Part shown: in pieces, positions 1 through 64,000 of the stretch
How positions within the stretch are numbered: the stretch's first letter is position 1
Layout of the letters: every line of letters begins with the position of its first letter
Assembly: GCA_947579605.1 (NCBI GenBank)
Contig: OX388320.1
Coordinates: 3,596,001 to 3,660,000, forward strand
DNA length: 64,000 bases
From: Athripsodes cinereus
Taxonomy: Eukaryota > Arthropoda > Insecta > Trichoptera > Leptoceridae
Direction of reading: 5' to 3'
Program-made: the position numbers and the translations under genes
Notes under the pieces: generated by a model
Told to the model about the DNA's origin: nothing
Seen by the model: the letters and a program-made list of their open reading frames with translations, nothing else
Database searches by the model: none

Positions 1-97
1 ATCCGATGGTATGGTGGTATACATAGGTAGATTTCGAAATAAACATAAATAGAAAATGACTTCAAGGAATGTTACGAATGTAAGTTTCCGAAGTTTA

Positions 98-235
98 TTT
101 ATTTATTTATTCATTCTTTACTGTACATTGATTAAAATCAATTACATAAAAGGCATACATTCAAATTAAATACGATCAATATACAGAGGGCGAGTTTATC
201 GCAAAGGCGCGATCTCTTCCAACTAACCCAAATGT
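98..235 (-). repeat. LINE 3'-tail repeat (family C), TAAA tail
   Basis: On the minus strand this ends in a (TAAA)n tail and carries the block GGAAGAGATCGCGCC, then ATAAACTCGCCCTCTGTATA, then ACAGTAAAGAATGAATAAA. The same 3' end is repeated at 1565-1712, 11840-11935, 19778-19919 and 62625-62757. This is the 3' UTR of a non-LTR retrotransposon, with only the tail present here. Confidence 0.7.
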
Positions 236-1564
236 TCTGTTAAGGCAGGTGTGCATGTGACATACATCTTAAATTCAGTGATGAATTTTGAATGTTTTTT
301 AAATATTCTACAATGCACATCCGTTACTTGATTTTTTAAAATCGCGATCGATTTCGGTAAACCTTTACCATTGACGAGCGAGATAATACTGACTAATATT
401 TTTGTTAAAACATCTACAAAAACAAAATAATTGAAAACAATAGCTGCACCTGTTAAGGATTAGGCTACTGATATTCAGTGAATAACTGATATTCAGTGAT
501 GAAATCTTGATGAGACTTTCTCGCCCTTGAGACGGTCTAGGAACTGTTAAACGGCGTCAAAAAAATAAAAGCATCCAAAATCATCATCATCATCATCTTG
601 AAAGCAAATTTGTTTATTGGCACGGAGTGGATAGTTTGCATGTTTATTCCATGCACTTAGTCTGTTGGCTATCCCACTTGGGATGTGCCGTGATGGAATA
701 GTAGTAGTAAAAAAGTAGATAGGTACTGAAGATTTCTTAAAAGATGAATTTGTATTTGAGAAAATCAAATATATTTCAGTCTTCCAATACAACACAATCA
801 ATTAGAGAAACTTAACAGATATATCACTCCACCTGTACAAAGTTTATATTTTCCATCTCATTCCATCGCTTAAATTTGTTCCAATAAATAATCATTATTA
901 ATAATAATGCGTTTAATTATTTCCCGTAACAGCGCAGTATTCATCTCCTGTTCGCACTTTCCCTCTGTTTCTATTTTGCATCCCTGTCACGCACCAGATA
1001 TGATTGATAGAAATATTAATTTGAATGATTGAAGCCAGGTGAAGGATATAGGGCTGCCGTTTTTGAGGTGTACAATCGTACTTCCATTGACGAAAAACAA
1101 AACATTTTGAAACGTAAAGCGAACACAAATCAGTTGAATATCTTTTATAATTTAAAATGCTAAGATGCTATCAAACGAGGTATTTAATAGCCAGATAATA
1201 ATGGCTTTTCGAATTTTCAATATGGCGACTCTGCGCTCGTACTGCTACTGACCAACTCTGCTTTTACCATACAAGAATTGATTACACGTTAGAATATTTA
1301 TTAATATATTTTGGAATGTATGCATTTAGGATTGACATTTAAACGTTGCCAGTGAGGACAATTTTGGTTCGAATGGTCGAATGAATAGTCTAATAGTCTA
1401 CGACTCCAGAAATATCCGGATGTGAGTCGGGTCTCTCTTCAATGACATTCAATCAAACAAACTCAGGCTTAAAACATAGCAGAGCTCGTGCTTTGGAGGA
1501 TAAACTCATTTGTTTGTATATTAAACAAATGTATACAAGTAGGTATATGCTCATTACACTAACG
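236..1564. other. Intronic AT-rich stretch with one short repeat
   Basis: No gene is seen. A short ATTCAGTGA direct repeat lies near 470-500, and a family D repeat fragment is listed separately at 619-706. Open frames here are short and lack splice-site or codon support. Confidence 0.4.
619..706 (-). repeat. Family D interspersed repeat fragment
   Basis: The minus strand reads CTATTCCATCACGGCACATC, then a block like GATAGCCAACAGACTAAGTG, then CGTGCCAATAA. It matches the family whose fuller copies lie at 21010-21225, 25545-25800 and 40352-40580. Only the 5' part of the family is present. Confidence 0.55.
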
Positions 1565-1712
1565 TCTGTGTCCCAGCTAAGTTGGGTAAGTTGGGAGAAA
1601 TCGCGCCTCTTGATAATCTTGTCCTCTGTTTATTGATTGTATCTGATATTTTCATCTATTTATCAATAAAATGGCTTGTAATCAATGTACAATAAAGAAT
1701 AAATAAATAAAT
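1565..1712 (+). repeat. LINE 3'-tail repeat (family C), plus strand
   Basis: It carries TTGGGAGAAATCGCGCC, CCTCTGTTTATTGATTG, then ATCAATGTACAATAAAGAAT and a (AAAT)n tail. It is the same 3' UTR as at 98-235, opposite orientation and more diverged. Confidence 0.65.
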
Positions 1713-3076
1713 AAAACTCAGTTTCAGTTTTTTTCTTATATACCTAATTATTATGTTGGTAAGATAGCTTATTCTTTGAAGTCTTTCGACAAATTAACGA
1801 ATCTATGTTCATTTTTGTTACAAATATAGAATTCATATACGTTTCGGTTTATCAAATCATTTAAACATTTTTTAATATAAGAGAATAATGAAAAACAAAA
1901 CTAATTAAATCTAATCTAAAAAGTTTCCATGATGGAGCAGCCGAGTCGAAATATCATCTTTTTATATACCTACGTTATGTCTTAATAAGAACAGACGTTA
2001 ATATAAGCAATAGTGTACAAATAAAACAATATAAACAGGATTGAATACTAATGAAAGGCGTTCGTGTTCGTATTTTGTGTACCATAAATCATGCTTTTAC
2101 AACTCCCAGCGAGCACACAGCACAACACAGTACAACACAGCATGAGCAAACTATCACATTATACATAAATATAAATACTCATAATATTATTTGTATAGGT
2201 ATATGTAGATATATTATAAACCATAGTAACAATAGGCAGATAACTGCCTCCTCGCAAGGCTTTTGTATTCTATAATACATGGAATTTCATTTCGTCAATA
2301 ATACTGTAATATGCCTGTTCTATTCATGTTGGTACAGGATTTATAAACGAACCTACCTGCAGTTTGTAAAGAAAAAAAAATGATAACAGACACGTATTAC
2401 TCTTGCAGACATTAATTTGTTTTTCGTTTCAAAACTTGTAATTATACCATGTGTCTTTGGAAGTAGCCGCATATAGAACCAGCAAAATCTAGAATCAAAC
2501 TAGTTTAAAAAAATATTGATGTATAATGTAATAAACCTAACTATCGTAGTTATGAATTGTCACTATATAGTTATCACAGATTCAATATAATCTTTTATAA
2601 TGCATTTACACAAATTTACACTTGAAAATATAGAATATTTATAATTTTTCCCTTTTAGCATAATACGCTAAAGGCGTTTATAAAAGAAACAAATAATAAA
2701 AAAAAAATATATGAGTAGTTTATCTATGAATGCATTGGCGACACAATAGTACAGCCTGATTATAATAATGCATCTTATTAAAAACCTGATTTGAAACTCA
2801 GTAAGGAAATATTTTCGTATACATAGAATTCAAAACACATAATATGGAACGTAACGAAATCGTTTATGACTATAGAAAGTCATAAAATATGACATAGCTA
2901 ATATCAAAACAGCATAAACAGGTCGTTCTTACCTATAATAAACAGGCATAGGCACAAAACACATACTTATACGAGTATAGCAGGGACAAGATAGACAGAA
3001 TAAGATGTATATAGGTTGGTATTATTATTATTCTGTTAAAAATTACGCCGAGGTTGCCCGCGACAACATCGATGTT
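1713..3076. other. Featureless AT-rich intronic DNA
   Basis: No coding support, repeat family or structured element was recognised. A cluster of CACAACACAG-type short repeats near 2115-2140 is simple sequence. Confidence 0.35.
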
Positions 3077-3085
3077 ACCTACAAC

Positions 3086-3330
3086 TAGAGGGTTATTCCC
3101 GGGATATCCCGCCCGGGAATTCCCGGGCGGGAGTTCACAGGAAGTATCATTTCAGTTAAAATAAACTCTTTTAAATTGCAAAAACAACAACTATTTAACT
3201 TTTCCGTAAAACTTTTACAACTTCCACCTCAAATTTAATATTTTTTTAATTTCCCGGGAATCCCCGGAAATTCATTTTTAAATTTCCCGTTTCCCGGGAA
3301 CGAAAATAATCCGGGAAAAATTACCCTCTA
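3086..3330. mobile_element. 245-bp MITE rich in CCCGGG, with 9-bp target duplications
   Basis: The ends are inverted: TAGAGGGTTATTCCCGGG at the left and the complement of CCGGGAAAAATTACCCTCTA at the right. The 9-bp direct repeat ACCTACAAC flanks the element at 3077-3085 and 3331-3339. It has no coding capacity. Inside is a perfect 24-bp palindrome at 3108-3131. A 9-bp duplication is typical of Mutator-like transposons, and an 8-bp one of hAT elements, so the superfamily is uncertain. Confidence 0.75.
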
Positions 3331-3339
3331 ACCTACAAC

Positions 3340-4655
3340 CTAATTATGTACTTCTGCTAGTACTACATGGATACTGTTCTGGATGTGTTAAGCCACAAAA
3401 ATCGAAAAAAAAATGTTATTTAATGTTAACTCAACTCTTTTAAAACATTTGAAAGGCTCCAATATATTTGAAAAAGTTATATAAAATAAAGTAAATTTCT
3501 TAATGCATAAACGCTTGTGTTACATAATCACAATTCAGACTACAGCAAAAAATCAAACTGAAAATATTTCTTTTTAATATTTTTTAGCAGCTAAACCTCA
3601 GCGATCCTCTACAGGTAATGCTTACATCTGTTAATTGTTTTTATAAGTATTTCATTCTGCTTTGATTTTCAAATATCGAGAAATAAATCTTTCGAATTAT
3701 AAAGTCATTATCGGTTGATACTAAACATATCTCTCTATAATAATTATCTAAAATTGATAAAAAAACTATTGTTTTTATTGATTAAATTCCGAAATTCAAC
3801 CAATTCAATGAACTACAATATATTTGCTAATCAAAACCCAAACAACTCAATAAAAAACATCGATCATCTCAGTTTGAGGTTATGGCTTGAAACAATATCA
3901 CATTACACCTTCCATATTATAGTAGGTACTATACCAACAGGGAACAAGAGGCTTCCTCTGACTTCATCTTATATCTACTACTACTATGTACATATTATGT
4001 AATATATAATATCTACCATCAAAATATAATATTTACTAAGCGTGCACACACAGTAAGTGTATGAAAGCCGCTGATGGTACATGGTGTCTTTCCATTCGCA
4101 CACTGAATTTGTGGCACATTTATAGGCGGCACAAAATAATATTATCTACATACACATCATAATAGAGCATGTACACAAGGCCTATATGTCACACATGTAT
4201 TATAACCAAAGGCTTTTAGTTTATTAACAGTACTTACAAGGTAACATGTAGAATATAATATTATAAACAATGTGGACAAAACATCAATATCAATGAGGTT
4301 GCGGTAAAGATAGACTTAAAGATTAATGACTCTCCTTACTATAAAAGTCTTTGCAAGTAGGAATTCGAGTGACTCGCATTATGCAAACATTATCAAATTA
4401 GGTTCGAACAAGAGCATTGGATGACGTCATTATTAGTCATGTGCTCATTAAACAAAATTCTGTTTGCCAATACCCTATGTTCCCGAATGTTAAAAGACTC
4501 TGAAGAGAGAAAGAAAGAGAAAGGGGAGTTTCTTGTAAATTTTGGGAACAGAGGAGAGCAAACTACCTTCATAGTGATTCCTAATGTTCTTATACCTTTG
4601 TCATACGAACGACGTTATATGAAAGAATACTAGGTTATCATCATTATCTCGCCCT
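3340..4655. other. Featureless AT-rich intronic DNA
   Basis: Short open frames at 3715 and 4421 have no recognisable domain, splice context or coding-like composition. No repeat family was recognised. Confidence 0.35.
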
Positions 4656-4659
4656 TCAA

Positions 4660-5190
4660 CGTTCTTTTCAGAACCCAATAAGAAACCAGCCACCTCCATT
4701 CAGAGCGTCTTTATGCCAATTGAGTCACCTTCTACCAACACATTCCTAAAGATCTGATGTCATTCTCATAGGAACGATTTATTGTGAAATAGGGACGTTC
4801 GGGCCGTCGGAACCCTTGTGGACAAAAGAACGGTGCTCTTCTTGGTCAACTATCACTGAACATTTTTACACCATAGGCAAACCAATTCCATCATCTCTCC
4901 TGTGTTACAGAGGCTAAAGATCTTGGCTGAGTGAGCTGGCGCATACTTTCGTTAGTAATATGCTCATATCACGTACCTTATACTTAAAATCCTCCACAGT
5001 TACTTATTTTCGAAACTTTGTATCATTCGCTCTTGAGCCTTGGTTAAGTGCCAAGACTTGCAGCCATATAGAAGAAGTGGGATAATACAGGCATTGACAT
5101 ACATAAGTAGCCGATGGTATAACAAAACGATCGAAACTTTACCATTTTCTTCCTAATTTTATGCAACCTCTGTGTACCATTTCAATCGTA
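4660..5190 (-). pseudogene. Degraded non-LTR retrotransposon RT C-terminal remnant
   Basis: On the minus strand near 5030-5085 a frame reads LLLYGCKSWHLTKAQERMI, then QSFENK and a stop. This matches the YGCE-W-LTKAQE-I segment that follows the reverse transcriptase core in RTE- and Jockey-type LINEs. Flanking sequence on the same strand is plausibly the rest of the element, but several stops and frameshifts break it. No active-site motif was seen. It lies among intronic repeats and is not expected to make protein. Limits are approximate, and the part below about 4880 is assigned only by continuity. Confidence 0.5.
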
Positions 5191-5288
5191 GGACAATAAT
5201 TATAAATATTATATCTCCCTATATTCAAAGGAATCTATTGGGGAAAAAAGTTATTAGATTTCATTCTTTAGACACAACTAAAATACTG

Positions 5289-5601
5289 CAGATTACATTT
5301 GATAAATCAAGTATAACTGTTGATTTGTATAATTTATAAAACATCTTTATACATCAGAGTAAATACATACAAAGCTTTTCATAAAACTATTACAGATTAC
5401 ATTTGATAAATCAAGTATAACTGTTGATTTGTATAATTTATAAAACATCTTTATACATCAGAGTAAATACTTACAAAGCTTTGCATAAAAAAAACTATTA
5501 CAGATTACATTTGATAAATCAAGTATAACTGTTGATTTGCATAATTTATAAAACATCTTTATACATCAGAGTAAATACTTACCAAGCTTTGCATAAAACT
5601 A
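5289..5601. repeat. Tandem repeat, three units of about 104-110 bp
   Basis: Units start at 5289, 5393 and 5501 with CAGATTACATTTGATAAATC and end in AAAGCTTT(T/G)CATAAAA. Units differ at a few bases and by an A-run insertion. Two of the three are nearly identical, so the expansion is recent. Confidence 0.85.
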
Positions 5602-6741
5602 GGTGTTTACCAAAACACCGTACATTCAAACGTAGCTTATTTTATATACCTACATAGCGCTTTGCAAAGTTTTAAACAGCTTACGAAATAATAAGAGACA
5701 CATGTCACTTAGAATATTACTATAAAGATATAACCATAACATTATACCGTAAAAATATACAAACTCCGCGAATATCATAAATAATATATAGTTCTTCTAT
5801 GTAAACGGCGACAAATAAGTGATTTACGCACGTGAAAAAAAAACGAATAGAACTTAGAAATAATTGGAACACTATTATTATTATTTATTTATTTATTTCT
5901 ATCATCAACGGCATTTAGCCTTGCCGGCTAAACGCCGTTTAAATTATTTAAACGGCGTTTAGCAAATAAAAAAAAAATAAAACACTAAAAATATTGGCGC
6001 ATTCAAATATTTAACCAATATCAACTTCAAACAAACATAATACAATTGTATAGGCATTCATGGGGATACATACTATGGTGCGCAAACGCTACAAAAATAT
6101 AAATTAATATCTAGGCACATATAAGATGTATACTAATAAAAATATTTGATATTATGATAAAATTTAAACAGATAATAATAATATTAACAACGGGAAACAA
6201 TAATATATTACCCACAATATAATAATTTCAAATAAATATGTGACAATAATAACGAAATCGACGGGTTAGCTCTCAGTATAGCTATACACCTATACATCAA
6301 TACAATATTTAACTACAATAAAATCCGTTTTATCGGAACATCAAACATAACTCAACTCAACATGAACAACAAACAACTTATCATGAATTTTTACCAAAAA
6401 TCGATGATTAAGTTATAAGTTGAAGTGTTAAATTGCCACACATTTTAATTTCCTTAAGATGCACAAATCTTTGAACAATTAGAATTTCTATAAGCAGGAT
6501 AGAAAATCTTTATACCAAATGTGAAAACATCATAATACATAGATACATGAATTATTTAACTAATTCATGAACAACTAAAAAATAAATATAAGGCCTGAAC
6601 AAACTCAGGCCCAAAACGAATATTTACAGTTGAGTAGAAAAACGTGGTCGTTAATAATAACCGAAGGTACGTTTGTTCATATTTCCATAATATAATAGGA
6701 ACGAAGATTATAATGAGGTTCAACAACGACTTTATTAACAA
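5602..6741. other. AT-rich intron with a possible retrotransposon tail and a 19-bp-arm hairpin
   Basis: A (ATTT)n tract at 5878-5899 followed by low-copy-looking sequence could be a minus-strand LINE tail. At about 5926-5962 the block GCTAAACGCCGTTTAAAT faces its inverted copy, a compact hairpin. The rest shows nothing recognisable. Confidence 0.4.
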
Positions 6742-7060
6742 CTAGCTGGCCCGGCGAACTTCGTACCGCCTAAGAATCAATGAACGATTTCATACATATG
6801 TACATCTTCTTCCCCTTGTCCTAGTTCGGTCGAGGACCCATTGCCCCTAAGTATCTCCTCCAGAGATAACTGTCCACCGCTGCTTACAGGACCTCTGGCC
6901 ACTCCAAACCTAGCCTTTCAACACATGTTCGACACCTGCCCTATCTTCTGCCCTCTCCCACTGACTTTATGAATGATTAATATTATTAATCTCTTTACAA
7001 ACTCCCGTAATTGTCAAAGTGTGTCATCGAAGGTATAGTGTAAAAAAATATAATTCATTT

Positions 7061-7419
7061 GGAACTTTCGCAGTTTAGCGGCCCCACCCGTTGTCGAGTA
7101 CTTTTTTCCATGTAAAAGTAATATTTTCGAAACTTGAGGAAATTGTTGCCATATGGTGAATTATTTTTTTGTCATCAAATTTTTGAAAAATTCTTTTATA
7201 GAAAAAAAAATCGCAACTATGAAACTTGAGCGGCCCCACCCGTTGTCGAGTAATATGTACGGAATTTTAGGAAATTAATTTTCGAAGTGAATTTTTTTTG
7301 CCGGCAAATTAAAATAATTCTACATATGGCAACAATTTCCTCAAGTTTCAAAAATATTACCTTTTCTATGGAAAAAAAGTACTCGACAACGGGTGGGGCC
7401 GCTAAACTGCGAAAGTTAC
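7061..7419. mobile_element. Fold-back MITE inside the left Helitron, 8-bp target duplication
   Basis: The ends are GGAACTTTCGCAG and CTGCGAAAGTTAC (inverted), with long internal inverted arms that include GCGGCCCCACCCGTTGTCGA three times. ATTCATTT flanks it at 7053-7060 and 7420-7427. Eight-bp duplication suggests a hAT- or P-type element. The open frames crossing it are translations of the repeat. Confidence 0.75.
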
Positions 7420-7429
7420 ATTCATTTTT

Positions 7430-7664
7430 TTTACATAGACAATTCACACACATCGAGCTAGTCCCAAACTTAGATGAATCTTGATTATGGGTACTAACGC
7501 GACGATACACACATATACAATGCACTATATACAAATACATATATATGTAACACCCAGACCCAGGACAATTTGAAAAAGGTCATTCTTCCCTTTGCCCTGT
7601 CCGGGAATCGAACCCGGGACCTCGTGACTCAAAGGAAAGAGCTCCGCGCCACACCGGCCGACAT
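7430..7664 (-). repeat. tRNA-derived SINE (family A), full head
   Basis: On the minus strand the head reads GGCCGGTGTGGCGCGGAGC with a B box GGGTTCGATTCCCGG. A body with ACATATATATGT follows, then an A-rich 3' end by 7430. The internal Pol III promoter boxes mark a tRNA origin, but cloverleaf pairing is lost, so it is not a tRNA gene. Other copies: 14374-14618 and 57022-57212. Confidence 0.75.
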
Positions 7665-8211
7665 GAACAATTTATGTTGAACAATTATACTTAACTCAGA
7701 TTTGTTTATAAATTATCTGCAGTACGTAATATAATTATGTATGTAGGTACTAATTTTTTTTTCAGGTAGATTTTACCTATTCATTTAAAATTTATAAAAA
7801 TTCTATCCATGATTTTTTAAAAATTGAAATATCAGAACTACAGATGTTAAATTGTATGGATAACGATTCTAATTTGAGAATGTATAGAAAAATTATCATA
7901 TAAATAGGCCAATCTATAAAAAAACTTCATTGTTGATTTTGTATAATTCTCCATATTGCATTTTTTATTGAAATTAAAAATGTACGGCGTAAATAATTTT
8001 CTTCGTAATTTTTCTTCTCTGTCTGCAAATTTCACTACACAATCTTGCATCAGAACTACCTACATGAACACATTCTTATTTTCATCTTTAATAGCACAAT
8101 TATTGGTTCAATAATAATTTTCCATCTGCAAAAATAAAATACAATTTCAAATATAATCTGTGCACGTCCACATTTATATGACAGAAGATCTATCGATACA
8201 TAAATATTAGT

Positions 8212-8647
8212 CGAATAATTCGGTTGTTACATGGCAATAGGTTGTATCTCGCATTTTTTGCGTTTTCAAGTTTGTTCCATAAAATGCTCAAAATAGTGTA
8301 ATATTTGATGTGGCAAAAGGATATGTCTCTTTATAGTCGGAATAAAGAGAGAAAAGACGTCACTTACTGACATGTAGAAAGATTGTTTTCATCAACATGG
8401 CAAAAAAACTCAAATATTTTTAAACTGCAAGAAATTATTTAGTGAATGTTACATACATCTTGTAGAAGAAATTATTAAGAGAATGTTACATCTATCTTGT
8501 AGAAATAATAATTACCTTCATTTTGATATATAATGCTCGAAATTTGGCTGAAATATCTCTTTTGCAAACTTTGTTTTTGCTCTCCTGTAAAATTATGTTT
8601 TAGTGAGATACAACCTATTGCCATGTAACTACCGAATTATAGTAAAC
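8212..8647. mobile_element. 436-bp TIR MITE inside the left Helitron
   Basis: AATTCGGTTGTTACATGGCA near the left end is inverted at the right end (…TGCCATGTAACTACCGAATT), giving arms of about 34 bp. The direct repeat AAATATTAGT flanks it at 8202-8211 and 8648-8657. An internal short duplication (GAATGTTACAT with CTTGTAGAA, twice) lies near 8453-8505. It has no coding capacity. It is present at the same place in the inverted Helitron copy. Confidence 0.7.
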
Positions 8648-8680
8648 AAATATTAGTACACATTTCGTTCATATTAGTTA

Positions 8681-9282
8681 TAGTAATTTGGTTCTTAATA
8701 TAGCAGAACCTACGGATTATTTTAGCACAATGCAACAGGCGACGTGGGGGCGCTAATAGCGCCATAACTCTCCATATTGTTTTTACTTTTGAAATTAAAA
8801 ATGTATGGCGTAAATAATTTTCTTCATATTGTTTCTTCCCGTGAATTTGTAAGATGTTTTAATAGCCTATAGTTTAATCCGGGCGGAGAAGAATCCAACA
8901 AATCAGAGATCATTCAAATCGGTACAGCCATTCTTGAGTTATAAGTGTTGTAACACACACGACTTCCTTTTATATATTAGATAGTAATTTGGTTCTTAAT
9001 ATAGCAGAACCTACGGATTATTTTAGCACAATGCAACGGGCGACGTGGGGGCGCTAATAGCGCCATAACTCTCCATATTGTTTTTACTTTTGAAATTAAA
9101 AATGTATGGCGTAAATAATTTTCTTCATATTGTTTCTTCCCGTGAATTTGTAAGATGTTTTAATAGCCTATAGTTTAATCCGGGCGGAGAAGAATCCAAC
9201 AAATCAGAGATCATTCAAATCGGTACAGCCATTCTTGAGTTATAAGTGTTGTAACACACACGACTTCCTTTTATATATTAGA
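8681..9282 (-). repeat. 301-bp tandem duplication of the Helitron 5' end
   Basis: The segment 8681-8981 is repeated almost without change at 8982-9282, each ending with the Helitron 5' terminus (TATATTAGA on plus). The other Helitron copy has a single unit. Confidence 0.9.
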
Positions 9283-9554
9283 TTTAAAAGGTAGATAGAA
9301 GGTGAATATATGAACTAGTGGTGAAACGAATAGCATACCGGATATCTTAATCCATAGATCCGGAGAGTTAAACACTGTCGTCACTTGTTAAGCCTGGAAC
9401 AATTAACCTTATGGATGTGTTTTATTTACTATAAGCAAGTTTTTTTTTTATCAATAGACGCACAAAATTAACAATCTTACGAGAAATCTTAATAGAAATT
9501 AGGTAGGAATTTAAATAACATTTTATGAGATTGATATTAATAAAATATACCCAC

Positions 9555-9625
9555 TTCATAGGGAGGAATGGAGAGGAAAATCCAAATTTGTTGCAGACTA
9601 ATCCAATGGATTGTTACTACGTTCA
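9555..9625 (+). pseudogene. 3' scrap of an RTE-type LINE
   Basis: The frame encodes EWRGKSKFVADQSNGL, matching the C-terminal sequence (DEWRRKTKLVADQSNGL) of the longer remnant at 56055-56480. Only the last codons and end of the element remain. Confidence 0.55.
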
Positions 9626-11059
9626 TTGTATCCTTCTTAATGAATAAATGAATTACATTTCATGACAATTTAAGTCACGCAATTCTCAATAACGGTGATG
9701 TCATGAAACATTTTGAATTCAAAGACTTAACAACAAGGGTTGCACATTTTCAACGTCCCAGAAATGTCAGTTCATACGTCATGTATGTATAGTCTTTATG
9801 CAAGTTTTCCCAAAGAGAGGGTTCAAGGTTTGCCCAAAGGGCTCCTCTCTAAAATTTGCTACAACAGCTAATGTCTACCGACCACAGTTTTACAATGACT
9901 ATTCAGTACTCGGCTCTATCGGTCAAATACACCGAATACTTCCTTGTCGTCGAATATCCGTTTCATTTTTACATAGAATTAACAGCGATGTTTTCTACAT
10001 GATAATAATATCATGTAGAAAACAGCGATCCCATAATAATATAAGCGACTAATAAAATTAATATCGTTACTAGGTAGGAAGGTACATTTCGTGTAGGAAG
10101 CGTTTAAACGGCACAAACATGAATATTTATTAGCATTACACAGAGTAGGTACTACATACTTACAAATTCAATGTTTAGACTGTTTTTTTTTACCAGTAAA
10201 AACGAATGTATACTACAAATTACAAAGCCTAATACAATAAACGGAAAATACAAAAAAACGGATTACCAAATCATATAAAAACATGAATAAAACGGTTCTA
10301 ACAAAATTGTAGTACCGCGTATAACTTCGTTTGTTAAAGATTCGATAGACGTTTAGAAATTTCGTAAATTATTTTATCCGAAATATTTAAACCATGCAAG
10401 AGGTTGAAATCCTTATGACTGTATTGATATTTATGTATTGAGTATTTCTTTTATATGACGTTTCTCGTTGCTTTAAGTTTTCGTTAGTTGATTTTGAAAT
10501 CACGCTTCAGAAAACTCAAATAATATGTTTCTCTCGGTAATTTTTGGTGGAAGAATCTTCAAATATCTCATAATGCTTTTGAGAGAGGTCCATGTGTTTA
10601 ACCAATAATACAAGGACAATGGTAGTTTGAAGGAACATTGAAAACTTTATGAAGTTTTAATCAGTATTTTTCATCAAAAATATTATAACAAAAACAATAT
10701 AATATATCATGTAGAAAACAATATAATATATCATAATAATAATATCATGTAGAAAACATGAAAATATTCTAATCAAAAGTCATAAATATGACGACCGCAA
10801 CCGAAAAATAAAATACAAAGTTTTGAAACTAAAACAAATCAATTAGTAACTCCAATAGAAAAACATTTATTCTATTTTAACGAACCAACTTTTTTATTAA
10901 TTTCAGCATGTAAAATAACATTTTTTTAAGTAATTGATTTTTAATAGTAAAAATTATTCACGTGCCTGTTAGGGTACACTGGTATCGAGAGGATTAAGTC
11001 CTGCAGAATATAAAATATAATAGATACTAGTATAGATATTCAAAAACATCAAATAGCAG

Positions 11060-11130
11060 AAGACAGATCTATATGGCGTTCCGTTCTCTGTGCCTACCCC
11101 ACTTGAGACACGGCGTGAGGGTATATGTAG
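11060..11130 (+). pseudogene. 3' scrap of the LINE family seen at 24151-24858
   Basis: ATGGCGTTCCGTTCTCTGTG, then CCTACCCCACTTGAGACACG, then GCGTGAGGGTATATG is the last coding part and 3' end of the family at 24.1 kb, here on the plus strand. Confidence 0.55.
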
Positions 11131-11574
11131 TATAAAATAGCATACCTTTCTAGATATACATAATAATATACTGAGATAAGATACACGTGTTGTTTAAACT
11201 GGGCTTACAACCATATACTTATTACAGGCATGATGTAAATTACGAAAAAATAAACTACAAAACGTATATTGAATTTTGGAACATACACGTAATGAAAAGG
11301 CTAATATTAATATACAAATATTGGGTGAAGATACATGAGTTTTAAAGTTAAAAAGTAAAGAGCGTATTACACGTTCCACATATAGGCAATAATTTAGGGG
11401 AAAATTTAAAATTAAATACGCGACCAAGTTGAGAATAGTAAGTATTAAAATCCTTAATATATTTAGTCATCGTGATGATGACTGTTTGAGAAACTCTTGC
11501 CTCAACCACATGATTCCACGTTTTTGAAAAAAAAATATTTGGGAGGGCAAGAAACCATTTAAAACTTACTACTA

Positions 11575-11800
11575 CACGAGGTAGCCAACAGATCAGCTGC
11601 ATCTAGCTGCATCATTCGAGCCGTTTTCTTCGTACCAACAAAAAGTTAAGACATTCAAAATGGGTGGCAAACCTCATCGCTGTATTAAATATGTGCAATA
11701 TCTTTATTAAATATTTTTTATTCGAACACCTACCTTTTACGGAACTGAAAATAGTAGAACACCAATCTTTTCCACGTGCTCCACGGACTGTGTAAAACTT
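11575..11800 (+). repeat. Family D interspersed repeat
   Basis: GAGGTAGCCAACAGATCAGC, then AAGACATTC…GGGTGGCAAACCTCATCGCTG, then TTCGAACACCT and GTGCTCCACGG follow the family order, though diverged. Confidence 0.6.
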
Positions 11801-11839
11801 AACTACTTATTAATATTTTGTGAACATTTATTAATTAAA

Positions 11840-11935
11840 TCACGCCTCTGTGATAAACCCGCCCTCTGTATTTTATATTGGTATATTTGTGAGTAAAATT
11901 AGTTAAAATCAATGTACAGCAAATAGTAAATTATA
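11840..11935 (+). repeat. LINE 3'-tail repeat (family C), eroded
   Basis: CGCCTCTGTGATAAACCCGC, then CCTCTGTATTTTATATTGG, then AATCAATGTACAGCAAATAG match the family C tail with substitutions. Confidence 0.5.
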
Positions 11936-12591
11936 AAGCGAATGTTTTGCATGTTCTGAAAAGTACTAAAAGTCGAAAATAGCCGTGTTAATTTCAAGAG
12001 GTTTCAATAAGTTTCATTCACTTTTCTGTAAGTTTTCGAGTGTCCTGAAAAAGACAGGTGTTTGAAAAACACCTTTAATAAAGCTTTGAATTTTTCAATT
12101 CAGCGATGACGTATGCCACTCATTTTTATTTTTTACTTCCACGTTGAGGAAAACTTAATACTTACATATAACGTGCAGTTAATCTGCTTGGATGCCCAAT
12201 TTGTGGAATACGCGATCTAGAAATTTGAAGAGTTCTTTTTCTTCCCTATTATGTCACGTATAAAAGGAACATTGAGGGCAAAAGAAGAGGAAAGTAAACG
12301 ACAAAATGACGATTATGAAAAAGACTTAAGCCTGTTTAACTGAATAATAATTAATCTAGATAAGAGCACTGGATATAAATTATTATTATAATATACTATA
12401 AACGAAGATATTTCGACAATATAAGGTGTCATCATATAAAACTTTATTATGATAGTCCGTAGTGGCCGAGTGAGAGGCTAGCACGTACATCCAAACTTAA
12501 TATTCTAACTAAACCGAATTTCGACATTAACTTTAATCTAATCGAAAGTCAAACCTGAACTTTTGATATGCATTAACAAAAGAAGTTATCT

Positions 12592-12786
12592 TCAGCAACA
12601 ATGATTTTTAAAAAGCATATTTTGATGTGTGGTGCCACAAGAGTTGCTGCACGCAATAAATATAAAGGTAGTGCTCTTGGCATCATGGAAACAATAATAA
12701 GATATTCTAGATGAAAAGCATACCTGATTAATAATTTTAAGATTCAAATATCGCATGGAGTTCTCAGCAAAAAATATATAGTTCAC
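12592..12786 (-). other. Open frame of 64 codons, no support
   Basis: No domain, start context or splice site supports this frame. It lies in AT-rich spacer. It is listed only to say that it was examined. Confidence 0.1.
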
Positions 12787-12844
12787 TTTTTGTATGTAGA
12801 CTGTCCTCTAAAAAATAAAAAATAGGTATATGTAAAACATATCA

Positions 12845-12965
12845 TACATTTTAAAAATATTCAGTTCAGCGGTGAGGCGTGTCACCCTTCCTGAATGAAT
12901 TGAATTTTATTGGCATGGAAAGAAAGACTTGTTTGTTTGTTGCATGCAGTTGATTTGTGAGAAAT
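12845..12965 (-). repeat. Family D interspersed repeat fragment
   Basis: On the minus strand it reads CAAATCAACTGCATGCAAC, then TGCCAATAAAATTCAATTC, then the CATTCAGGA-like and GGTGACACGCCTCACCGCTG blocks of the family. Confidence 0.5.
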
Positions 12966-13394
12966 GTGGTGGTATGAATTGAATATATTTCAACGTAATT
13001 ACAAACTTAATGTTTTTAATCCACCAACTTTTTACAGAACACTAGATATCTTCTTCTAATATATAAAAGGAAGACGTGTGTGTTACAACACTTATAACTC
13101 AAGAATGGCTGTACCGATTTGAATGATCTGTGATTTGTTGGATTCTTCTCCGCCCGGATTAAACTATAGGCTATTAAAACATCTTACAAATTCACGGGAA
13201 GAAACAATATGAAGAAAATTATTTACGCCATACATTTTTAATTTCAAAAATAAAAACAATATGGAGAGTCCATACGCTATTAGCGCCCCCACGTCGCCTG
13301 TTGCATTGTGCTAAAATAATCCGTAGGTTCTGCTATATTAAGAACCAAATTACTATAACTAATATGAACGAAATGTGTACTAATATTTGTTTAC

Positions 13395-13830
13395 TATAAT
13401 TCGGTAGTTACATGGCAATAGGTTGTATCTCACTAAAACATAATTTTACAGGAGAGCAAAAACAAAGTTTGCAAAACAGATATTTCAGCCAAATTTCGAG
13501 CATTATATATCAAAATGAAGGTAATTATTATTTCTACAAGATAGATGTAACATTCTCTTAATAATTTCTTCTACAAGATGTATGTAACATTCACTAAATA
13601 ATTTCTTGCAGTTTAAAAATATTTGAGTTTTTTTGCCATGTTGAAGAAAACAATCTTTCAACATGTCAATAAGTTACGTCTTTTCTCTCTTTATTCTGAC
13701 TATAAAGAGACATATCCTTTTGCCACATCAAATATTACACTATTTTGAGCATTTTATGGAACAAACTTGAAAACGCAAAAAATGCGAGATACAACCTATT
13801 GCCATGTAACAACCGAATTATTCGACTAAT
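13395..13830. mobile_element. 436-bp TIR MITE inside the right Helitron
   Basis: This is the inverted counterpart of 8212-8647, with TIR arms AATTCGGTAGTTACATGGCA and TGCCATGTAACAACCGAATT. Limits are taken from the left copy and are approximate. Confidence 0.7.
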
Positions 13831-14373
13831 ATTTATGTATCGATAGATCTTCTGTCACATAAATGTGGACGTGCACAGATTATATTTGAAATTGTATTTT
13901 ATTTTTGCAGATGGAAAATTATTATTGAACCAAAAATTGTGCTATTAAAGATGAAAATAAGTATGTTTTCATGTAGGTAGTTCTGATGCAAGATTGTGTA
14001 GTGAAATTTGCAGACAGAGAAGAAAAATTACGTAGAAAATTATTTACTCCATACATTTTTAATTTCAATAAAAAATGCAATATGGAGAATTATACAAAAT
14101 CAACAATGAAGTTTTTTTTATAGATTGGCCTATTTATATGATAATTTTTCTATACATTCTCAAATTAGAATCGTTATCCATACAATTTAACATCTGTAGT
14201 TCTGATATTTCAATTTTTAAAAAATCATGGAAAGAATTTTTATAAATTTTAAATGAATAGGTAAAATCTAGGTACCTGAAAAAAAAATTAGTACCTACAT
14301 ACATAATTATATTACGTACTGTAGATAATTTATAAACAAATCTGAGTTAAGTATAATTGTTCAACATAAATTC

Positions 14374-14618
14374 ATGTCGGCCGGTGTGGCGCGGAGCTCT
14401 TTCCTTTGAGTCACGAGGTCCCGGGTTCGATTCCCGGACAGGGCAAAGGGAAGAATGACCTTTTTCAAATTGTCCTGGGTCTGGGTGTTACATATATATG
14501 TATTTGTATATAGTGCATTGTATATGTGTGTATCGTCGCGTTAGTACCTACCCATAATCAAGATTCATCTAAGTTTGGGACTAGCTCGATGTGTGTGAAT
14601 TGTCTATGTAAAAAAAAT
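14374..14618 (+). repeat. tRNA-derived SINE (family A) inside the right Helitron
   Basis: ATGTCGGCCGGTGTGGCGCG is the head, with the B box GGGTTCGATTCCCGG, and the copy ends in a run of A near 14618. It is the same insertion as 7430-7664. Confidence 0.75.
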
Positions 14619-14620
14619 GA

Positions 14621-14980
14621 ATGTAACTTTCGCAGTTTAGCGGCCCCACCCGTTGTCGAGTACTTTTTTTCCATAGAAAAGGTAATATTTTTGAAACTTG
14701 AGGAAATTGTTGCCATATGTAGAATTATTTTAATTTGCCGGCAAAAAAATCCACTTTGAAAATTAATTTCCTGAAATTCCGTACATATTACTCGACAACG
14801 GGTGGGGCCGCTCAAGTTTCATAGTTGCGATTTTTTTTTCCTATAAAAGAATTTTTCAAAAATTTGGTGACAAAAAAATAATTCACCATATGGCAACAAT
14901 TTCCTCAAGTTTCGAAAATATTACTTTTACATGGAAAAAAGTACTCGACAACGGGTGGGGCCGCTAAACTGCGAAAGTTC
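14621..14980. mobile_element. Fold-back MITE inside the right Helitron
   Basis: This is the inverted counterpart of 7061-7419, with AACTTTCGCAGTTTAGCGG at 14625 and CCGCTAAACTGCGAAAGTT ending at 14979. Confidence 0.7.
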
Positions 14981-15296
14981 CAAATGAATTATATTTTTTT
15001 ACACTATACCTTCGATGACACACTTTGACAATTACGGGAGTTTGTAAAGAGATTAATAATATTAATCATTCATAAAGTCAGTGGGAGAGGGCAGAAGATA
15101 GGGCAGGTGTCGAACATGTGTTGAAAGGCTAGGTTTGGAGTGGCCAGAGGTCCTGGAAGCAGCGGTGGACAGTTATCTCTGGAGGAGATACTTAGGAGCA
15201 ATGGGTCCCCGACCGAACTAGGACAAGGGGAAGAAGATGTATGTATGAAATCGTTCATTGATTCTTAGGCGGTACGAAGTTCGCCGGGCCAGCTAG

Positions 15297-15924
15297 TTTT
15301 TGATAAAAGAGTGTGAGATCTATTCAATATTATGTTTCTTGTAGATGTTATCATTATTTTCATTAGTTGAAATGAAAATTTTGACTTTGTCGATATCGAT
15401 TCCATCACTAAATTCTAAAATATCGAATTTAAAGTAATTCTGGTCGAAATCGCCCGAAGCTCAGAGTTCGGTAGGTTCGGTTAAGTATGTAAATGTAATT
15501 AAATAAAGGTTGGACAGCGTGCGTATTAAATTATGTAATATAGCATATACCGGGTTATCTGAATATTTTGAGGTTCTCAGTATTATATCGCACTGCGTAC
15601 ACATTCATACTGCGTACACATTGAAGTCCCGGAAGAAGGGACGGATGTCCGCAGTGAAAGTAACTTTAATGTTTACAACCTACTCTACTATATCGATATC
15701 ATTATTACAATGTGTCCTTACGGATTAAAATACACCTATTTAATGTTTTATAGTAATAGAATTAAGTGAAAGCTTTATTCTATTCCTAAAACATATATAA
15801 AACAATTTGTAGGGCTCGCAACATGAGATCAAAGTCACCTTATTGGGTGTCTATTAATTGTCCAAAGCTTCCAGCAAAAGGGTACGTCTTCTGCTTCTTT
15901 TTGAAGCCCTCTCGTTTTGTATTA
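15297..15924. other. Intronic stretch, nothing recognised
   Basis: The 72-codon frame at 15510-15728 has no recognisable feature. A short direct repeat (GCGTACACATT, twice) lies near 15594-15620. Confidence 0.3.
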
Positions 15925-15928
15925 CTTA

Positions 15929-16680
15929 AATGAATCGCTCCATGTTAAAGGGGCGTAAGTCACAATTTTTACTAAATTGAGTTATTTATGCAAAAATGTC
16001 GAAAAAACACTTACCCATCCGTGTAGCACATAAAATGCAACAAACCGGCGTAAGTCGAGTGAAAATATACAAAAATTATATATTTTTTTTTCATTCCATG
16101 TTAAAAGGGTACATTAGGTACGCAATTGTAATAAAGTTATAACTTTATTATTATACTATCAGTAGGAACTAAATATTTTTAGGTAGTTTACTGTATGGCA
16201 ACATTGCAAATTGTCAATTAGAACATTTTACCGCCAAAATTGACATTGACATGACGACACCGACAATAGACTGTGATCATGACATTAATGATTAATAAAT
16301 ACTCTACATACATCTATATAATTCATTTTTATATTTAAAAAGTTACGTCTGTCGTTAGAATACATATATTTATTATTTTAATATTGCTATTGTGAACTAT
16401 ATTTATACTTTTTATTGTGAAATTGTTCATTTATTACAACTCCTTTCCATTCCTTGTAAAAAGGGCGTAAGTCCAACGTTTTCAAATTAAATTTTCTCAC
16501 AGACTAAAGTGAATTTCTCCATGATTTATAGATAATCGTATGTAAAATATACTATTTTACTTTAATAAATGTAAACAAAAAATTGTTTCCTTTATTTTTT
16601 TTTCACCAGAGAGTTTTATTGCATTCCTGTAAAATTACGTGAATTGGACTTACGCCCCTTTAACATAGAGCGATTCAAAT
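15929..16680. mobile_element. TIR element of about 750 bp with repeated GGCGTAAGTC motifs
   Basis: TGAATCGCTCCATGTTAAAG at the left is inverted at the right (CTTTAACATAGAGCGATTCA). The inner block GGGGCGTAAGTC belongs to both ends. Related inner copies of CCATGTTAAA(A)GGG and GGCGTAAGTC lie near 16040, 16098 and 16450-16475. There is no transposase frame. No clear target duplication was found, so the exact limits and superfamily are open. Confidence 0.65.
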
Positions 16681-18264
16681 AGTTTGTAGTTACTGTCTGT
16701 TTTGGGCTCTTTGTTATGAAACAGTACAAAATATTTTATGTGGATGTAAAGTGCGCAACTACAAGCTGGTCTGGCGTTTCACCTTCACAGCCTACTCCAC
16801 AAGAGGAGTGGTGTGAGAGTATATATGTAAATTAGAAGAGTTCTTCCATCAAGGTTTTTGGCATAATAAAATATTTCACTTGTTACGTGATTAGCTACGT
16901 AGAATTTGATTTGATATTTCTATTTTCCGAGATGCTGTAAATACCAAATACCTAATCTTAGAAGCCATTTCATTCAGCAGTGACGAGTTAAGTAATCCAT
17001 TGTGAATGTTTTTTATAGCACAAAGAGGAAAATATTTAATAAATTTTGTTATAAAAATAAAAAAATATGAAAATATTTATATTATTTTACAAAAATTCAC
17101 GGCATAAGCCTATAACATGTCTAAATACATAATCATACATAAAATTTACATGTATAACAGTGACAAATTTTAACAAAACAATATTACATTGAATTTAAGA
17201 AAACCAAATGACCAAACAGCTAACAGAGAACCAAAGATACAGTTTTTTACAACATACAGTTTTTTACAAGGTTATCTCACTTGTGGTAGACGCCATGGTA
17301 ACAAAAACTCACAAAACGTTCAGGACGAGAGGCATATACCCTCATTGAAATAATAATTTTATACATACGTAATAATTTATGAAAATCTGCATTTTTCAAG
17401 ACATTCGAATACTAACGTAAAACATTGGAAAACCTATTTTTTTGTCGGGAAACTCAATAGACAATAAATTTATGTAACAAAATTATGAATGGCTCTATTC
17501 AAACTCAAATAATAATACTTAGACATGATCGATATACTTATTATGATTACCTTTATATTTTTAAAATTCCTTCCTTCAAAATAATAAAAAAATAACAACA
17601 TTTTGTATTTGAACCGCATATCCGACTCGTAAATATACAAGACCCAGGATATACAAATAATAATACACATTACAATGGATGAACAAAAAAAATATATACG
17701 AACGGAATATGGAAAGTTCCCAAAGTACCTACATTGGTATAGCTGGTTGGCTGGTTGGGTAGTTCATAATAATAGGGATATCGTTGGTGTACCTACTCGA
17801 GCGCTAATAAGACCTTTTTTGGTCTGGACAATATCAGAATACTAGCGGTCTGTAAGAGTAGCAGCAGAAGTAGCATTATTACATATAGGTCGTAATAATT
17901 TATAACGAACTCTGAGGAAAATAGACCTTACGGGATATAGAAATCACTGGTATTTCTGAACATTTACTAAAAGCGATCTCAAAAAATCTGAAAGATAAAG
18001 GTTGATTTTTTATTACAAATTAAAATACATATTACTTTATAATCAGGACCTAGGTTTCGACATTCGATGTAGTTTTCAAACTTAGCCTGAAGTCATCATT
18101 ATTGCGTCATGAAAAAAACAAAACATTTAGAATATATGATGTAAATGACTTACGAGTGATGTTTTGTGAACTTAGTAGGTGATATCGTGAAATAAGTGAT
18201 TATTAAACGGTAAATTATATATTTTCGATGTTTTTGGCATTCACTATGTGATAATTACGCGACA
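16681..18264. other. AT-rich intron, nothing recognised
   Basis: A 66-codon minus-strand frame at 17470-17670 is AT-driven. There is a faint family D-like fragment near 16770-16830 (CCTACTCCACAAGAGGAGTG) and no other repeat. Confidence 0.3.
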
Positions 18265-18492
18265 TGATTAGAAAATGAGTTTAATTCACAATGTATTTAA
18301 ATTATCACTTGATATTTATATGTAGATCTGCGACCGGTTTCGATACGCTAGTACCATTCACGAGCAGAATATTTAAACTTTTAAATATTCTGCTCGTGAA
18401 TGGTACTAGCGTATCGAAACCGGTCGCAGATCTACATATAAATATCAAGTGATAATTTAAATACATTGTGAATTAAACTCATTTTCTAATCA
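18265..18492. repeat. 228-bp near-perfect palindrome (113-bp arms, 2-nt loop)
   Basis: The left arm 18265-18377 (TGATTAGAAAATGAGTTTAA…) is the reverse complement of 18380-18492, with only CT between. It includes CTGCGACCGGTTTCGATACG on both arms. No target duplication was found, and no second copy was noticed in the window. Near-identical arms imply recent origin or gene conversion between arms. Confidence 0.9.
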
Positions 18493-18654
18493 CGGTAAGT
18501 TATACTTAAAGATTCCATGAAATTATCGACAAATATGATTTTCAATATGTATATTTGTTAATTTAGCTTAAATATGTATAAAAATTTATAGATTAAAAAG
18601 AATTGGTCAAAAGTAAAACTTAAAATTATCATCCATCTATTCATTCTGTTACGG

Positions 18655-18780
18655 AATGTCTTACAAGCGGGGTAGCCAGCGAACCAACTGCTTGTAATCA
18701 ATATGCAACTCCTCTAAGTTCCAATAAAAGTTAAAACATTCAGGATAGGTGACATACCTCATCGCTGAACTGAATATTTA
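18655..18780 (+). repeat. Family D interspersed repeat fragment
   Basis: CAAGCGGGGTAGCCAGCGAA, then CATTCAGGATAGGTGACATA, then CCTCATCGCTGAACTGAA follow the family order. Confidence 0.6.
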
Positions 18781-19257
18781 AAATGTCTAATAACGTGACG
18801 TATAGAAAACTATTACTTCAAAATACACGCTTGGAAAAAAATTGCTGATTGTGGTTTGGATTTCTTGAATGGGATCATAAATAACATTTTAATAATATGG
18901 TAATTATGGTAAATCATAATAATATGTATGTACATATACGTATGTGTGGATTGACGTACAGGTGTAGCCTATAATTTTATATGAATTACAAGTGTTAGTA
19001 GGTGGTCGTTAGCGAGCACCTGGTGAAATAAAATAAAATCATACCGGTCCCTATTATTAACTTATTGACCTATGTATATAAAACATCAAACTTACAAAAA
19101 CTTTCACAAAGTACATTGTGAAACATTATAATAACCTACGAGATATTGTTTTGTGTTATTTGTTTTATTTCAGATGGGAAAATTGAGAAAGAAATTAATT
19201 AAGATTGGATTGATTCACGTATAACAATGAGCACATCTATTGGATATGTCGCCGCCA
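18781..19257. other. AT-rich intron, nothing recognised
   Basis: No gene, structured element or known repeat was seen. Confidence 0.3.
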
Positions 19258-19577
19258 GATAGTTGAATTAGCAAGTTGACTGAATAACTAGCAGGTTAAT
19301 AGTAGTATTCAACTGAATGGCTAACACAGTTCAAGCCAGATTGTTCAACACAATCCAAGACATTGCGTCTTTTCTTAAATGTTTCATACGTCAAATTGAC
19401 ATACAATGGCTAACTATAAAAATAACATAGAGGCTAAACATTTTGCTTGACTGAAACCACCTCGATCGTTGAAACCCAGTTTCTTCATTTGGCACCGTGG
19501 CGCTAGGTTTACGTTCAACAATCCGGCTAGAACTGTCATTTATTCAATTGAGTGCCGGTAATTGACTAACTATCGGG
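19258..19577. mobile_element. Probable MITE with imperfect long inverted ends
   Basis: GATAGTTGAATTAG near 19258 and the inverted …AATTGACTAACTATC at 19575 face each other. Inner blocks also match in inverted orientation: CAGTTCAAGCCAGATTGTTC near 19328 and the complement of CAACAATCCGGCTAGAACTG near 19516. There is no coding capacity. The arms carry many substitutions, so it is an old copy. Confidence 0.5.
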
Positions 19578-19777
19578 TTGCGACTTATAAATAGCACGAT
19601 ACAAAAGATATCTTTATTATATAACTACTGCTCTTTTGTGTAAGTTTCCGAGTATCTCGTAAATGCTGATATTTGTAAAATGTAACACGATGTATTAATT
19701 TTTACACTCTGTTCGCATCACAGAAGCCCCCTGGTAGCCCTATTAGTAAAAGGTTATAAGTTCGTATAGAAAAATAT

Positions 19778-19919
19778 TTTTATTTATTTATTCATTCATT
19801 CTTTACTGTACATTGATTAAAAACAATTACATAAAAGGTATACATTCAAATTAAATACAATCAATATACAGAGGGCGAGTTAATCGCAAGGGCGCGATCT
19901 CTTCCAACTAACCCAAAAG
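19778..19919 (-). repeat. LINE 3'-tail repeat (family C)
   Basis: It is nearly the same as 98-235, including GAGATCGCGCCCTTGCGAT and the (TAAA)n tail on the minus strand. Confidence 0.7.
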
Positions 19920-19979
19920 TATTAACTTAAAAAAACATATGAGAAATATTAAAATGAAATAATAATAACAAAAACACTG

Positions 19980-20166
19980 TTTTTTTTTAAAAAAAAAAAG
20001 ATATATCTGGGTTTTTGTTATAAACCCAAATACAACTTTATACACCTTTCACAGTAAGCTACTAAAAGCTTGTGTCGTGAAAGGGGAGTTTGCCGGCACC
20101 TGGTATCGAACCACGGACCCCATGTTCACGAGGCCGAGACTCTACCTCCAGGCTACCGACGAACTC
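19980..20166 (-). repeat. tRNA-derived SINE (family B)
   Basis: On the minus strand GAGTTCGTCGGTAGCCTGGA then GGTAGAGTCTCGGCCTCG forms the head with an A-box-like segment. GTGGTTCGATACCAGG is the B box. The 3' body is GTGAAAGGTGTATAAAG, and the copy ends in A- and T-runs. Copies also lie at 32869-33045 and 41985-42132. Confidence 0.75.
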
Positions 20167-21009
20167 ATGGTTGATATATTACAACATAAATGTTATTGCT
20201 CCTTTTCACAATCTTGCTACTTTCAAAATTGTTCATGCGCACATAATGAGTATGTCCTATCTCGATACCAAAAGGTCCACCACGTTGGACATTTTATTCA
20301 ATTATATCGTCACCTATTATACTATTACCTCCTATAGCTACTATTATCTCAGACGGGCGTGTGTGTGTAATTAAATAATATTATATCGTACCACTATAAA
20401 GAGACTTAGAGTATGTATCTGATAAATGAAAGGCAAAGAAGTACCTACATACAATAATACGTACATATCATGTAGGTACAAATACTCTCCTAAAATACTG
20501 CATGATTTCAGAACACCCAAACTTATATAAGTTTTCATAATTGATATACTAGGAAATTGACTTTCAGATAAAATGTTATCAAATAATTTAGAACATGAAT
20601 ACAACTCAAAATGACTAAAAATTTACAGCACAAGATCAGAAAGCTAGAAGATGTTTGTAATGGAGACTAAAGCTTTACAATTTTTTCGATATTAAATGTT
20701 GTTTTTTAGTCAGATACAATAAGAGCTATATGTACTCTCTCTGATGAATGTCAGTTCCTATGTCATTATTTTAAAGTCACTAATTGTGACTGATAATACA
20801 ACTTATTACGTTGAAAGAGGTCACTCCATTGGAGCAATATAGCTCCAATTGAGAAAGGTTCGTTAAATTCCCGTATAACCTAGAGGAGATATTATGGATT
20901 TTTTGGGAGAAACAGTGTTCTCGAGAGGGTTGTAATATGTGTAAGAAAACAAAGTATAAATGATTCACAAATAAGATCTTTGTATGGAATAATAATTATG
21001 CCTGTAAAT
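20167..21009. other. AT-rich intron, nothing recognised
   Basis: The plus-strand frames beginning at 20077 and 20090 start inside the SINE and run into unique sequence. They are not supported as genes. Confidence 0.3.
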
Positions 21010-21225
21010 TAACTATCCCAAAAGTGGGGTAGCCATCGGACCAGCTGCATGTAATAAATATGCATACTCTCTTCTTCGTGCCAACAACAAATAAGAACAT
21101 TCAGGATGGGTGGCAAATCTCAAAGCCGAATTGAAGATGTAAAATATTTTTATTTTTCGAACACCTGCCTTTTACAGAACATTCGTAAACTTACGTTAAA
21201 GGTGGGAGACCATTTTCTTAAATTA
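21010..21225 (+). repeat. Family D interspersed repeat, long copy
   Basis: In order: CCCAAAAGTGGGGTAGCCAT, CTGCATGTAATAAATATGCA, CATTCAGGATGGGTGGCAAA, TTTTCGAACACCTGCCTTTT, then GGTGGGAGACCATT. The family has no coding capacity and no tRNA boxes that I can see. Confidence 0.7.
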
Positions 21226-21860
21226 ACGAATATTGAAAAACGAAATTAAGTCGTTTTATCACTACACCATCGTGGCTGGATTTGTTAACAAAGCTTAATA
21301 CGGCGATTCGAATGAAAAGTATTAAGCAAAACAACACGTAGAATAATGAATGATTATTTTTAGACAGAGTATCAAAATAAAAAAAAAACAAACAATGTAT
21401 GTTTAATGCTACCCAATAATAATAATATCCAACGGTACACGTGAACAAAAATACGGAAACAATGGATGAAACAAAAGAGAAAAACAACAAAAAAAAAAAG
21501 CAAGAGAAAAAACATCGCAACATAAACACTGTAACACATATATGATATTAGATATAATGATATGGAGTATATAGGCACACTGCTGTGGTGAAAAAATGTA
21601 AAGCATGACAAAGGTGTTGTGAATAAAAACAAAAAGCGCAAAAACACTCTGTAGTATTCGATTATGTAAATAGGATGGATTGCAAATACATAACAGGAAT
21701 TGAATAACGATGCAACTAATTTGCATACATAATTTTCATTGAAATATCTGTGAATTCCGTAATAATAATTATTTATCTATCTCTTGTGTAACGTCAAATC
21801 CCTTTTGTGATAGTCAGAGACAATGGAATACTAAATTAACATGTCATTCATCATTTATTA

Positions 21861-22054
21861 ATTTCAAGATGAATAAAAAAACACATTATATAGTTATCTT
21901 CCAAGAGACTTTATTAAGTTCTCTTACTTATTCGGAGACTCTCGACTCCATCATCAGGCGATTAGAAAAAAGTCTTCGAATACTAGTAAGCGAAGTTAAT
22001 AAAGTCACTTGGAAGATAACTAAATGGTGCGACTTTTTCAATTCATCTTGAAAT
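21861..22054. mobile_element. 194-bp MITE with imperfect terminal inverted repeats
   Basis: ATTTCAAGATGAAT at 21861 is perfectly inverted at 22041-22054, and TAGTTATCTTCC(A)AG with ACTTTATTAA is inverted further in. The 60-codon frame at 21869 simply translates the element. No target duplication is evident. Confidence 0.65.
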
Positions 22055-22088
22055 GAACTTCCAACAAATATGTAGTAGTATGTAGTAT

Positions 22089-22185
22089 ACCATCACGGCA
22101 TATCCCACAAGTGGGGTAGCCAGCAGATCAGCTGCATGTAAGAAACATGCAAACTGTCCTCTTCGTGCCAATATATGTAAATATG
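22089..22185 (+). repeat. Family D interspersed repeat fragment
   Basis: CATCACGGCATATCCCACAA, then GTGGGGTAGCCAGCAGATCA, then CTCTTCGTGCCAATA match the 5' part of the family. Confidence 0.65.
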
Positions 22186-24110
22186 TAAATTTCCAAAAAA
22201 AACTTTCGCTCAATAATATGGAAATTTATTAATTTGTTTTTATTTATTAAATCAAACTAGCAATTACCTTGAACAGAATAAATATTAATAAAAACTAAAA
22301 GATAAAATTGAGGGACGAACTTTGAATTTAGTACCTTTAACAAAATCAGTACATATGGTTGGTTATTTATGACAAAGTATTAGATTTATATTTTAAGGCA
22401 AAAGATACGACTATATATGTTGAATAAATTTTGAAGTCTGCATATAAAAAAATAAGTAAAGCACGTTAAGGTTTTTGAATTTAGCGATAAATGAATGGAG
22501 ATATGTAGTACATATATTATGTAGCACACTATTTACAAATCACCATTCTATGTAAGCTAATCTCTTCAACAAAGATATCCATATGAGCTATGACAGTTTT
22601 TCTAATACCCTATGTCACCCTTGAAACCTCAATCAATGATAAAGGACGTGCATTGATTGATTGAGCTGTGGATAACTAATCCCAAACCAGAAGAAAGGAA
22701 TGAAATAGTTTATCTGTAAATAAGGTACATGTGTTAAAAATAAGAAGAAAAGAAAAAAGTCAATGAGAAAAGTCTCAACGATCTAATAACTTTTTCAGTA
22801 CGGCAAAGAAAGAAGAGAACTCGAAATCACCGTAATTTTCAACTTTCTCTAACTGTCAAGATGTATTTGTGGAGCTGTACCTATGGATATGTGTGGAAGT
22901 AGAGCAGGGTAAAAGTGGTTTGATGTAAAGAGGTGACCCTCCTCACTATTAATTATTCAGCTGTGAAATCCTGTTGGTTGAGCATTATGGCTCGGGGCCC
23001 ATCATCGCCCGGGCCGCACCTGGAGTAAGAGTGTAATAATATGAACGCGGGGAGACATGAATAAGTAAAACATACAAGGATTGTGGAAGAGAGGAGGGTA
23101 ATGCGCTAGTTCTAGTATCACATAGGGTTGCCCGTATTCATATTATATCAACATGTTTAAATTTATTTATTTTTTAAATCATCAGCACCTCAACTAAAAC
23201 CACCATAATAATTTGTACATAGGTAGTACATTCAGATGTCTTTTTTAATATTATGAAATACAAAATTCACCAAATACCTATCTCTGAAATTGATAGGTCA
23301 TGAAAATCGGCAATAAAAAAAAATAACGACAAACGGAACGTAAAGTTATAAATAGTTTTGAATTGCGTTGATTTTTAGGTGTTTGCTGCAAAGGTGAAAG
23401 AAGCTTAAAAATCTGAGGACTAATAATTCTACTTTGTGAAAGAGTTTGAATACTCAAAAAAAGAAACGATTGAAAACGGAAATGTTTAATTTTCAAAAAT
23501 TACTAGTTTTTTTGAATGTTTAGTCAAACGGGTTGATTTTTAAGCACAAGTTCTAAAGTATAATACCTAAGTACATAACTTATTGAATTTGACTATCAAT
23601 TCTTTTAGATTTATATCACGTGACGATTGTTTTTGGCAACCCTGTTTATTCTGACGGATCAGATCGTAATAGGGCTTGTTACTTGAAATAGTTGGAAGGT
23701 ACAGTGGAGATTTGATGAAAGCACATAAAACCTAGTTGAGATTAGGGTAACAACATTCTTTATTCTCCCATAGTGGGACACACACACACACATAACAGCA
23801 GATTTCTACTTACAAAATAAAAACAAAAAAGGTGTGAATGGAAAATCGTTTTAAATATTCAATCAAAGTAAAAGGATATCAAAGGATTAAATCTCCGGAG
23901 AGTTATATAAATAGTTTGAGACATTTGTTTTTTTTGTACTCCTAAAAATAGAAATGAAATAAAAAAATTGTTGATATTATGTATAATATTGCAAATTTTT
24001 TGATAGGATATTTAGTTGTTAAAATCAAGCATTATAATATTTTGAAACACATCATGAGATTCATCGTATGAGAAATTTGTCGCACGTAAGCACTTTCTTC
24101 TTATTTTATT
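22186..24110. other. Intronic stretch, no gene or repeat family recognised
   Basis: A slightly less AT-rich block lies at about 22900-23060 (with GCCCGGGCCGCACCTGGAG) but has no open frame or splice pair. A (CA)n run lies at 23770-23790. Confidence 0.3.
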
Positions 24111-24150
24111 TTACGGCAGATAATGACAATAGTTTTACTATACTTTACCC

Positions 24151-24858
24151 TCACGCCGTGTCCCAGGTGTGGTAGGCAGAGAGAACGAAACGCCATGTCA
24201 ATCTATCCTTACATACTTCTTTCGCTTCCTCTACATTCGTCCAGTTTCTAATACATGCACGCCGATTTCTCTTACTTAACACGCGACCGTCCTTGAGAAT
24301 TTGATCCACGTGGTTAAGCCACGTAGTTCTTGGATGTCCGCGCTTTCTCACACCCTCTCTTTCAGATAAATACACCCTCTTCGTCAATCTTACACCATCC
24401 ATTCGCTCCACATGACCAAACCATCTCAATTTATTTGCACGCATTCTATCAACAACACTCCTCTTGCATCCACTCATTCTTCAAATATCCTCATTTCTTA
24501 CTCTATCACGCAATGTTTTACCTACCATTCTTCTCAGTGATCGCATCTCCACTGCATTTATTTCACTCTCGTCCTTCTTCAGCCATGTCCAAGTTTCACT
24601 TGCATACATAAGTGTCGGTACGAGGATGGCGTTGTGCACCAGCATTTTAGTCATGTTCGAGACATTGCTATTGCTAACAATAGATCGAAGTGCACCGTTC
24701 ACTCTCGCACCAGCCACTTTTCTTTTTTCAATGTCCCTTTCGGATCTACCATTCCTCACAAACATACTTCCTAAATATACATATTCGTCCACTTGCTCCA
24801 AACATTCATTTCCAACCTTTATTTCACACATTGTTCTTTCAATCTCTCTTTCAAACAC
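24151..24858 (-). pseudogene. LINE reverse transcriptase C-terminal part with one in-frame stop
   Basis: The minus strand encodes about 235 residues in a single frame, broken only by TGA at 24481-24483. The first part holds EYVYLGSMFVRNGRSERDIE, then NAVEMRSLRRMVGKTLRDRV; the second holds SVVDRMRANKLRWFGHVERM and KRGHPRTTWLNHVDQIL. These are the segments after the polymerase core in the common insect LINE family whose frames end in CKD-x-W-x-x-SAY. The stop sits where the family usually has Arg, so CGA or AGA to TGA decay is likely. The 5' end is truncated near 24860, and the frame ends at 24151. It is the best preserved copy of four in the window (fragments at 11060, 30470, 41630). Not expected to be functional. 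Confidence 0.8.
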
Positions 24859-24986
24859 AATAGTTTTAAATATACCTATAAGTAGTGCTCTTGCCGCCTT
24901 TAGAAATAAGACAATCAGGATGGGTAGTTACACCGCACCTACCCGCTAACATTTCATTTATTTAAAATAATTAAACCAAGAACATT

Positions 24987-25118
24987 TTAAGACCACAACA
25001 TGTGAAAACAATTCAATTTTTAAAAGATAATCCAAAAACAGTGATGATGTGATGAGTGATGAAAAATTAATGAATAATGAAAAATATCTAATGTTGTTTT
25101 CACATGCTGTGGTCTTAA
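24987..25118. mobile_element. 132-bp fold-back MITE
   Basis: TTAAGACCACAACATGTGAA at 24987 is inverted at the right end (TTCACATGCTGTGGTCTTAA, ending 25118). The ends are TTAA, which could be a piggyBac-type target duplication. Alternatively the 4-bp CATT outside both ends is the duplication. There is no coding capacity. Confidence 0.6.
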
Positions 25119-25121
25119 CAT

Positions 25122-25412
25122 TGATTCAATTGACGCGTCTCAATTTTTATATTTTACTTAAAAGTATTATGTGGCTAATTTTTGGTCTACGCATGCTTAT
25201 TTGAGTCAATTTTTATGAATAACTATCCTACGAAATTACATTCTACGCATATATATTATAATCTATTTTTTTCCTTAACTTAACATCATGTATATTTCAC
25301 ACGTGAGGTAGCCAGCGGACTAACTGCACGCAATATACCTACGTGCAGTATAATTATGCTCTTCGTGCCAATGAACAAAATAAAACATTTAGGATGGATA
25401 GCATGACTTGTC
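25122..25412 (+). repeat. Left arm of a 291-bp inverted pair
   Basis: This segment and 27250-27540 are reverse complements with a few substitutions and no net length change. The match starts with TGATTCAATTGACGCGTCTC, runs through a family D repeat, and ends at GACTTGTC, so it extends well past the repeat family itself. Confidence 0.85.
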
Positions 25413-25520
25413 GCTGAATTTTATATTTTTACTGCCTTATTAGTGAGGTTTTACAGCACGTTTCTTTTACAGGACACTCGAAAACTTACATAAATGGGAG
25501 AGCTTTTCTTTATTAGGGAC
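25305..25520 (+). repeat. Family D interspersed repeat
   Basis: GAGGTAGCCAGCGGACTAAC, then CTCTTCGTGCCAATGAACAA, then AGGATGGATAGCATGACTTG, then TTTTACAGGACACTCGAAAA. It overlaps the inverted-pair arm. Confidence 0.65.
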
Positions 25521-25544
25521 TCTACGGTTATTTTTACTACTACT

Positions 25545-25800
25545 ACTACTACTATACCATCACGGCATATCCCACAAGTGGGGTAGCCAGCAGACCAACT
25601 GCATATAAAACATGCAAGCTGTCTTCTCCGTGCCAATATAAAATCAAGACATTCTGGATGGGTGGCAAACCTCATCGCTGAATTTAAGATGTAAAGTGTC
25701 TTATTTTTTCGAACACCTGCCTTTTACAGGACACTCGAAAACTTATGGAGAAGAGTGGGAGACCAATTCTTTACCGGGTGCTCCACGGGATATTTTTATA
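25545..25800 (+). repeat. Family D interspersed repeat, near-complete copy
   Basis: From TACCATCACGGCATATCCCA through CAGCAGACCAACTGCATATA, GGGTGGCAAACCTCATCGCT and AAGAGTGGGAGACCAATTCT to GGGTGCTCCACGGG. It is the most complete copy, preceded by an (ACT)n run. It gives the family an estimated length of about 245 bp. Confidence 0.75.
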
Positions 25801-25984
25801 TTTTGTAAAATATCATTTACTTAGGATGAAACGTCAACTTCTTATTAAAGTTTTGTTCAATCATAATCAAATTGAGAGTGATTTGAATTTTATTTTATCA
25901 ATAAACTTAATATAATGTATTCTTATGATTGACGCAGGTAATACATTAAACTACGTTGAAATACTGTATTTCGATTGGAGAAAA

Positions 25985-26200
25985 GTAGCAGTAAAAACAT
26001 TTATAAGTGTTGTTTTATTACTAAATATTTAAAGTAATTTTAATATTTAATTGCTTTTATACACGTATGTAGTGCACGGCAACTAATATATGAAGATATT
26101 TTGGTCATGTGGCTTTGAGAGCCAAATGTCAAGGTCATCCATGAATCACAGTTGATATCTTGTACGTACATTTTACATAAATGTTTGGATATTTGAGGGG
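25985..26200 (+). repeat. Old inverted repeat partner of about 28655-28870
   Basis: TTTTATACACGTATGTAGTG and TTTGAGAGCCAAATGTCAAG occur here and, reverse-complemented, at 28.7 kb, with many differences between them. The family is not recognised. Confidence 0.6.
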
Positions 26201-26280
26201 GCACACGCTGGATTAATGTACCTTTGCATATCTTATTTTCTCACTTATTTTATTTTCTGTTTGGAGACGATGATCTAGAG

Positions 26281-26595
26281 CAGAGGTTCCCAAACTTTTT
26301 TTTTCACATGGACCACTTTCAAAAATTTGCTGGTTCCGGTGGACCTCCTGTATTCCCCCCCCCCGTCAATAAATTTTCAAAATTGTATAGGAATTTGAAA
26401 TATTTTAAAAACCACTCGGGTTTCTTACAGAATATTTTCTCCCAGTACCTTTTTCTCCAATGTACTGGGTATTTGTACCAACTTTTGTTTATGTCAATAT
26501 CTGGTGCTTTTACCGAATATCCGATACTTTAACTATGGATTCGTGGTCCCCCGTCGAGTCTCTCGTGGACCCCTGGACCACTTTGGGAATCACTG
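26281..26595. mobile_element. 315-bp hAT-like MITE with perfect 8-bp target duplication
   Basis: It starts CAGAGGTTCCCAAAC and ends CTTTGGGAATCACTG. ATCTAGAG flanks it at 26273-26280 and 26596-26603. The ends and 8-bp duplication fit a hAT-derived non-autonomous element. The 102-codon frame across it is a translation of the element. Confidence 0.85.
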
Positions 26596-26603
26596 ATCTA
26601 GAG

Positions 26604-27249
26604 TATCATTAGATGCAATCAATTGGATTCTTCGCTTGTTAAAGATAACTTTTATGAATTACTAAAAAATTCGACATAGTATCGTTGTTATCATTATGAA
26701 AATTGTATTTCATTGTTATACTTTAGCGTACATAACATATAGCAAATTAAATAAACAATGAAGAAATAACTTACTAGTTTACTATAAGTAGATTGTTACT
26801 GACGTTTTTAGGCAGTGTTGGATGAAGATATTCGTCGGATTTCCCAGTAACCTCTTGTGCTCACTCCAAGAAGTGATAATAAAACTATTCTTTCGATAAA
26901 AATGACAATTTGATTGCAGTTTCCTATTGTTATGTCATCTCTTTTGCTTATAGGTAATGATGTTTTTCATTAGCTAAAATATAAATTTATTAACATTGGT
27001 TATGAAATAACACTGTGTTTTATTTCACAAAAGTGTACACAGTATAGGTAAATATGCTTAGCGTTTTCAGTAAAATCTTTCGCGAAACAAGAAAAGTGTT
27101 ATTTCATATTTTGAATAATTATAAATATTGTTTCACAATTTTAATACTGAAACAATAAATTCAATAGATGTTACCTTTAGACGGTTGAACGTATTTTGAG
27201 TCAAAACTATTTTAGTGATATATGTATGTATGTATTAAGATAAATAAAA
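26604..27249. other. AT-rich intron, nothing recognised
   Basis: No gene, repeat family or structured element was seen. Confidence 0.3.
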
Positions 27250-27540
27250 GACAAGTCATGCTATCCATCCTAAATGTTTTATTTTGTTCATTGGCACGAA
27301 GAGCATAATTATACTGCACGTAGGTATATTGCGTGCAGTTAGTCCGCTGGCTACCTCACGTGTGAAATATACATGATGTTAAGTTAAGGAAAAAAATAGA
27401 TTATAATATATATGCGTAGAATGTGATTTCGTAGGATAGTTATTCATAAAAATTGACTTAAATAAGCATGCGTAGACCAAAAATTAGCCACATAATACTT
27501 TTACGTAAAATATAAAAGTTGAGACGCGTCAATTGAATCA
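27250..27540 (-). repeat. Right arm of a 291-bp inverted pair (with 25122-25412)
   Basis: Reverse complement of 25122-25412, with the family D part at its left. The arms are 1.84 kb apart and could fold together in a transcript. Confidence 0.85.
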
Positions 27541-29000
27541 TATAAACAATTAACTAAAACGATGAAACTAGTAAATGTTTGACATTGTAGATATAAACAG
27601 TATGTATCAACCAGTCACACTATCATTGACTAGTGAATGGGTGTTCTGCCTGAAAAAAAAAGAGGAACAAGAACAAGACATTCGATAATCAAAATATTTC
27701 TCATACTCCACGTCATGTAATAATTCATTGTTCATTGTACAAATGAAAACATCTCATTGAGCAAACATTTTCGGGGATCCACATAAATCATCGTGTTAAG
27801 ACAAAACGTCCGACTTTACGGAACATAAAAAATAAAGAGTTACGTAATGACGTAACATAAAAAAATAAAAAAAAGAACGAAAGAAAGAGACAGAGACTTG
27901 TCTCAAGTATCAGATTATTACGGCGATAAATAACGGGTAAACAAAAGTGTCCTAAGACGAAAAACACAACAATCCAAAACACGGGTAGTGTGGGTAGGTA
28001 TATGAGACTAAGGGGGGGGGGGGGGGTTATGGAAGTTACAGATATAACGTAATACAATTCATATATCATACTCTCAGTTCAGTTGCTCAGCCTCTGGGGA
28101 AGATTAAAGTAAAGGTCTATGAACATGTTAATCTTTTTTCTAGTCACGTGACAAATGCTGCGAAATTCACAATTGTTCGTTCATCCTTTACTAGACATAT
28201 TTCTAAATTATTACTGTGTTTAAACGATAACTATAATAATGTACAAACAGTATTACACTTGGATGGTTGAAGGCAATAAACACGTAATAAGGGTTATTTC
28301 AAATTCAATACTTGCTTCATTATAATTTCAAGTCATTTGTAATCCCAAACAATTTAACTAACGAATATTTTGGTTGAACACAAAATATCCATTCTGTGTC
28401 AAAAGGAATGATTCTTTGAATGAGGAACACAGCAATCATACATTCTAAACCATACATGAGGAGTTCACATGCAAAGTCACACAAAAGCACATGAATACAG
28501 AAATTATTGTATTATCGTTGGCTAAGCTGCAGTTCTATTCATAAATTGAAAATTCGCCTCGTAATGATTTATTATCAAAAACGCTTCAAGCAGATACAGA
28601 AATGTGGCGTTTTCTTAGTTTCAATGTGTTACTCATTGTAGACTTCTCATATATCTGAGTAGTTATGTAAAATGTACAAGATGTTAACCATTTCAATGGA
28701 ACCTTGACATTTGGCTCTCAAACCCACAAGGACAAAATATCTTCACGTTGACATGCACTACATACGTGTATAAAAACAATTATATAATAAAATTATTTTA
28801 AATATTAAGCAATAAAACAACATTTCTCAAATATTTTTGCTGCGTGTAGTAATAATTAATCGCTCAGTCGTTTATCAAACAATACATCAAATTCAACACG
28901 AAATTTGTTCAAAATACGTGGAACGCATTTATCGTTCAAAATACATTGGGTTGTAATAACCTAATTAAATAATTAGATCTATTGTTACCTAATTAAATAA
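27541..29000. other. AT-rich intron with a G homopolymer and an old inverted repeat
   Basis: A run of 15 G occurs at 28012-28026. The partner of the old inverted repeat lies at about 28655-28870. TAATTAAATAATTAGATCT is directly repeated near 28962 and 28989, just before the LINE. No gene is seen. Confidence 0.4.
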
Positions 29001-29012
29001 TTAGATCTGGGT

Positions 29013-29696
29013 TGTAATAGATCTCACATCACTTTTGACTATTCCATTGGCGATGTTTCACTTGAAAGTGTATCAAACTTACGCGACCTTGGAATCACAT
29101 TCTCTGAAAATCTAACTTTTAATTTACATATTGAGGAGATTGTCGGTAAGGCGATGAGAGTTTTAGGTTTTGTTTTCAGAATGGCGGTTGATTTGCGATC
29201 GATACAATCTTATAGGTTATTATTTGTATCGTTAGTAAGACCACTAGTGGAATATAATTCTATCATATGGTCCCCAAACTATGCCATTCATATCAATAAT
29301 ATCGAGAGAGTTCAGAAAAAGTTTCTGAGACTTATTAACTATAAAATGGGAATTCCGATAGAAGATATTGACTACGCCTCTTTAATGACAGAACTTAAAT
29401 TTTTGAGTTTGCAGAACCGAAGAAACATGTTTGATGTTTGCTTCCTACATAAACTACTAAGCGGTGCAATAAATTCCCCAGAACTCTTAGAACTCATCCA
29501 GTTCCACGTTCCTACTAGGTCCACTAGACAATCGTTATTGTTTCATGAGTACAACGCTAGAAACAATTACATGTATCATTCACCCATGGTTCGGGTTCAT
29601 AGACTGGGTAACCTGGTGGGAGACTGCACTGACATTGCTGCCGACAGTTTCCAAAAATATAAATCTGACGTCATAAACTATTATTTCCATATGTAA
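29013..29696 (+). pseudogene. C-terminal reverse transcriptase fragment of a CR1/Jockey-type LINE
   Basis: One open frame without an authentic start runs through NRSHITFDYSI, NLRDLGITFSENLTFNLHI, YRLLFVSLVRPLVEYNSIIW and NIERVQKKFLRLINYKMG to a stop at 29696. The order DLG-IxF-x-L-F-x-H-I, then SLVRPxLEY-S-x-I-W, then ERVQ-x-K-F-R is the thumb/connection region downstream of the polymerase core in CR1- and Jockey-group elements; the catalytic YxDD part is missing, so the copy is 5'-truncated. The remaining frame is intact, which suggests a fairly young insertion. The 3' UTR follows to a (AAAT)n tail at 30317-30345. It cannot act alone. Confidence 0.85.
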
Positions 29697-30345
29697 ACTA
29701 ACAACGGGCAATCGAGGGTCGCTTCACCTAATACTAGGTATGTTTCCAATGACTGCATCAATTTGTACTTGTATTGCTGTTTTTTGTGTATTTTTTTTTT
29801 TGACTTACTTGACAATTAATCAATTGAATATCATTTCACGATTTTGATTTTTACTTAATCATCTGTCCATTGCTTATTAATATTATTATCAATTAATTAT
29901 TATTATTATTATTTCGAATTTTATACATTATTTCTTAATCTATTTATATGTTTAATATTTATGTTGTTTTTTAATGATTCTATTTTTTTGACATCTAATC
30001 TTACGAATTTGACAATTATCATCTTGAACTATTTTTAATTGGATACTTGTTTTGATTTGTATATTACATTCTGTCTTTTAATGTTTGCATTCATCAAATT
30101 TTGTCCAGTCTCTGTATGGTTTAATTTAATTGTTTTATTCTATTACTATTGCTGTTTTTGTTCAAATTACTACCATTTTTGTTATATCTTAATGTTTATT
30201 TTTATAAATTTGTACCAATTCATTTTTTATCAGTTTTTATTGTTGTCTGTCAAATTGTTTTTTTCTGCTTTGTTATATGTTTAACATGTAAAAGGCTCAC
30301 GCCGTATACAAGTGATAAATAAATAAATAAATAAATAAATAAATT
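29697..30345 (+). repeat. 3' UTR and (AAAT)n tail of the LINE above
   Basis: T-rich sequence follows the stop. Near the end, AAAGGCTCACGCCGTATAC is followed by AAGTGATAAATAAATAAATA repeats. The frame at 30039 is AT-driven and not a gene. Confidence 0.65.
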
Positions 30346-30469
30346 ATGTATTTTGTGTTTTTCTACTGGCTCGCGTGCGTGAAGATAAAGCAGCCTGTTG
30401 AAATGGAACAGATGTGCAGGCAAACCGTCATGAAAGAGTATATATTATCTCATTACACTTTTTGTGAGG

Positions 30470-30640
30470 AAGTCAGAGAGAACAGAACGTAAATCCGACC
30501 TATCCTTTTACACTACTTTTGGTTCCTCAACATTCAACCTTTTGTCGTATATACACGCCGATTTCATTTAATTAGCTTGCAGCCCTCTTTGTAAACCACG
30601 TAGTTGAGCCACGTGATTCCCTTAATATATTCTTTTATTG
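30470..30640 (-). pseudogene. Eroded fragment of the LINE family at 24151-24858
   Basis: On plus, AGAGAGAACAGAACGTAAAT, then ACACGCCGATTTCATTTAAT, then CCACGTAGTTGAGCCACGTG follow the order of 24175-24330 with indels. Coding frame is lost. Confidence 0.55.
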
Positions 30641-31239
30641 TTTACACATATTATGTATTTCTTCACACAGATATCCTTTCTCTGTTGTTCTTTCACTAAA
30701 CAAATTATGATAATATTTTATCCAAACTGATATGACAAGCAAAGGGCTTGAGAAAGAGAAAAAGTCTTTATTTAAAATTACGCAAGATGTCTAAGCCATT
30801 GAAACGTAATGAAGTGGTAGAAAAATAAAATAGAATTATCTAGCCCCATGGCCGTATGTGAGTTGAGGCCACACTCTACCGCAATAATATATCAACCCGT
30901 ACGAGTTGTGTTGTCGTATAAAAAATAAAACCGCGGAAAAGTACTCGTATATACACACGGTAAAAAAGTCATACAAAGTTAGATATATAAAAACGATACA
31001 GCTGTTAGGTATGTATAAAAGGATAGAACTAACATGGTATGTGTGTAATTTGTATGTATTACTGCTTGTCCTAAATTTAAATCAAATTTGTACAGACATT
31101 TAAAAAAAATTATATGAGTTGTTGAAAGAATTTTAAAAAATTTCGAAAATTTCTGAACATATACATATTTACGAATATATATTTTATTAATCTCAATCTG
31201 ATGCTTAGACAACGGTTGCTCAAAAGCTATAAATGGAGT

Positions 31240-31500
31240 TGTTGTATGGGGTTAAAATGTGAACTTTAAAATGAGTAACATGAATCGGCTGGAAGAATTT
31301 GAGATGTGGATGCTTCAAAGAGCCAGAGTAAAAAAAGAAATCGGATAATGTCCTATTAAATTTGAGCTTTGTTCTCAGAGGAAAAAAAATATAAGGTACT
31401 GCAATTGACCATCAAAGGAAACGATCGGAGGTCGAAGAGGTGTACGAAGAATGCAGATTTTATGGCTTATAAGACGTATATTAAATTAATGCCATTCAGC
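31240..31500 (+). pseudogene. RTE-type LINE remnant, frameshifted
   Basis: GTTGTATGGGG starts a frame resembling LLYGxKMWTL, then MNRLEEFEMWMLQRARVKKE, then VLQLTIKGNDRRSKRCTKN. This order (YG-E-W-T, LE-FEMW, Q-L-I-x-G-R-GRR) is that of the RTE C-terminus. At least one frameshift separates the pieces. Confidence 0.5.
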
Positions 31501-32164
31501 GATGAGATATTTTTTATTTTATTTTATTTATTTGGATTTTCAACAGGTTTACACAAATATTAATATTAAAGTATTCATAGGTATGCCAGGAAAACTTGAT
31601 GTTTCTAGAACATTTTAAAATATACATTTTAAAAGTGACAAGTCTCTTCGATAGATTGAATTGGAATTCTGTTCATTTTGCCTATCTCTTGAAGGGTGCA
31701 TCATTAAGGGATAGAATAGGACATGATGTACCCTATTCGATTCTAAAGACTCCACGAATATCACGTATTGTATAGCAATAACATATGCAATAACATAATT
31801 CAAAAGTTGTAATTATCGATAAAACATTTCGGTTATATTTCAGGTTCGCGAAATCAGATTATAAGTACTTACTTGGTACGTATAGCAAACGAAATCAACA
31901 TTGTGAAATTTTAAGTCAGTTTACGTCACAGAGGTGGAGTGGGGAGGTTTGTTTGCATCAAAATATGGGACACGGCGGAGTTTGGACACCCCCTCGGTAG
32001 GGGAAATAGGAATTTCAGCTAACGGAGCCTGAAAACTTTTTTCAACAATTTCGAATGATATAAAACACACGCAGACGATCAAATAAATTTGATAAACATT
32101 AAATAATATTGTTAATAATAATAACAACAACAACAACTTTTATGAAATGATATTCATCTTAAAT

Positions 32165-32330
32165 GATATTGATCATGTGAGAGATGCTGCAGGGGATACA
32201 ATGTGTGAGGCGTTTAGGCAGGCGGAGGACAGGGCACGGTGGAGGAGCTTCTCGCTTGGTTGAGGTCATGGTGGTCACGATCCTCAGCATTGAGGGACCG
32301 ACCTAGAAGAATTCATCGCTATGCCATAGA
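32165..32330 (+). pseudogene. Possible LINE 3' coding remnant
   Basis: A frame reads EAFRQAEDRARWRSFSLG then stop. The Q-A-x-DR-x-RWR pattern is common at the end of insect LINE frames. Too short to assign to a family. Confidence 0.35.
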
Positions 32331-32699
32331 AAGTTTGTACAAAATAAATATGACAAAAACTTTTATTTGCATTATTACATTTATTCAAAAAATTAAACTT
32401 TAATAGTTTTCAACTTTAATTAATGACTTGACTGAAAGATGCCGGATTTAAATTCTGCTTCAGACGTACACTGCCTTCTAGACAAAAGCACACTTTTAAG
32501 GTATTTGAATATGAAAGGCAAGATTTTTTGGAAAAAAGGGATTTAAAAAGGTATGCATATAATTGGAATTTAATATACTGCCTCCATTTGTGATACGTTC
32601 GCTGAGTATAATTTTCAATAGTTATAACATCATGTCATATTAATGATAACGTTTTGTTTAAAATGAAGACATATGCCATTAAATCTTCAATATTAATAC

Positions 32700-32739
32700 T
32701 GCCTAATTAAGATAAGAGAGAGAAGAGTTAGTGTCTTAC
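32700..32739 (-). promoter_or_regulatory. CU-rich tract just downstream of micro-exon 2b donor
   Basis: After the donor GTAAGACACTAA the minus strand reads CTCTTCTCTCTCTTATC, then CTTAATTA. It matches in kind and position the tract after micro-exon 2a, and the CTTAATTA block is shared. Either it is shared ancestry from the duplication or it is a retained splicing-control element. Confidence 0.4.
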
Positions 32740-32790
32740 CAAAGTATTGAAGGTTTCTGCAGTCATGTGATTCTGCAAACTGATATTTAC
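32740..32790 (-). CDS. Micro-exon 2b (51 nt, 17 codons), duplicate of 61676-61732
   Basis: On the minus strand TTTATTTTTCTTTCCAG is followed by 51 nt ending in TTG and the donor GTAAGACACT. In phase 0 it encodes VNISLQNHMTAETFNTL. The acceptor, the first eight codons, the donor and some intron on both sides match micro-exon 2a, 28.9 kb upstream, so this is an exon duplication and not a chance match. Both have lengths divisible by three, so either, both or neither can be included without shifting the frame. Because the introns are large and the exons similar, mutually exclusive or regulated inclusion is the simplest reading. The 51-nt size and the regenerated donor (CAG followed by GTAAAT) recall the micro-exons of Drosophila Ubx, but nothing suggests that this gene is Ubx. 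Confidence 0.68.
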
Positions 32791-32868
32791 CTGGAAAGAA
32801 AAATAAACCCAACATTAAAATATATAAAACAAGTATAATTTAAAAATATTCGTTGCTAGTCATTAATT

Positions 32869-33045
32869 TTTTTTTTTTAAAAGATATATCTGGGTTTTGT
32901 TATAAACCCAAATACAACCTTATACACCTTTCACAGTAAGCTAAAAGCTTGTGTCGTGAAAGGGGAGTTTGCCGGCATCTAGGATCGAATCACGGGCCCC
33001 TTGTTCATGAGACCGAGACTCTACCTCCAGGCTATCGACGAACTC
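32869..33045 (-). repeat. tRNA-derived SINE (family B)
   Basis: Same order as 19980-20166: AAAAGATATATCTGGGTTTT on plus, then TTTCACAGTAAGCTAAAAGC, GAGTTTGCCGGCATCTAGGA with the eroded B box, and CTACCTCCAGGCTATCGACG. It begins about 80 nt from micro-exon 2b, upstream of its acceptor. Confidence 0.75.
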
Positions 33046-34080
33046 GCTTTTAAGAGAAACATATGAAAAATCATTGAATAAAAACTTTAGAGTCCAATAA
33101 AAGATCAATAAAAACAGTTGATAAATATATTACATATATTTTATGTTTGATATAGTCCACTAGTTATCCCACTTGTGTAAAAACACATGAACATATGAAC
33201 ATAAATAGCGAAGTATGTTGAGAGAACATAATATGATTTATATATAATATCTTGGCATCAGGGATATTTTGTGAAGTCATATACAAACAGATATTCCTCC
33301 CCACGGCTATGTTATCTGGTTGTTTACTATGTATTGTAAATTTAACAGAAGATTGACGACAAGACAGATCGTCGACAGCCGTTTTATCGGGAATTCATGG
33401 CGATTCAACCATAGAAACCTATATTCAGATCTGATTTGATTAGAAAAACTTTACTTTGATCTCTTCTCTCTTTAAAAAATAAAATAAGAAGAAGAAAAAA
33501 GTTTCCAAAGCCATTCGAAGAGCTTCAAATCGTTTACGGAATTTTTAAACGTTTACTGGGAAAACAAAAGGGATGCGATGCTACCATACTTTATCACAAT
33601 GTTCACCTTTCGCATAAAGAACTTTGTCTTCGGAGGATAGGCTTTGTTTTAAAAGTTCCACGTGTGTGCGGACTTTATTTATTTGCTGATTCTATCAAAC
33701 GATACTGTAGGTACGTATGCAGATATATAGGTAGAAGCAGAGCTTATATAGAAGCAAAGCTTTCAAAGCACGAATTTAAATGCTGACCTTGGGCGAATGT
33801 CGTTTACAATATGCGAAATAAATCACATAGAATGTTACAACTTACGAATATGAAATATTTATCACGCGTCATTTGTAGATATAACGACTATAAAACGAGA
33901 AACTGAATGACACGGAATGAGTATATTAATATATCATGAAAATGAATTGTTTTTGAATATTATAGTCTACTCTTAATAACACCGAAGAGGAGTCAGAGGA
34001 GAGAAGAAACATTTTGGAATCGCGTCAGACAGGATGGAAATCGCGCAAGTGGTTATCAACGTCGGGAAGATTAATCTTAC
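33046..34080. other. AT-rich intron, nothing recognised
   Basis: No gene or repeat family was recognised. Confidence 0.3.
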
Positions 34081-34217
34081 TAATAAATTTTGTTATAAAA
34101 ATAAAATCAAAAACACTGTTTACTTTCACTTGTTATTTATTTTAAATATTTTAGCAAAGATGAAACAAGTGAAAGTAAACAGTGTTTTTGATTTTATTTT
34201 TATAACAAAATTTATTA
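34081..34217. repeat. Hairpin with perfect 54-bp arms and 29-nt loop
   Basis: 34081-34134 and 34164-34217 are exact reverse complements (arm begins TAATAAATTTTGTTATAAAA and ends CTTTCACTTGTT). No mismatches were seen in the arms. Frames crossing it are translations of the hairpin. Confidence 0.9.
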
Positions 34218-35797
34218 AAAATGAACTTTCACCAAGTGACTACCGAAAAAATTAATAGTTTAATCTTACTACTATTATTTTTGGACACAATAGTGTAATT
34301 TACGTGCCAAAGCACCTCAAGGGCTATGTACAATTTGTTTATTAATATGTCGTGAGCCTTATACATGTCAAACAAAAAAAAGTAACTGAATAAAAGTAAA
34401 AGAACAAACAAAAACTATCATTCACAGTAAAACCATATTATGTACATTGCAAATCCTCAAGTCAAGATCAATTTAAAAACAATATAATAATAACTCAATA
34501 ATAAAAAAAGATTATATAATGAGTCATGTTAAGTATATCATAATAAATAAGTAATTAGTAAAAGCACGTCAATAAAATAAAATTAAATACGATGAGACAC
34601 AGTTAAAAAAAAGAGTTCATCTAGAATATGATTCTAAATATTACAATAATATTAACAATAATTTGTCAATTCTAGGACACGTCATAATATAAAATATATA
34701 AATAGACTAAATAAAGACTAAATAAAAAACCTGCTTTTGATAAAATACTTGAAATATCACAGAAAAAAGGGAAACCTTTTCACTACTGGAGATTCCAGGG
34801 TGATTATTTTTTTTATTACTGATGAAATTTAATCAGCAACTTCACAATAATCTGGAATCAAAAACAGAATCACAAAACCATGTATTGTAACATACCTACA
34901 CATGGAAAGTGGCTTAAATTATTGAACTATATATATTACTTTTATTTATTTCTTCTCAAGCCATGTCCATTCTCAATTCATTTACTAAGCCTTTCCAAGT
35001 CTCATTATGTAAGCAATAGTTCTGATCTCCAATGTATTTTAAATAAGTATTCAAAGATACTTCGATTCTTCCGTTACGGATCAAAACCGATAGTGACAGA
35101 GCATTTTCAAGTAAAATGATTTAAATGCATAATTAAATTCTGAAAACTTCAATGCCTTATAATTACAAAGCTAAAATTCGGTCACAGAAGCCAGAGTAGA
35201 CAATAATAATATGAAATAAATGTAGTATAGGAATAACTAAAGCTATCATAGTTCTGATAAGAATGAAGAAGTGGATGAAGGTTAATCTATTCACCATAAT
35301 ATCATCAAATATCAGATTAACAAAGGATTCTTATTATTAAATTCAGGATTTCGAGTAAATTAACTGAATTAACATCAAAACCACAAAAGGTGATATTAAA
35401 ACTAAGCACCGTCACCACCGCGATGTTTGCCTTCCATTGTTATTGGAGTTATCTTGATTGCGACTAATAATAAAATTGAATTGGGAATATTACAAGTACG
35501 TAGTGAATATATAGAAAATATATGAAAATAATTAAATCTATTGTTTTATAAACTACATTACTACATAATTACGTATCATAGAAAACAATATGTAATAAAA
35601 AGGATATTATCATGATGAAGGGTCATTTAAATTAATGTATTGAAAAGAAGTAAACGATTATTTGAATTAATATATTAGAGTGAAACTAACACTTATTTGA
35701 ACTTCCAAGTAACAGACGTTTGATTTTCCGATTTAATACATTGTGTTTGTGTTTTCCAACGTATCATACATTAAACATACATACACGCATTCACAAT
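34218..35797. other. AT-rich intron, nothing recognised
   Basis: No gene or repeat family was recognised. A short unrepeated block with CACCGTCACCACCGCG lies at 35406. Confidence 0.3.
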
Positions 35798-36056
35798 GGC
35801 GGCGAACAGACAGCTGGATGCGAACGTCAATCATCAAGCATCAAGCAAAAATCTTAAATCTTTCGGCGACAATTCGGAGCAATCTCCGAAAAAATATTCG
35901 AATGAATGCCTTCATTATGTCTAATGGACAGGCAACGAAGGCATACATTCAAACATTTCTTCGGATAATGCTCCGAATTGTCGCCGAAAGATTTAAGATT
36001 TTTGCTTGATGCTTGATGATTGACGTTCGCATCCAGCTGTCTGTACGCCTCAATTT
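35798..36056. mobile_element. MITE (family M) with long TIRs, first copy
   Basis: GGCGGCGAACAGACAGCTGG, then ATGCGAACGTCAATCATCAA, is inverted at the right end (…TTGATGATTGACGTTCGCAT, then CCAGCTGTCTGTACGCC). Arms exceed 100 bp around a short core (GTCTAATGGACAGGCAACGA). A related copy is at 57703-57957. Confidence 0.8.
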
Positions 36057-36139
36057 GTGAACATGATGCCAGCTAGAGCGTCGAAGTCGAAACCTTTGAG
36101 AGAAAGAAATACAACACGGCTAACCTGAAACTAAAGACA

Positions 36140-36397
36140 TTATCCGAAGAAATATTTGAATGTATGCCTTCGTTGCCTGTCCATGAGACATAATGAAGGC
36201 ATTCATTCGAATATTTTTTCGGAGATTGCTCCGAATTGTCGCCGAAAGATTTAAGATTTTTGCTTGATGCTTGATGATTGACGTTCGCATCCAGCTGTCT
36301 GTACGCCTCAATTTGTGAACATGATGCCAGCTAGAGCGTCGAAGTCGAAACCTTTGAGAGAAAGAAATACAACACGGCTAACCTGAAACTAAAGACA
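36140..36397. repeat. 258-bp duplicated unit: MITE half with flipped core plus flank
   Basis: From GCTCCGAATTGTCGCCGAAA at 36228 to AAAGACAT at 36397 the sequence repeats 35970-36139, an offset of 258. The MITE core before it (36140-36227) is in the reverse orientation compared with the first copy, as expected after inversion between TIR arms. The copied flank contains GATGCCAGCTAGAGCGTCGA, unrelated to the MITE. Confidence 0.8.
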
Positions 36398-37810
36398 TCT
36401 TATGAAGTTCGCCACGAAAGCCTTCAAACAATTATTCAAAGTTTATAGCTTGGCCATTCTATTCTAAGGACTAATTTGCATAAACCCATCTATGGGAAAT
36501 GCTGTGACAGTATAGATCGATACTCAGTCCCACAGTCGTAGTTAAAACAATCCATAAAAAGAGAAATGTTAACGTAGGTTAACATACAACTCAAGAAAAA
36601 TAGAAATAAATATATTAATCTGCTAAGAGATACAGAGCTTATTTGTTTTATTCTTCCAAAGTGTTGCGGATAGAAAAACGCAAATACGGAAATGCTTAAA
36701 AGTTTATTCGTTGCATAACCAAAAAAAGGCCTTGTTATCTGTTTTTGTTTACTGTATGTAGAAAGCGTGTAGCTGTCTATTGGATAGTATAATACTGTAA
36801 AAAGTAATAGTGGTAATGGTAGGCGCACATCGACAGCGGACGTTGTCGCTTAAAAATATCGATTTGGAATACGTAATTAACAGACCCAACCAACAATGTA
36901 TAGTAAGTAGCACCCAGCACATGGAGTAAATAACACTAAATTATTTAATTAAATTTCTGATCACACTTATTGTAACACGAATATTCAGTATCTGAAAACC
37001 CAAATAGTTCAGTAATAATTTTAAAGCGTAGCATTACTACTACTAGGTACATATTTTTTCGCGGACTCCGAGTCTCACATCGTCAGTACCTAACTGATGA
37101 TAATAGGTGAATAAACAAAATGAATTTGAAGTTCGTTGAGATTTTCAGTGGTGGCGCAGAGGTAGGAAAAGTGGGGTCATATTAGTTTCAGGCATGTACC
37201 TCTTGGAATTCAGAATCATTACTCATTTTACTAAATAATATAAAATAAATTGGCACAAAGTTAATTACTATTATTATTCTCCTTAAATTTCCTTTGCACA
37301 TCATTACAGCTTTTGGCCAATGTGATGTGCAAAGAGACAAAATTTATACATAGCAACACAATATTCAAAACAAAAAAACAAAAATAAACAAAAACAAACA
37401 AGCAAGCAAAAGATCACCACAGAATGTTCGTTGACTCAATAAAGGCAACAAACTCACTGTAGGACAGAGAAAATAAGTCACATTTCTGAGCCAACAAATT
37501 AAAAAATACCATTGCCCTGTTGGCTGGAGAATTCATCGCCAAATTCGTTCTTCCATGAGTAGGATAGAACAACAAATACCCCCGCGATCTATTGTTTTGT
37601 TAATGTCAATACACTCAATAAATATTGTACATTGTGCATCTTCTTATCTGCTTTTACACTTCATTTTCAATCAACCTGTGCCCATCTCGGGAGCTCGGGG
37701 CAAGAAAAAATAATCCCCTTCATTCACCGCGATGTCTTTGTAATGTCTATATTATTACATTCATCAATTATTGCGTGGGTGCACACGTAGTAGAATTCCA
37801 TAATTAGGTT
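36398..37810. other. AT-rich intron, nothing firmly recognised
   Basis: GCACATCATTACAG near 37297 faces TGTGATGTGC near 37320 as a short hairpin. The block 37430-37590 looks like a repeat tail, but no family was matched. Confidence 0.3.
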
Positions 37811-37958
37811 AATTGAAACAAGTGTTTCTTTATACTTCAACTTATAGTGATCAATAACTTATAATAAAACTTCTACTATTAGTGATCAATAACTTATAAT
37901 AAAACTTCTACTATTAGTGATCAATAACTTATAATAAAAAGAAAGACTTGTTTCAATT
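37811..37958. mobile_element. Small MITE-like unit enclosing a 35-bp minisatellite
   Basis: AATTGAAACAAGTGTTT at 37811 is inverted at 37942-37958 with one mismatch. Between them, units starting AGTGATCAATAACTTATAAT lie at 37846, 37881 and 37916 (last one partial). Confidence 0.7.
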
Positions 37959-38410
37959 TATCTATCCTAAACAAATTCAATGTTTTCTAGATTCATAACA
38001 CCGTGCAGCAAAAACAATGATATACAGATAAAAAAATATTTAAAAGAAACACGTTCAGGTGTATGCAATACCACATTTCTGCAACCATTCCTTAATAAGC
38101 TTATTGATTGATTTTTACCTGAGCACCTTTTGACTGATATTCTAACATTCTTTTACCATAATCATTATTGAATATGGTAACATGATAATGCAATTTTCAT
38201 TTAATTAAACCTTGTATTATGCGCATGTCAATGTTTACTATTAAATTCCTCCGATTAAAAACTGATAGATAGCTGTAAATATACCTATATACATACTATT
38301 GCCTACTGATCTCTTAAGACGTTCTGCAGGCATAGCATAGTACAGAATATTATTGATAGTTGGTAGATACTTGCTCACACTAATCCAGTTTTCCAAATAG
38401 GTAAGTAAGC
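37959..38410. other. AT-rich intron, nothing recognised
   Basis: No gene or repeat family was recognised. Confidence 0.3.
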
Positions 38411-38418
38411 ATGTAATC

Positions 38419-38817
38419 ATGGACGGACCGGACTGTAGTAGTGACCTGCCCGCTGTGAGAAGGGTTTGCTTGCAAGATTATCCCGATATTGGTTCCCGTG
38501 TTGCGTTACGACGTATTTGGGTCACTGTTTCAGCCTTATCTGATACACCAAATCGTATACATAGATACTATCACAGTTATTATAAGGATAGCGTTCTGCA
38601 ACAATATTTCAAGTATAAGAAACGAGCTTCCTTCCGAAACTGTGGATTTCCAAGACTTTCGTTCTTGAGAAGTGAATTTCCAGCTTTATTTAGCATTCAA
38701 CAATATTTATTCAACGTACATCAAAATCAAGTGTATTTTTCAAAGTACGCGTACTTTGAAAAATACGAAGATAGAATATGTAAGACGAATCTAGACGTTT
38801 ACTATAACATCCACTAG
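38419..38817 (+). CDS. Unrecognised open frame of 132 codons, doubtful
   Basis: A plus-strand ATG opens 132 codons (MDGPDCSSDLPAVRRVCLQD…). The first half has less AT-biased codon use than the surroundings (PDIGSRVALRRIWVTVSALS), then a Tyr-rich stretch (HRYYHSYYKDS). I recognise no domain, signal peptide or membrane segment. Against it: a perfect 34-bp palindrome (38733-38766) sits inside the frame, there is no obvious promoter, and it lies in the presumed intron of a minus-strand gene. It could be a remnant of a mobile-element protein, a nested small gene, or chance. Confidence 0.2.
   Translation: MDGPDCSSDLPAVRRVCLQDYPDIGSRVALRRIWVTVSALSDTPNRIHRYYHSYYKDSVLQQYFKYKKRASFRNCGFPRLSFLRSEFPALFSIQQYLFNVHQNQVYFSKYAYFEKYEDRICKTNLDVYYNIH
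38733..38766. repeat. Perfect 34-bp palindrome
   Basis: GTATTTTTCAAAGTACG and its exact reverse complement meet at CGCG with no loop. Confidence 0.9.
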
Positions 38818-38819
38818 AA

Positions 38820-40345
38820 TCTCAAGGATATAACAGCTACAGATGACTACATAAACCTGAAGACTCATAGTCTGGGACATTAAAAGCTCTAAAGTGTCTT
38901 CCAGAAGTAGGTAATACATATTTTTGAATAATTATTAAAATTAGAGGTAGTTCCGTTAGCAGTTATATGGTAACAGGAACAATATCCAAATGGTATATAC
39001 TCTAGATTTTTCACACGTGCCGGAAATGGAGGAAGTATGTCAAGGTAGAATACATTACACATCACTCAATATTCCTTGCCTAATTCATACGTGTCAGAAT
39101 ATTTAATAAGATATGCATTGAACGAATAATACGTTGTTAAAAAAATGGTAAATATAATAACTCTTGTATTCCATAATTCCAACTTTGTAACATTAGTAAA
39201 CTAGACAATAAAATTTCTAAAGTTTTTTTTTTAAGGAACAAACTACAAAGGCACATTTTAAGAATCATCACATTTCGTGAACAATAAGGTTTTCAACCTA
39301 GTACTGAATATATTTGCACTTCACTGGATTCGCAAACCATATGAAATTCTGTTCTATAACAACGGATGACAAAACATCGTCATCTTCCCAGCTTCTTTTG
39401 TGGGGTAGGCAGGAACTTACTCCTATCCTTAAAATTAATTTTTCATACCCTCTCTAAAATTTAAATAAAAATACTCCCACAAGAATAAGAAACCTACGTA
39501 AAAATAAATTTGATCAATTAAAATGAAATGGGATATTCCTTCATAATAAAAACAAAATCAATTATAATAATGAATTCTAATAAATTCAATCAAAACACAA
39601 TAAGAAAACATTCAACAATCTGAATCAACGTTGAAGAAGTAAAAGAAGATGGTATAGAGTTTAATATAGAAAGATGTTGTCAAATAAAGAGTCAATTAAA
39701 TCAGAGAGAACCGTGGGACAAATAATAATGAATCTCACGAGGAGATGAGAAGAAAAGAAGAATGTGCGTGGCCGGGACTGGGGCCAGTACAGAAAGTCCC
39801 AATCTAGAGGTCGGCGTCGCGTGGTGGCGCCATGAATAATTCAGGAGGCGAAATATGGTATGTGTTTTAATAGGGCAAATCTTCTGAATGTAAATTCTCA
39901 AGCGCCGAGACGACAACGACAAGGTATCCGTTATACTCATTCCCTCTTTTGTAAATTATATGAGACAATTATAAAAATATATACACGAGAGGTATAGAAA
40001 ATAAATACTATAAATTATTAAATGGAAGATAAGGAGGAATATTAAGTATGTGGAAGCTTTGTTTATACATTTGTATATATGTAAGTAAAACAAATTCTTC
40101 ATAAAGAGTAGCACACAGCAAGGGTTTACTAGATTTGGTGCTCACACCTCCTTTATAAGCCACAATAAGATATGTATATTTCATTATCCTAGATAAAAAA
40201 ATATAAAGGTGAGTCGAAACATAAAAAAAGTAATGACATTCGAATCGTTATTTTGTCGTCGTTTTAACTATGGTTAATTAATGTGTTGTCTATAGAAATT
40301 CTTTTCATTATTAGATTCACAAATAAACAAGGAACAAAAATATAC
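38820..40345. other. AT-rich intron, nothing recognised
   Basis: A less AT-rich block at 39765-39850 (with GGGACTGGGGCCAGTACAG) has no splice-pair or domain support. Confidence 0.3.
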
Positions 40346-40351
40346 TACTAC

Positions 40352-40580
40352 TACTACTACACCATCACGGCATTTCCCACAAGCGGAATAGCCAGCAGAA
40401 CAGCTGCTTGTAATAATAAACATGCAGGCAATCTTCTCCGTGCTAATAAAAAATTAACAAATTCAGGATGTGTAGAAACCTCATAGTTGATATACCTTTA
40501 TTTTTTCGAACATCTGCCTTTTTCAGGACACTCGAATACTTATGGAAAAGAGTGAGACACCAATTCTTTACCAAAAAATA
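40352..40580 (+). repeat. Family D interspersed repeat
   Basis: (CTA)n then CACCATCACGGCATTTCCCA, CAGCAGAACAGCTGCTTGTA, ATCTTCTCCGTGCTAATAAA, TTTTTCGAACATCTGCCTTT, GAGACACCAATTCTTTACC. Confidence 0.7.
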
Positions 40581-40899
40581 TCTTAGTCCGAATAAACTTC
40601 TTTATCCTAATTTACACACATATATCCCAGGCCCGGGGTGGGATGGGTGCCATTATTACACTCCGCATAGGATATCAAATACCTTCATGGTATAGACTCG
40701 TAACGCATTACAAATTTTCTCAGAGAAGATGTTCCAAAATTAACAATATGACAATAAATGTTTGGTGTTTCACTTCATAACATTGTGATGGTAATGGTCT
40801 CCCTCGCTCCGATACAGAAGTAGTATACATCGTATGTATATCTGATAGTCATAGTATGTCCATGGCACCAGGCAATGAATTAACTTCTCATTCATTTAC

Positions 40900-41100
40900 G
40901 TACGTTTTCGATGCCATGTAAAAAGCAGGTGTTCGAAAAAATAAAAACATTTTACATCTTAAATTCAGTGATAAGGTTTGTCACCCATCTTGAACGTCTA
41001 AGTTTTCGTTAACACGGAGCGGACGGCTTGCATTTATATTGAATGCGGCCGGTTTGCTGAGTACCCCACTTGTGGGATATGCTGTGGTGATAGTACAAGT
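40900..41100 (-). repeat. Family D interspersed repeat
   Basis: On the minus strand it reads CACCACAGCATATCCCACAA, GTGGGGTACTCAGCAAACCG, then GATGGGTGACAAACCTTATC and TTTTCGAACACCTGC. Confidence 0.65.
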
Positions 41101-41629
41101 AGTATTTTCTCTTTGAATTTCTAGTCTAAACGGTTAGTAACAAGAAATCGCCTGAAGGCAATAAGACCGCCTTTTGTACTAAGTATCATATGTAAGTTGT
41201 ACAATCATTTTAATTTTATTCTATACAATAAAGGTCTTTGTAGGAGATTTGATAAAACATTATGTTTATTTCATTGCGTACGTTGTAGAAAGGTTTATTT
41301 CAAATGTTATTTTTTGTAATAAACAACACCTTTTCCACTTCAGAATGATGATGATAATAATAATAGCATTACATTACACACGTGCAGATTATAAGTCTAA
41401 TAAATAGTATCTGCGTGAAAGCTTTAAAGCACGTAATACGGGGCCTTAATTTCGTAAATATTTGATTGTGCACGTATAGAAAACTACTTACAGAATAAAA
41501 TATTACGGTAAAATAGGTACATACTCGTACTTTGAGATTCTGCGTATTTATATTTTTTTGTTACACAGAGTCAACTTTATTTTATTTGAAACATATTATA
41601 AAGAATTGATGTTATTTTAATACTTCTTT

Positions 41630-41962
41630 CGTTACATCAAAATTTATACAATTTCTCATACACGTACGTTGATTTCTCTTACTTAACACAGGGCCGTTTC
41701 TTGAAAAATTGATCTACGTCGTCAAGCCACATGGTACTTGAACGTCTGCAATTTCTCACACCCCTTCTTTCAGATAGATACACCCTTTTCGTCGTCCATT
41801 CGCTCCACAAGTATAAATAATCGCAAATTGTTTAATCCAAAACACATCTCTTGCATTTTTTCCTCATTCACTTAATATCCTCATTCCTCTTCCTATCACG
41901 CAACGTTTCTTCATTCAACCAACCATTCTTCTCAGCAATCGCATCTCCACTGCAATTTTTTA
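41630..41962 (-). pseudogene. Eroded copy of the LINE family at 24151-24858
   Basis: On plus, GTTGATTTCTCTTACTTAAC, CTTTCAGATAGATACACCCT, TCGTCCATTCGCTCCACAAG, then AATATCCTCATTCC and CAGCAATCGCATCTCCACTG follow 24260-24560 in order. Deletions and an insertion break the frame. Confidence 0.7.
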
Positions 41963-41984
41963 TATTCTAATGATTTATCTGTTT

Positions 41985-42132
41985 CTTTTTATAAACCCAA
42001 ATATAACTTTAAATACCTTTAACAGTAAACTAAAAGCTTATGTGGTGAGAGGAGATTTTGCCGGCACCTGGAATCGAACGGCGCACCTCTTGTGCATGAG
42101 GTCGAGAATCTACCTCCAGGCCACAGACGAAC
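41985..42132 (-). repeat. tRNA-derived SINE (family B), diverged
   Basis: TTTGCCGGCACCTGGAATCG with ATCTACCTCCAGGCCACAGA repeats 19980-20166. The poly tail side is shortened. It directly follows the eroded LINE copy. Confidence 0.7.
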
Positions 42133-43830
42133 TATTCGTGATTCAAATTCCGTTTGCACAAATAATTAGTGAATGAAAGATATTGTTTTGCTTCATGTGT
42201 TCTCAAGAAAAACGTTTTAAACGAATAAAAGTAAGTGAGTTAGGGACTAAACACAATGAACAACTGAATTAACTGGTTTGCTGGTAGTAGTTCATTTTCT
42301 ATGGGATCTGTTTTCAGTATTGGATTATGAGGTACATTATACACAACAGTAGAATGAATCACAGTTGTGTTGGTCAAGCAACTACCGTCCGCATTCCAAG
42401 TAGTTTTACCTTCGTCATAGAAATAATTGAATTTCCGAGATAACCAAATACAAGGAAATTGGAAAGACATCAAGCACCAACATTTATTAGAAGAGACATT
42501 GATATATAAACCTTACAAAATCTCTGGCCGACTATTATTACAATATCTACCTTGAACTCTTCTTTAATAGACAATAAATACTGAAGTATATGAAAAAGTT
42601 TTCGAATACCTTTCTATTGCAAAAAAATTATTCAAATTTTATTTTTTACTAAATACTTCTTGATCATCCTGAAAATTTTATATCACACATCTTATCGACT
42701 TGACTGATCCAAGATTATATAAAAACGAGACATCAAAAAGTGAAGAAATGTTTAAAGATATTTGACCCGTGCTCAAAGCTTGCTTGCAATGAAATGTTAA
42801 GAATGTCGCAAAGTGGAAATGAGATTATTTTCTAATAAACAAACGAAAACCTTCCGAATAAAATAATAATATCAGAAGTGCCTACAAACCTGTAAAATAA
42901 AGGAAATATTTATTTGAGAATATTTCTGCTTTCAACGGAACAAAATGCGAAATAAAGATGTCGTCGCGATAGACGTTTATTAAAACGATAAACTAAGAGA
43001 CAACAGCGCTGAATGAAGTGTCGAAGCGGAGAAATTGATGAAAAACGAGTTGATCATAAATAAAATCAGAGTATCATGAGATAATAAAATAGAAGGGGTA
43101 TGTATGTAGGTATATCTCTGAGATAATTTCCTTGCGGAAGTAGTTGTTGTCGGTAGGTAAATAGTTTATTCCTTCCACGAGTCACGAATGAAATCAACCT
43201 CACGCTCCATGGTGGATGACATCCCGCAGTCTAATTTAATTAATGGCGGATCAATTAAGGAATCCGGGCAACAGAAAGGCGAAGGAGGTGGCAGACCCGC
43301 TGAGCGAGGAATACTAAATCAAAAAGCGACGACGTGAATATTCTAAGACAAAAATATTCATGGTTGGTTATATTCAAACGGTGGAATAAGAAAGCGTGCG
43401 CTACGTCAGTTCTGCTGTACCAAGGAACAAGCTACATACCTACATTATAATATTATGTATCTGTAGAATTGTACAGAAGTGTTAGTAGGTGGAATCCTTT
43501 TCAATGGAATAATGCAGGTCATGGAAAACGAATTAAGTGGGTTGGTCATACGGGATGTATCCAGATATACGTTTGGGAAAAAGGTTTATTTTAAAGACAA
43601 ACCTTGTAGGTAGGTAGGTACCTACTTATCTTTCTACTCAAGAAAACCTTTGGTCTTTATGAAAATAAAAATGTTTTATTCAAAATTTTATTCTACTTGA
43701 ATGAAATAAAAAAAACCATCCTAAAAACATATGCCCTTAAATTTTCAAATTAAATTCAAATTAAATTTGAAAATTTCCAAACGAATTAATAAACGTTGAA
43801 CAGATTCTAAAGTGGCAATCTACTTTTACT
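42133..43830. other. Intronic stretch with a less AT-rich block at 43190-43340
   Basis: The block contains TAATTTAATTAATGGCGGAT and GATCAATTAAGGAATCCGGG, with several TAAT-type homeodomain-like core sites, but no open frame. The rest shows nothing recognisable. Confidence 0.3.
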
Positions 43831-43963
43831 GCTATACCATCAAGGTATATTCCACAAGTGGGGTATCCAGGGAATAACCTACACATAAGGAACATGTAGA
43901 ATGTCCTCTCCGTGCCAATAAAAAATAAGATATCCAGAATGGGTGGCATCGCTGAATTATAGA
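43830..43963 (+). repeat. Family D interspersed repeat fragment
   Basis: TACCATCAAGGTATATTCCA, CAAGTGGGGTATCCAGGGAA, CTCTCCGTGCCAATAAAAAA, then CAGAATGGGTGGCATCGCTG. It abuts the 3' end of the LINE at 43966. Confidence 0.65.
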
Positions 43964-43965
43964 TC

Positions 43966-44584
43966 TTCTTCTTCTTCTTTGCTTCAGTTAGGACTATTCT
44001 CGGAGCCTGCTCCTGGGAGGTGGATGTCCAACTGTCCCTCCATCGTTTAGGTGGCCTTCCTGGGGGTCTGTTTCCTGTCATGCGTTCATCTGCTGCTATT
44101 CTGACCACTCGATCTGAGCCCGCCCTCCCCACATGATCTTTCCAGAAACGTCTTCTTGTTCTGCCCAATCGCACAACATATTCGACATTACAGATTCTTC
44201 TTATTTCTGAATTTCTTATTTTGTCACGAATAGTTACACCTGCGATGGGTCGTAGAGTTTTCATTTCGGTGGTTCTAAGAAGGCTTTTTGTTCTGGTGGT
44301 GTCAGCTCTTGATTCTATGCCGTATGTCATGATCGGTCTTATGCAGGTCTTATAGATCCTTACTTTGCTCTCTCTCAGCATGTCTTTGTTTCTCCATACA
44401 GCACTCTTCAAGCACCCAGCTACGACGGCAGCCTTGTTTGCTTGTTCTCTTACATCGTCAAAGAGGTTATTGCTGCTGGAGATCTCGACACCCAGATACT
44501 TAAATCGCATCACTTGCTCTATGATTTTATTGTCGATTGTAAGTTTGCATCGCACTGGGTGCCTCGAAGTGACTATGATCATTA
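43966..44584 (-). pseudogene. RTE-type LINE reverse transcriptase C-terminal part, frame intact
   Basis: On the minus strand about 200 residues are continuous: KLTIDNKIIEQVMRFKYLGV, then EISSSNN, NKAAVVAGCLKSAVWRNKDM, VRIYKTCIRPIMTYGIESRA, RTTEMKTLRPIAG and GNRPPGRPPKRWRDSW, ending in TEAKKKKK. FKYLGVxIS, YKTxVRPIMTYGxE and GRPPKRWxD are hallmarks of lepidopteran RTE elements after the polymerase core. The catalytic domain and endonuclease are missing (5' truncation near 44584). The open frame formally runs on to 43761 but there it reads antisense through a family D repeat, so its last 70 or so residues are not LINE. A (GAA)-rich tail marks the 3' end. Confidence 0.85.
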
Positions 44585-47500
44585 TAGATATTAATTGTAA
44601 AGTGGAAATGCAGGTTGAAAATAAAAGAAAAGTTATCTTTTGAAAAAAAGTATGATGTAAATCGTTTGAAAAAAGGAATGTTTGTATTTACTGTTTTGGG
44701 ATTCAAAATGAAGATAGAATAAGTGCATATGTGATAATATCTATATCCAATTATTATTATTTCATAATTCGAAAACTAGGTATATGTTTAAACATAATCA
44801 TTGTATTAGATATAAGTAAAATAGATGTTTTGAAATTACAACATCATTGAATAGGTAATTAATAAAACCGACAACATACACAAAAATTAATAATTCATTC
44901 GTACAGTGTTAGATACGATATAGAATAATGTAATGAGTATGTAAATAATATTAATGAAGATATACAATACAAACAAATAAATACAAATTTTGTGCACACA
45001 ATAATAATAAATATATTCTAATTCAGCCAAATAATACCATAAACATGGAGGTAAACAAATTGTGAACATTGAAAATCGTTCTTGAAAAGATGACGATAAT
45101 ACCGCACATTTGAATACTATATTACCATAAGACAAATAAAATGAGAGGCAGAACAATTTATTCCTTTAAACACTATCGTTCTTTAGAAGGTACCTACAGA
45201 TGTGTGTGTATCACGTACTAAGTAGGTACCTATGCATATATTATAATAATGTACTGTCGTATCAAAGTCTCTTGTATTCTACATACCCACATAAACAGAG
45301 GAAGCAAGGAGAAATTAACAATATATAAGGAGAGAAAATATGTAGGTACAAGACATATGATAAAAAAGGCCGAGATGAGCGAAATATTAATTATTGATTG
45401 TCTGGTCTTCTTTGGAATTCCTTCGTCAGATCATGTGACTATAAACATAATATCATTTTTTCTTTTCCTTGTGGTAGTGATTTTTGGCCAGCAAGTTTTG
45501 ACCCGATCATCTTTTGTCAGTCCTTTCATGCTTTGTAAATTTTGTATGTGATTTCTTTATTCTTAAATTTAGTCTAACGACGAAACGGAACGGAAAACTA
45601 TTTATTTTCTTCTGATAAATTGTTTCTTCAATAAAAATTGATTAAAACTCTATTGCAATGTTTCCAATTTAAAATTGTTCAAAAATCTTTAAACTTTTTA
45701 AAAAACTTAAAAGCTTTGTGCTTCACGTGATAAACAGAAATATTGGACGCCACACAGACCTGAATTCACGTTGGCTCTGGAGGGTGAATAAATTTTGTTT
45801 CAAGAAAGAATGAAACACTTAATTTTGAGAATAAATCTGATAAACACGCGTAATACAGGTAGTATAAATAGTACCTAACGCCATGCCACAGTCAAGCATT
45901 TATTATGAAGTACCGACATCAAATAATAGCTGGTGATTTGTATAATATTTTTCTAGGTACTTACGTACATAATCAAATCCTGCGACATGGCAATTGACCT
46001 ATATAAAACAATGGATAATTATAGTAGAGGCGCACTAAGGTGCGATCAATCCCCGACAAAGAACTACATAACATTTAAACTTTCAAACCCTCTAGTTCAT
46101 TTTAAGACTTAAAAACATTTTTTTTAAATGATATTTTTGGGATAGTCAATACCTTAAATATATTCCTTAGCACCGTTAAAATGGATTAGATATGGAAAAA
46201 ATTTAACTTGTGTTAGGAATATACAAACGTATAATACACAAATATTTGGGATGAGTATAAAACCAAATTGTTTTATTATATCAATTTGATTGTAATGAAT
46301 ATATAAGCTCTGATACTTTTGAAACACGAACAGTGTATGAGAAACCCGGTATTCTACTCTTCTAATAATAATAAAAAAAGTTTCATAAGTAAAATACACT
46401 TACATAGATAAAATGCTGATGTTTTCATGGTGAGTATGATAAGTATTTAAACTTCTAACTGACCTACATTCGTATAAAAATATTTACAAATTGATATCGT
46501 GCACTCAAAACTGTTTGTAGTATTTGATTGTTTCGTGTATACAGTAATTGTTTGAATAAGAAGCGAAATGAATATTCGGTAACAATTCGTTATTTGGCAT
46601 AGTTTTACTATCCGGCACCTAGCCGATCCGATTTAGTTAAACTAACTTTTTGTGCAGTAAAGATTTTTATTACTATAACCATTAGGTATATTATAAAATT
46701 TCTTTCATCTTATTTTCAATTGAATGAAATAGTCTTCATCGAAAAAAAATCTTAATCTTATTGAAGAGAACTGATATTTATAATTCCTGGAAATAGTTTT
46801 TACTCAATACAATACTCCCTTGAAACGTTTGAGGTACTTAAAATTCTTTGATTGAGAGAATAAAATCGACCCGTGTAAGATGAACGAATATACTGACTGA
46901 TATATGATATCATAGTATCCGTTTTAGAATCTCGCCGGTTTCATTACAAATCTGAATGCCTTAATAAATGTCACGCTTGTTACGGAATAAAAGGAGAAGA
47001 AAAAATACGAACTTTTATTTATTCTCCTTTAAAAGCTTCACCCGATTGATTAAAAAGAATAATAAAAACACATAAAAATGTTTTCCAAATAAACGAAAAA
47101 GTCGAGTTGGGATTAATGACGTTTCCGATAACAAGAAAATTATTGTTTTTCTTTTATTATTAAGAGAGGGAATAACAATAATAAAATAAAAAAAGGGGGA
47201 GGGAAAACTTGAGTTGTAACTGAAAAACGTTCATTGTATACTAGCTTTAAAACCGGCTTCATGCCAGCCTACTCGATTTAACAAGTAGGTACACAAAACA
47301 TATTGAAATATAAATATTTTTGACAAATGAACTATGTAACTATACATTTTAAGTAAAATCCCAATTTTTATTAGTAGCAGTTGCAAATATCTAAACACAT
47401 CTACATATGTGCTTTGAATATCGCACGTGAAATGCACAATATAAATGTAAAATATTAAATTTCTGCCGTGGCGTAATTAGATTTGTAACATTTTAGTAAA

Positions 47501-48110
47501 ATAACTTTTACTATCGTATATTATGCTTAAAATATGGAAGTTTGTCTTAGAACATTACTTTTCGTTTTTCTAACTTCGTGACTGTATCAAAAGAAAACAA
47601 AGGTATATAAATAAACATATTTATATATTTACTAACGGATTCGTAAAAAAATTATAATTTTGCTACATACATAAGTACATTAAGATTGAAATTATTTAAG
47701 AAGAAAAACAACAAGTGACGAAGAGGGGGAAAAGTATAACGGAAACTGCGGCCTATTTCATTATTATATAACGTTTTATGGTTTTCTGCGTCCTTTAAAA
47801 AAGACAACACAAAAATATCCTCATTACGGCTAAATCTTTACGCTGGAGGCATAGAAAGAGAGAGAAATAGAAAGGAGACATTACAGCGAGTAGAAAGGCA
47901 TTTTAATAAAAATATATGTAATGCCATATTGTAATTATATACCATGTGATGAAAATTTAGCCAAAAAAGAACAGATTATTCATTCCGTCAAAGTTTTGCC
48001 TGATAGCACCTGTCCAAAGTGATACATACAACAGTGCCTTATAATATAATTATGCAATTCTTGCATAATACTAAAAGTATAAGAATACAAATACATTGAT
48101 ACATTGAAAG
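44585..48110. other. Long AT-rich intronic stretch, nothing recognised
   Basis: No gene, SINE head, LINE frame or terminal inverted repeat was recognised. Open frames at 44887, 45249, 46154 and 47231 lack support. ACTGATATTTATAATTCCTGG near 46770 faintly resembles the micro-exon start but lacks a proper acceptor or donor. Confidence 0.3.
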
Positions 48111-51100
48111 AACCTCTACACACTCGGATATCTCAGGAGTTGGAGACTCCTATTTATCCGAATTTGCACACATAACTTTCATTTCCTCAGGGGTGACCCG
48201 AAGAACAGATCAACGTAAGTCGCCTCGTTGGAACAATAAACAAAAAGAAACAAAAATAGCCCATATTGGGAAAAATTAAAATAAAGTGATTTCACACAAT
48301 ACATGTGTGACCATAATTAACCATAATACAAATATATAAACTTATTCAATCACTCGTTCTTCGTAAATATTAGGACAAAATTAAAGGAACATCGTGGAAT
48401 GAGGTTCATCAACTGACGCAGTATTGCTTACAATAGGAAATACTCGTTTCTACGTTTAACGTTCAAGGGAAAATAGAGCGACGGGAGGCAGACTTGTTTC
48501 TTTTCATACACTCAAACTTTTGAATAGGTATTATATTTCTTTTAACTATTTAAAATTTGAACTAAATTTTTTCAAAGAATTTAACATTGAATACAACTAT
48601 TTTTCACTTTGAAAAAATCTTCAAAAATCAATCTCATCTTTTCAATAGTCATTAATTTCCTTTACGTACGTTTTAATATTACAAAATCCAATACCTAAGG
48701 ACGGAATAGCCGATGATAATAGACGGGAAGAATGACAGAAACGGGGATATTAAACAAGAAGGGAGTATACATACATTTATATATAGGTGAGTATTTCTCA
48801 TCTACAGGAGAGATCTCCATTCATTGGTAAAAGTCAATTTTCAATTTATGACCAGAGCTATCGTATAATTGAGAGAAGAGAGACAAGAGTAGAATTTAGT
48901 GATGAAATGGTCATCGGTTTGGTCAGATGTTGAAGAACGAATACTAAGCGAGATTTAAAGCTTAAATTTAGAACAAAATATCTTATTACAAAAGTCTATT
49001 ATGATTGGTGGGTGATAGTTAATTATACATTACGTCCTATTGAGAGGAACATTGAAGATGTCAATGTAGTATGAAATGTTCCAATGACGCGGTGTTGAAA
49101 ACAAAGAAAAAAATATTTCAGATGACGGAATGAATGAGATATCCCGACTTCCAAGATAGCTGGGTATGATATACATATAACTATGAACTTTTAAATATGT
49201 TGAAGATTCTAACAATGAATTTTCTACAAACCTGTACTTACGTGTATCTTACACGATATAGACTTCAAAGTATTTTTTGGAATATTGTGACTATTTGATA
49301 TCTGGTTGGGTATTGAACAAATATCCAGAACGTGGTTCGAAAGTAAATGTAAACCGGATAGTTCGGATAACAACCAAATAGCCGTTTCATCTCTACTAGA
49401 CAAAGCGAGAGAGATATTCGATAGGAAACGAAATCCATTACATAAACGTCGTCCGATGTTAATTTACAGTCGGTGCGAGAAAACCGTTTAAACTGATGGA
49501 CTTTACGTGGAGATCAAACTCTGGATGTAAAGCGATTGACCGATAGCGAAAAATTGAATATTAATTGAAATTTAATGGTTGTAATACAACCTTAAAGGAT
49601 TTATATAATTTATATACAGTTTGGAAGAAAATTTTCATTGAAATTGAATAACGAGAACGACAATGAATTTATAAACGTTTAGACAATAGAATGTGTTCTA
49701 GAATGATATTGGATCTACAAGTTTCAGACTAGGAATTTCATTTATATAAGACTCTTTCAATAAATAAGAGTGCTAACTGTAATGATGTTAAGGGTTTATT
49801 TGATAAAAACTCTAAAAATATTAGTATGTTTTTTTATGAAAAAGTTAAATAAATAAATTCAAGTCAACGGTAATCGTACATCTTATATTTAAGGAAAGAC
49901 ATTGAAGCGAAGTTTAACAGTATATAAATTAATATTAATAAGAATATTGATGAATGGTCATGTTATAGCACAAATGACTCGTACTCATGACATTCAAAAA
50001 TGTTAATAAATAATGTTGCTTATCCCTGATGTAAAATATTATGGCAAACAAAATTATTGTTTTATTTTTAAAAGAAATAACCATAATACAATTTATCATT
50101 TAAGTTCTCAAATTTTAATAAATTTTTTTTTGTTTTCTTACTATGTCATAGGTTTGTCATATAATATGTATTCTCATTAAATTGTGTTACTAGGAAGCAA
50201 TCGCGCTCCTGCGATGAGCTCTCCTTTTCCGAATCAATTGTATTTAATAAAAAAATTGTATTAAATTGCTTGAAATCAATTTACAGAAAAGAATAAATAA
50301 GAAAAAGTAAAAAACAATGTCGTGGAAAATAAACCCGAAATTTAGATTTGCATTTCGATAACAACCCCGTTCCTCATTTGGAGTTATTAACCTGAGTACA
50401 TCTCCTAGTTCAGAGTCAGAGTCCATGTTCTTGAAGGCCATTAAAATGCTAATATAAAACAATAATAATAATAATAATAATGAGAGCAGCGGTCAGAAGT
50501 GTATTTGCATATTCTTTCCATTAATATCAAAAACTCCTTTATCATTCTTCTTTTGAAATTTCATTACTCTCTTTAAAGTTTCAATGTACAATGATACTTT
50601 GACTCCCATAGTTTAAAAACTGATCTTTTCATATAAAACCAATGCAATCGATAAGGGATATATTAATTTTAAATAAGTATCCACAATACCTTATAAAAGT
50701 CTGCTATTTCTGTGATGGATAGACCATGCCCCGTAGCGTATTGTTTTGAAAATATTAATTAATTGTTTGACACAAAAACCTTTTACCTACTATGATCGTA
50801 ACAGATGTGGACATGGTTGGTGATGGAACAGTCTAAAGGGGATTATCTCATACTAAGTAATTCATGGAAATTATATCTTTTTACATATATCATAGCATCA
50901 AACATTCTAGTGGGCATAAACTTTAAAAATCAAACCAATCAAAAATGCTACTAAAATTTAGTTCAAAACTAAGATATTAAATATCAAACAATAGAAGCGT
51001 TTTCGCTTAGAATTAACAAAAAGCAAATTTGTATTCGTATTCGGAGTGAAGAAAATGAGTAACCCATGTTAGCAAACAGCTTTGAATGAAACACAATTTA

Positions 51101-51370
51101 GCCGACTATAATGGAAGAGTTGTCTATACATATAATATGTTATGATTGAATGCGTGTAAGCGGGGAAACTTATTATGTTTCTTTAAGTTATATGATGATC
51201 ATTGTAAGCTGAATTCTATGTTCACTATTTACATACAACCCACATACAAAGTGAACACCAAATGAATCACATAATCAATTTATTAATTACTTATAAAAAA
51301 GAAGATACCGTTCTTTTCCTTATAATAATTGCCAATCTATTTTTTACACCGTAACGTACCCACAATAAAA
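48111..51370. other. Long AT-rich intronic stretch with one hairpin
   Basis: At 48124-48161 CGGATATCTCAGGAGT faces ACTCCTATTTATCCG, a bulged hairpin with a GGAGTTGGAGACTCC tip. The 61-codon frame at 49306 (SSLLDKAREIFDRKRNPLHK) has no recognised homology. Nothing else is seen. Confidence 0.3.
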
Positions 51371-51375
51371 TAAGG

Positions 51376-52028
51376 AAATGTCGTGGTTAAAAGGCACTCA
51401 GTTGGCACCATAGAAGAGGATTTTTTCTTAACTATATTCCTAATACAAATGTCAAGAGGTAGAAACAGTATAACACGTAGATATTTATTCATCATGGCAT
51501 CAGCACGATAACGAGTTTCGTGAACGGAATGTCGTGGTTAAAAGGCACTCAGTTGTAACTCAGTATTAACTCAGTATTAACTCAGTTGTAACTCAGTATT
51601 CACTCAGCACAATAACGGAAATGTCGTGGTTAAAAGGCACTCAGTTGGCACCATAGAAGAGGATTTTTTCTTAACTATATTCCTAATACAAATGTCAAGA
51701 GGTAGAAACAGTATAACACGTAGATATTTATTCATCATGGCATCAGCACGATAACGAGTTTCGTGAACGGAATGTCGTGGTTAAAAGGCACTCAGTTGTA
51801 ACTCAGTATTAACTCAGTTGTAACTCAGTATTAACTCAGTTGTAACTCAGTTGTAACTCAGTATTCACTCAGCACAATAACGGAAATGTCGTGGTTAAAA
51901 GGCACTCAGTTGGCACCATAGAAGAGGATTTTTTCTTAACTATATTCCTAATACAAATGTCAAGAGGTAGAAACAGTATAACACGTAGATATTTATTCAT
52001 CATGGCATCAGCACGATAACGAGTTTCA
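51376..52028. repeat. Compound minisatellite, about 2.6 long units with nested short repeats
   Basis: ATGTCGTGGTTAAAAGGCAC starts long units at 51378, 51621 and 51886 (offsets 243 and 265). Each has a constant part of about 150 bp (GGCACCATAGAAGAGGATTT … CACGATAACGAGTTTC). Then the opening is repeated and runs into a variable array of 10-11-bp units (GTAACTCAGTA, TTAACTCAGTA). Array length accounts for the offset difference. The last unit ends after GAGTTTCACG. Confidence 0.9.
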
Positions 52029-55000
52029 CGTTTACAAAAACTTCCGCGTATGGTACCCAACCAGGAATTATAAATAGATTAAATGTAATTAGACGTGGAC
52101 TCCGGATGTGGGCAAGGACAGAAAACAGTGAAAATGGAAAAAAAGTCGAAAAGAAATACCCACTGTTTAATCGGGATAATACAACATAAAATAATGTACG
52201 TCCGTGTTTAAAGTATTTATAAATGGAACAAGTAAGGAAAAGTAAATAAAAATGTTTATATAATTGAAAGGTAACGACATTTAGAAAGATCATACAAAAG
52301 TACCCGCATGAAAACACAACGTTGTTCATTACAATTCTCCTGAATTTATGCAATCTCTACTACAGTAGGAATTCAATTTTGAGCTCGGAGCATGAGGGGA
52401 CCCAATTGGGCTGGCAGACTTTTGCGTAGTTCGATAAAAACAAAAAAGAGAATTTAAATGAAAAATACTAGATAATATCTTTTAAATCAATAAGTTCAAA
52501 TAAGGGAATCTTTATTCTAATTAATAAACTAGTGTAGGTAGGTACACATAAATGAATACCTAAAATGAAATCGATATAGCTCACTACATATTATCTGTTA
52601 AATCACAATAAAGACTCCAAACATGTAATAATACTATTTACGTTATTTCAGTATAAAAGAAACCGTTGCAAAGATTCTACATAGCTCATTCAATGTGCTT
52701 ACAAAGTAAAAGTAGAATTGTATTTCAGTAGCACTAGAGTAGAAATACAGTACTGTGTGAGTAATAATAATGACGTATTTAGCAATTCAATAAAATGATT
52801 CAGTTCAGTAGAATGAATCGACTCGAAGAAGAGGAGATAGATGGAGAAATATATCATTTGCCAATCAATAGACGAAGTTCCATGTATAATAAAAATACTG
52901 TTCGACAATATAATAACCGACTCGCTTTATACTGCTACTGTACCCGTTCTTCCTATCAGATTCAATTTACCTGTGTATGAACGTGAGTTATTATATTAAT
53001 ATATTGCATTTTATTATAGAGACTCTACAAAGATTTTTACAAGTCTTTCAAAACACGATTCACGTACTGAAGCGAAGAAAATATAAAATTATTACATTAC
53101 GTAATGTGTAAGTTTTGGTGAGAATAATTGAAGTACAACTTTGAATGAGGCGTACAAACGTTTTGTAAATACTTTGGAAGAAGTTTCATTCTATTAATAT
53201 ATTCGTTAAAATATGATTTAATTAACCAAGAACCTGTGCTTAAGAAATGAAAACTTGATACCGTTGGAAAATTTTAAGTGAATCAAAAAAAGGTTATAAG
53301 AATTCGGAATATTAAATACTGAGCAGGTGAACAGGATTTCGGATAACATTATCCGGGATCTGGAACAACTGAATACCAGAGATATGAATAATCCACTGTC
53401 TTAATTACCACTTTTGTTTTGCTATCCAATAACATACTATATATATATTCGTTACCAACTTGTAATTTCTTTACTTTTCGCCAGCCTAATGATGAGAGCG
53501 GAAATTCTTGAAAGCCGGCTCGCGTCCAATAAAAAGTCACTGTGGATATACTAGAAATAAGTGTTTTATTTATAATTAATTCAATATGAATAATCTATTG
53601 CAAAAGATCAATAGGACGGGAGATCCATTTTTTTTAAGGTCTACAACTCAGCAAAAGCCTTAGAATTTCGTATGAAAATGGTTGAACTCATCGAAACCGT
53701 GGTCATGATTAGTTTAAAATATACAACAATTCACATAGTTATCTAAAGCAACCAAATGAAGCTTATTGTTATTGTTGTGAATGTCTCAAACATTTATCAT
53801 ATGATGCATTTGTTTTTACGATGAAGCCGGCAATGAAGTGAAATTCGTAGCAAACATAAAAAAGTAATGCCTTGTGACAAAAACAATATGTCACAGCAAT
53901 TCAAAGAAAAGAGACAGTTTGCAGTAAGACATAATAAAATGAAACTTTGGAATTTTTGCATGTATTCACTGTCGTGAAAGGAAAATGTTGAAAGACTTAC
54001 ATTCGTACTTACAATACGGGAAGGCGGCACCAATATTATTATTGCCTTAGACGTGATACGTATGTCAGGACGTGCACGTAAAAATGCCAGCTTCATCATA
54101 AAAATAATATGTCACACAAAGAGTCTGCAGTCTTTCAGGATTCTCAGCGACAATCGCTTTATCAAGCAACAAAGAGAAGCATTTAGAAAGAAACTACTGG
54201 GTGGAGTACAGACGAAACGAAAACAGCTCATGTTCGACTCAGTGAAATGTAATTCCGCTGAATATGATAGATGTAGTACAAACCTTTGATATCAATATTC
54301 TTTCTCAAATACTTTTTTAAAAGTTTTTTCCTTCACAATTGCACGCGATTGAATCAAAGAAATGCCGGCATTCTATAGCTGATACTTATTGTAATATTCA
54401 CCACGTGTGATACTTAAATAATTGACTAATTGTGGTACATGTTTGTGGATGACAGCTGAGTTATGAACGACCTTTTTTATTTTTGTAAACCATATTTATA
54501 GTTGTTATCTGTTATGTGCTTTTACCAATAAATAAAATAAAATAAATAAAATAATGTGATCTACATATCGTCACTAGGTGGTACCTTAACCTTTTAAATT
54601 AATTTTGGCATAAAATGTTAAACAATACCTGATATCTGAAAGTTTACTTCTTTTCGGTAATTATATATTATATAATTACTGTCTGTTTTGTACCTGTCAA
54701 CAAATAAATAAATGAAAATACGGATAATACGTACACCTACTCAAAATATCCAAGTAACTTCAAAATGTGTTAGGCATATTCACAAAAATAATTTTACAAT
54801 AACACAAAATCAAATCACGAGTATCTAATAAAATCGAATATTTATTCTTAGGGAGAAAAACACATGACCTACCAAATTTATAATATAATCACAGTAAGCA
54901 ACGTGAATTTTCAAAGTAAAAAATAAATAAAATAAACCTCCAATACATGTAAATGTACCTACTACATATGTAATACGCTTATCTCCCTCTATCACGTAAC

Positions 55001-56050
55001 ACAATAACGAAATAATAATATATCCGTCTCAATTAATAACAAAGTTGTTTAATGTTTTACATATTCATGCGCTATCTGACATCAAACTTACTTAAATACA
55101 ATATTATATAATAGTATTAAATGAACGGAAATATGGAAAAACATGGGGCTGTGTGAAAAAATGAAAAATAAAATTATATAACAAAACGAGAAAAAATAAC
55201 GCCGAGTTCCCATACACCGAAAACTATACTGATACAATGTTGGGAGGGAACGAAATAGCAAGAACTGTGATTTTTAGGGTAGATTCTTGTGTATTTTGAA
55301 ATTATTTACTGTTATTAATTGTGTTTTAAATATTTGGAGAAACTTTAGCGGGAATAATGTATTAAATTACACAAAAATAAGTAAAATGTATTGCAATCGA
55401 TTTTAGTCAAGTAATTTTGGTTTGAAACAATTGGAACTGAACACTCTTGAATTCATTTACTTTATAACATTTTTTGGTGAAAATCAACATTGAATAACTA
55501 ATTAATATATCGATTGGATGATGCATACGTAGAGTTTTATTCTATCCAGTGTTCCCGATACAAGCACTTTAGGGCGGAAGAGAAAAAAGAAAGTTATTTT
55601 GTGAAAGCTTACATCCAAGAGTAATTGATACATTGTTTCAAATGCTACTGCTACTTTTCATCGAGTTCCAAATATTTCTACAAACAACAACAAAACAATA
55701 AAGCTTCGCCATTCACACACACGCGATCTGTCAATCAAACCCACCTATCAATCTTCCAGCCAACCATCACCCCGTCTAGCTAACATTAAAATACAGCCCG
55801 CTGCTACCAAAGACAGTACATAGTACCTACCTGTTATATTACATGACGTTTGACAAACCGTTTTGTATATCAGTTGTTATTTTAAAAATAATTGTGTATA
55901 GATGTTACTTATACCACTAGCGATAGTGGATCAAAAAATATGTATTTTTATATGAGTTTCATAATATTATTATTAAATCTGGAAAATATATTTTTTGGCA
56001 GGATATTGAATTAATAGTGAGTACTGCATAACGAGTACTACATAACGCGA
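52029..56050. other. Long AT-rich intronic stretch, one possible retrotransposon tail
   Basis: Sequence around 54450-54560 ends in (AAATA)n and could be a plus-strand LINE 3' tail. Open frames at 52000, 52795, 53797 and 54053 show no domain. Nothing else is recognised. Confidence 0.3.
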
Positions 56051-56054
56051 TTTA

Positions 56055-56480
56055 AGCGTAAGGAAGAACCTTACTAAAGCCTTTGTATGGAGCATTCTGC
56101 TTTATGGTTGTGAGACGTGAACCATCAGCAAGAGTGAAAGCGGACGGTTGGCGGCCTTTGAGATGTGGTGCTACAGACGCATGCTTAAGATCCATTGGTC
56201 GGAACACGTCGAAAACGAAGAAGTATTAACCAAGGCAACTTCTTAAGAGAATCGGCCAACAACGAGCTAACTGGATTGGCCACAACACCAGGCACCCAGG
56301 ACTACTCATCGCCATCGCGGAGGGTAAGACCGAGGGGACAAATGGCAGAGGCTGACCAAGAGACGCGTATATGGACCAACTGAAGATGGCATGAACTGTG
56401 GCTCATACGTAGAGCTGAAAAGACTGGCTGAGAATAGAGACGAATGGAGAAGAAAAACTAAACTCGTTGCAGACCAATCC
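56055..56480 (+). pseudogene. RTE-type LINE remnant, frameshifted
   Basis: The frame begins NLTKAFVWSILLYGCET, then a stop, then TISKSESGRLAAFEMWCYRR and MLKIHWSEHVENEEVL. It shifts frame into a segment ending DEWRRKTKLVADQSNGL. LLYGCETW, LxAFEMWCYRRMLKI-W and the closing DEWR-x-x-V-A are diagnostic of the RTE/BovB-like C-terminus. At least one stop and one or more frameshifts make it inactive. A 3' scrap of the same family lies at 9555-9625. Confidence 0.75.
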
Positions 56481-56699
56481 AATGGATTGTAACTTATTAT
56501 ACTACATAACATAATGCAGGCATTGGATTGGATTGAATAAGTGAGATGATATATTTTAAATTTGGATAATGTTCAAAACAGAGTGAATTAAACACCAAAG
56601 AAGGAGAAATTAAATTGGTTTATGCTTGTTTTAATTTTTTTGTCCACTTGAATAATAAATCTTTGGAAATTTTGAATTTTTTTTCGTAAAACATCATTT

Positions 56700-56830
56700 A
56701 GATTTTTAAAATTTTCGGTTCACTGATGAGGAATGCCACCCATTCTGAATGTCAATTTATTGGCACATAGAAGACGACTTACATGTTTATTACATATATT
56801 TGGTGTGCTGGCTGTCTCAATTAAGGAAAA
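56700..56830 (-). repeat. Family D interspersed repeat fragment
   Basis: On plus GGTTCACTGATGAGGAATGC, CACCCATTCTGAATGTC, ATTGGCACATAGAAGACGAC, then TGTGCTGGCTGTCTC are the family read backwards. Confidence 0.6.
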
Positions 56831-57021
56831 AGTCGTAATGTTACGAATGAATAGTTTTTTTTCCATTTTATTAATTTATTTCTAAAAAAATTAACATTGT
56901 AAAAAAAGAATACCTTATACGCAGTGATTTATTCAAAGAATAATCGTGTTTAATTGCAAAAAGGTATGATAAAACTTGTGGTTAGATTCGTACATTGATA
57001 TAACATAACATAACATAACAC

Positions 57022-57212
57022 GTGTAGACAATTCACACAGACCGAGCTAGTCCCAAACTAAGATATGAATCTTGTATTATGGGTACTAACACGGCGATAC
57101 ACATATACAATGCACTAAACACATATACATGTAACACCCAGACCCAGGACAATCTGAAAAAGGTCATTCTTCATTTTGCCCTGGCCGGGAATCGAACCCG
57201 GGACCTCGTGAC
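57022..57212 (-). repeat. tRNA-derived SINE (family A), head truncated
   Basis: On plus GTAGACAATTCACACAGACC through AACACCCAGACCCAGGACAA to GGGAATCGAACCCGGGACCT, then CGTGAC, matches 7430-7640. The A-box head is missing, replaced by a (ACATATAATT)n stretch. Confidence 0.7.
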
Positions 57213-57702
57213 ATATAATTACATATAATTACATATGTTTGTTATATGAACGGGTATACATTGAAAGGTTGTGTGCAATGAGTTATTACTTGTAGCAAGT
57301 AGTTAGTACCGCTTACCTGAATAGCTGATGGTGGTAATGAATGTGTGTAAACACAGAACGTAGGTACCCATATGGGTGCTTTCTCGGGAAATACGTAATA
57401 TACACAACAACCAGTTCAACTGTCAAAGTGACAGATAAAAATGTTGCCATTACCGCGGTAGTAGTTGAATAAGTACGTAAGTGGTGCTTCTCGTATATTG
57501 TAGTAGGGTAAACAGAGCAGTATGTGGCTATGTCACGATTTTCACACAAATATTGATGTTCCAGTAAAGCATACATTTGAAAAATCAAGGAAACTGAACA
57601 AGCGAATTGAAAATAATGTATGAAAATAATCTCTTATTATTAACACTTTTAACTTCGTTTAATCCTTTTTTCCATTTAACATACTACAGTAACTTCTTCT
57701 TA
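57213..57702. other. Intronic stretch with a possible juxtaposed acceptor-donor
   Basis: On the minus strand CAGCTATTCAG is followed directly by GTAAGCGG (junction between 57317 and 57316). The polypyrimidine tract is weak. The 91-codon frame ending at 57313 shows no domain. Confidence 0.25.
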
Positions 57703-57957
57703 TGCTGGGTACACACAGCTGGATGCGAACGTCAATCATCAAGCATCAAGCAAAAATCTCAAATCATTCGGCGACGATTCGGAGCATTCTCCGAAGAAAT
57801 ATTCGAATGAATGCCTTCGTTACGTCTCATGGATGGGTAACGAAGGCATTCATTGGAATATTTCTTCGGAGAATGCTCCGAATTATCGCCGAGAGATTTG
57901 AGATTTTTGCTTGATGCTTAATGATTGACGTTCGCATCCAGCTGTCTGTACGCCGCC
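57703..57957. mobile_element. MITE (family M) with long TIRs, second copy
   Basis: CACACAGCTGGATGCGAACG, then TCAATCATCAAGCATCAAGC, is inverted at the right end (CGTTCGCATCCAGCTGTCTG, then TACGCCGCC). It is close to the copies at 35.8-36.3 kb, with a simple, unduplicated structure. It shows that GGCGGCG is the true family terminus. Confidence 0.8.
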
Positions 57958-58059
57958 TAAGATGAATCTGGATATGAAATTAACACAAATACAAACTAAG
58001 ACACTTGCACAGTATACAACACTCTTGTGTCATGAAGTTGGTGTAGATAAAAAATAAGT

Positions 58060-58128
58060 GAAAATGAACCCGGGATCATTCGATTGAAGTCCGAGATTAA
58101 ACCATCAAACTAACGAACACTCGAGGCA
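58060..58128 (-). repeat. Possible old tRNA-like SINE head
   Basis: The minus strand reads TTCGTTAGTTTGATGGTTTA, then ATCTCGGACTTCAATCGAAT, then GATCCCGGGTTCATTTTC. The GTTAG-x-x-x-GATGGT start and the CCCGGGTTCA stretch resemble the A and B boxes of an Asp/Glu-type tRNA, but pairing is incomplete. Confidence 0.3.
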
Positions 58129-58819
58129 ACAGTTTGTAATAAGATTTACCGATTGCCAGTAACTGCACTATTTACTTTACATGGTGTAGGTAGCCTAATG
58201 CAAGGCAGTGAATTTTACGAATGGCAACAATAAATTTTCGCGCAGGTATCTGCACGCGGTGTGACATTAAAAGATTTAAAAATCATTTCTTTACAATTTC
58301 AAAACGCTAAACATAACTTAAAGTGTTTATTTATTATTTTCACATCAACAGCACACTACAAACAATATATATGCATAAAAACAAACAATGCAAACAAAAA
58401 ATGGTATCAATATATCCCTATTTATAAGTGCACACAAATTAAAAATTCATATTAAGTTTGAAGCCCATAAGGTTGTCAGATTTAAATAAAAGAATAGTAA
58501 AATGATAAAAAAGCTACCACACTAGACAATAAAAAAAACAATATAAAGAAGAATAACAGTTATCTGTTCTTACAATAGGAATAATTAGTCAGTATATTTT
58601 TATAAATTATCCAGATTAACTGTCATTAACTAAATTAACCTAACCTACCTACCTGACCAACACACAAAAAAAACATGAATTAGTGTTAACTTATTATCTA
58701 TAGTACCTTCATAGAGTTTTCAGGAAAGGAAACTATTTCATTCAATTTTTAAAACAGAACAAAGACAATATATTCTAAATACGTTCAAAAATAAATACTC
58801 ACCCCCCCCCCTCCCTTCA

Positions 58820-58875
58820 TAAAGGTATATCCTTTTTGTCATCTTTTCTTCATCTATTCGCTCCACAATAAAATA
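58820..58875 (-). pseudogene. Tiny fragment of the LINE family at 24151-24858
   Basis: AAAGGTATATCCTTTTTGTC, then TTCATCTATTCGCTCCACAA resembles 24365-24412. It follows a run of ten C at 58802. Confidence 0.35.
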
Positions 58876-59366
58876 TTATATTAGAAAAATAAATCATTTG
58901 AAGTAACAATGTGCGTGCTTGTTGCAGTTCTTCTAACTAACCTAATAAACGTACTCAAAGAATTACCATAGTTATGTGGAGCAAACATAATAATACGAGC
59001 AATTTATATTTTTATTAACTACTTCAGTAAGTTCTACGGAAAGGTGTAATAAATCTCGTTGCAACATACAACATTTCAAAACAAAAAAGAATGCCAAGAA
59101 TCCTCTTATCATTCAATCAAAAAATGTTTAATAATAAAAATGGCATCCGAATAGAGGACTGTGGGGAGGAATGTTCCGTGGTAGAGTCCGTTTCTACACT
59201 CACCGCACCCTGTTGGATGCATTCGGAACGATCAGGGTGGCAGAAAAAAAACATCGGGGTGTATGTTATATATGACGTCCGATTACCGTTTGACACCTGA
59301 CACAAGAAATACTTCTGGGAATGAGGGGACAATACATTGCTACTTATTCGGAACACTAAAATATTT
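58876..59366. other. Intronic stretch, nothing recognised
   Basis: A less AT-rich block at 59150-59290 has overlapping frames on both strands, but no domain. Confidence 0.3.
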
Positions 59367-59540
59367 AATAAATAAAACAAGCGTTTTATTCTACTAATGA
59401 TTTAATTTGTGAGAGAGACGTCTTTCGTCTTATGAGGACATTGTCAATCATGAACCAGATTGACAATGTCCTCATAAGACGAAAGACGTCTCTCTCAAAA
59501 ATTAAATCATTAGTAGAATAAAACGCTTGTTTTATTTATT
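59367..59540. repeat. 174-bp fold-back element (about 82-bp arms, 8-nt loop)
   Basis: AATAAATAAAACAAGCGTTT at the left is inverted at the right end, and GACGTCTTTCGTCTTATGAG near the loop is also inverted. The loop is about 8 nt (ATGAACCA). Only a one-base difference in length and a few mismatches were seen near GTGAGAG/CTCTCAAA. Confidence 0.9.
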
Positions 59541-61589
59541 TCGATATGGAATTCTACTACCTAAACACCGACACAGTGACTAAAATATTTACTTACAACG
59601 ATCTTTTACTGTATTTGTATCCAAAACCTCATATATTTATGTATTATTTACTTAGTACTTTACGCATTCGGTCTAAGTCTTCCCATTCCATTATTCATTT
59701 ATTTCTAAAACTTTATGATAGGGATAATAAAGGTAATCGTAAAAATCAAAAACAAATAAACATTATTATAAAAGTATAATAAACAAATTAAAATGATATG
59801 AAAATTAACCAAGACATTGAAGGACCCACCGTCCACCCGGATACCGCAGAAGTCTGGGGATGAAAATTAACCGAAAAAAATCGTTTCTTCGCCAAACATT
59901 TATATCAGTTTCATATTTGTAATCACTTTTATGAATTTAACGACTCTTTGATACTTGGCCAACACAATATAAATTGTCAATGTAAAAAAAATCTGGATGA
60001 TTCTTCCTTTTTACTCAACAATGTATGTAATTGATTTTTTGGTATTAGTTTTTTTTTTTTTTACAAAGACCAACATACCTAATTTATCCATTTTTTGGTC
60101 CCTGTGAGGGCTGCCCCTGGCTCGCTCATCTGAGATCCCTATAGGGAGCCCATGATGAGTTTGATAAGAAGAAAGAGTGATGTGTGATGTCCATAATAAT
60201 TTAAAATATATTGTGAAAATTGTCAAATGTACCTATTGTAAGAAGGGAAATAAAAGAATTTCATTTCAGTTTACCATTGTGAAATTACATACTGGTGTAT
60301 GTTTGGTATGCAGTGTGACTTATTTGTTTAGTATAAGTTAAATAAATAAATAAAAAATCAAAATGTCATGAACATATTCCAAATAAAAGCGTTTCTTTAG
60401 TATTGGGGCATTATGCAAAGGTAAACAGTATGTAGGCTCAATGGTACACACAACAATATTCATAGAATATCTACAAAGTTACGTGACATTACGGGGTAGA
60501 GTTTAGTTGTCGAATGTCATGCGACGATTATTGTTTTGTTTCGTTTGGTTGCTATTTTGTTTTACTTTTTAACTGATACTATAATCTACTGCTATAATAC
60601 AGTACTAATATAATGATTCCATGTACTGGTAACGGGCGACGGACAAAGGAACGTCATTTCCGTGTTATGCAACATGGGGATTATTACATGCTTATATTAT
60701 GTAATAATACAGCAAGTAATATTTATGAAGTTATGTTATGTGTCATTGTTTTTAAAATATTAAATAGTAACGTGACATTTGTTGGGTAGAACGGGTTTAT
60801 CAAGGTGTACTGTATTGTACCCGTATACTAGAAATTATTAAAAATAAAATTGATAATATATGATCATATTTATAAATGAATAAAAAAAAAAATAACAAAT
60901 AACATGAATTGAAGTCCATAATTTGTAAAGCACTCGAGTTCTTTATCAATAATTTTAGGCTCGGAAAATAAAGAAATAATTTGAATTTGGAAAAAAGCAC
61001 AATATTTTCAATGCCGCTTACTTAGAAATACATATTGCACAAATTTGATAACAAGGTATTTTAAAAGTTTAATTTATAATAACTCGAGAAAAAAATGATA
61101 TTGACGTAACTGTTTAAATTATATGTTAATTTTTATCCTTTTTATCAAAGTATTGGAAAACCAAATAACAGGCAACCGATACAGAGATGAATAGATTTGT
61201 CGAAACTCAGAAAACCAATCAAACTAATCTCCTGTAAATACTGTGCAAAATGCACAGCACGTGGAGATGCGTCAAAAATATCCTCCATACTTCATACGAC
61301 AAAGCACTTGTTATGAATATATTAAAGAAATACCTACATAATATTTGCAAATCTAAAAAGTAAAGGCTAGTAAAATGAACTTCTTAAATTTGCTGATTCA
61401 AGTTTCCTAGAACAATTTTATTAGCAGTACTGAATAACTAACCAGTTTCTCCGTGGGATTTCTACCTACGCATATAAACTTAAAAGAAAATTTCCTTTGA
61501 TATAATGTAGTAAGTGTGAATATTAGATAAGATAACATGCAAATAATATCCTAGACGAGCATTCTCATATATAAATCAAGAGGCAGTTA
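59541..61589. other. Intronic stretch between the fold-back and micro-exon 2a
   Basis: A T-run at 60048-60061 and a (AAAT)n tail near 60341 suggest worn retroelement ends; no coding frame is assigned. Nothing else is seen. Confidence 0.3.
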
Positions 61590-61675
61590 ATAATTAAATA
61601 TTTACTATTAATTAAGACGATCTGATGGAGTTATAGTGATGGAGAGAGAGTTAGAGATTAATAATAGTATCTTAC
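61590..61675 (-). promoter_or_regulatory. CU-rich tract just downstream of micro-exon 2a donor
   Basis: On the minus strand the intron begins GTAAGATACTATTATTAA, then runs into CTCTAACTCTCTCTCC within about 35 nt. The equivalent position after micro-exon 2b has a similar tract. CU-rich elements beside exons are classic binding sites for PTB-type splicing regulators. The tract is seen; the regulatory role is inferred. Confidence 0.4.
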
Positions 61676-61732
61676 CGAAGTTGTTAATGTGTTTTGAGTC
61701 AGAGAAATATGATTATGCAGACTGATATTTAC
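61676..61732 (-). CDS. Micro-exon 2a (57 nt, 19 codons), duplicate of 32740-32790
   Basis: On the minus strand the polypyrimidine tract CTTTCTCTTTCTTTCCAG, with a branch-site-like CACTAAT 20-odd bases before it, precedes 57 nt ending in TCG, followed by the donor GTAAGATACT. In phase 0 it encodes VNISLHNHISLTQNTLTTS. The first 24 nt match the other micro-exon at 21 of 24 positions; two of the three differences are synonymous (TTG/CTG, CAC/CAT) and one changes Gln to His. The rest is diverged in sequence but keeps a multiple of three. It lies 1,262 nt downstream of exon 1 and joins it in phase 0. The first six exon bases, GTAAAT, follow CAG directly, so splicing to this acceptor regenerates a possible donor. 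Function unknown. Confidence 0.68.
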
Positions 61733-61911
61733 CTGGAAAGAAAGAGAAAGCCACAATTAGTGATTAAATCAAATTCATCTTTTTTTTTAAGTCTGGCAAT
61801 ATAAATAATGTTGACGTGTAATTTCTCATATAAAAATCGTTTGTAGTTAAATTTATTAAAAACATTGGTAAAAACGTATACAAACATACAAACAATCCCG
61901 CGATCTACATA

Positions 61912-62178
61912 TACCTACTCTACTTTCTGTACAACATCCTAAAGCACAATTCCCCTCAATACCTTTTTAAGCGTTTTGAATACCTGTCTTCACATGGACG
62001 TCCTCTGAGATCTCAGAATAACCAGTTACTTGCCGTCTCTGCCCACACCACAACCTTCTTCAGTTCATCATTTACGACCCATGCAATTAGAATGTGGAAT
62101 AATCTACCTTGCAATATTAGAAATTCCTCTACGCTACACGTTTTTAAGAATAACCTAAAATCCATAGACTTATCCTAA
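61912..62178 (+). pseudogene. C-terminal end of a CR1/Jockey-type LINE frame
   Basis: A plus-strand frame without start reads LYNILKHNSPQYLFKRFEYL, then GRPLRSQNNQLLAVSAHTTT, then FTTHAIRMWNNLPCNIRNSS and FKNNLKSIDLS to a stop at 62178. R-xx-N-x-Q-L then SF-x-x-x-A-x-x-x-WN-LP-x-x-I-R then F-K-x-x-L is the standard C-terminus of CR1/Jockey-group LINEs. Everything upstream is missing. A 3' UTR with a (TTA)n tail follows to about 62460. It lies inside the intron between exon 1 and micro-exon 2a, in the opposite orientation to the host gene. Confidence 0.8.
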
Positions 62179-62460
62179 AAAGTTCCTCCCCGTGCCTTTA
62201 TCCATCATTTTATAGTATTTATTAGAGGAAACATGACATATATAATGTTCTACTTAGGGCTAAGAATGTAATTAGTTATAATTAAATTAAGTATTAACTG
62301 TTCACATTTAGTATTAATTACACATTGTCAACATAGTATCACACATTATTTTGGTTAGCTGGAAGATATTGCCTCCAGGCAATAAGCTCGCCAATTGCTC
62401 ATAATTTTTTTTTTCTGATCAACAAAGTGTTCTTATTATTATTATTATTATTATTATTAA
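62179..62460 (+). repeat. 3' UTR and (TTA)n tail of the LINE above
   Basis: ATTGCCTCCAGGCAATAAGC forms a short hairpin before a (ATT)n tract at 62434-62459, which is typical of a LINE tail. Confidence 0.6.
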
Positions 62461-62624
62461 ATGTTTGTTCGTGTAAATATTGATTAACATGTCTAATAAC
62501 TTTATATGGATCAAGAGTTGAAAATGATAATCAAACTTACTTCTTCCAACTAAAAATGTATTGCAATTTCAACAAATAAGTTTGGAAGCCTAAAGTTGGG
62601 AAACAATAATAATTTGCATAAATT

Positions 62625-62757
62625 TGGGTTGGTTGGAAGAGATCAAGCCTTTGTAATAAACTCGCCCTCTGTATATTGATTTATTTAGTTTGAATGTATA
62701 TGTATCTTCTATGGAGTTGCTTGTTATCGATGTGCAGTAAAGAAGAAATAAATAAAT
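62625..62757 (+). repeat. LINE 3'-tail repeat (family C)
   Basis: TTGGGTTGGTTGGAAGAGAT, TAATAAACTCGCCCTCTGTA, then GATGTGCAGTAAAGAAGAAA and a (TAAA)n end. It is the family C tail, directly downstream of another LINE end. Confidence 0.65.
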
Positions 62758-62994
62758 AGTTTATGAAACAACGTTTTTTGCAAGAATACCCAAGATAACA
62801 CAAAAAAATGTTTTATTATATCACAATGACAATACTTCACGTTGATTCAGGCATCTATTAAAAAGTATCTTGTTAAAATTAGTCAGTTGATCGCAGAATA
62901 GTCTATGAGGAGCACACGATACCTATTTAAAATTAGAAACAAATTCAAAAAGAACAATACATTACATTTAAAATTAGACTATTGTAATAATTAC

Positions 62995-63090
62995 CTTGCG
63001 CAGCATTTCCTCCAGCGACTCCATGTCGATGTCGGAGTTACCGTTATTATTGTTGTTTGTCATAGAAGTAGATTGTGTATTTGCCACCAT
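62995..63090 (-). CDS. First coding exon of an unidentified host gene (32 codons, then splice donor)
   Basis: Read on the minus strand, an ATG at 63090 opens 32 codons: MVANTQSTS, then MTNNNNNGN, then SDIDMESLEEMLRK. The frame reaches AAG followed by GTAATA, a good splice donor between 62995 and 62994, leaving phase 0. Without splicing, the frame stops a few codons later. A second in-frame ATG at 63063 (codon 10) is an alternative start; neither ATG has a strong -3 base. The Asn run followed by an acidic, helix-prone SDIDMESLEEMLRK looks like a disordered N-terminus leading into a helix. The exon is less AT-rich than its surroundings, and the two micro-exons at 61.7 and 32.8 kb on the same strand join it in phase 0 (…MLRK-VNISL…). 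I do not recognise the family. What is seen: frame, donor and phase match. Inferred: that it is a transcribed gene. Confidence 0.72.
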
Positions 63091-64000
63091 AGAAAAACAA
63101 TAAACACTTTTTAGCTTCAGCGGCTATCACCCTCACAGCTTTTACAGATGTGGAGATGATGCAACAGTAGTGATACAAGAATCTGCTCGCAAAATAACGA
63201 ACAGAAAAATTAAGCGATTCGTAAAAGCAAATTAAAATCACAATGCTATATTAAAAATAACACATTTTGATAACCTTCGTAAAAAATCACTTATTTGTTA
63301 TCAACTGTTATTCACACTTTTTTCTACTTTATTTAGTTACGTTTTCCACAAAAAGGTTTGAATTATTCACTTATTCGTTGTTTTAACAATATTAAATTGA
63401 TTCACCTCTTTTTGGCGAGGTGCCAATAAAAATCACAATGTAACGTCAACATGTTTGGTTTTTTGTTTGATTTTCACAGATTTTTTTAAGTTCACATCTG
63501 TCGACAAAAAATATTAATTTATTATATTTTTCAAACTATTAACATTACCATAAGTTTAAGCCAAGCATTATAAATTTTAAATAATAGCCGATGTTATAAA
63601 ATGATTGTAACAAAGAACAGAGTTCCCAGGGACTTCTCAAATTTAATTATAAAATTTAAAGGAACAAAAGTGCGATAACTTTATGGTAACGATTATTATT
63701 AACAATGTTTCATGGATCCATAGTAAATTTCTTCGAAATTTTATATTTAAATTTGAGAAGAAAAATATCAGATATAGAGAGTTGTGTAATATAAATTCAT
63801 TTAAACACCTAAGCATTTTTAGATTATGAAAACCCAAATAAATTTCCATAGAGTTCAAAATATTTAGAAGAAATACTTAGGTTTACTAACAGAGTTATAC
63901 TCGTATACCAGACCCCCTAAACAAACACGCACTTGGCGATCGACTACAAACGAATTTTCGACAGTAAGCGCAACAATGACGGTAGGTACATGTAGGTAGA
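63091..64000 (-). other. Upstream region of exon 1 (5' UTR or promoter side)
   Basis: This stretch lies upstream of the start codon on the minus strand and should hold the 5' UTR, and perhaps the promoter or an upstream intron. I see no clear TATA box plus initiator pair. A short inverted repeat around 63404-63424 (CACCTC…GAGGTG on the minus strand) is the only structured spot noticed. No mobile element was recognised here, in contrast to most of the window. Confidence 0.3.

Follow-up and report, generated by a model that had tools for sequence, protein, structure and literature searches.

Paired microexons, possibly spliced recursively, in a putative giant first intron of Athripsodes cinereus

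Two short and similar segments lie 28.9 kb apart, rather than clustered, downstream of a short coding exon of Athripsodes cinereus, and the question they raise is whether they enter the message of the host gene and by what route. All coordinates given here are positions within the window, i.e., the whole stretch of 64,000 nt that was analysed. Exon 1 and the two segments (cassettes A and B) are on its minus strand, and the strand and order of the cassettes agree with exon 1.

Coding exon 1: 62995-63090, minus strand, MVANTQSTSMTNNNNNGNSDIDMESLEEMLRK, 32 codons, ending in CGCAAG followed by GTAATT, phase 0
Cassette A: 61676-61732, minus strand, candidate RS-type microexon of 57 nt, VNISLHNHISLTQNTLTTS, 19 codons, donor GTAAGA from 61675 down
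Cassette B: 32740-32790, minus strand, candidate RS-type microexon of 51 nt, VNISLQNHMTAETFNTL, 17 codons, donor GTAAGA from 32739 down

Exon 1 is a credible coding exon. Its donor ranks 18th of 3762 on the minus strand (approximate matrix), 13 of its last 14 codons have G or C at the third position, and it is backed by an independent open reading frame, P0002, on another contig, which was the one match of a protein search with exon 1 (its sequence for placement in proteomes is MTNNNNNGNSDIDMESLEEMLRK) at an assumed length of about 143-455 residues. P0002 shares the last 15 residues, NSDIDMESLEEMLRK, up to the same donor position, and its next codon is GT-compatible. With assumed lengths of about 330-1050 residues (one candidate, with no score) and 715-2275 residues, the same search returned nothing. 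Pfam gave zero matches to exon 1 and P0002 at E up to 10; the best PDB matches had E of 0.47 for exon 1 and 0.22 for P0002 (in the latter case an asparagine-rich linker); the IMG/VR search with P0002 produced 60 pattern matches and zero relatives; a literature search with six exon-1-like peptide words gave zero matches, and Rfam found nothing in the whole window. When 1-32739 and 32800-62801 were translated in three frames of the minus strand, with stops as X, 0 Pfam families matched at E up to 0.1 (a soft negative, as it has no positive control), so that no orthology can be claimed for the host gene from these stretches. Ubx was rejected as the host: exon 1 encodes MVANTQSTSM..., from which the N-terminus of Ubx differs. 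The distance from the donor of exon 1 to the end of the window is 62,994 bases, and other small exons may lie in between. We tentatively place A and B in a first intron running at least to the window end (about 63 kb), a placement that is joint with, and just as uncertain as, the reading of the cassettes as recursively spliced exons (RS-exons) set out below.

The two cassettes had been described in a sequence-only reading, and inspection of the letters bears out their coordinates, strand and lengths, the common GTAAGA donor, and the fact that each length is divisible by three (57 and 51 nt) and each cassette reads without a stop in the phase 0 set by exon 1. The other two frames both contain stops in A, and one of them does in B. 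As had also been claimed, 21 of the first 24 nt are identical and two of the three changes are silent (CTG/TTG and CAT/CAC, the non-silent one being CAT/CAG). The likeness is highest over the acceptor and the donor that would be regenerated at the exon start, where TTTCTTTCCAG and GTAAATATCAGT make up 23 consecutive identical bases (23/23 nt), and decays within the exon. The whole exons are clearly similar (2 of 1000 random comparisons reach the observed score), and the parts after nt 24 weakly so (41 of 1000). A 27-nt core pattern (variable positions written as Y or N) has two matches in the window and, at up to 3 mismatches, none in 100 shuffles; a third copy of the 24-nt exon start was not found in the window at up to 6 mismatches. 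The lengths of A and B differ by an indel.

The same reading held that intron flanks were shared too. This is true of about 25 nt upstream and of the donor with the CTCTCT tract downstream of it, whereas under one scoring the likeness farther out is marginal or at background: the A/B score was reached by 76 of 1000 random comparisons for the flank at -125..-25, 917 for -225..-125, 48 for +13..+113, 641 for +113..+213 and 183 for +213..+413 (a small number of the random comparisons may include parts of the cassettes). With a looser scoring, 400 nt upstream gave 49, which is at the mean (52), and 400 nt downstream gave 112 against a 95% level of 84, so that some of the downstream intron may be part of the duplication. 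CTCTCT occurs at 21 positions on the entire minus strand, two of them after donor A and two after donor B.

CTCTCTCT tract of A: 61643-61650, minus strand, 25-32 nt beyond donor A, possible site of a splicing regulator
CTCTCTCT tract of B: 32715-32722, minus strand, 17-24 nt downstream of donor B

A point missed by the sequence-only reading is that both cassettes begin with GTAAAT directly after the acceptor TTTCTTTCCAG.

Ratchet point A: 61722-61743, minus strand, TTTCTTTCCAG acceptor (61733-61743) fused to GTAAATATCAG at the exon start
Ratchet point B: 32780-32801, minus strand, TTTCTTTCCAG acceptor (32791-32801) fused to GTAAATATCAG at the exon start
Tentative third ratchet point: 2348-2376, minus strand, TTTTTCTTTACAAACTGCAG then GTAGGTTCG, 30.4 kb beyond B, possibly a chance occurrence

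Since exon 1 ends in AAG and the cassettes start with GTAAAT, joining them would recreate a donor at the junction. Both places have several sequence features of an RS-exon: an acceptor directly followed by a donor of the AG/GTRAGT type (although GTAAAT, unlike the optimum GTAAGT, has no G at +5, which counts against reading the cassettes as RS-exons), a second donor about 50 nt on (GTAAGA, after 57 and 51 nt), an upstream exon whose AAG would complete the regenerated donor and, as in expressed RS-exons, an open, frame-preserving sequence in phase. Cassettes that begin with a ready donor resemble stepping stones for the piecewise removal of an intron. A pyrimidine tract followed by YAG/GTRA[GA]T is found twice on the minus strand (A and B) and not on the plus strand, and two were reached in 2 of 200 shuffles; the looser motif YAG/GTRA reached two in 31 of 200. 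Requiring a ratchet point score of at least 9 and a donor 20-120 nt on leaves two sites on the minus strand and none on the plus strand (shuffle mean 0.015, with none of 200 shuffles reaching two). Since one cassette is a copy of the other, the motif may amount to a single observation rather than two. The ratchet score alone selects three sites on the minus strand, of which the one at 2356 has the top score; no donor scoring at least 3 follows it at 20-120 nt, so the third ratchet point is tentative and its RS-exon part is missing.

These counts bear on the least probable of the alternatives, for which we see hardly any room, namely that A and B are decoys or relics within the intron, copies of some unrecognised repeat that resemble splice sites and go unused by the spliceosome. 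Repeats are indeed abundant in the intron, and one (32865-33044, three copies in the window) lies 75 nt upstream of B. But the cassettes have only two copies within the window, in the strand and order of exon 1, their splice signals are intact in both copies while the upstream flank has decayed, and the full signature did not appear twice in any of the 200 shuffles.

According to another reading, A and B are ordinary regulated cassette exons that were duplicated, and the initial GTAAAT is a mere Val-Asn codon pair unused as a donor. Their acceptors (ranks 27 and 47 of 2853) and donors (57 and 43 of 3762; approximate matrices in both cases) are good, the frames are neutral and open, and the CTCTCT tract downstream of both donors resembles regulated microexons. 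Yet a GTRA start is found in A and B alone among 29 candidate exons, and the exon start is kept more strictly than the rest, even at the wobble positions of four of its codons; an ordinary coding exon has no need of such strictness. We consider this reading unlikely.

The arrangement suggests, although we hold this at somewhat less than an even chance, that A and B are paralogous RS-exons in a giant first intron, like m1 and m2 of Drosophila Ubx, and probably translated when kept; on this reading they are more likely than not retained at times, and may add to the protein. Exon 1 would first be joined to the CAG acceptor of A, which would be recognised by means of its GTAAGA donor. The junction reads AAG/GTAAAT, and these letters could serve as a new donor: if it is used, A is lost from the mRNA, and if GTAAGA is used, its 19 codons stay. 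At B, 28.9 kb further, the same choice would be made with 17 codons at stake. By an approximate donor matrix, the regenerated donor after exon 1 scores 5.8 against 3.4 and 3.9 for the exon donors of A and B, so skipping is expected as the default.

In favour of the RS-exon reading, 63% of fly introns over 40 kb contain a high-confidence recursive site, and first introns are overrepresented among those spliced recursively (PMC6110457). Fly recursive segments are typically of 9-15 kb and the sites tend toward intron midpoints (PMC6110457), whereas here the first segment would be just 1.26 kb and the remaining ones would be well above the fly range, which counts against the RS-exon reading. Fly ratchet points have an ultraconserved acceptor-donor motif and a short exon of about 50 nt (PMC8605326).

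The same anatomy would be expected if A and B were zero-nucleotide ratchet points with cryptic exons, i.e., if the cassettes merely defined recursive sites and were always removed, their open frames being due to chance and common descent. The intronic ratchet points of kuz, Bx, Ubx-RP and chinmo, with an acceptor adjoining a donor, a second donor about 50 nt on and a long intron (putative for A and B), are alike in this respect (PMC8605326). In flies such intronic points (>500) outnumber expressed RS-exons (<50) by about ten to one (PMC8605326), the regenerated donor outscores the exon donors here (approximate matrix), and A and B have widely diverged after nt 24, as has the content of fly cryptic exons, while expressed Ubx m1 is conserved across all 51 nt between flies (PMC8605326). 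This divergence counts against expression, the Ubx comparison being one between species and not between copies. On the other hand, cryptic exons in flies do not appear in mRNA and as a rule break the frame (PMC8605326), while A and B, which start with GTAAAT, are both multiples of three and open in the phase of exon 1 despite the indel; also, the first 24 nt differ by three substitutions, two of them silent. The neutral frame does not weigh much as evidence: its chance is 0.031 if A and B are independent and about 0.17 if B inherits the frame of A, of the 27 remaining candidate exons 5 have it as well, and an open exon with a length divisible by three is no rarity in itself (7 of 29 listed minus-strand candidate exons, A and B included). 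A rough weighing from a prior of 1:10 gives expression 0.76 with independent frames and 0.37 with an inherited one (the latter by hand). We regard permanent removal as a serious but minority possibility.

If A and B are RS-exons, the cassettes could be kept or removed independently, giving none, A, B or A+B, and every outcome would preserve the frame. This bears on the proposal of the sequence-only reading that they encode alternative peptides, exactly one of which is used. The analysis upholds its two homologous, frame-neutral short exons behind a credible coding exon 1; its either/or choice gains no support. A and B are homologous, similar in length and in the same phase, features used in predicting mutually exclusive exons (PMC3228551), and in homology and phase they are like the duplicated exons of Dscam and Mhc. 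They differ from the latter in lying 28.9 kb apart instead of in a cluster, in the donor at their start and in being jointly frame-neutral. Such a separation excludes steric exclusion, and with all four combinations in frame nonsense-mediated decay could not enforce the choice. Based on distance and frame neutrality, mutually exclusive splicing was rejected as the best reading, and we give it very little weight.

Returning to the RS-exon reading, the choices at A and B need not be equal. A kept A would put TCG in place of AAG before the regenerated donor of B, and TCG/GTAAAT scores 2.1 against 3.9 for the own donor of B (approximate matrix); inclusion of A should then promote that of B. It is conceivable, though improbable, that this is a duplicated RS-exon pair with junction-coupled inclusion, in which B is favoured after A is kept and its skipping is favoured after A is skipped.

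The closest known system remains Ubx, with two short frame-preserving exons of 51 nt each (57 and 51 nt here) in a single giant intron of about 73 kb (putatively about 63 kb or more here), whose starts form the donor regenerated on splicing and whose skipping or inclusion gives isoforms (PMC8605326), as we propose for A and B. The use of m1 and m2 was shown by RNA, and that of A and B is predicted from sequence; A and B are mutual copies, a relation not stated for m1 and m2 in the passages of PMC8605326 considered; m1 is conserved over 51 nt between flies, while A and B agree fully at the start only. The expressed RS-exons of msi, heph (RP1 and RP2), ps, sm and mub have the same kind of anatomy, and heph likewise has two (PMC8605326).

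Expressed RS-exons number fewer than 50 in Drosophila, and before the reporters of PMC8605326, according to passages of that paper, only Ubx had provided validated cases of such exons being recursively spliced. Among the matches listed, no paper dealt with recursive splicing in moths or butterflies or with its combination with duplicated exons, which is weak evidence of absence; the one listed paper with words of both the splicing and the moth or butterfly kind, PMC9962485, mentions recursive splicing once, where it deals with a locust. If the reading of A and B as RS-exons is true, they would show that RS-exons can spread through duplication, and, with the same start and different 3' parts, they would be a natural paired experiment on the decision to keep or skip such an exon. 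They would also allow a test of whether an earlier splicing decision influences the following one; if the coupling is true as well, the junction would be a memory of an earlier splicing choice across 29 kb, without a trans-acting factor.

The sequence-only reading had claimed, downstream of exon 1, two duplicated in-frame micro-exons that would encode alternative short peptides after the same N-terminus. Its observations were borne out by sequence comparison (21 of the first 24 bases match, two of the three changes are silent, both lengths are multiples of three and both cassettes fit exon 1 in phase 0), while its interpretation proved half right. The segments concerned are as follows.

62995-63090, minus strand: exon 1, which reads MVANTQSTSMTNNNNNGNSDIDMESLEEMLRK, ends in phase 0 and is followed by GTAATT
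61676-61732, minus strand: cassette A, 57 nt, 1,262 nt past exon 1
32740-32790, minus strand: cassette B, 51 nt, 28.9 kb past A

Both cassettes start with GTAAATATCAGT directly after TTTCTTTCCAG, and the donor GTAAGA lies directly 3' of both. Overlooked in the earlier reading was that, in the CAG/GTAAAT at each start, an acceptor directly abuts a donor (a ratchet point); joining of exon 1 to either start yields AAG/GTAAAT, a regenerated donor. A and B are completely identical over 23 nt, covering the acceptor and this donor; the next 12 nt agree at 9 positions, the remainder of the exon is weakly alike (41 of 1000 random comparisons were equally good), and the likeness reappears at the exon donor. 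In one scoring, flank similarity farther out than about -25 upstream or a few tens of nucleotides downstream is marginal or at background; under looser scoring, the downstream 400 nt lie above the 95% level for random pieces (112 vs 84), and the upstream flank stays near the random mean (49 vs 52). The start pattern common to both cassettes occurs twice in the window and in none of 100 shuffles, and a search of the window that allowed as many as 6 mismatches in 24 nt found no third copy. CTCTCTCT is present within 33 nt after both donors, and the hexamer CTCTCT, with only 21 start positions on the minus strand, begins twice after donor A and twice after donor B; these are candidate sites for the PTB/hephaestus-type regulators that bind such tracts. 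A 180-nt repeat, part of which we take to resemble a tRNA-type B box, is present in three copies, 63-79% alike (32865-33044, 41954-42133 and 19986-20165), the first of which ends 75 nt upstream of the first base of B.

Under a strict rule (at least 12 pyrimidines of 16, then YAG/GTRA[GA]T), the minus strand carries just two sites, at the starts of A and B, against none on the plus strand; shuffles of the minus strand gave a mean of 0.1, with two sites in 2 of 200. The looser form YAG/GTRA, with one site on the plus strand, is not significant alone, because 31 of 200 shuffles reach two. When ratchet points were scored with acceptor and donor matrices, three minus-strand sites and no plus-strand site reached at least 9, in descending order 2356, A and B (shuffle mean 0.355; three sites in 1 of 200). 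The full form, with a donor of score at least 3 located 20-120 nt downstream, is restricted to A and B (shuffle mean 0.015; two in 0 of 200). The top ratchet score of the strand, 11.0, belongs to the strong pair CTGCAG/GTAGGT at 2348-2376 (minus), with no donor of score at least 3 within 120 nt after it; it lies 30.4 kb past B, a spacing much like the 28.9 kb from A to B.

As for exon 1 itself, 13 of its 14 final codons end in G or C, in a setting of 28-37% G+C (2-kb pieces of the window). The protein search against 5.77 billion sequences returned one match (E 2.5e-6), an ORF of 190 residues on a 7,640-base contig (P0002), and searches at two further assumed protein lengths returned none. P0002 contains MVQRRTSSMTNNNNNNGNSDIDMESLEEMLRK followed by V, and in the pairwise alignment 15 of 15 residues are identical up to the donor position; we infer that this V would be the first codon of a GT-starting intron. 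No gene name was obtained for exon 1 or P0002 from Pfam, PDB, IMG/VR or literature peptide words.

In flies, an RS-exon (recursive-splicing exon) is an exon of about 50 nt that is recognised with its downstream donor; splicing to the exon recreates a donor where it starts, and either donor may be used next (PMC8605326). This anatomy matches that of A and B, and Ubx has two expressed RS-exons of 51 nt within an intron of about 73 kb (PMC8605326). High-confidence recursive sites are reported for 63% of fly introns longer than 40 kb, with first introns enriched; the segments are typically 9-15 kb and the sites tend toward midpoints, which A, 1.26 kb after exon 1, does not fit (PMC6110457).

We tentatively suppose, from sequence, that A and B are paralogous RS-exons, probably translated when kept, a reading to which we give somewhat less than an even chance. 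The chance that both are open and multiples of three is 0.031 if they are independent; were the frame of B simply inherited from A, it would be about 0.17 (0.50 for A, divided by 3). With a prior of 1:10 for expression, borrowed from flies, a rough weighing gives expression 0.76 for independent frames and 0.37 (calculated by hand) for an inherited frame. Intronic ratchet points in flies number more than 500 and expressed RS-exons fewer than 50, and the cryptic exons of the former are spliced out and, as a rule, not in frame (PMC8605326). That A and B are such cryptic exons of zero-nucleotide ratchet points, always removed, seems rather unlikely. Two points speak against expression: 5 of the 27 other candidate exons are also open and frame-neutral, and the interiors of A and B differ from each other, a divergence that cryptic fly exons show and the fully conserved Ubx-m1 does not (PMC8605326). 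The candidates are the 29 minus-strand exons of 20-150 nt with acceptor scores of at least 5 and donor scores of at least 2.5; by combined splice-signal strength alone A (9th) and B (14th) are not outstanding, eight ranking above A, and they are the only ones starting with GTRA. The top candidate, 55092-55148 (minus, 57 nt, a multiple of three), has two stops in phase 0 and may be a decoy or poison-type exon.

Several repeats and ORFs lie elsewhere in the window. The related, also self-complementary hairpin elements at 35795-36313 and 57694-57966, in the A-B interval, include one directly oriented pair with 90% similarity, and base pairing between the elements could place about 21 kb of intron in a loop. 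A large interrupted inverted repeat occupies 6731-15307, with arms of 1064, 416, 319, 201 nt and less that are 85-100% complementary and spaced 3.8-8.4 kb apart; ARAGORN predicts a tRNA-Lys(CTT) in either arm, at 7593-7667 (minus) and 14371-14445 (plus). A tandem array at 51369-52027 has units of about 243-265 nt with 11-nt ACTCAGT-type repeats inside. By eye, the ORFs at 24151-24831 (minus), 29001-29696 (plus) and 43761-44687 (minus) resemble LINE-type retrotransposon fragments; none of five ORFs scanned reached the curated Pfam cut-off, the scan giving two weak DUF matches below it.

Taken as RS-exons, A and B are probably a further case of the known class of recursively spliced microexons, to which they add that they are copies of each other. 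With the donor matrix, AAG/GTAAAT scores 5.8, the own donors of A and B 3.4 and 3.9; skipping through the regenerated donor is therefore predicted as the default. Once A is kept, the start of B becomes TCG/GTAAAT, which scores only 2.1, so that inclusion of A is predicted to favour that of B. In fly reporters donor strength alone is insufficient to explain all outcomes, and in kuz mutants weak regenerated donors are sometimes used later (PMC8605326). That the pair is coupled in its inclusion through the junction is a doubtful proposal; the coupling predicted would be the opposite of mutual exclusion.
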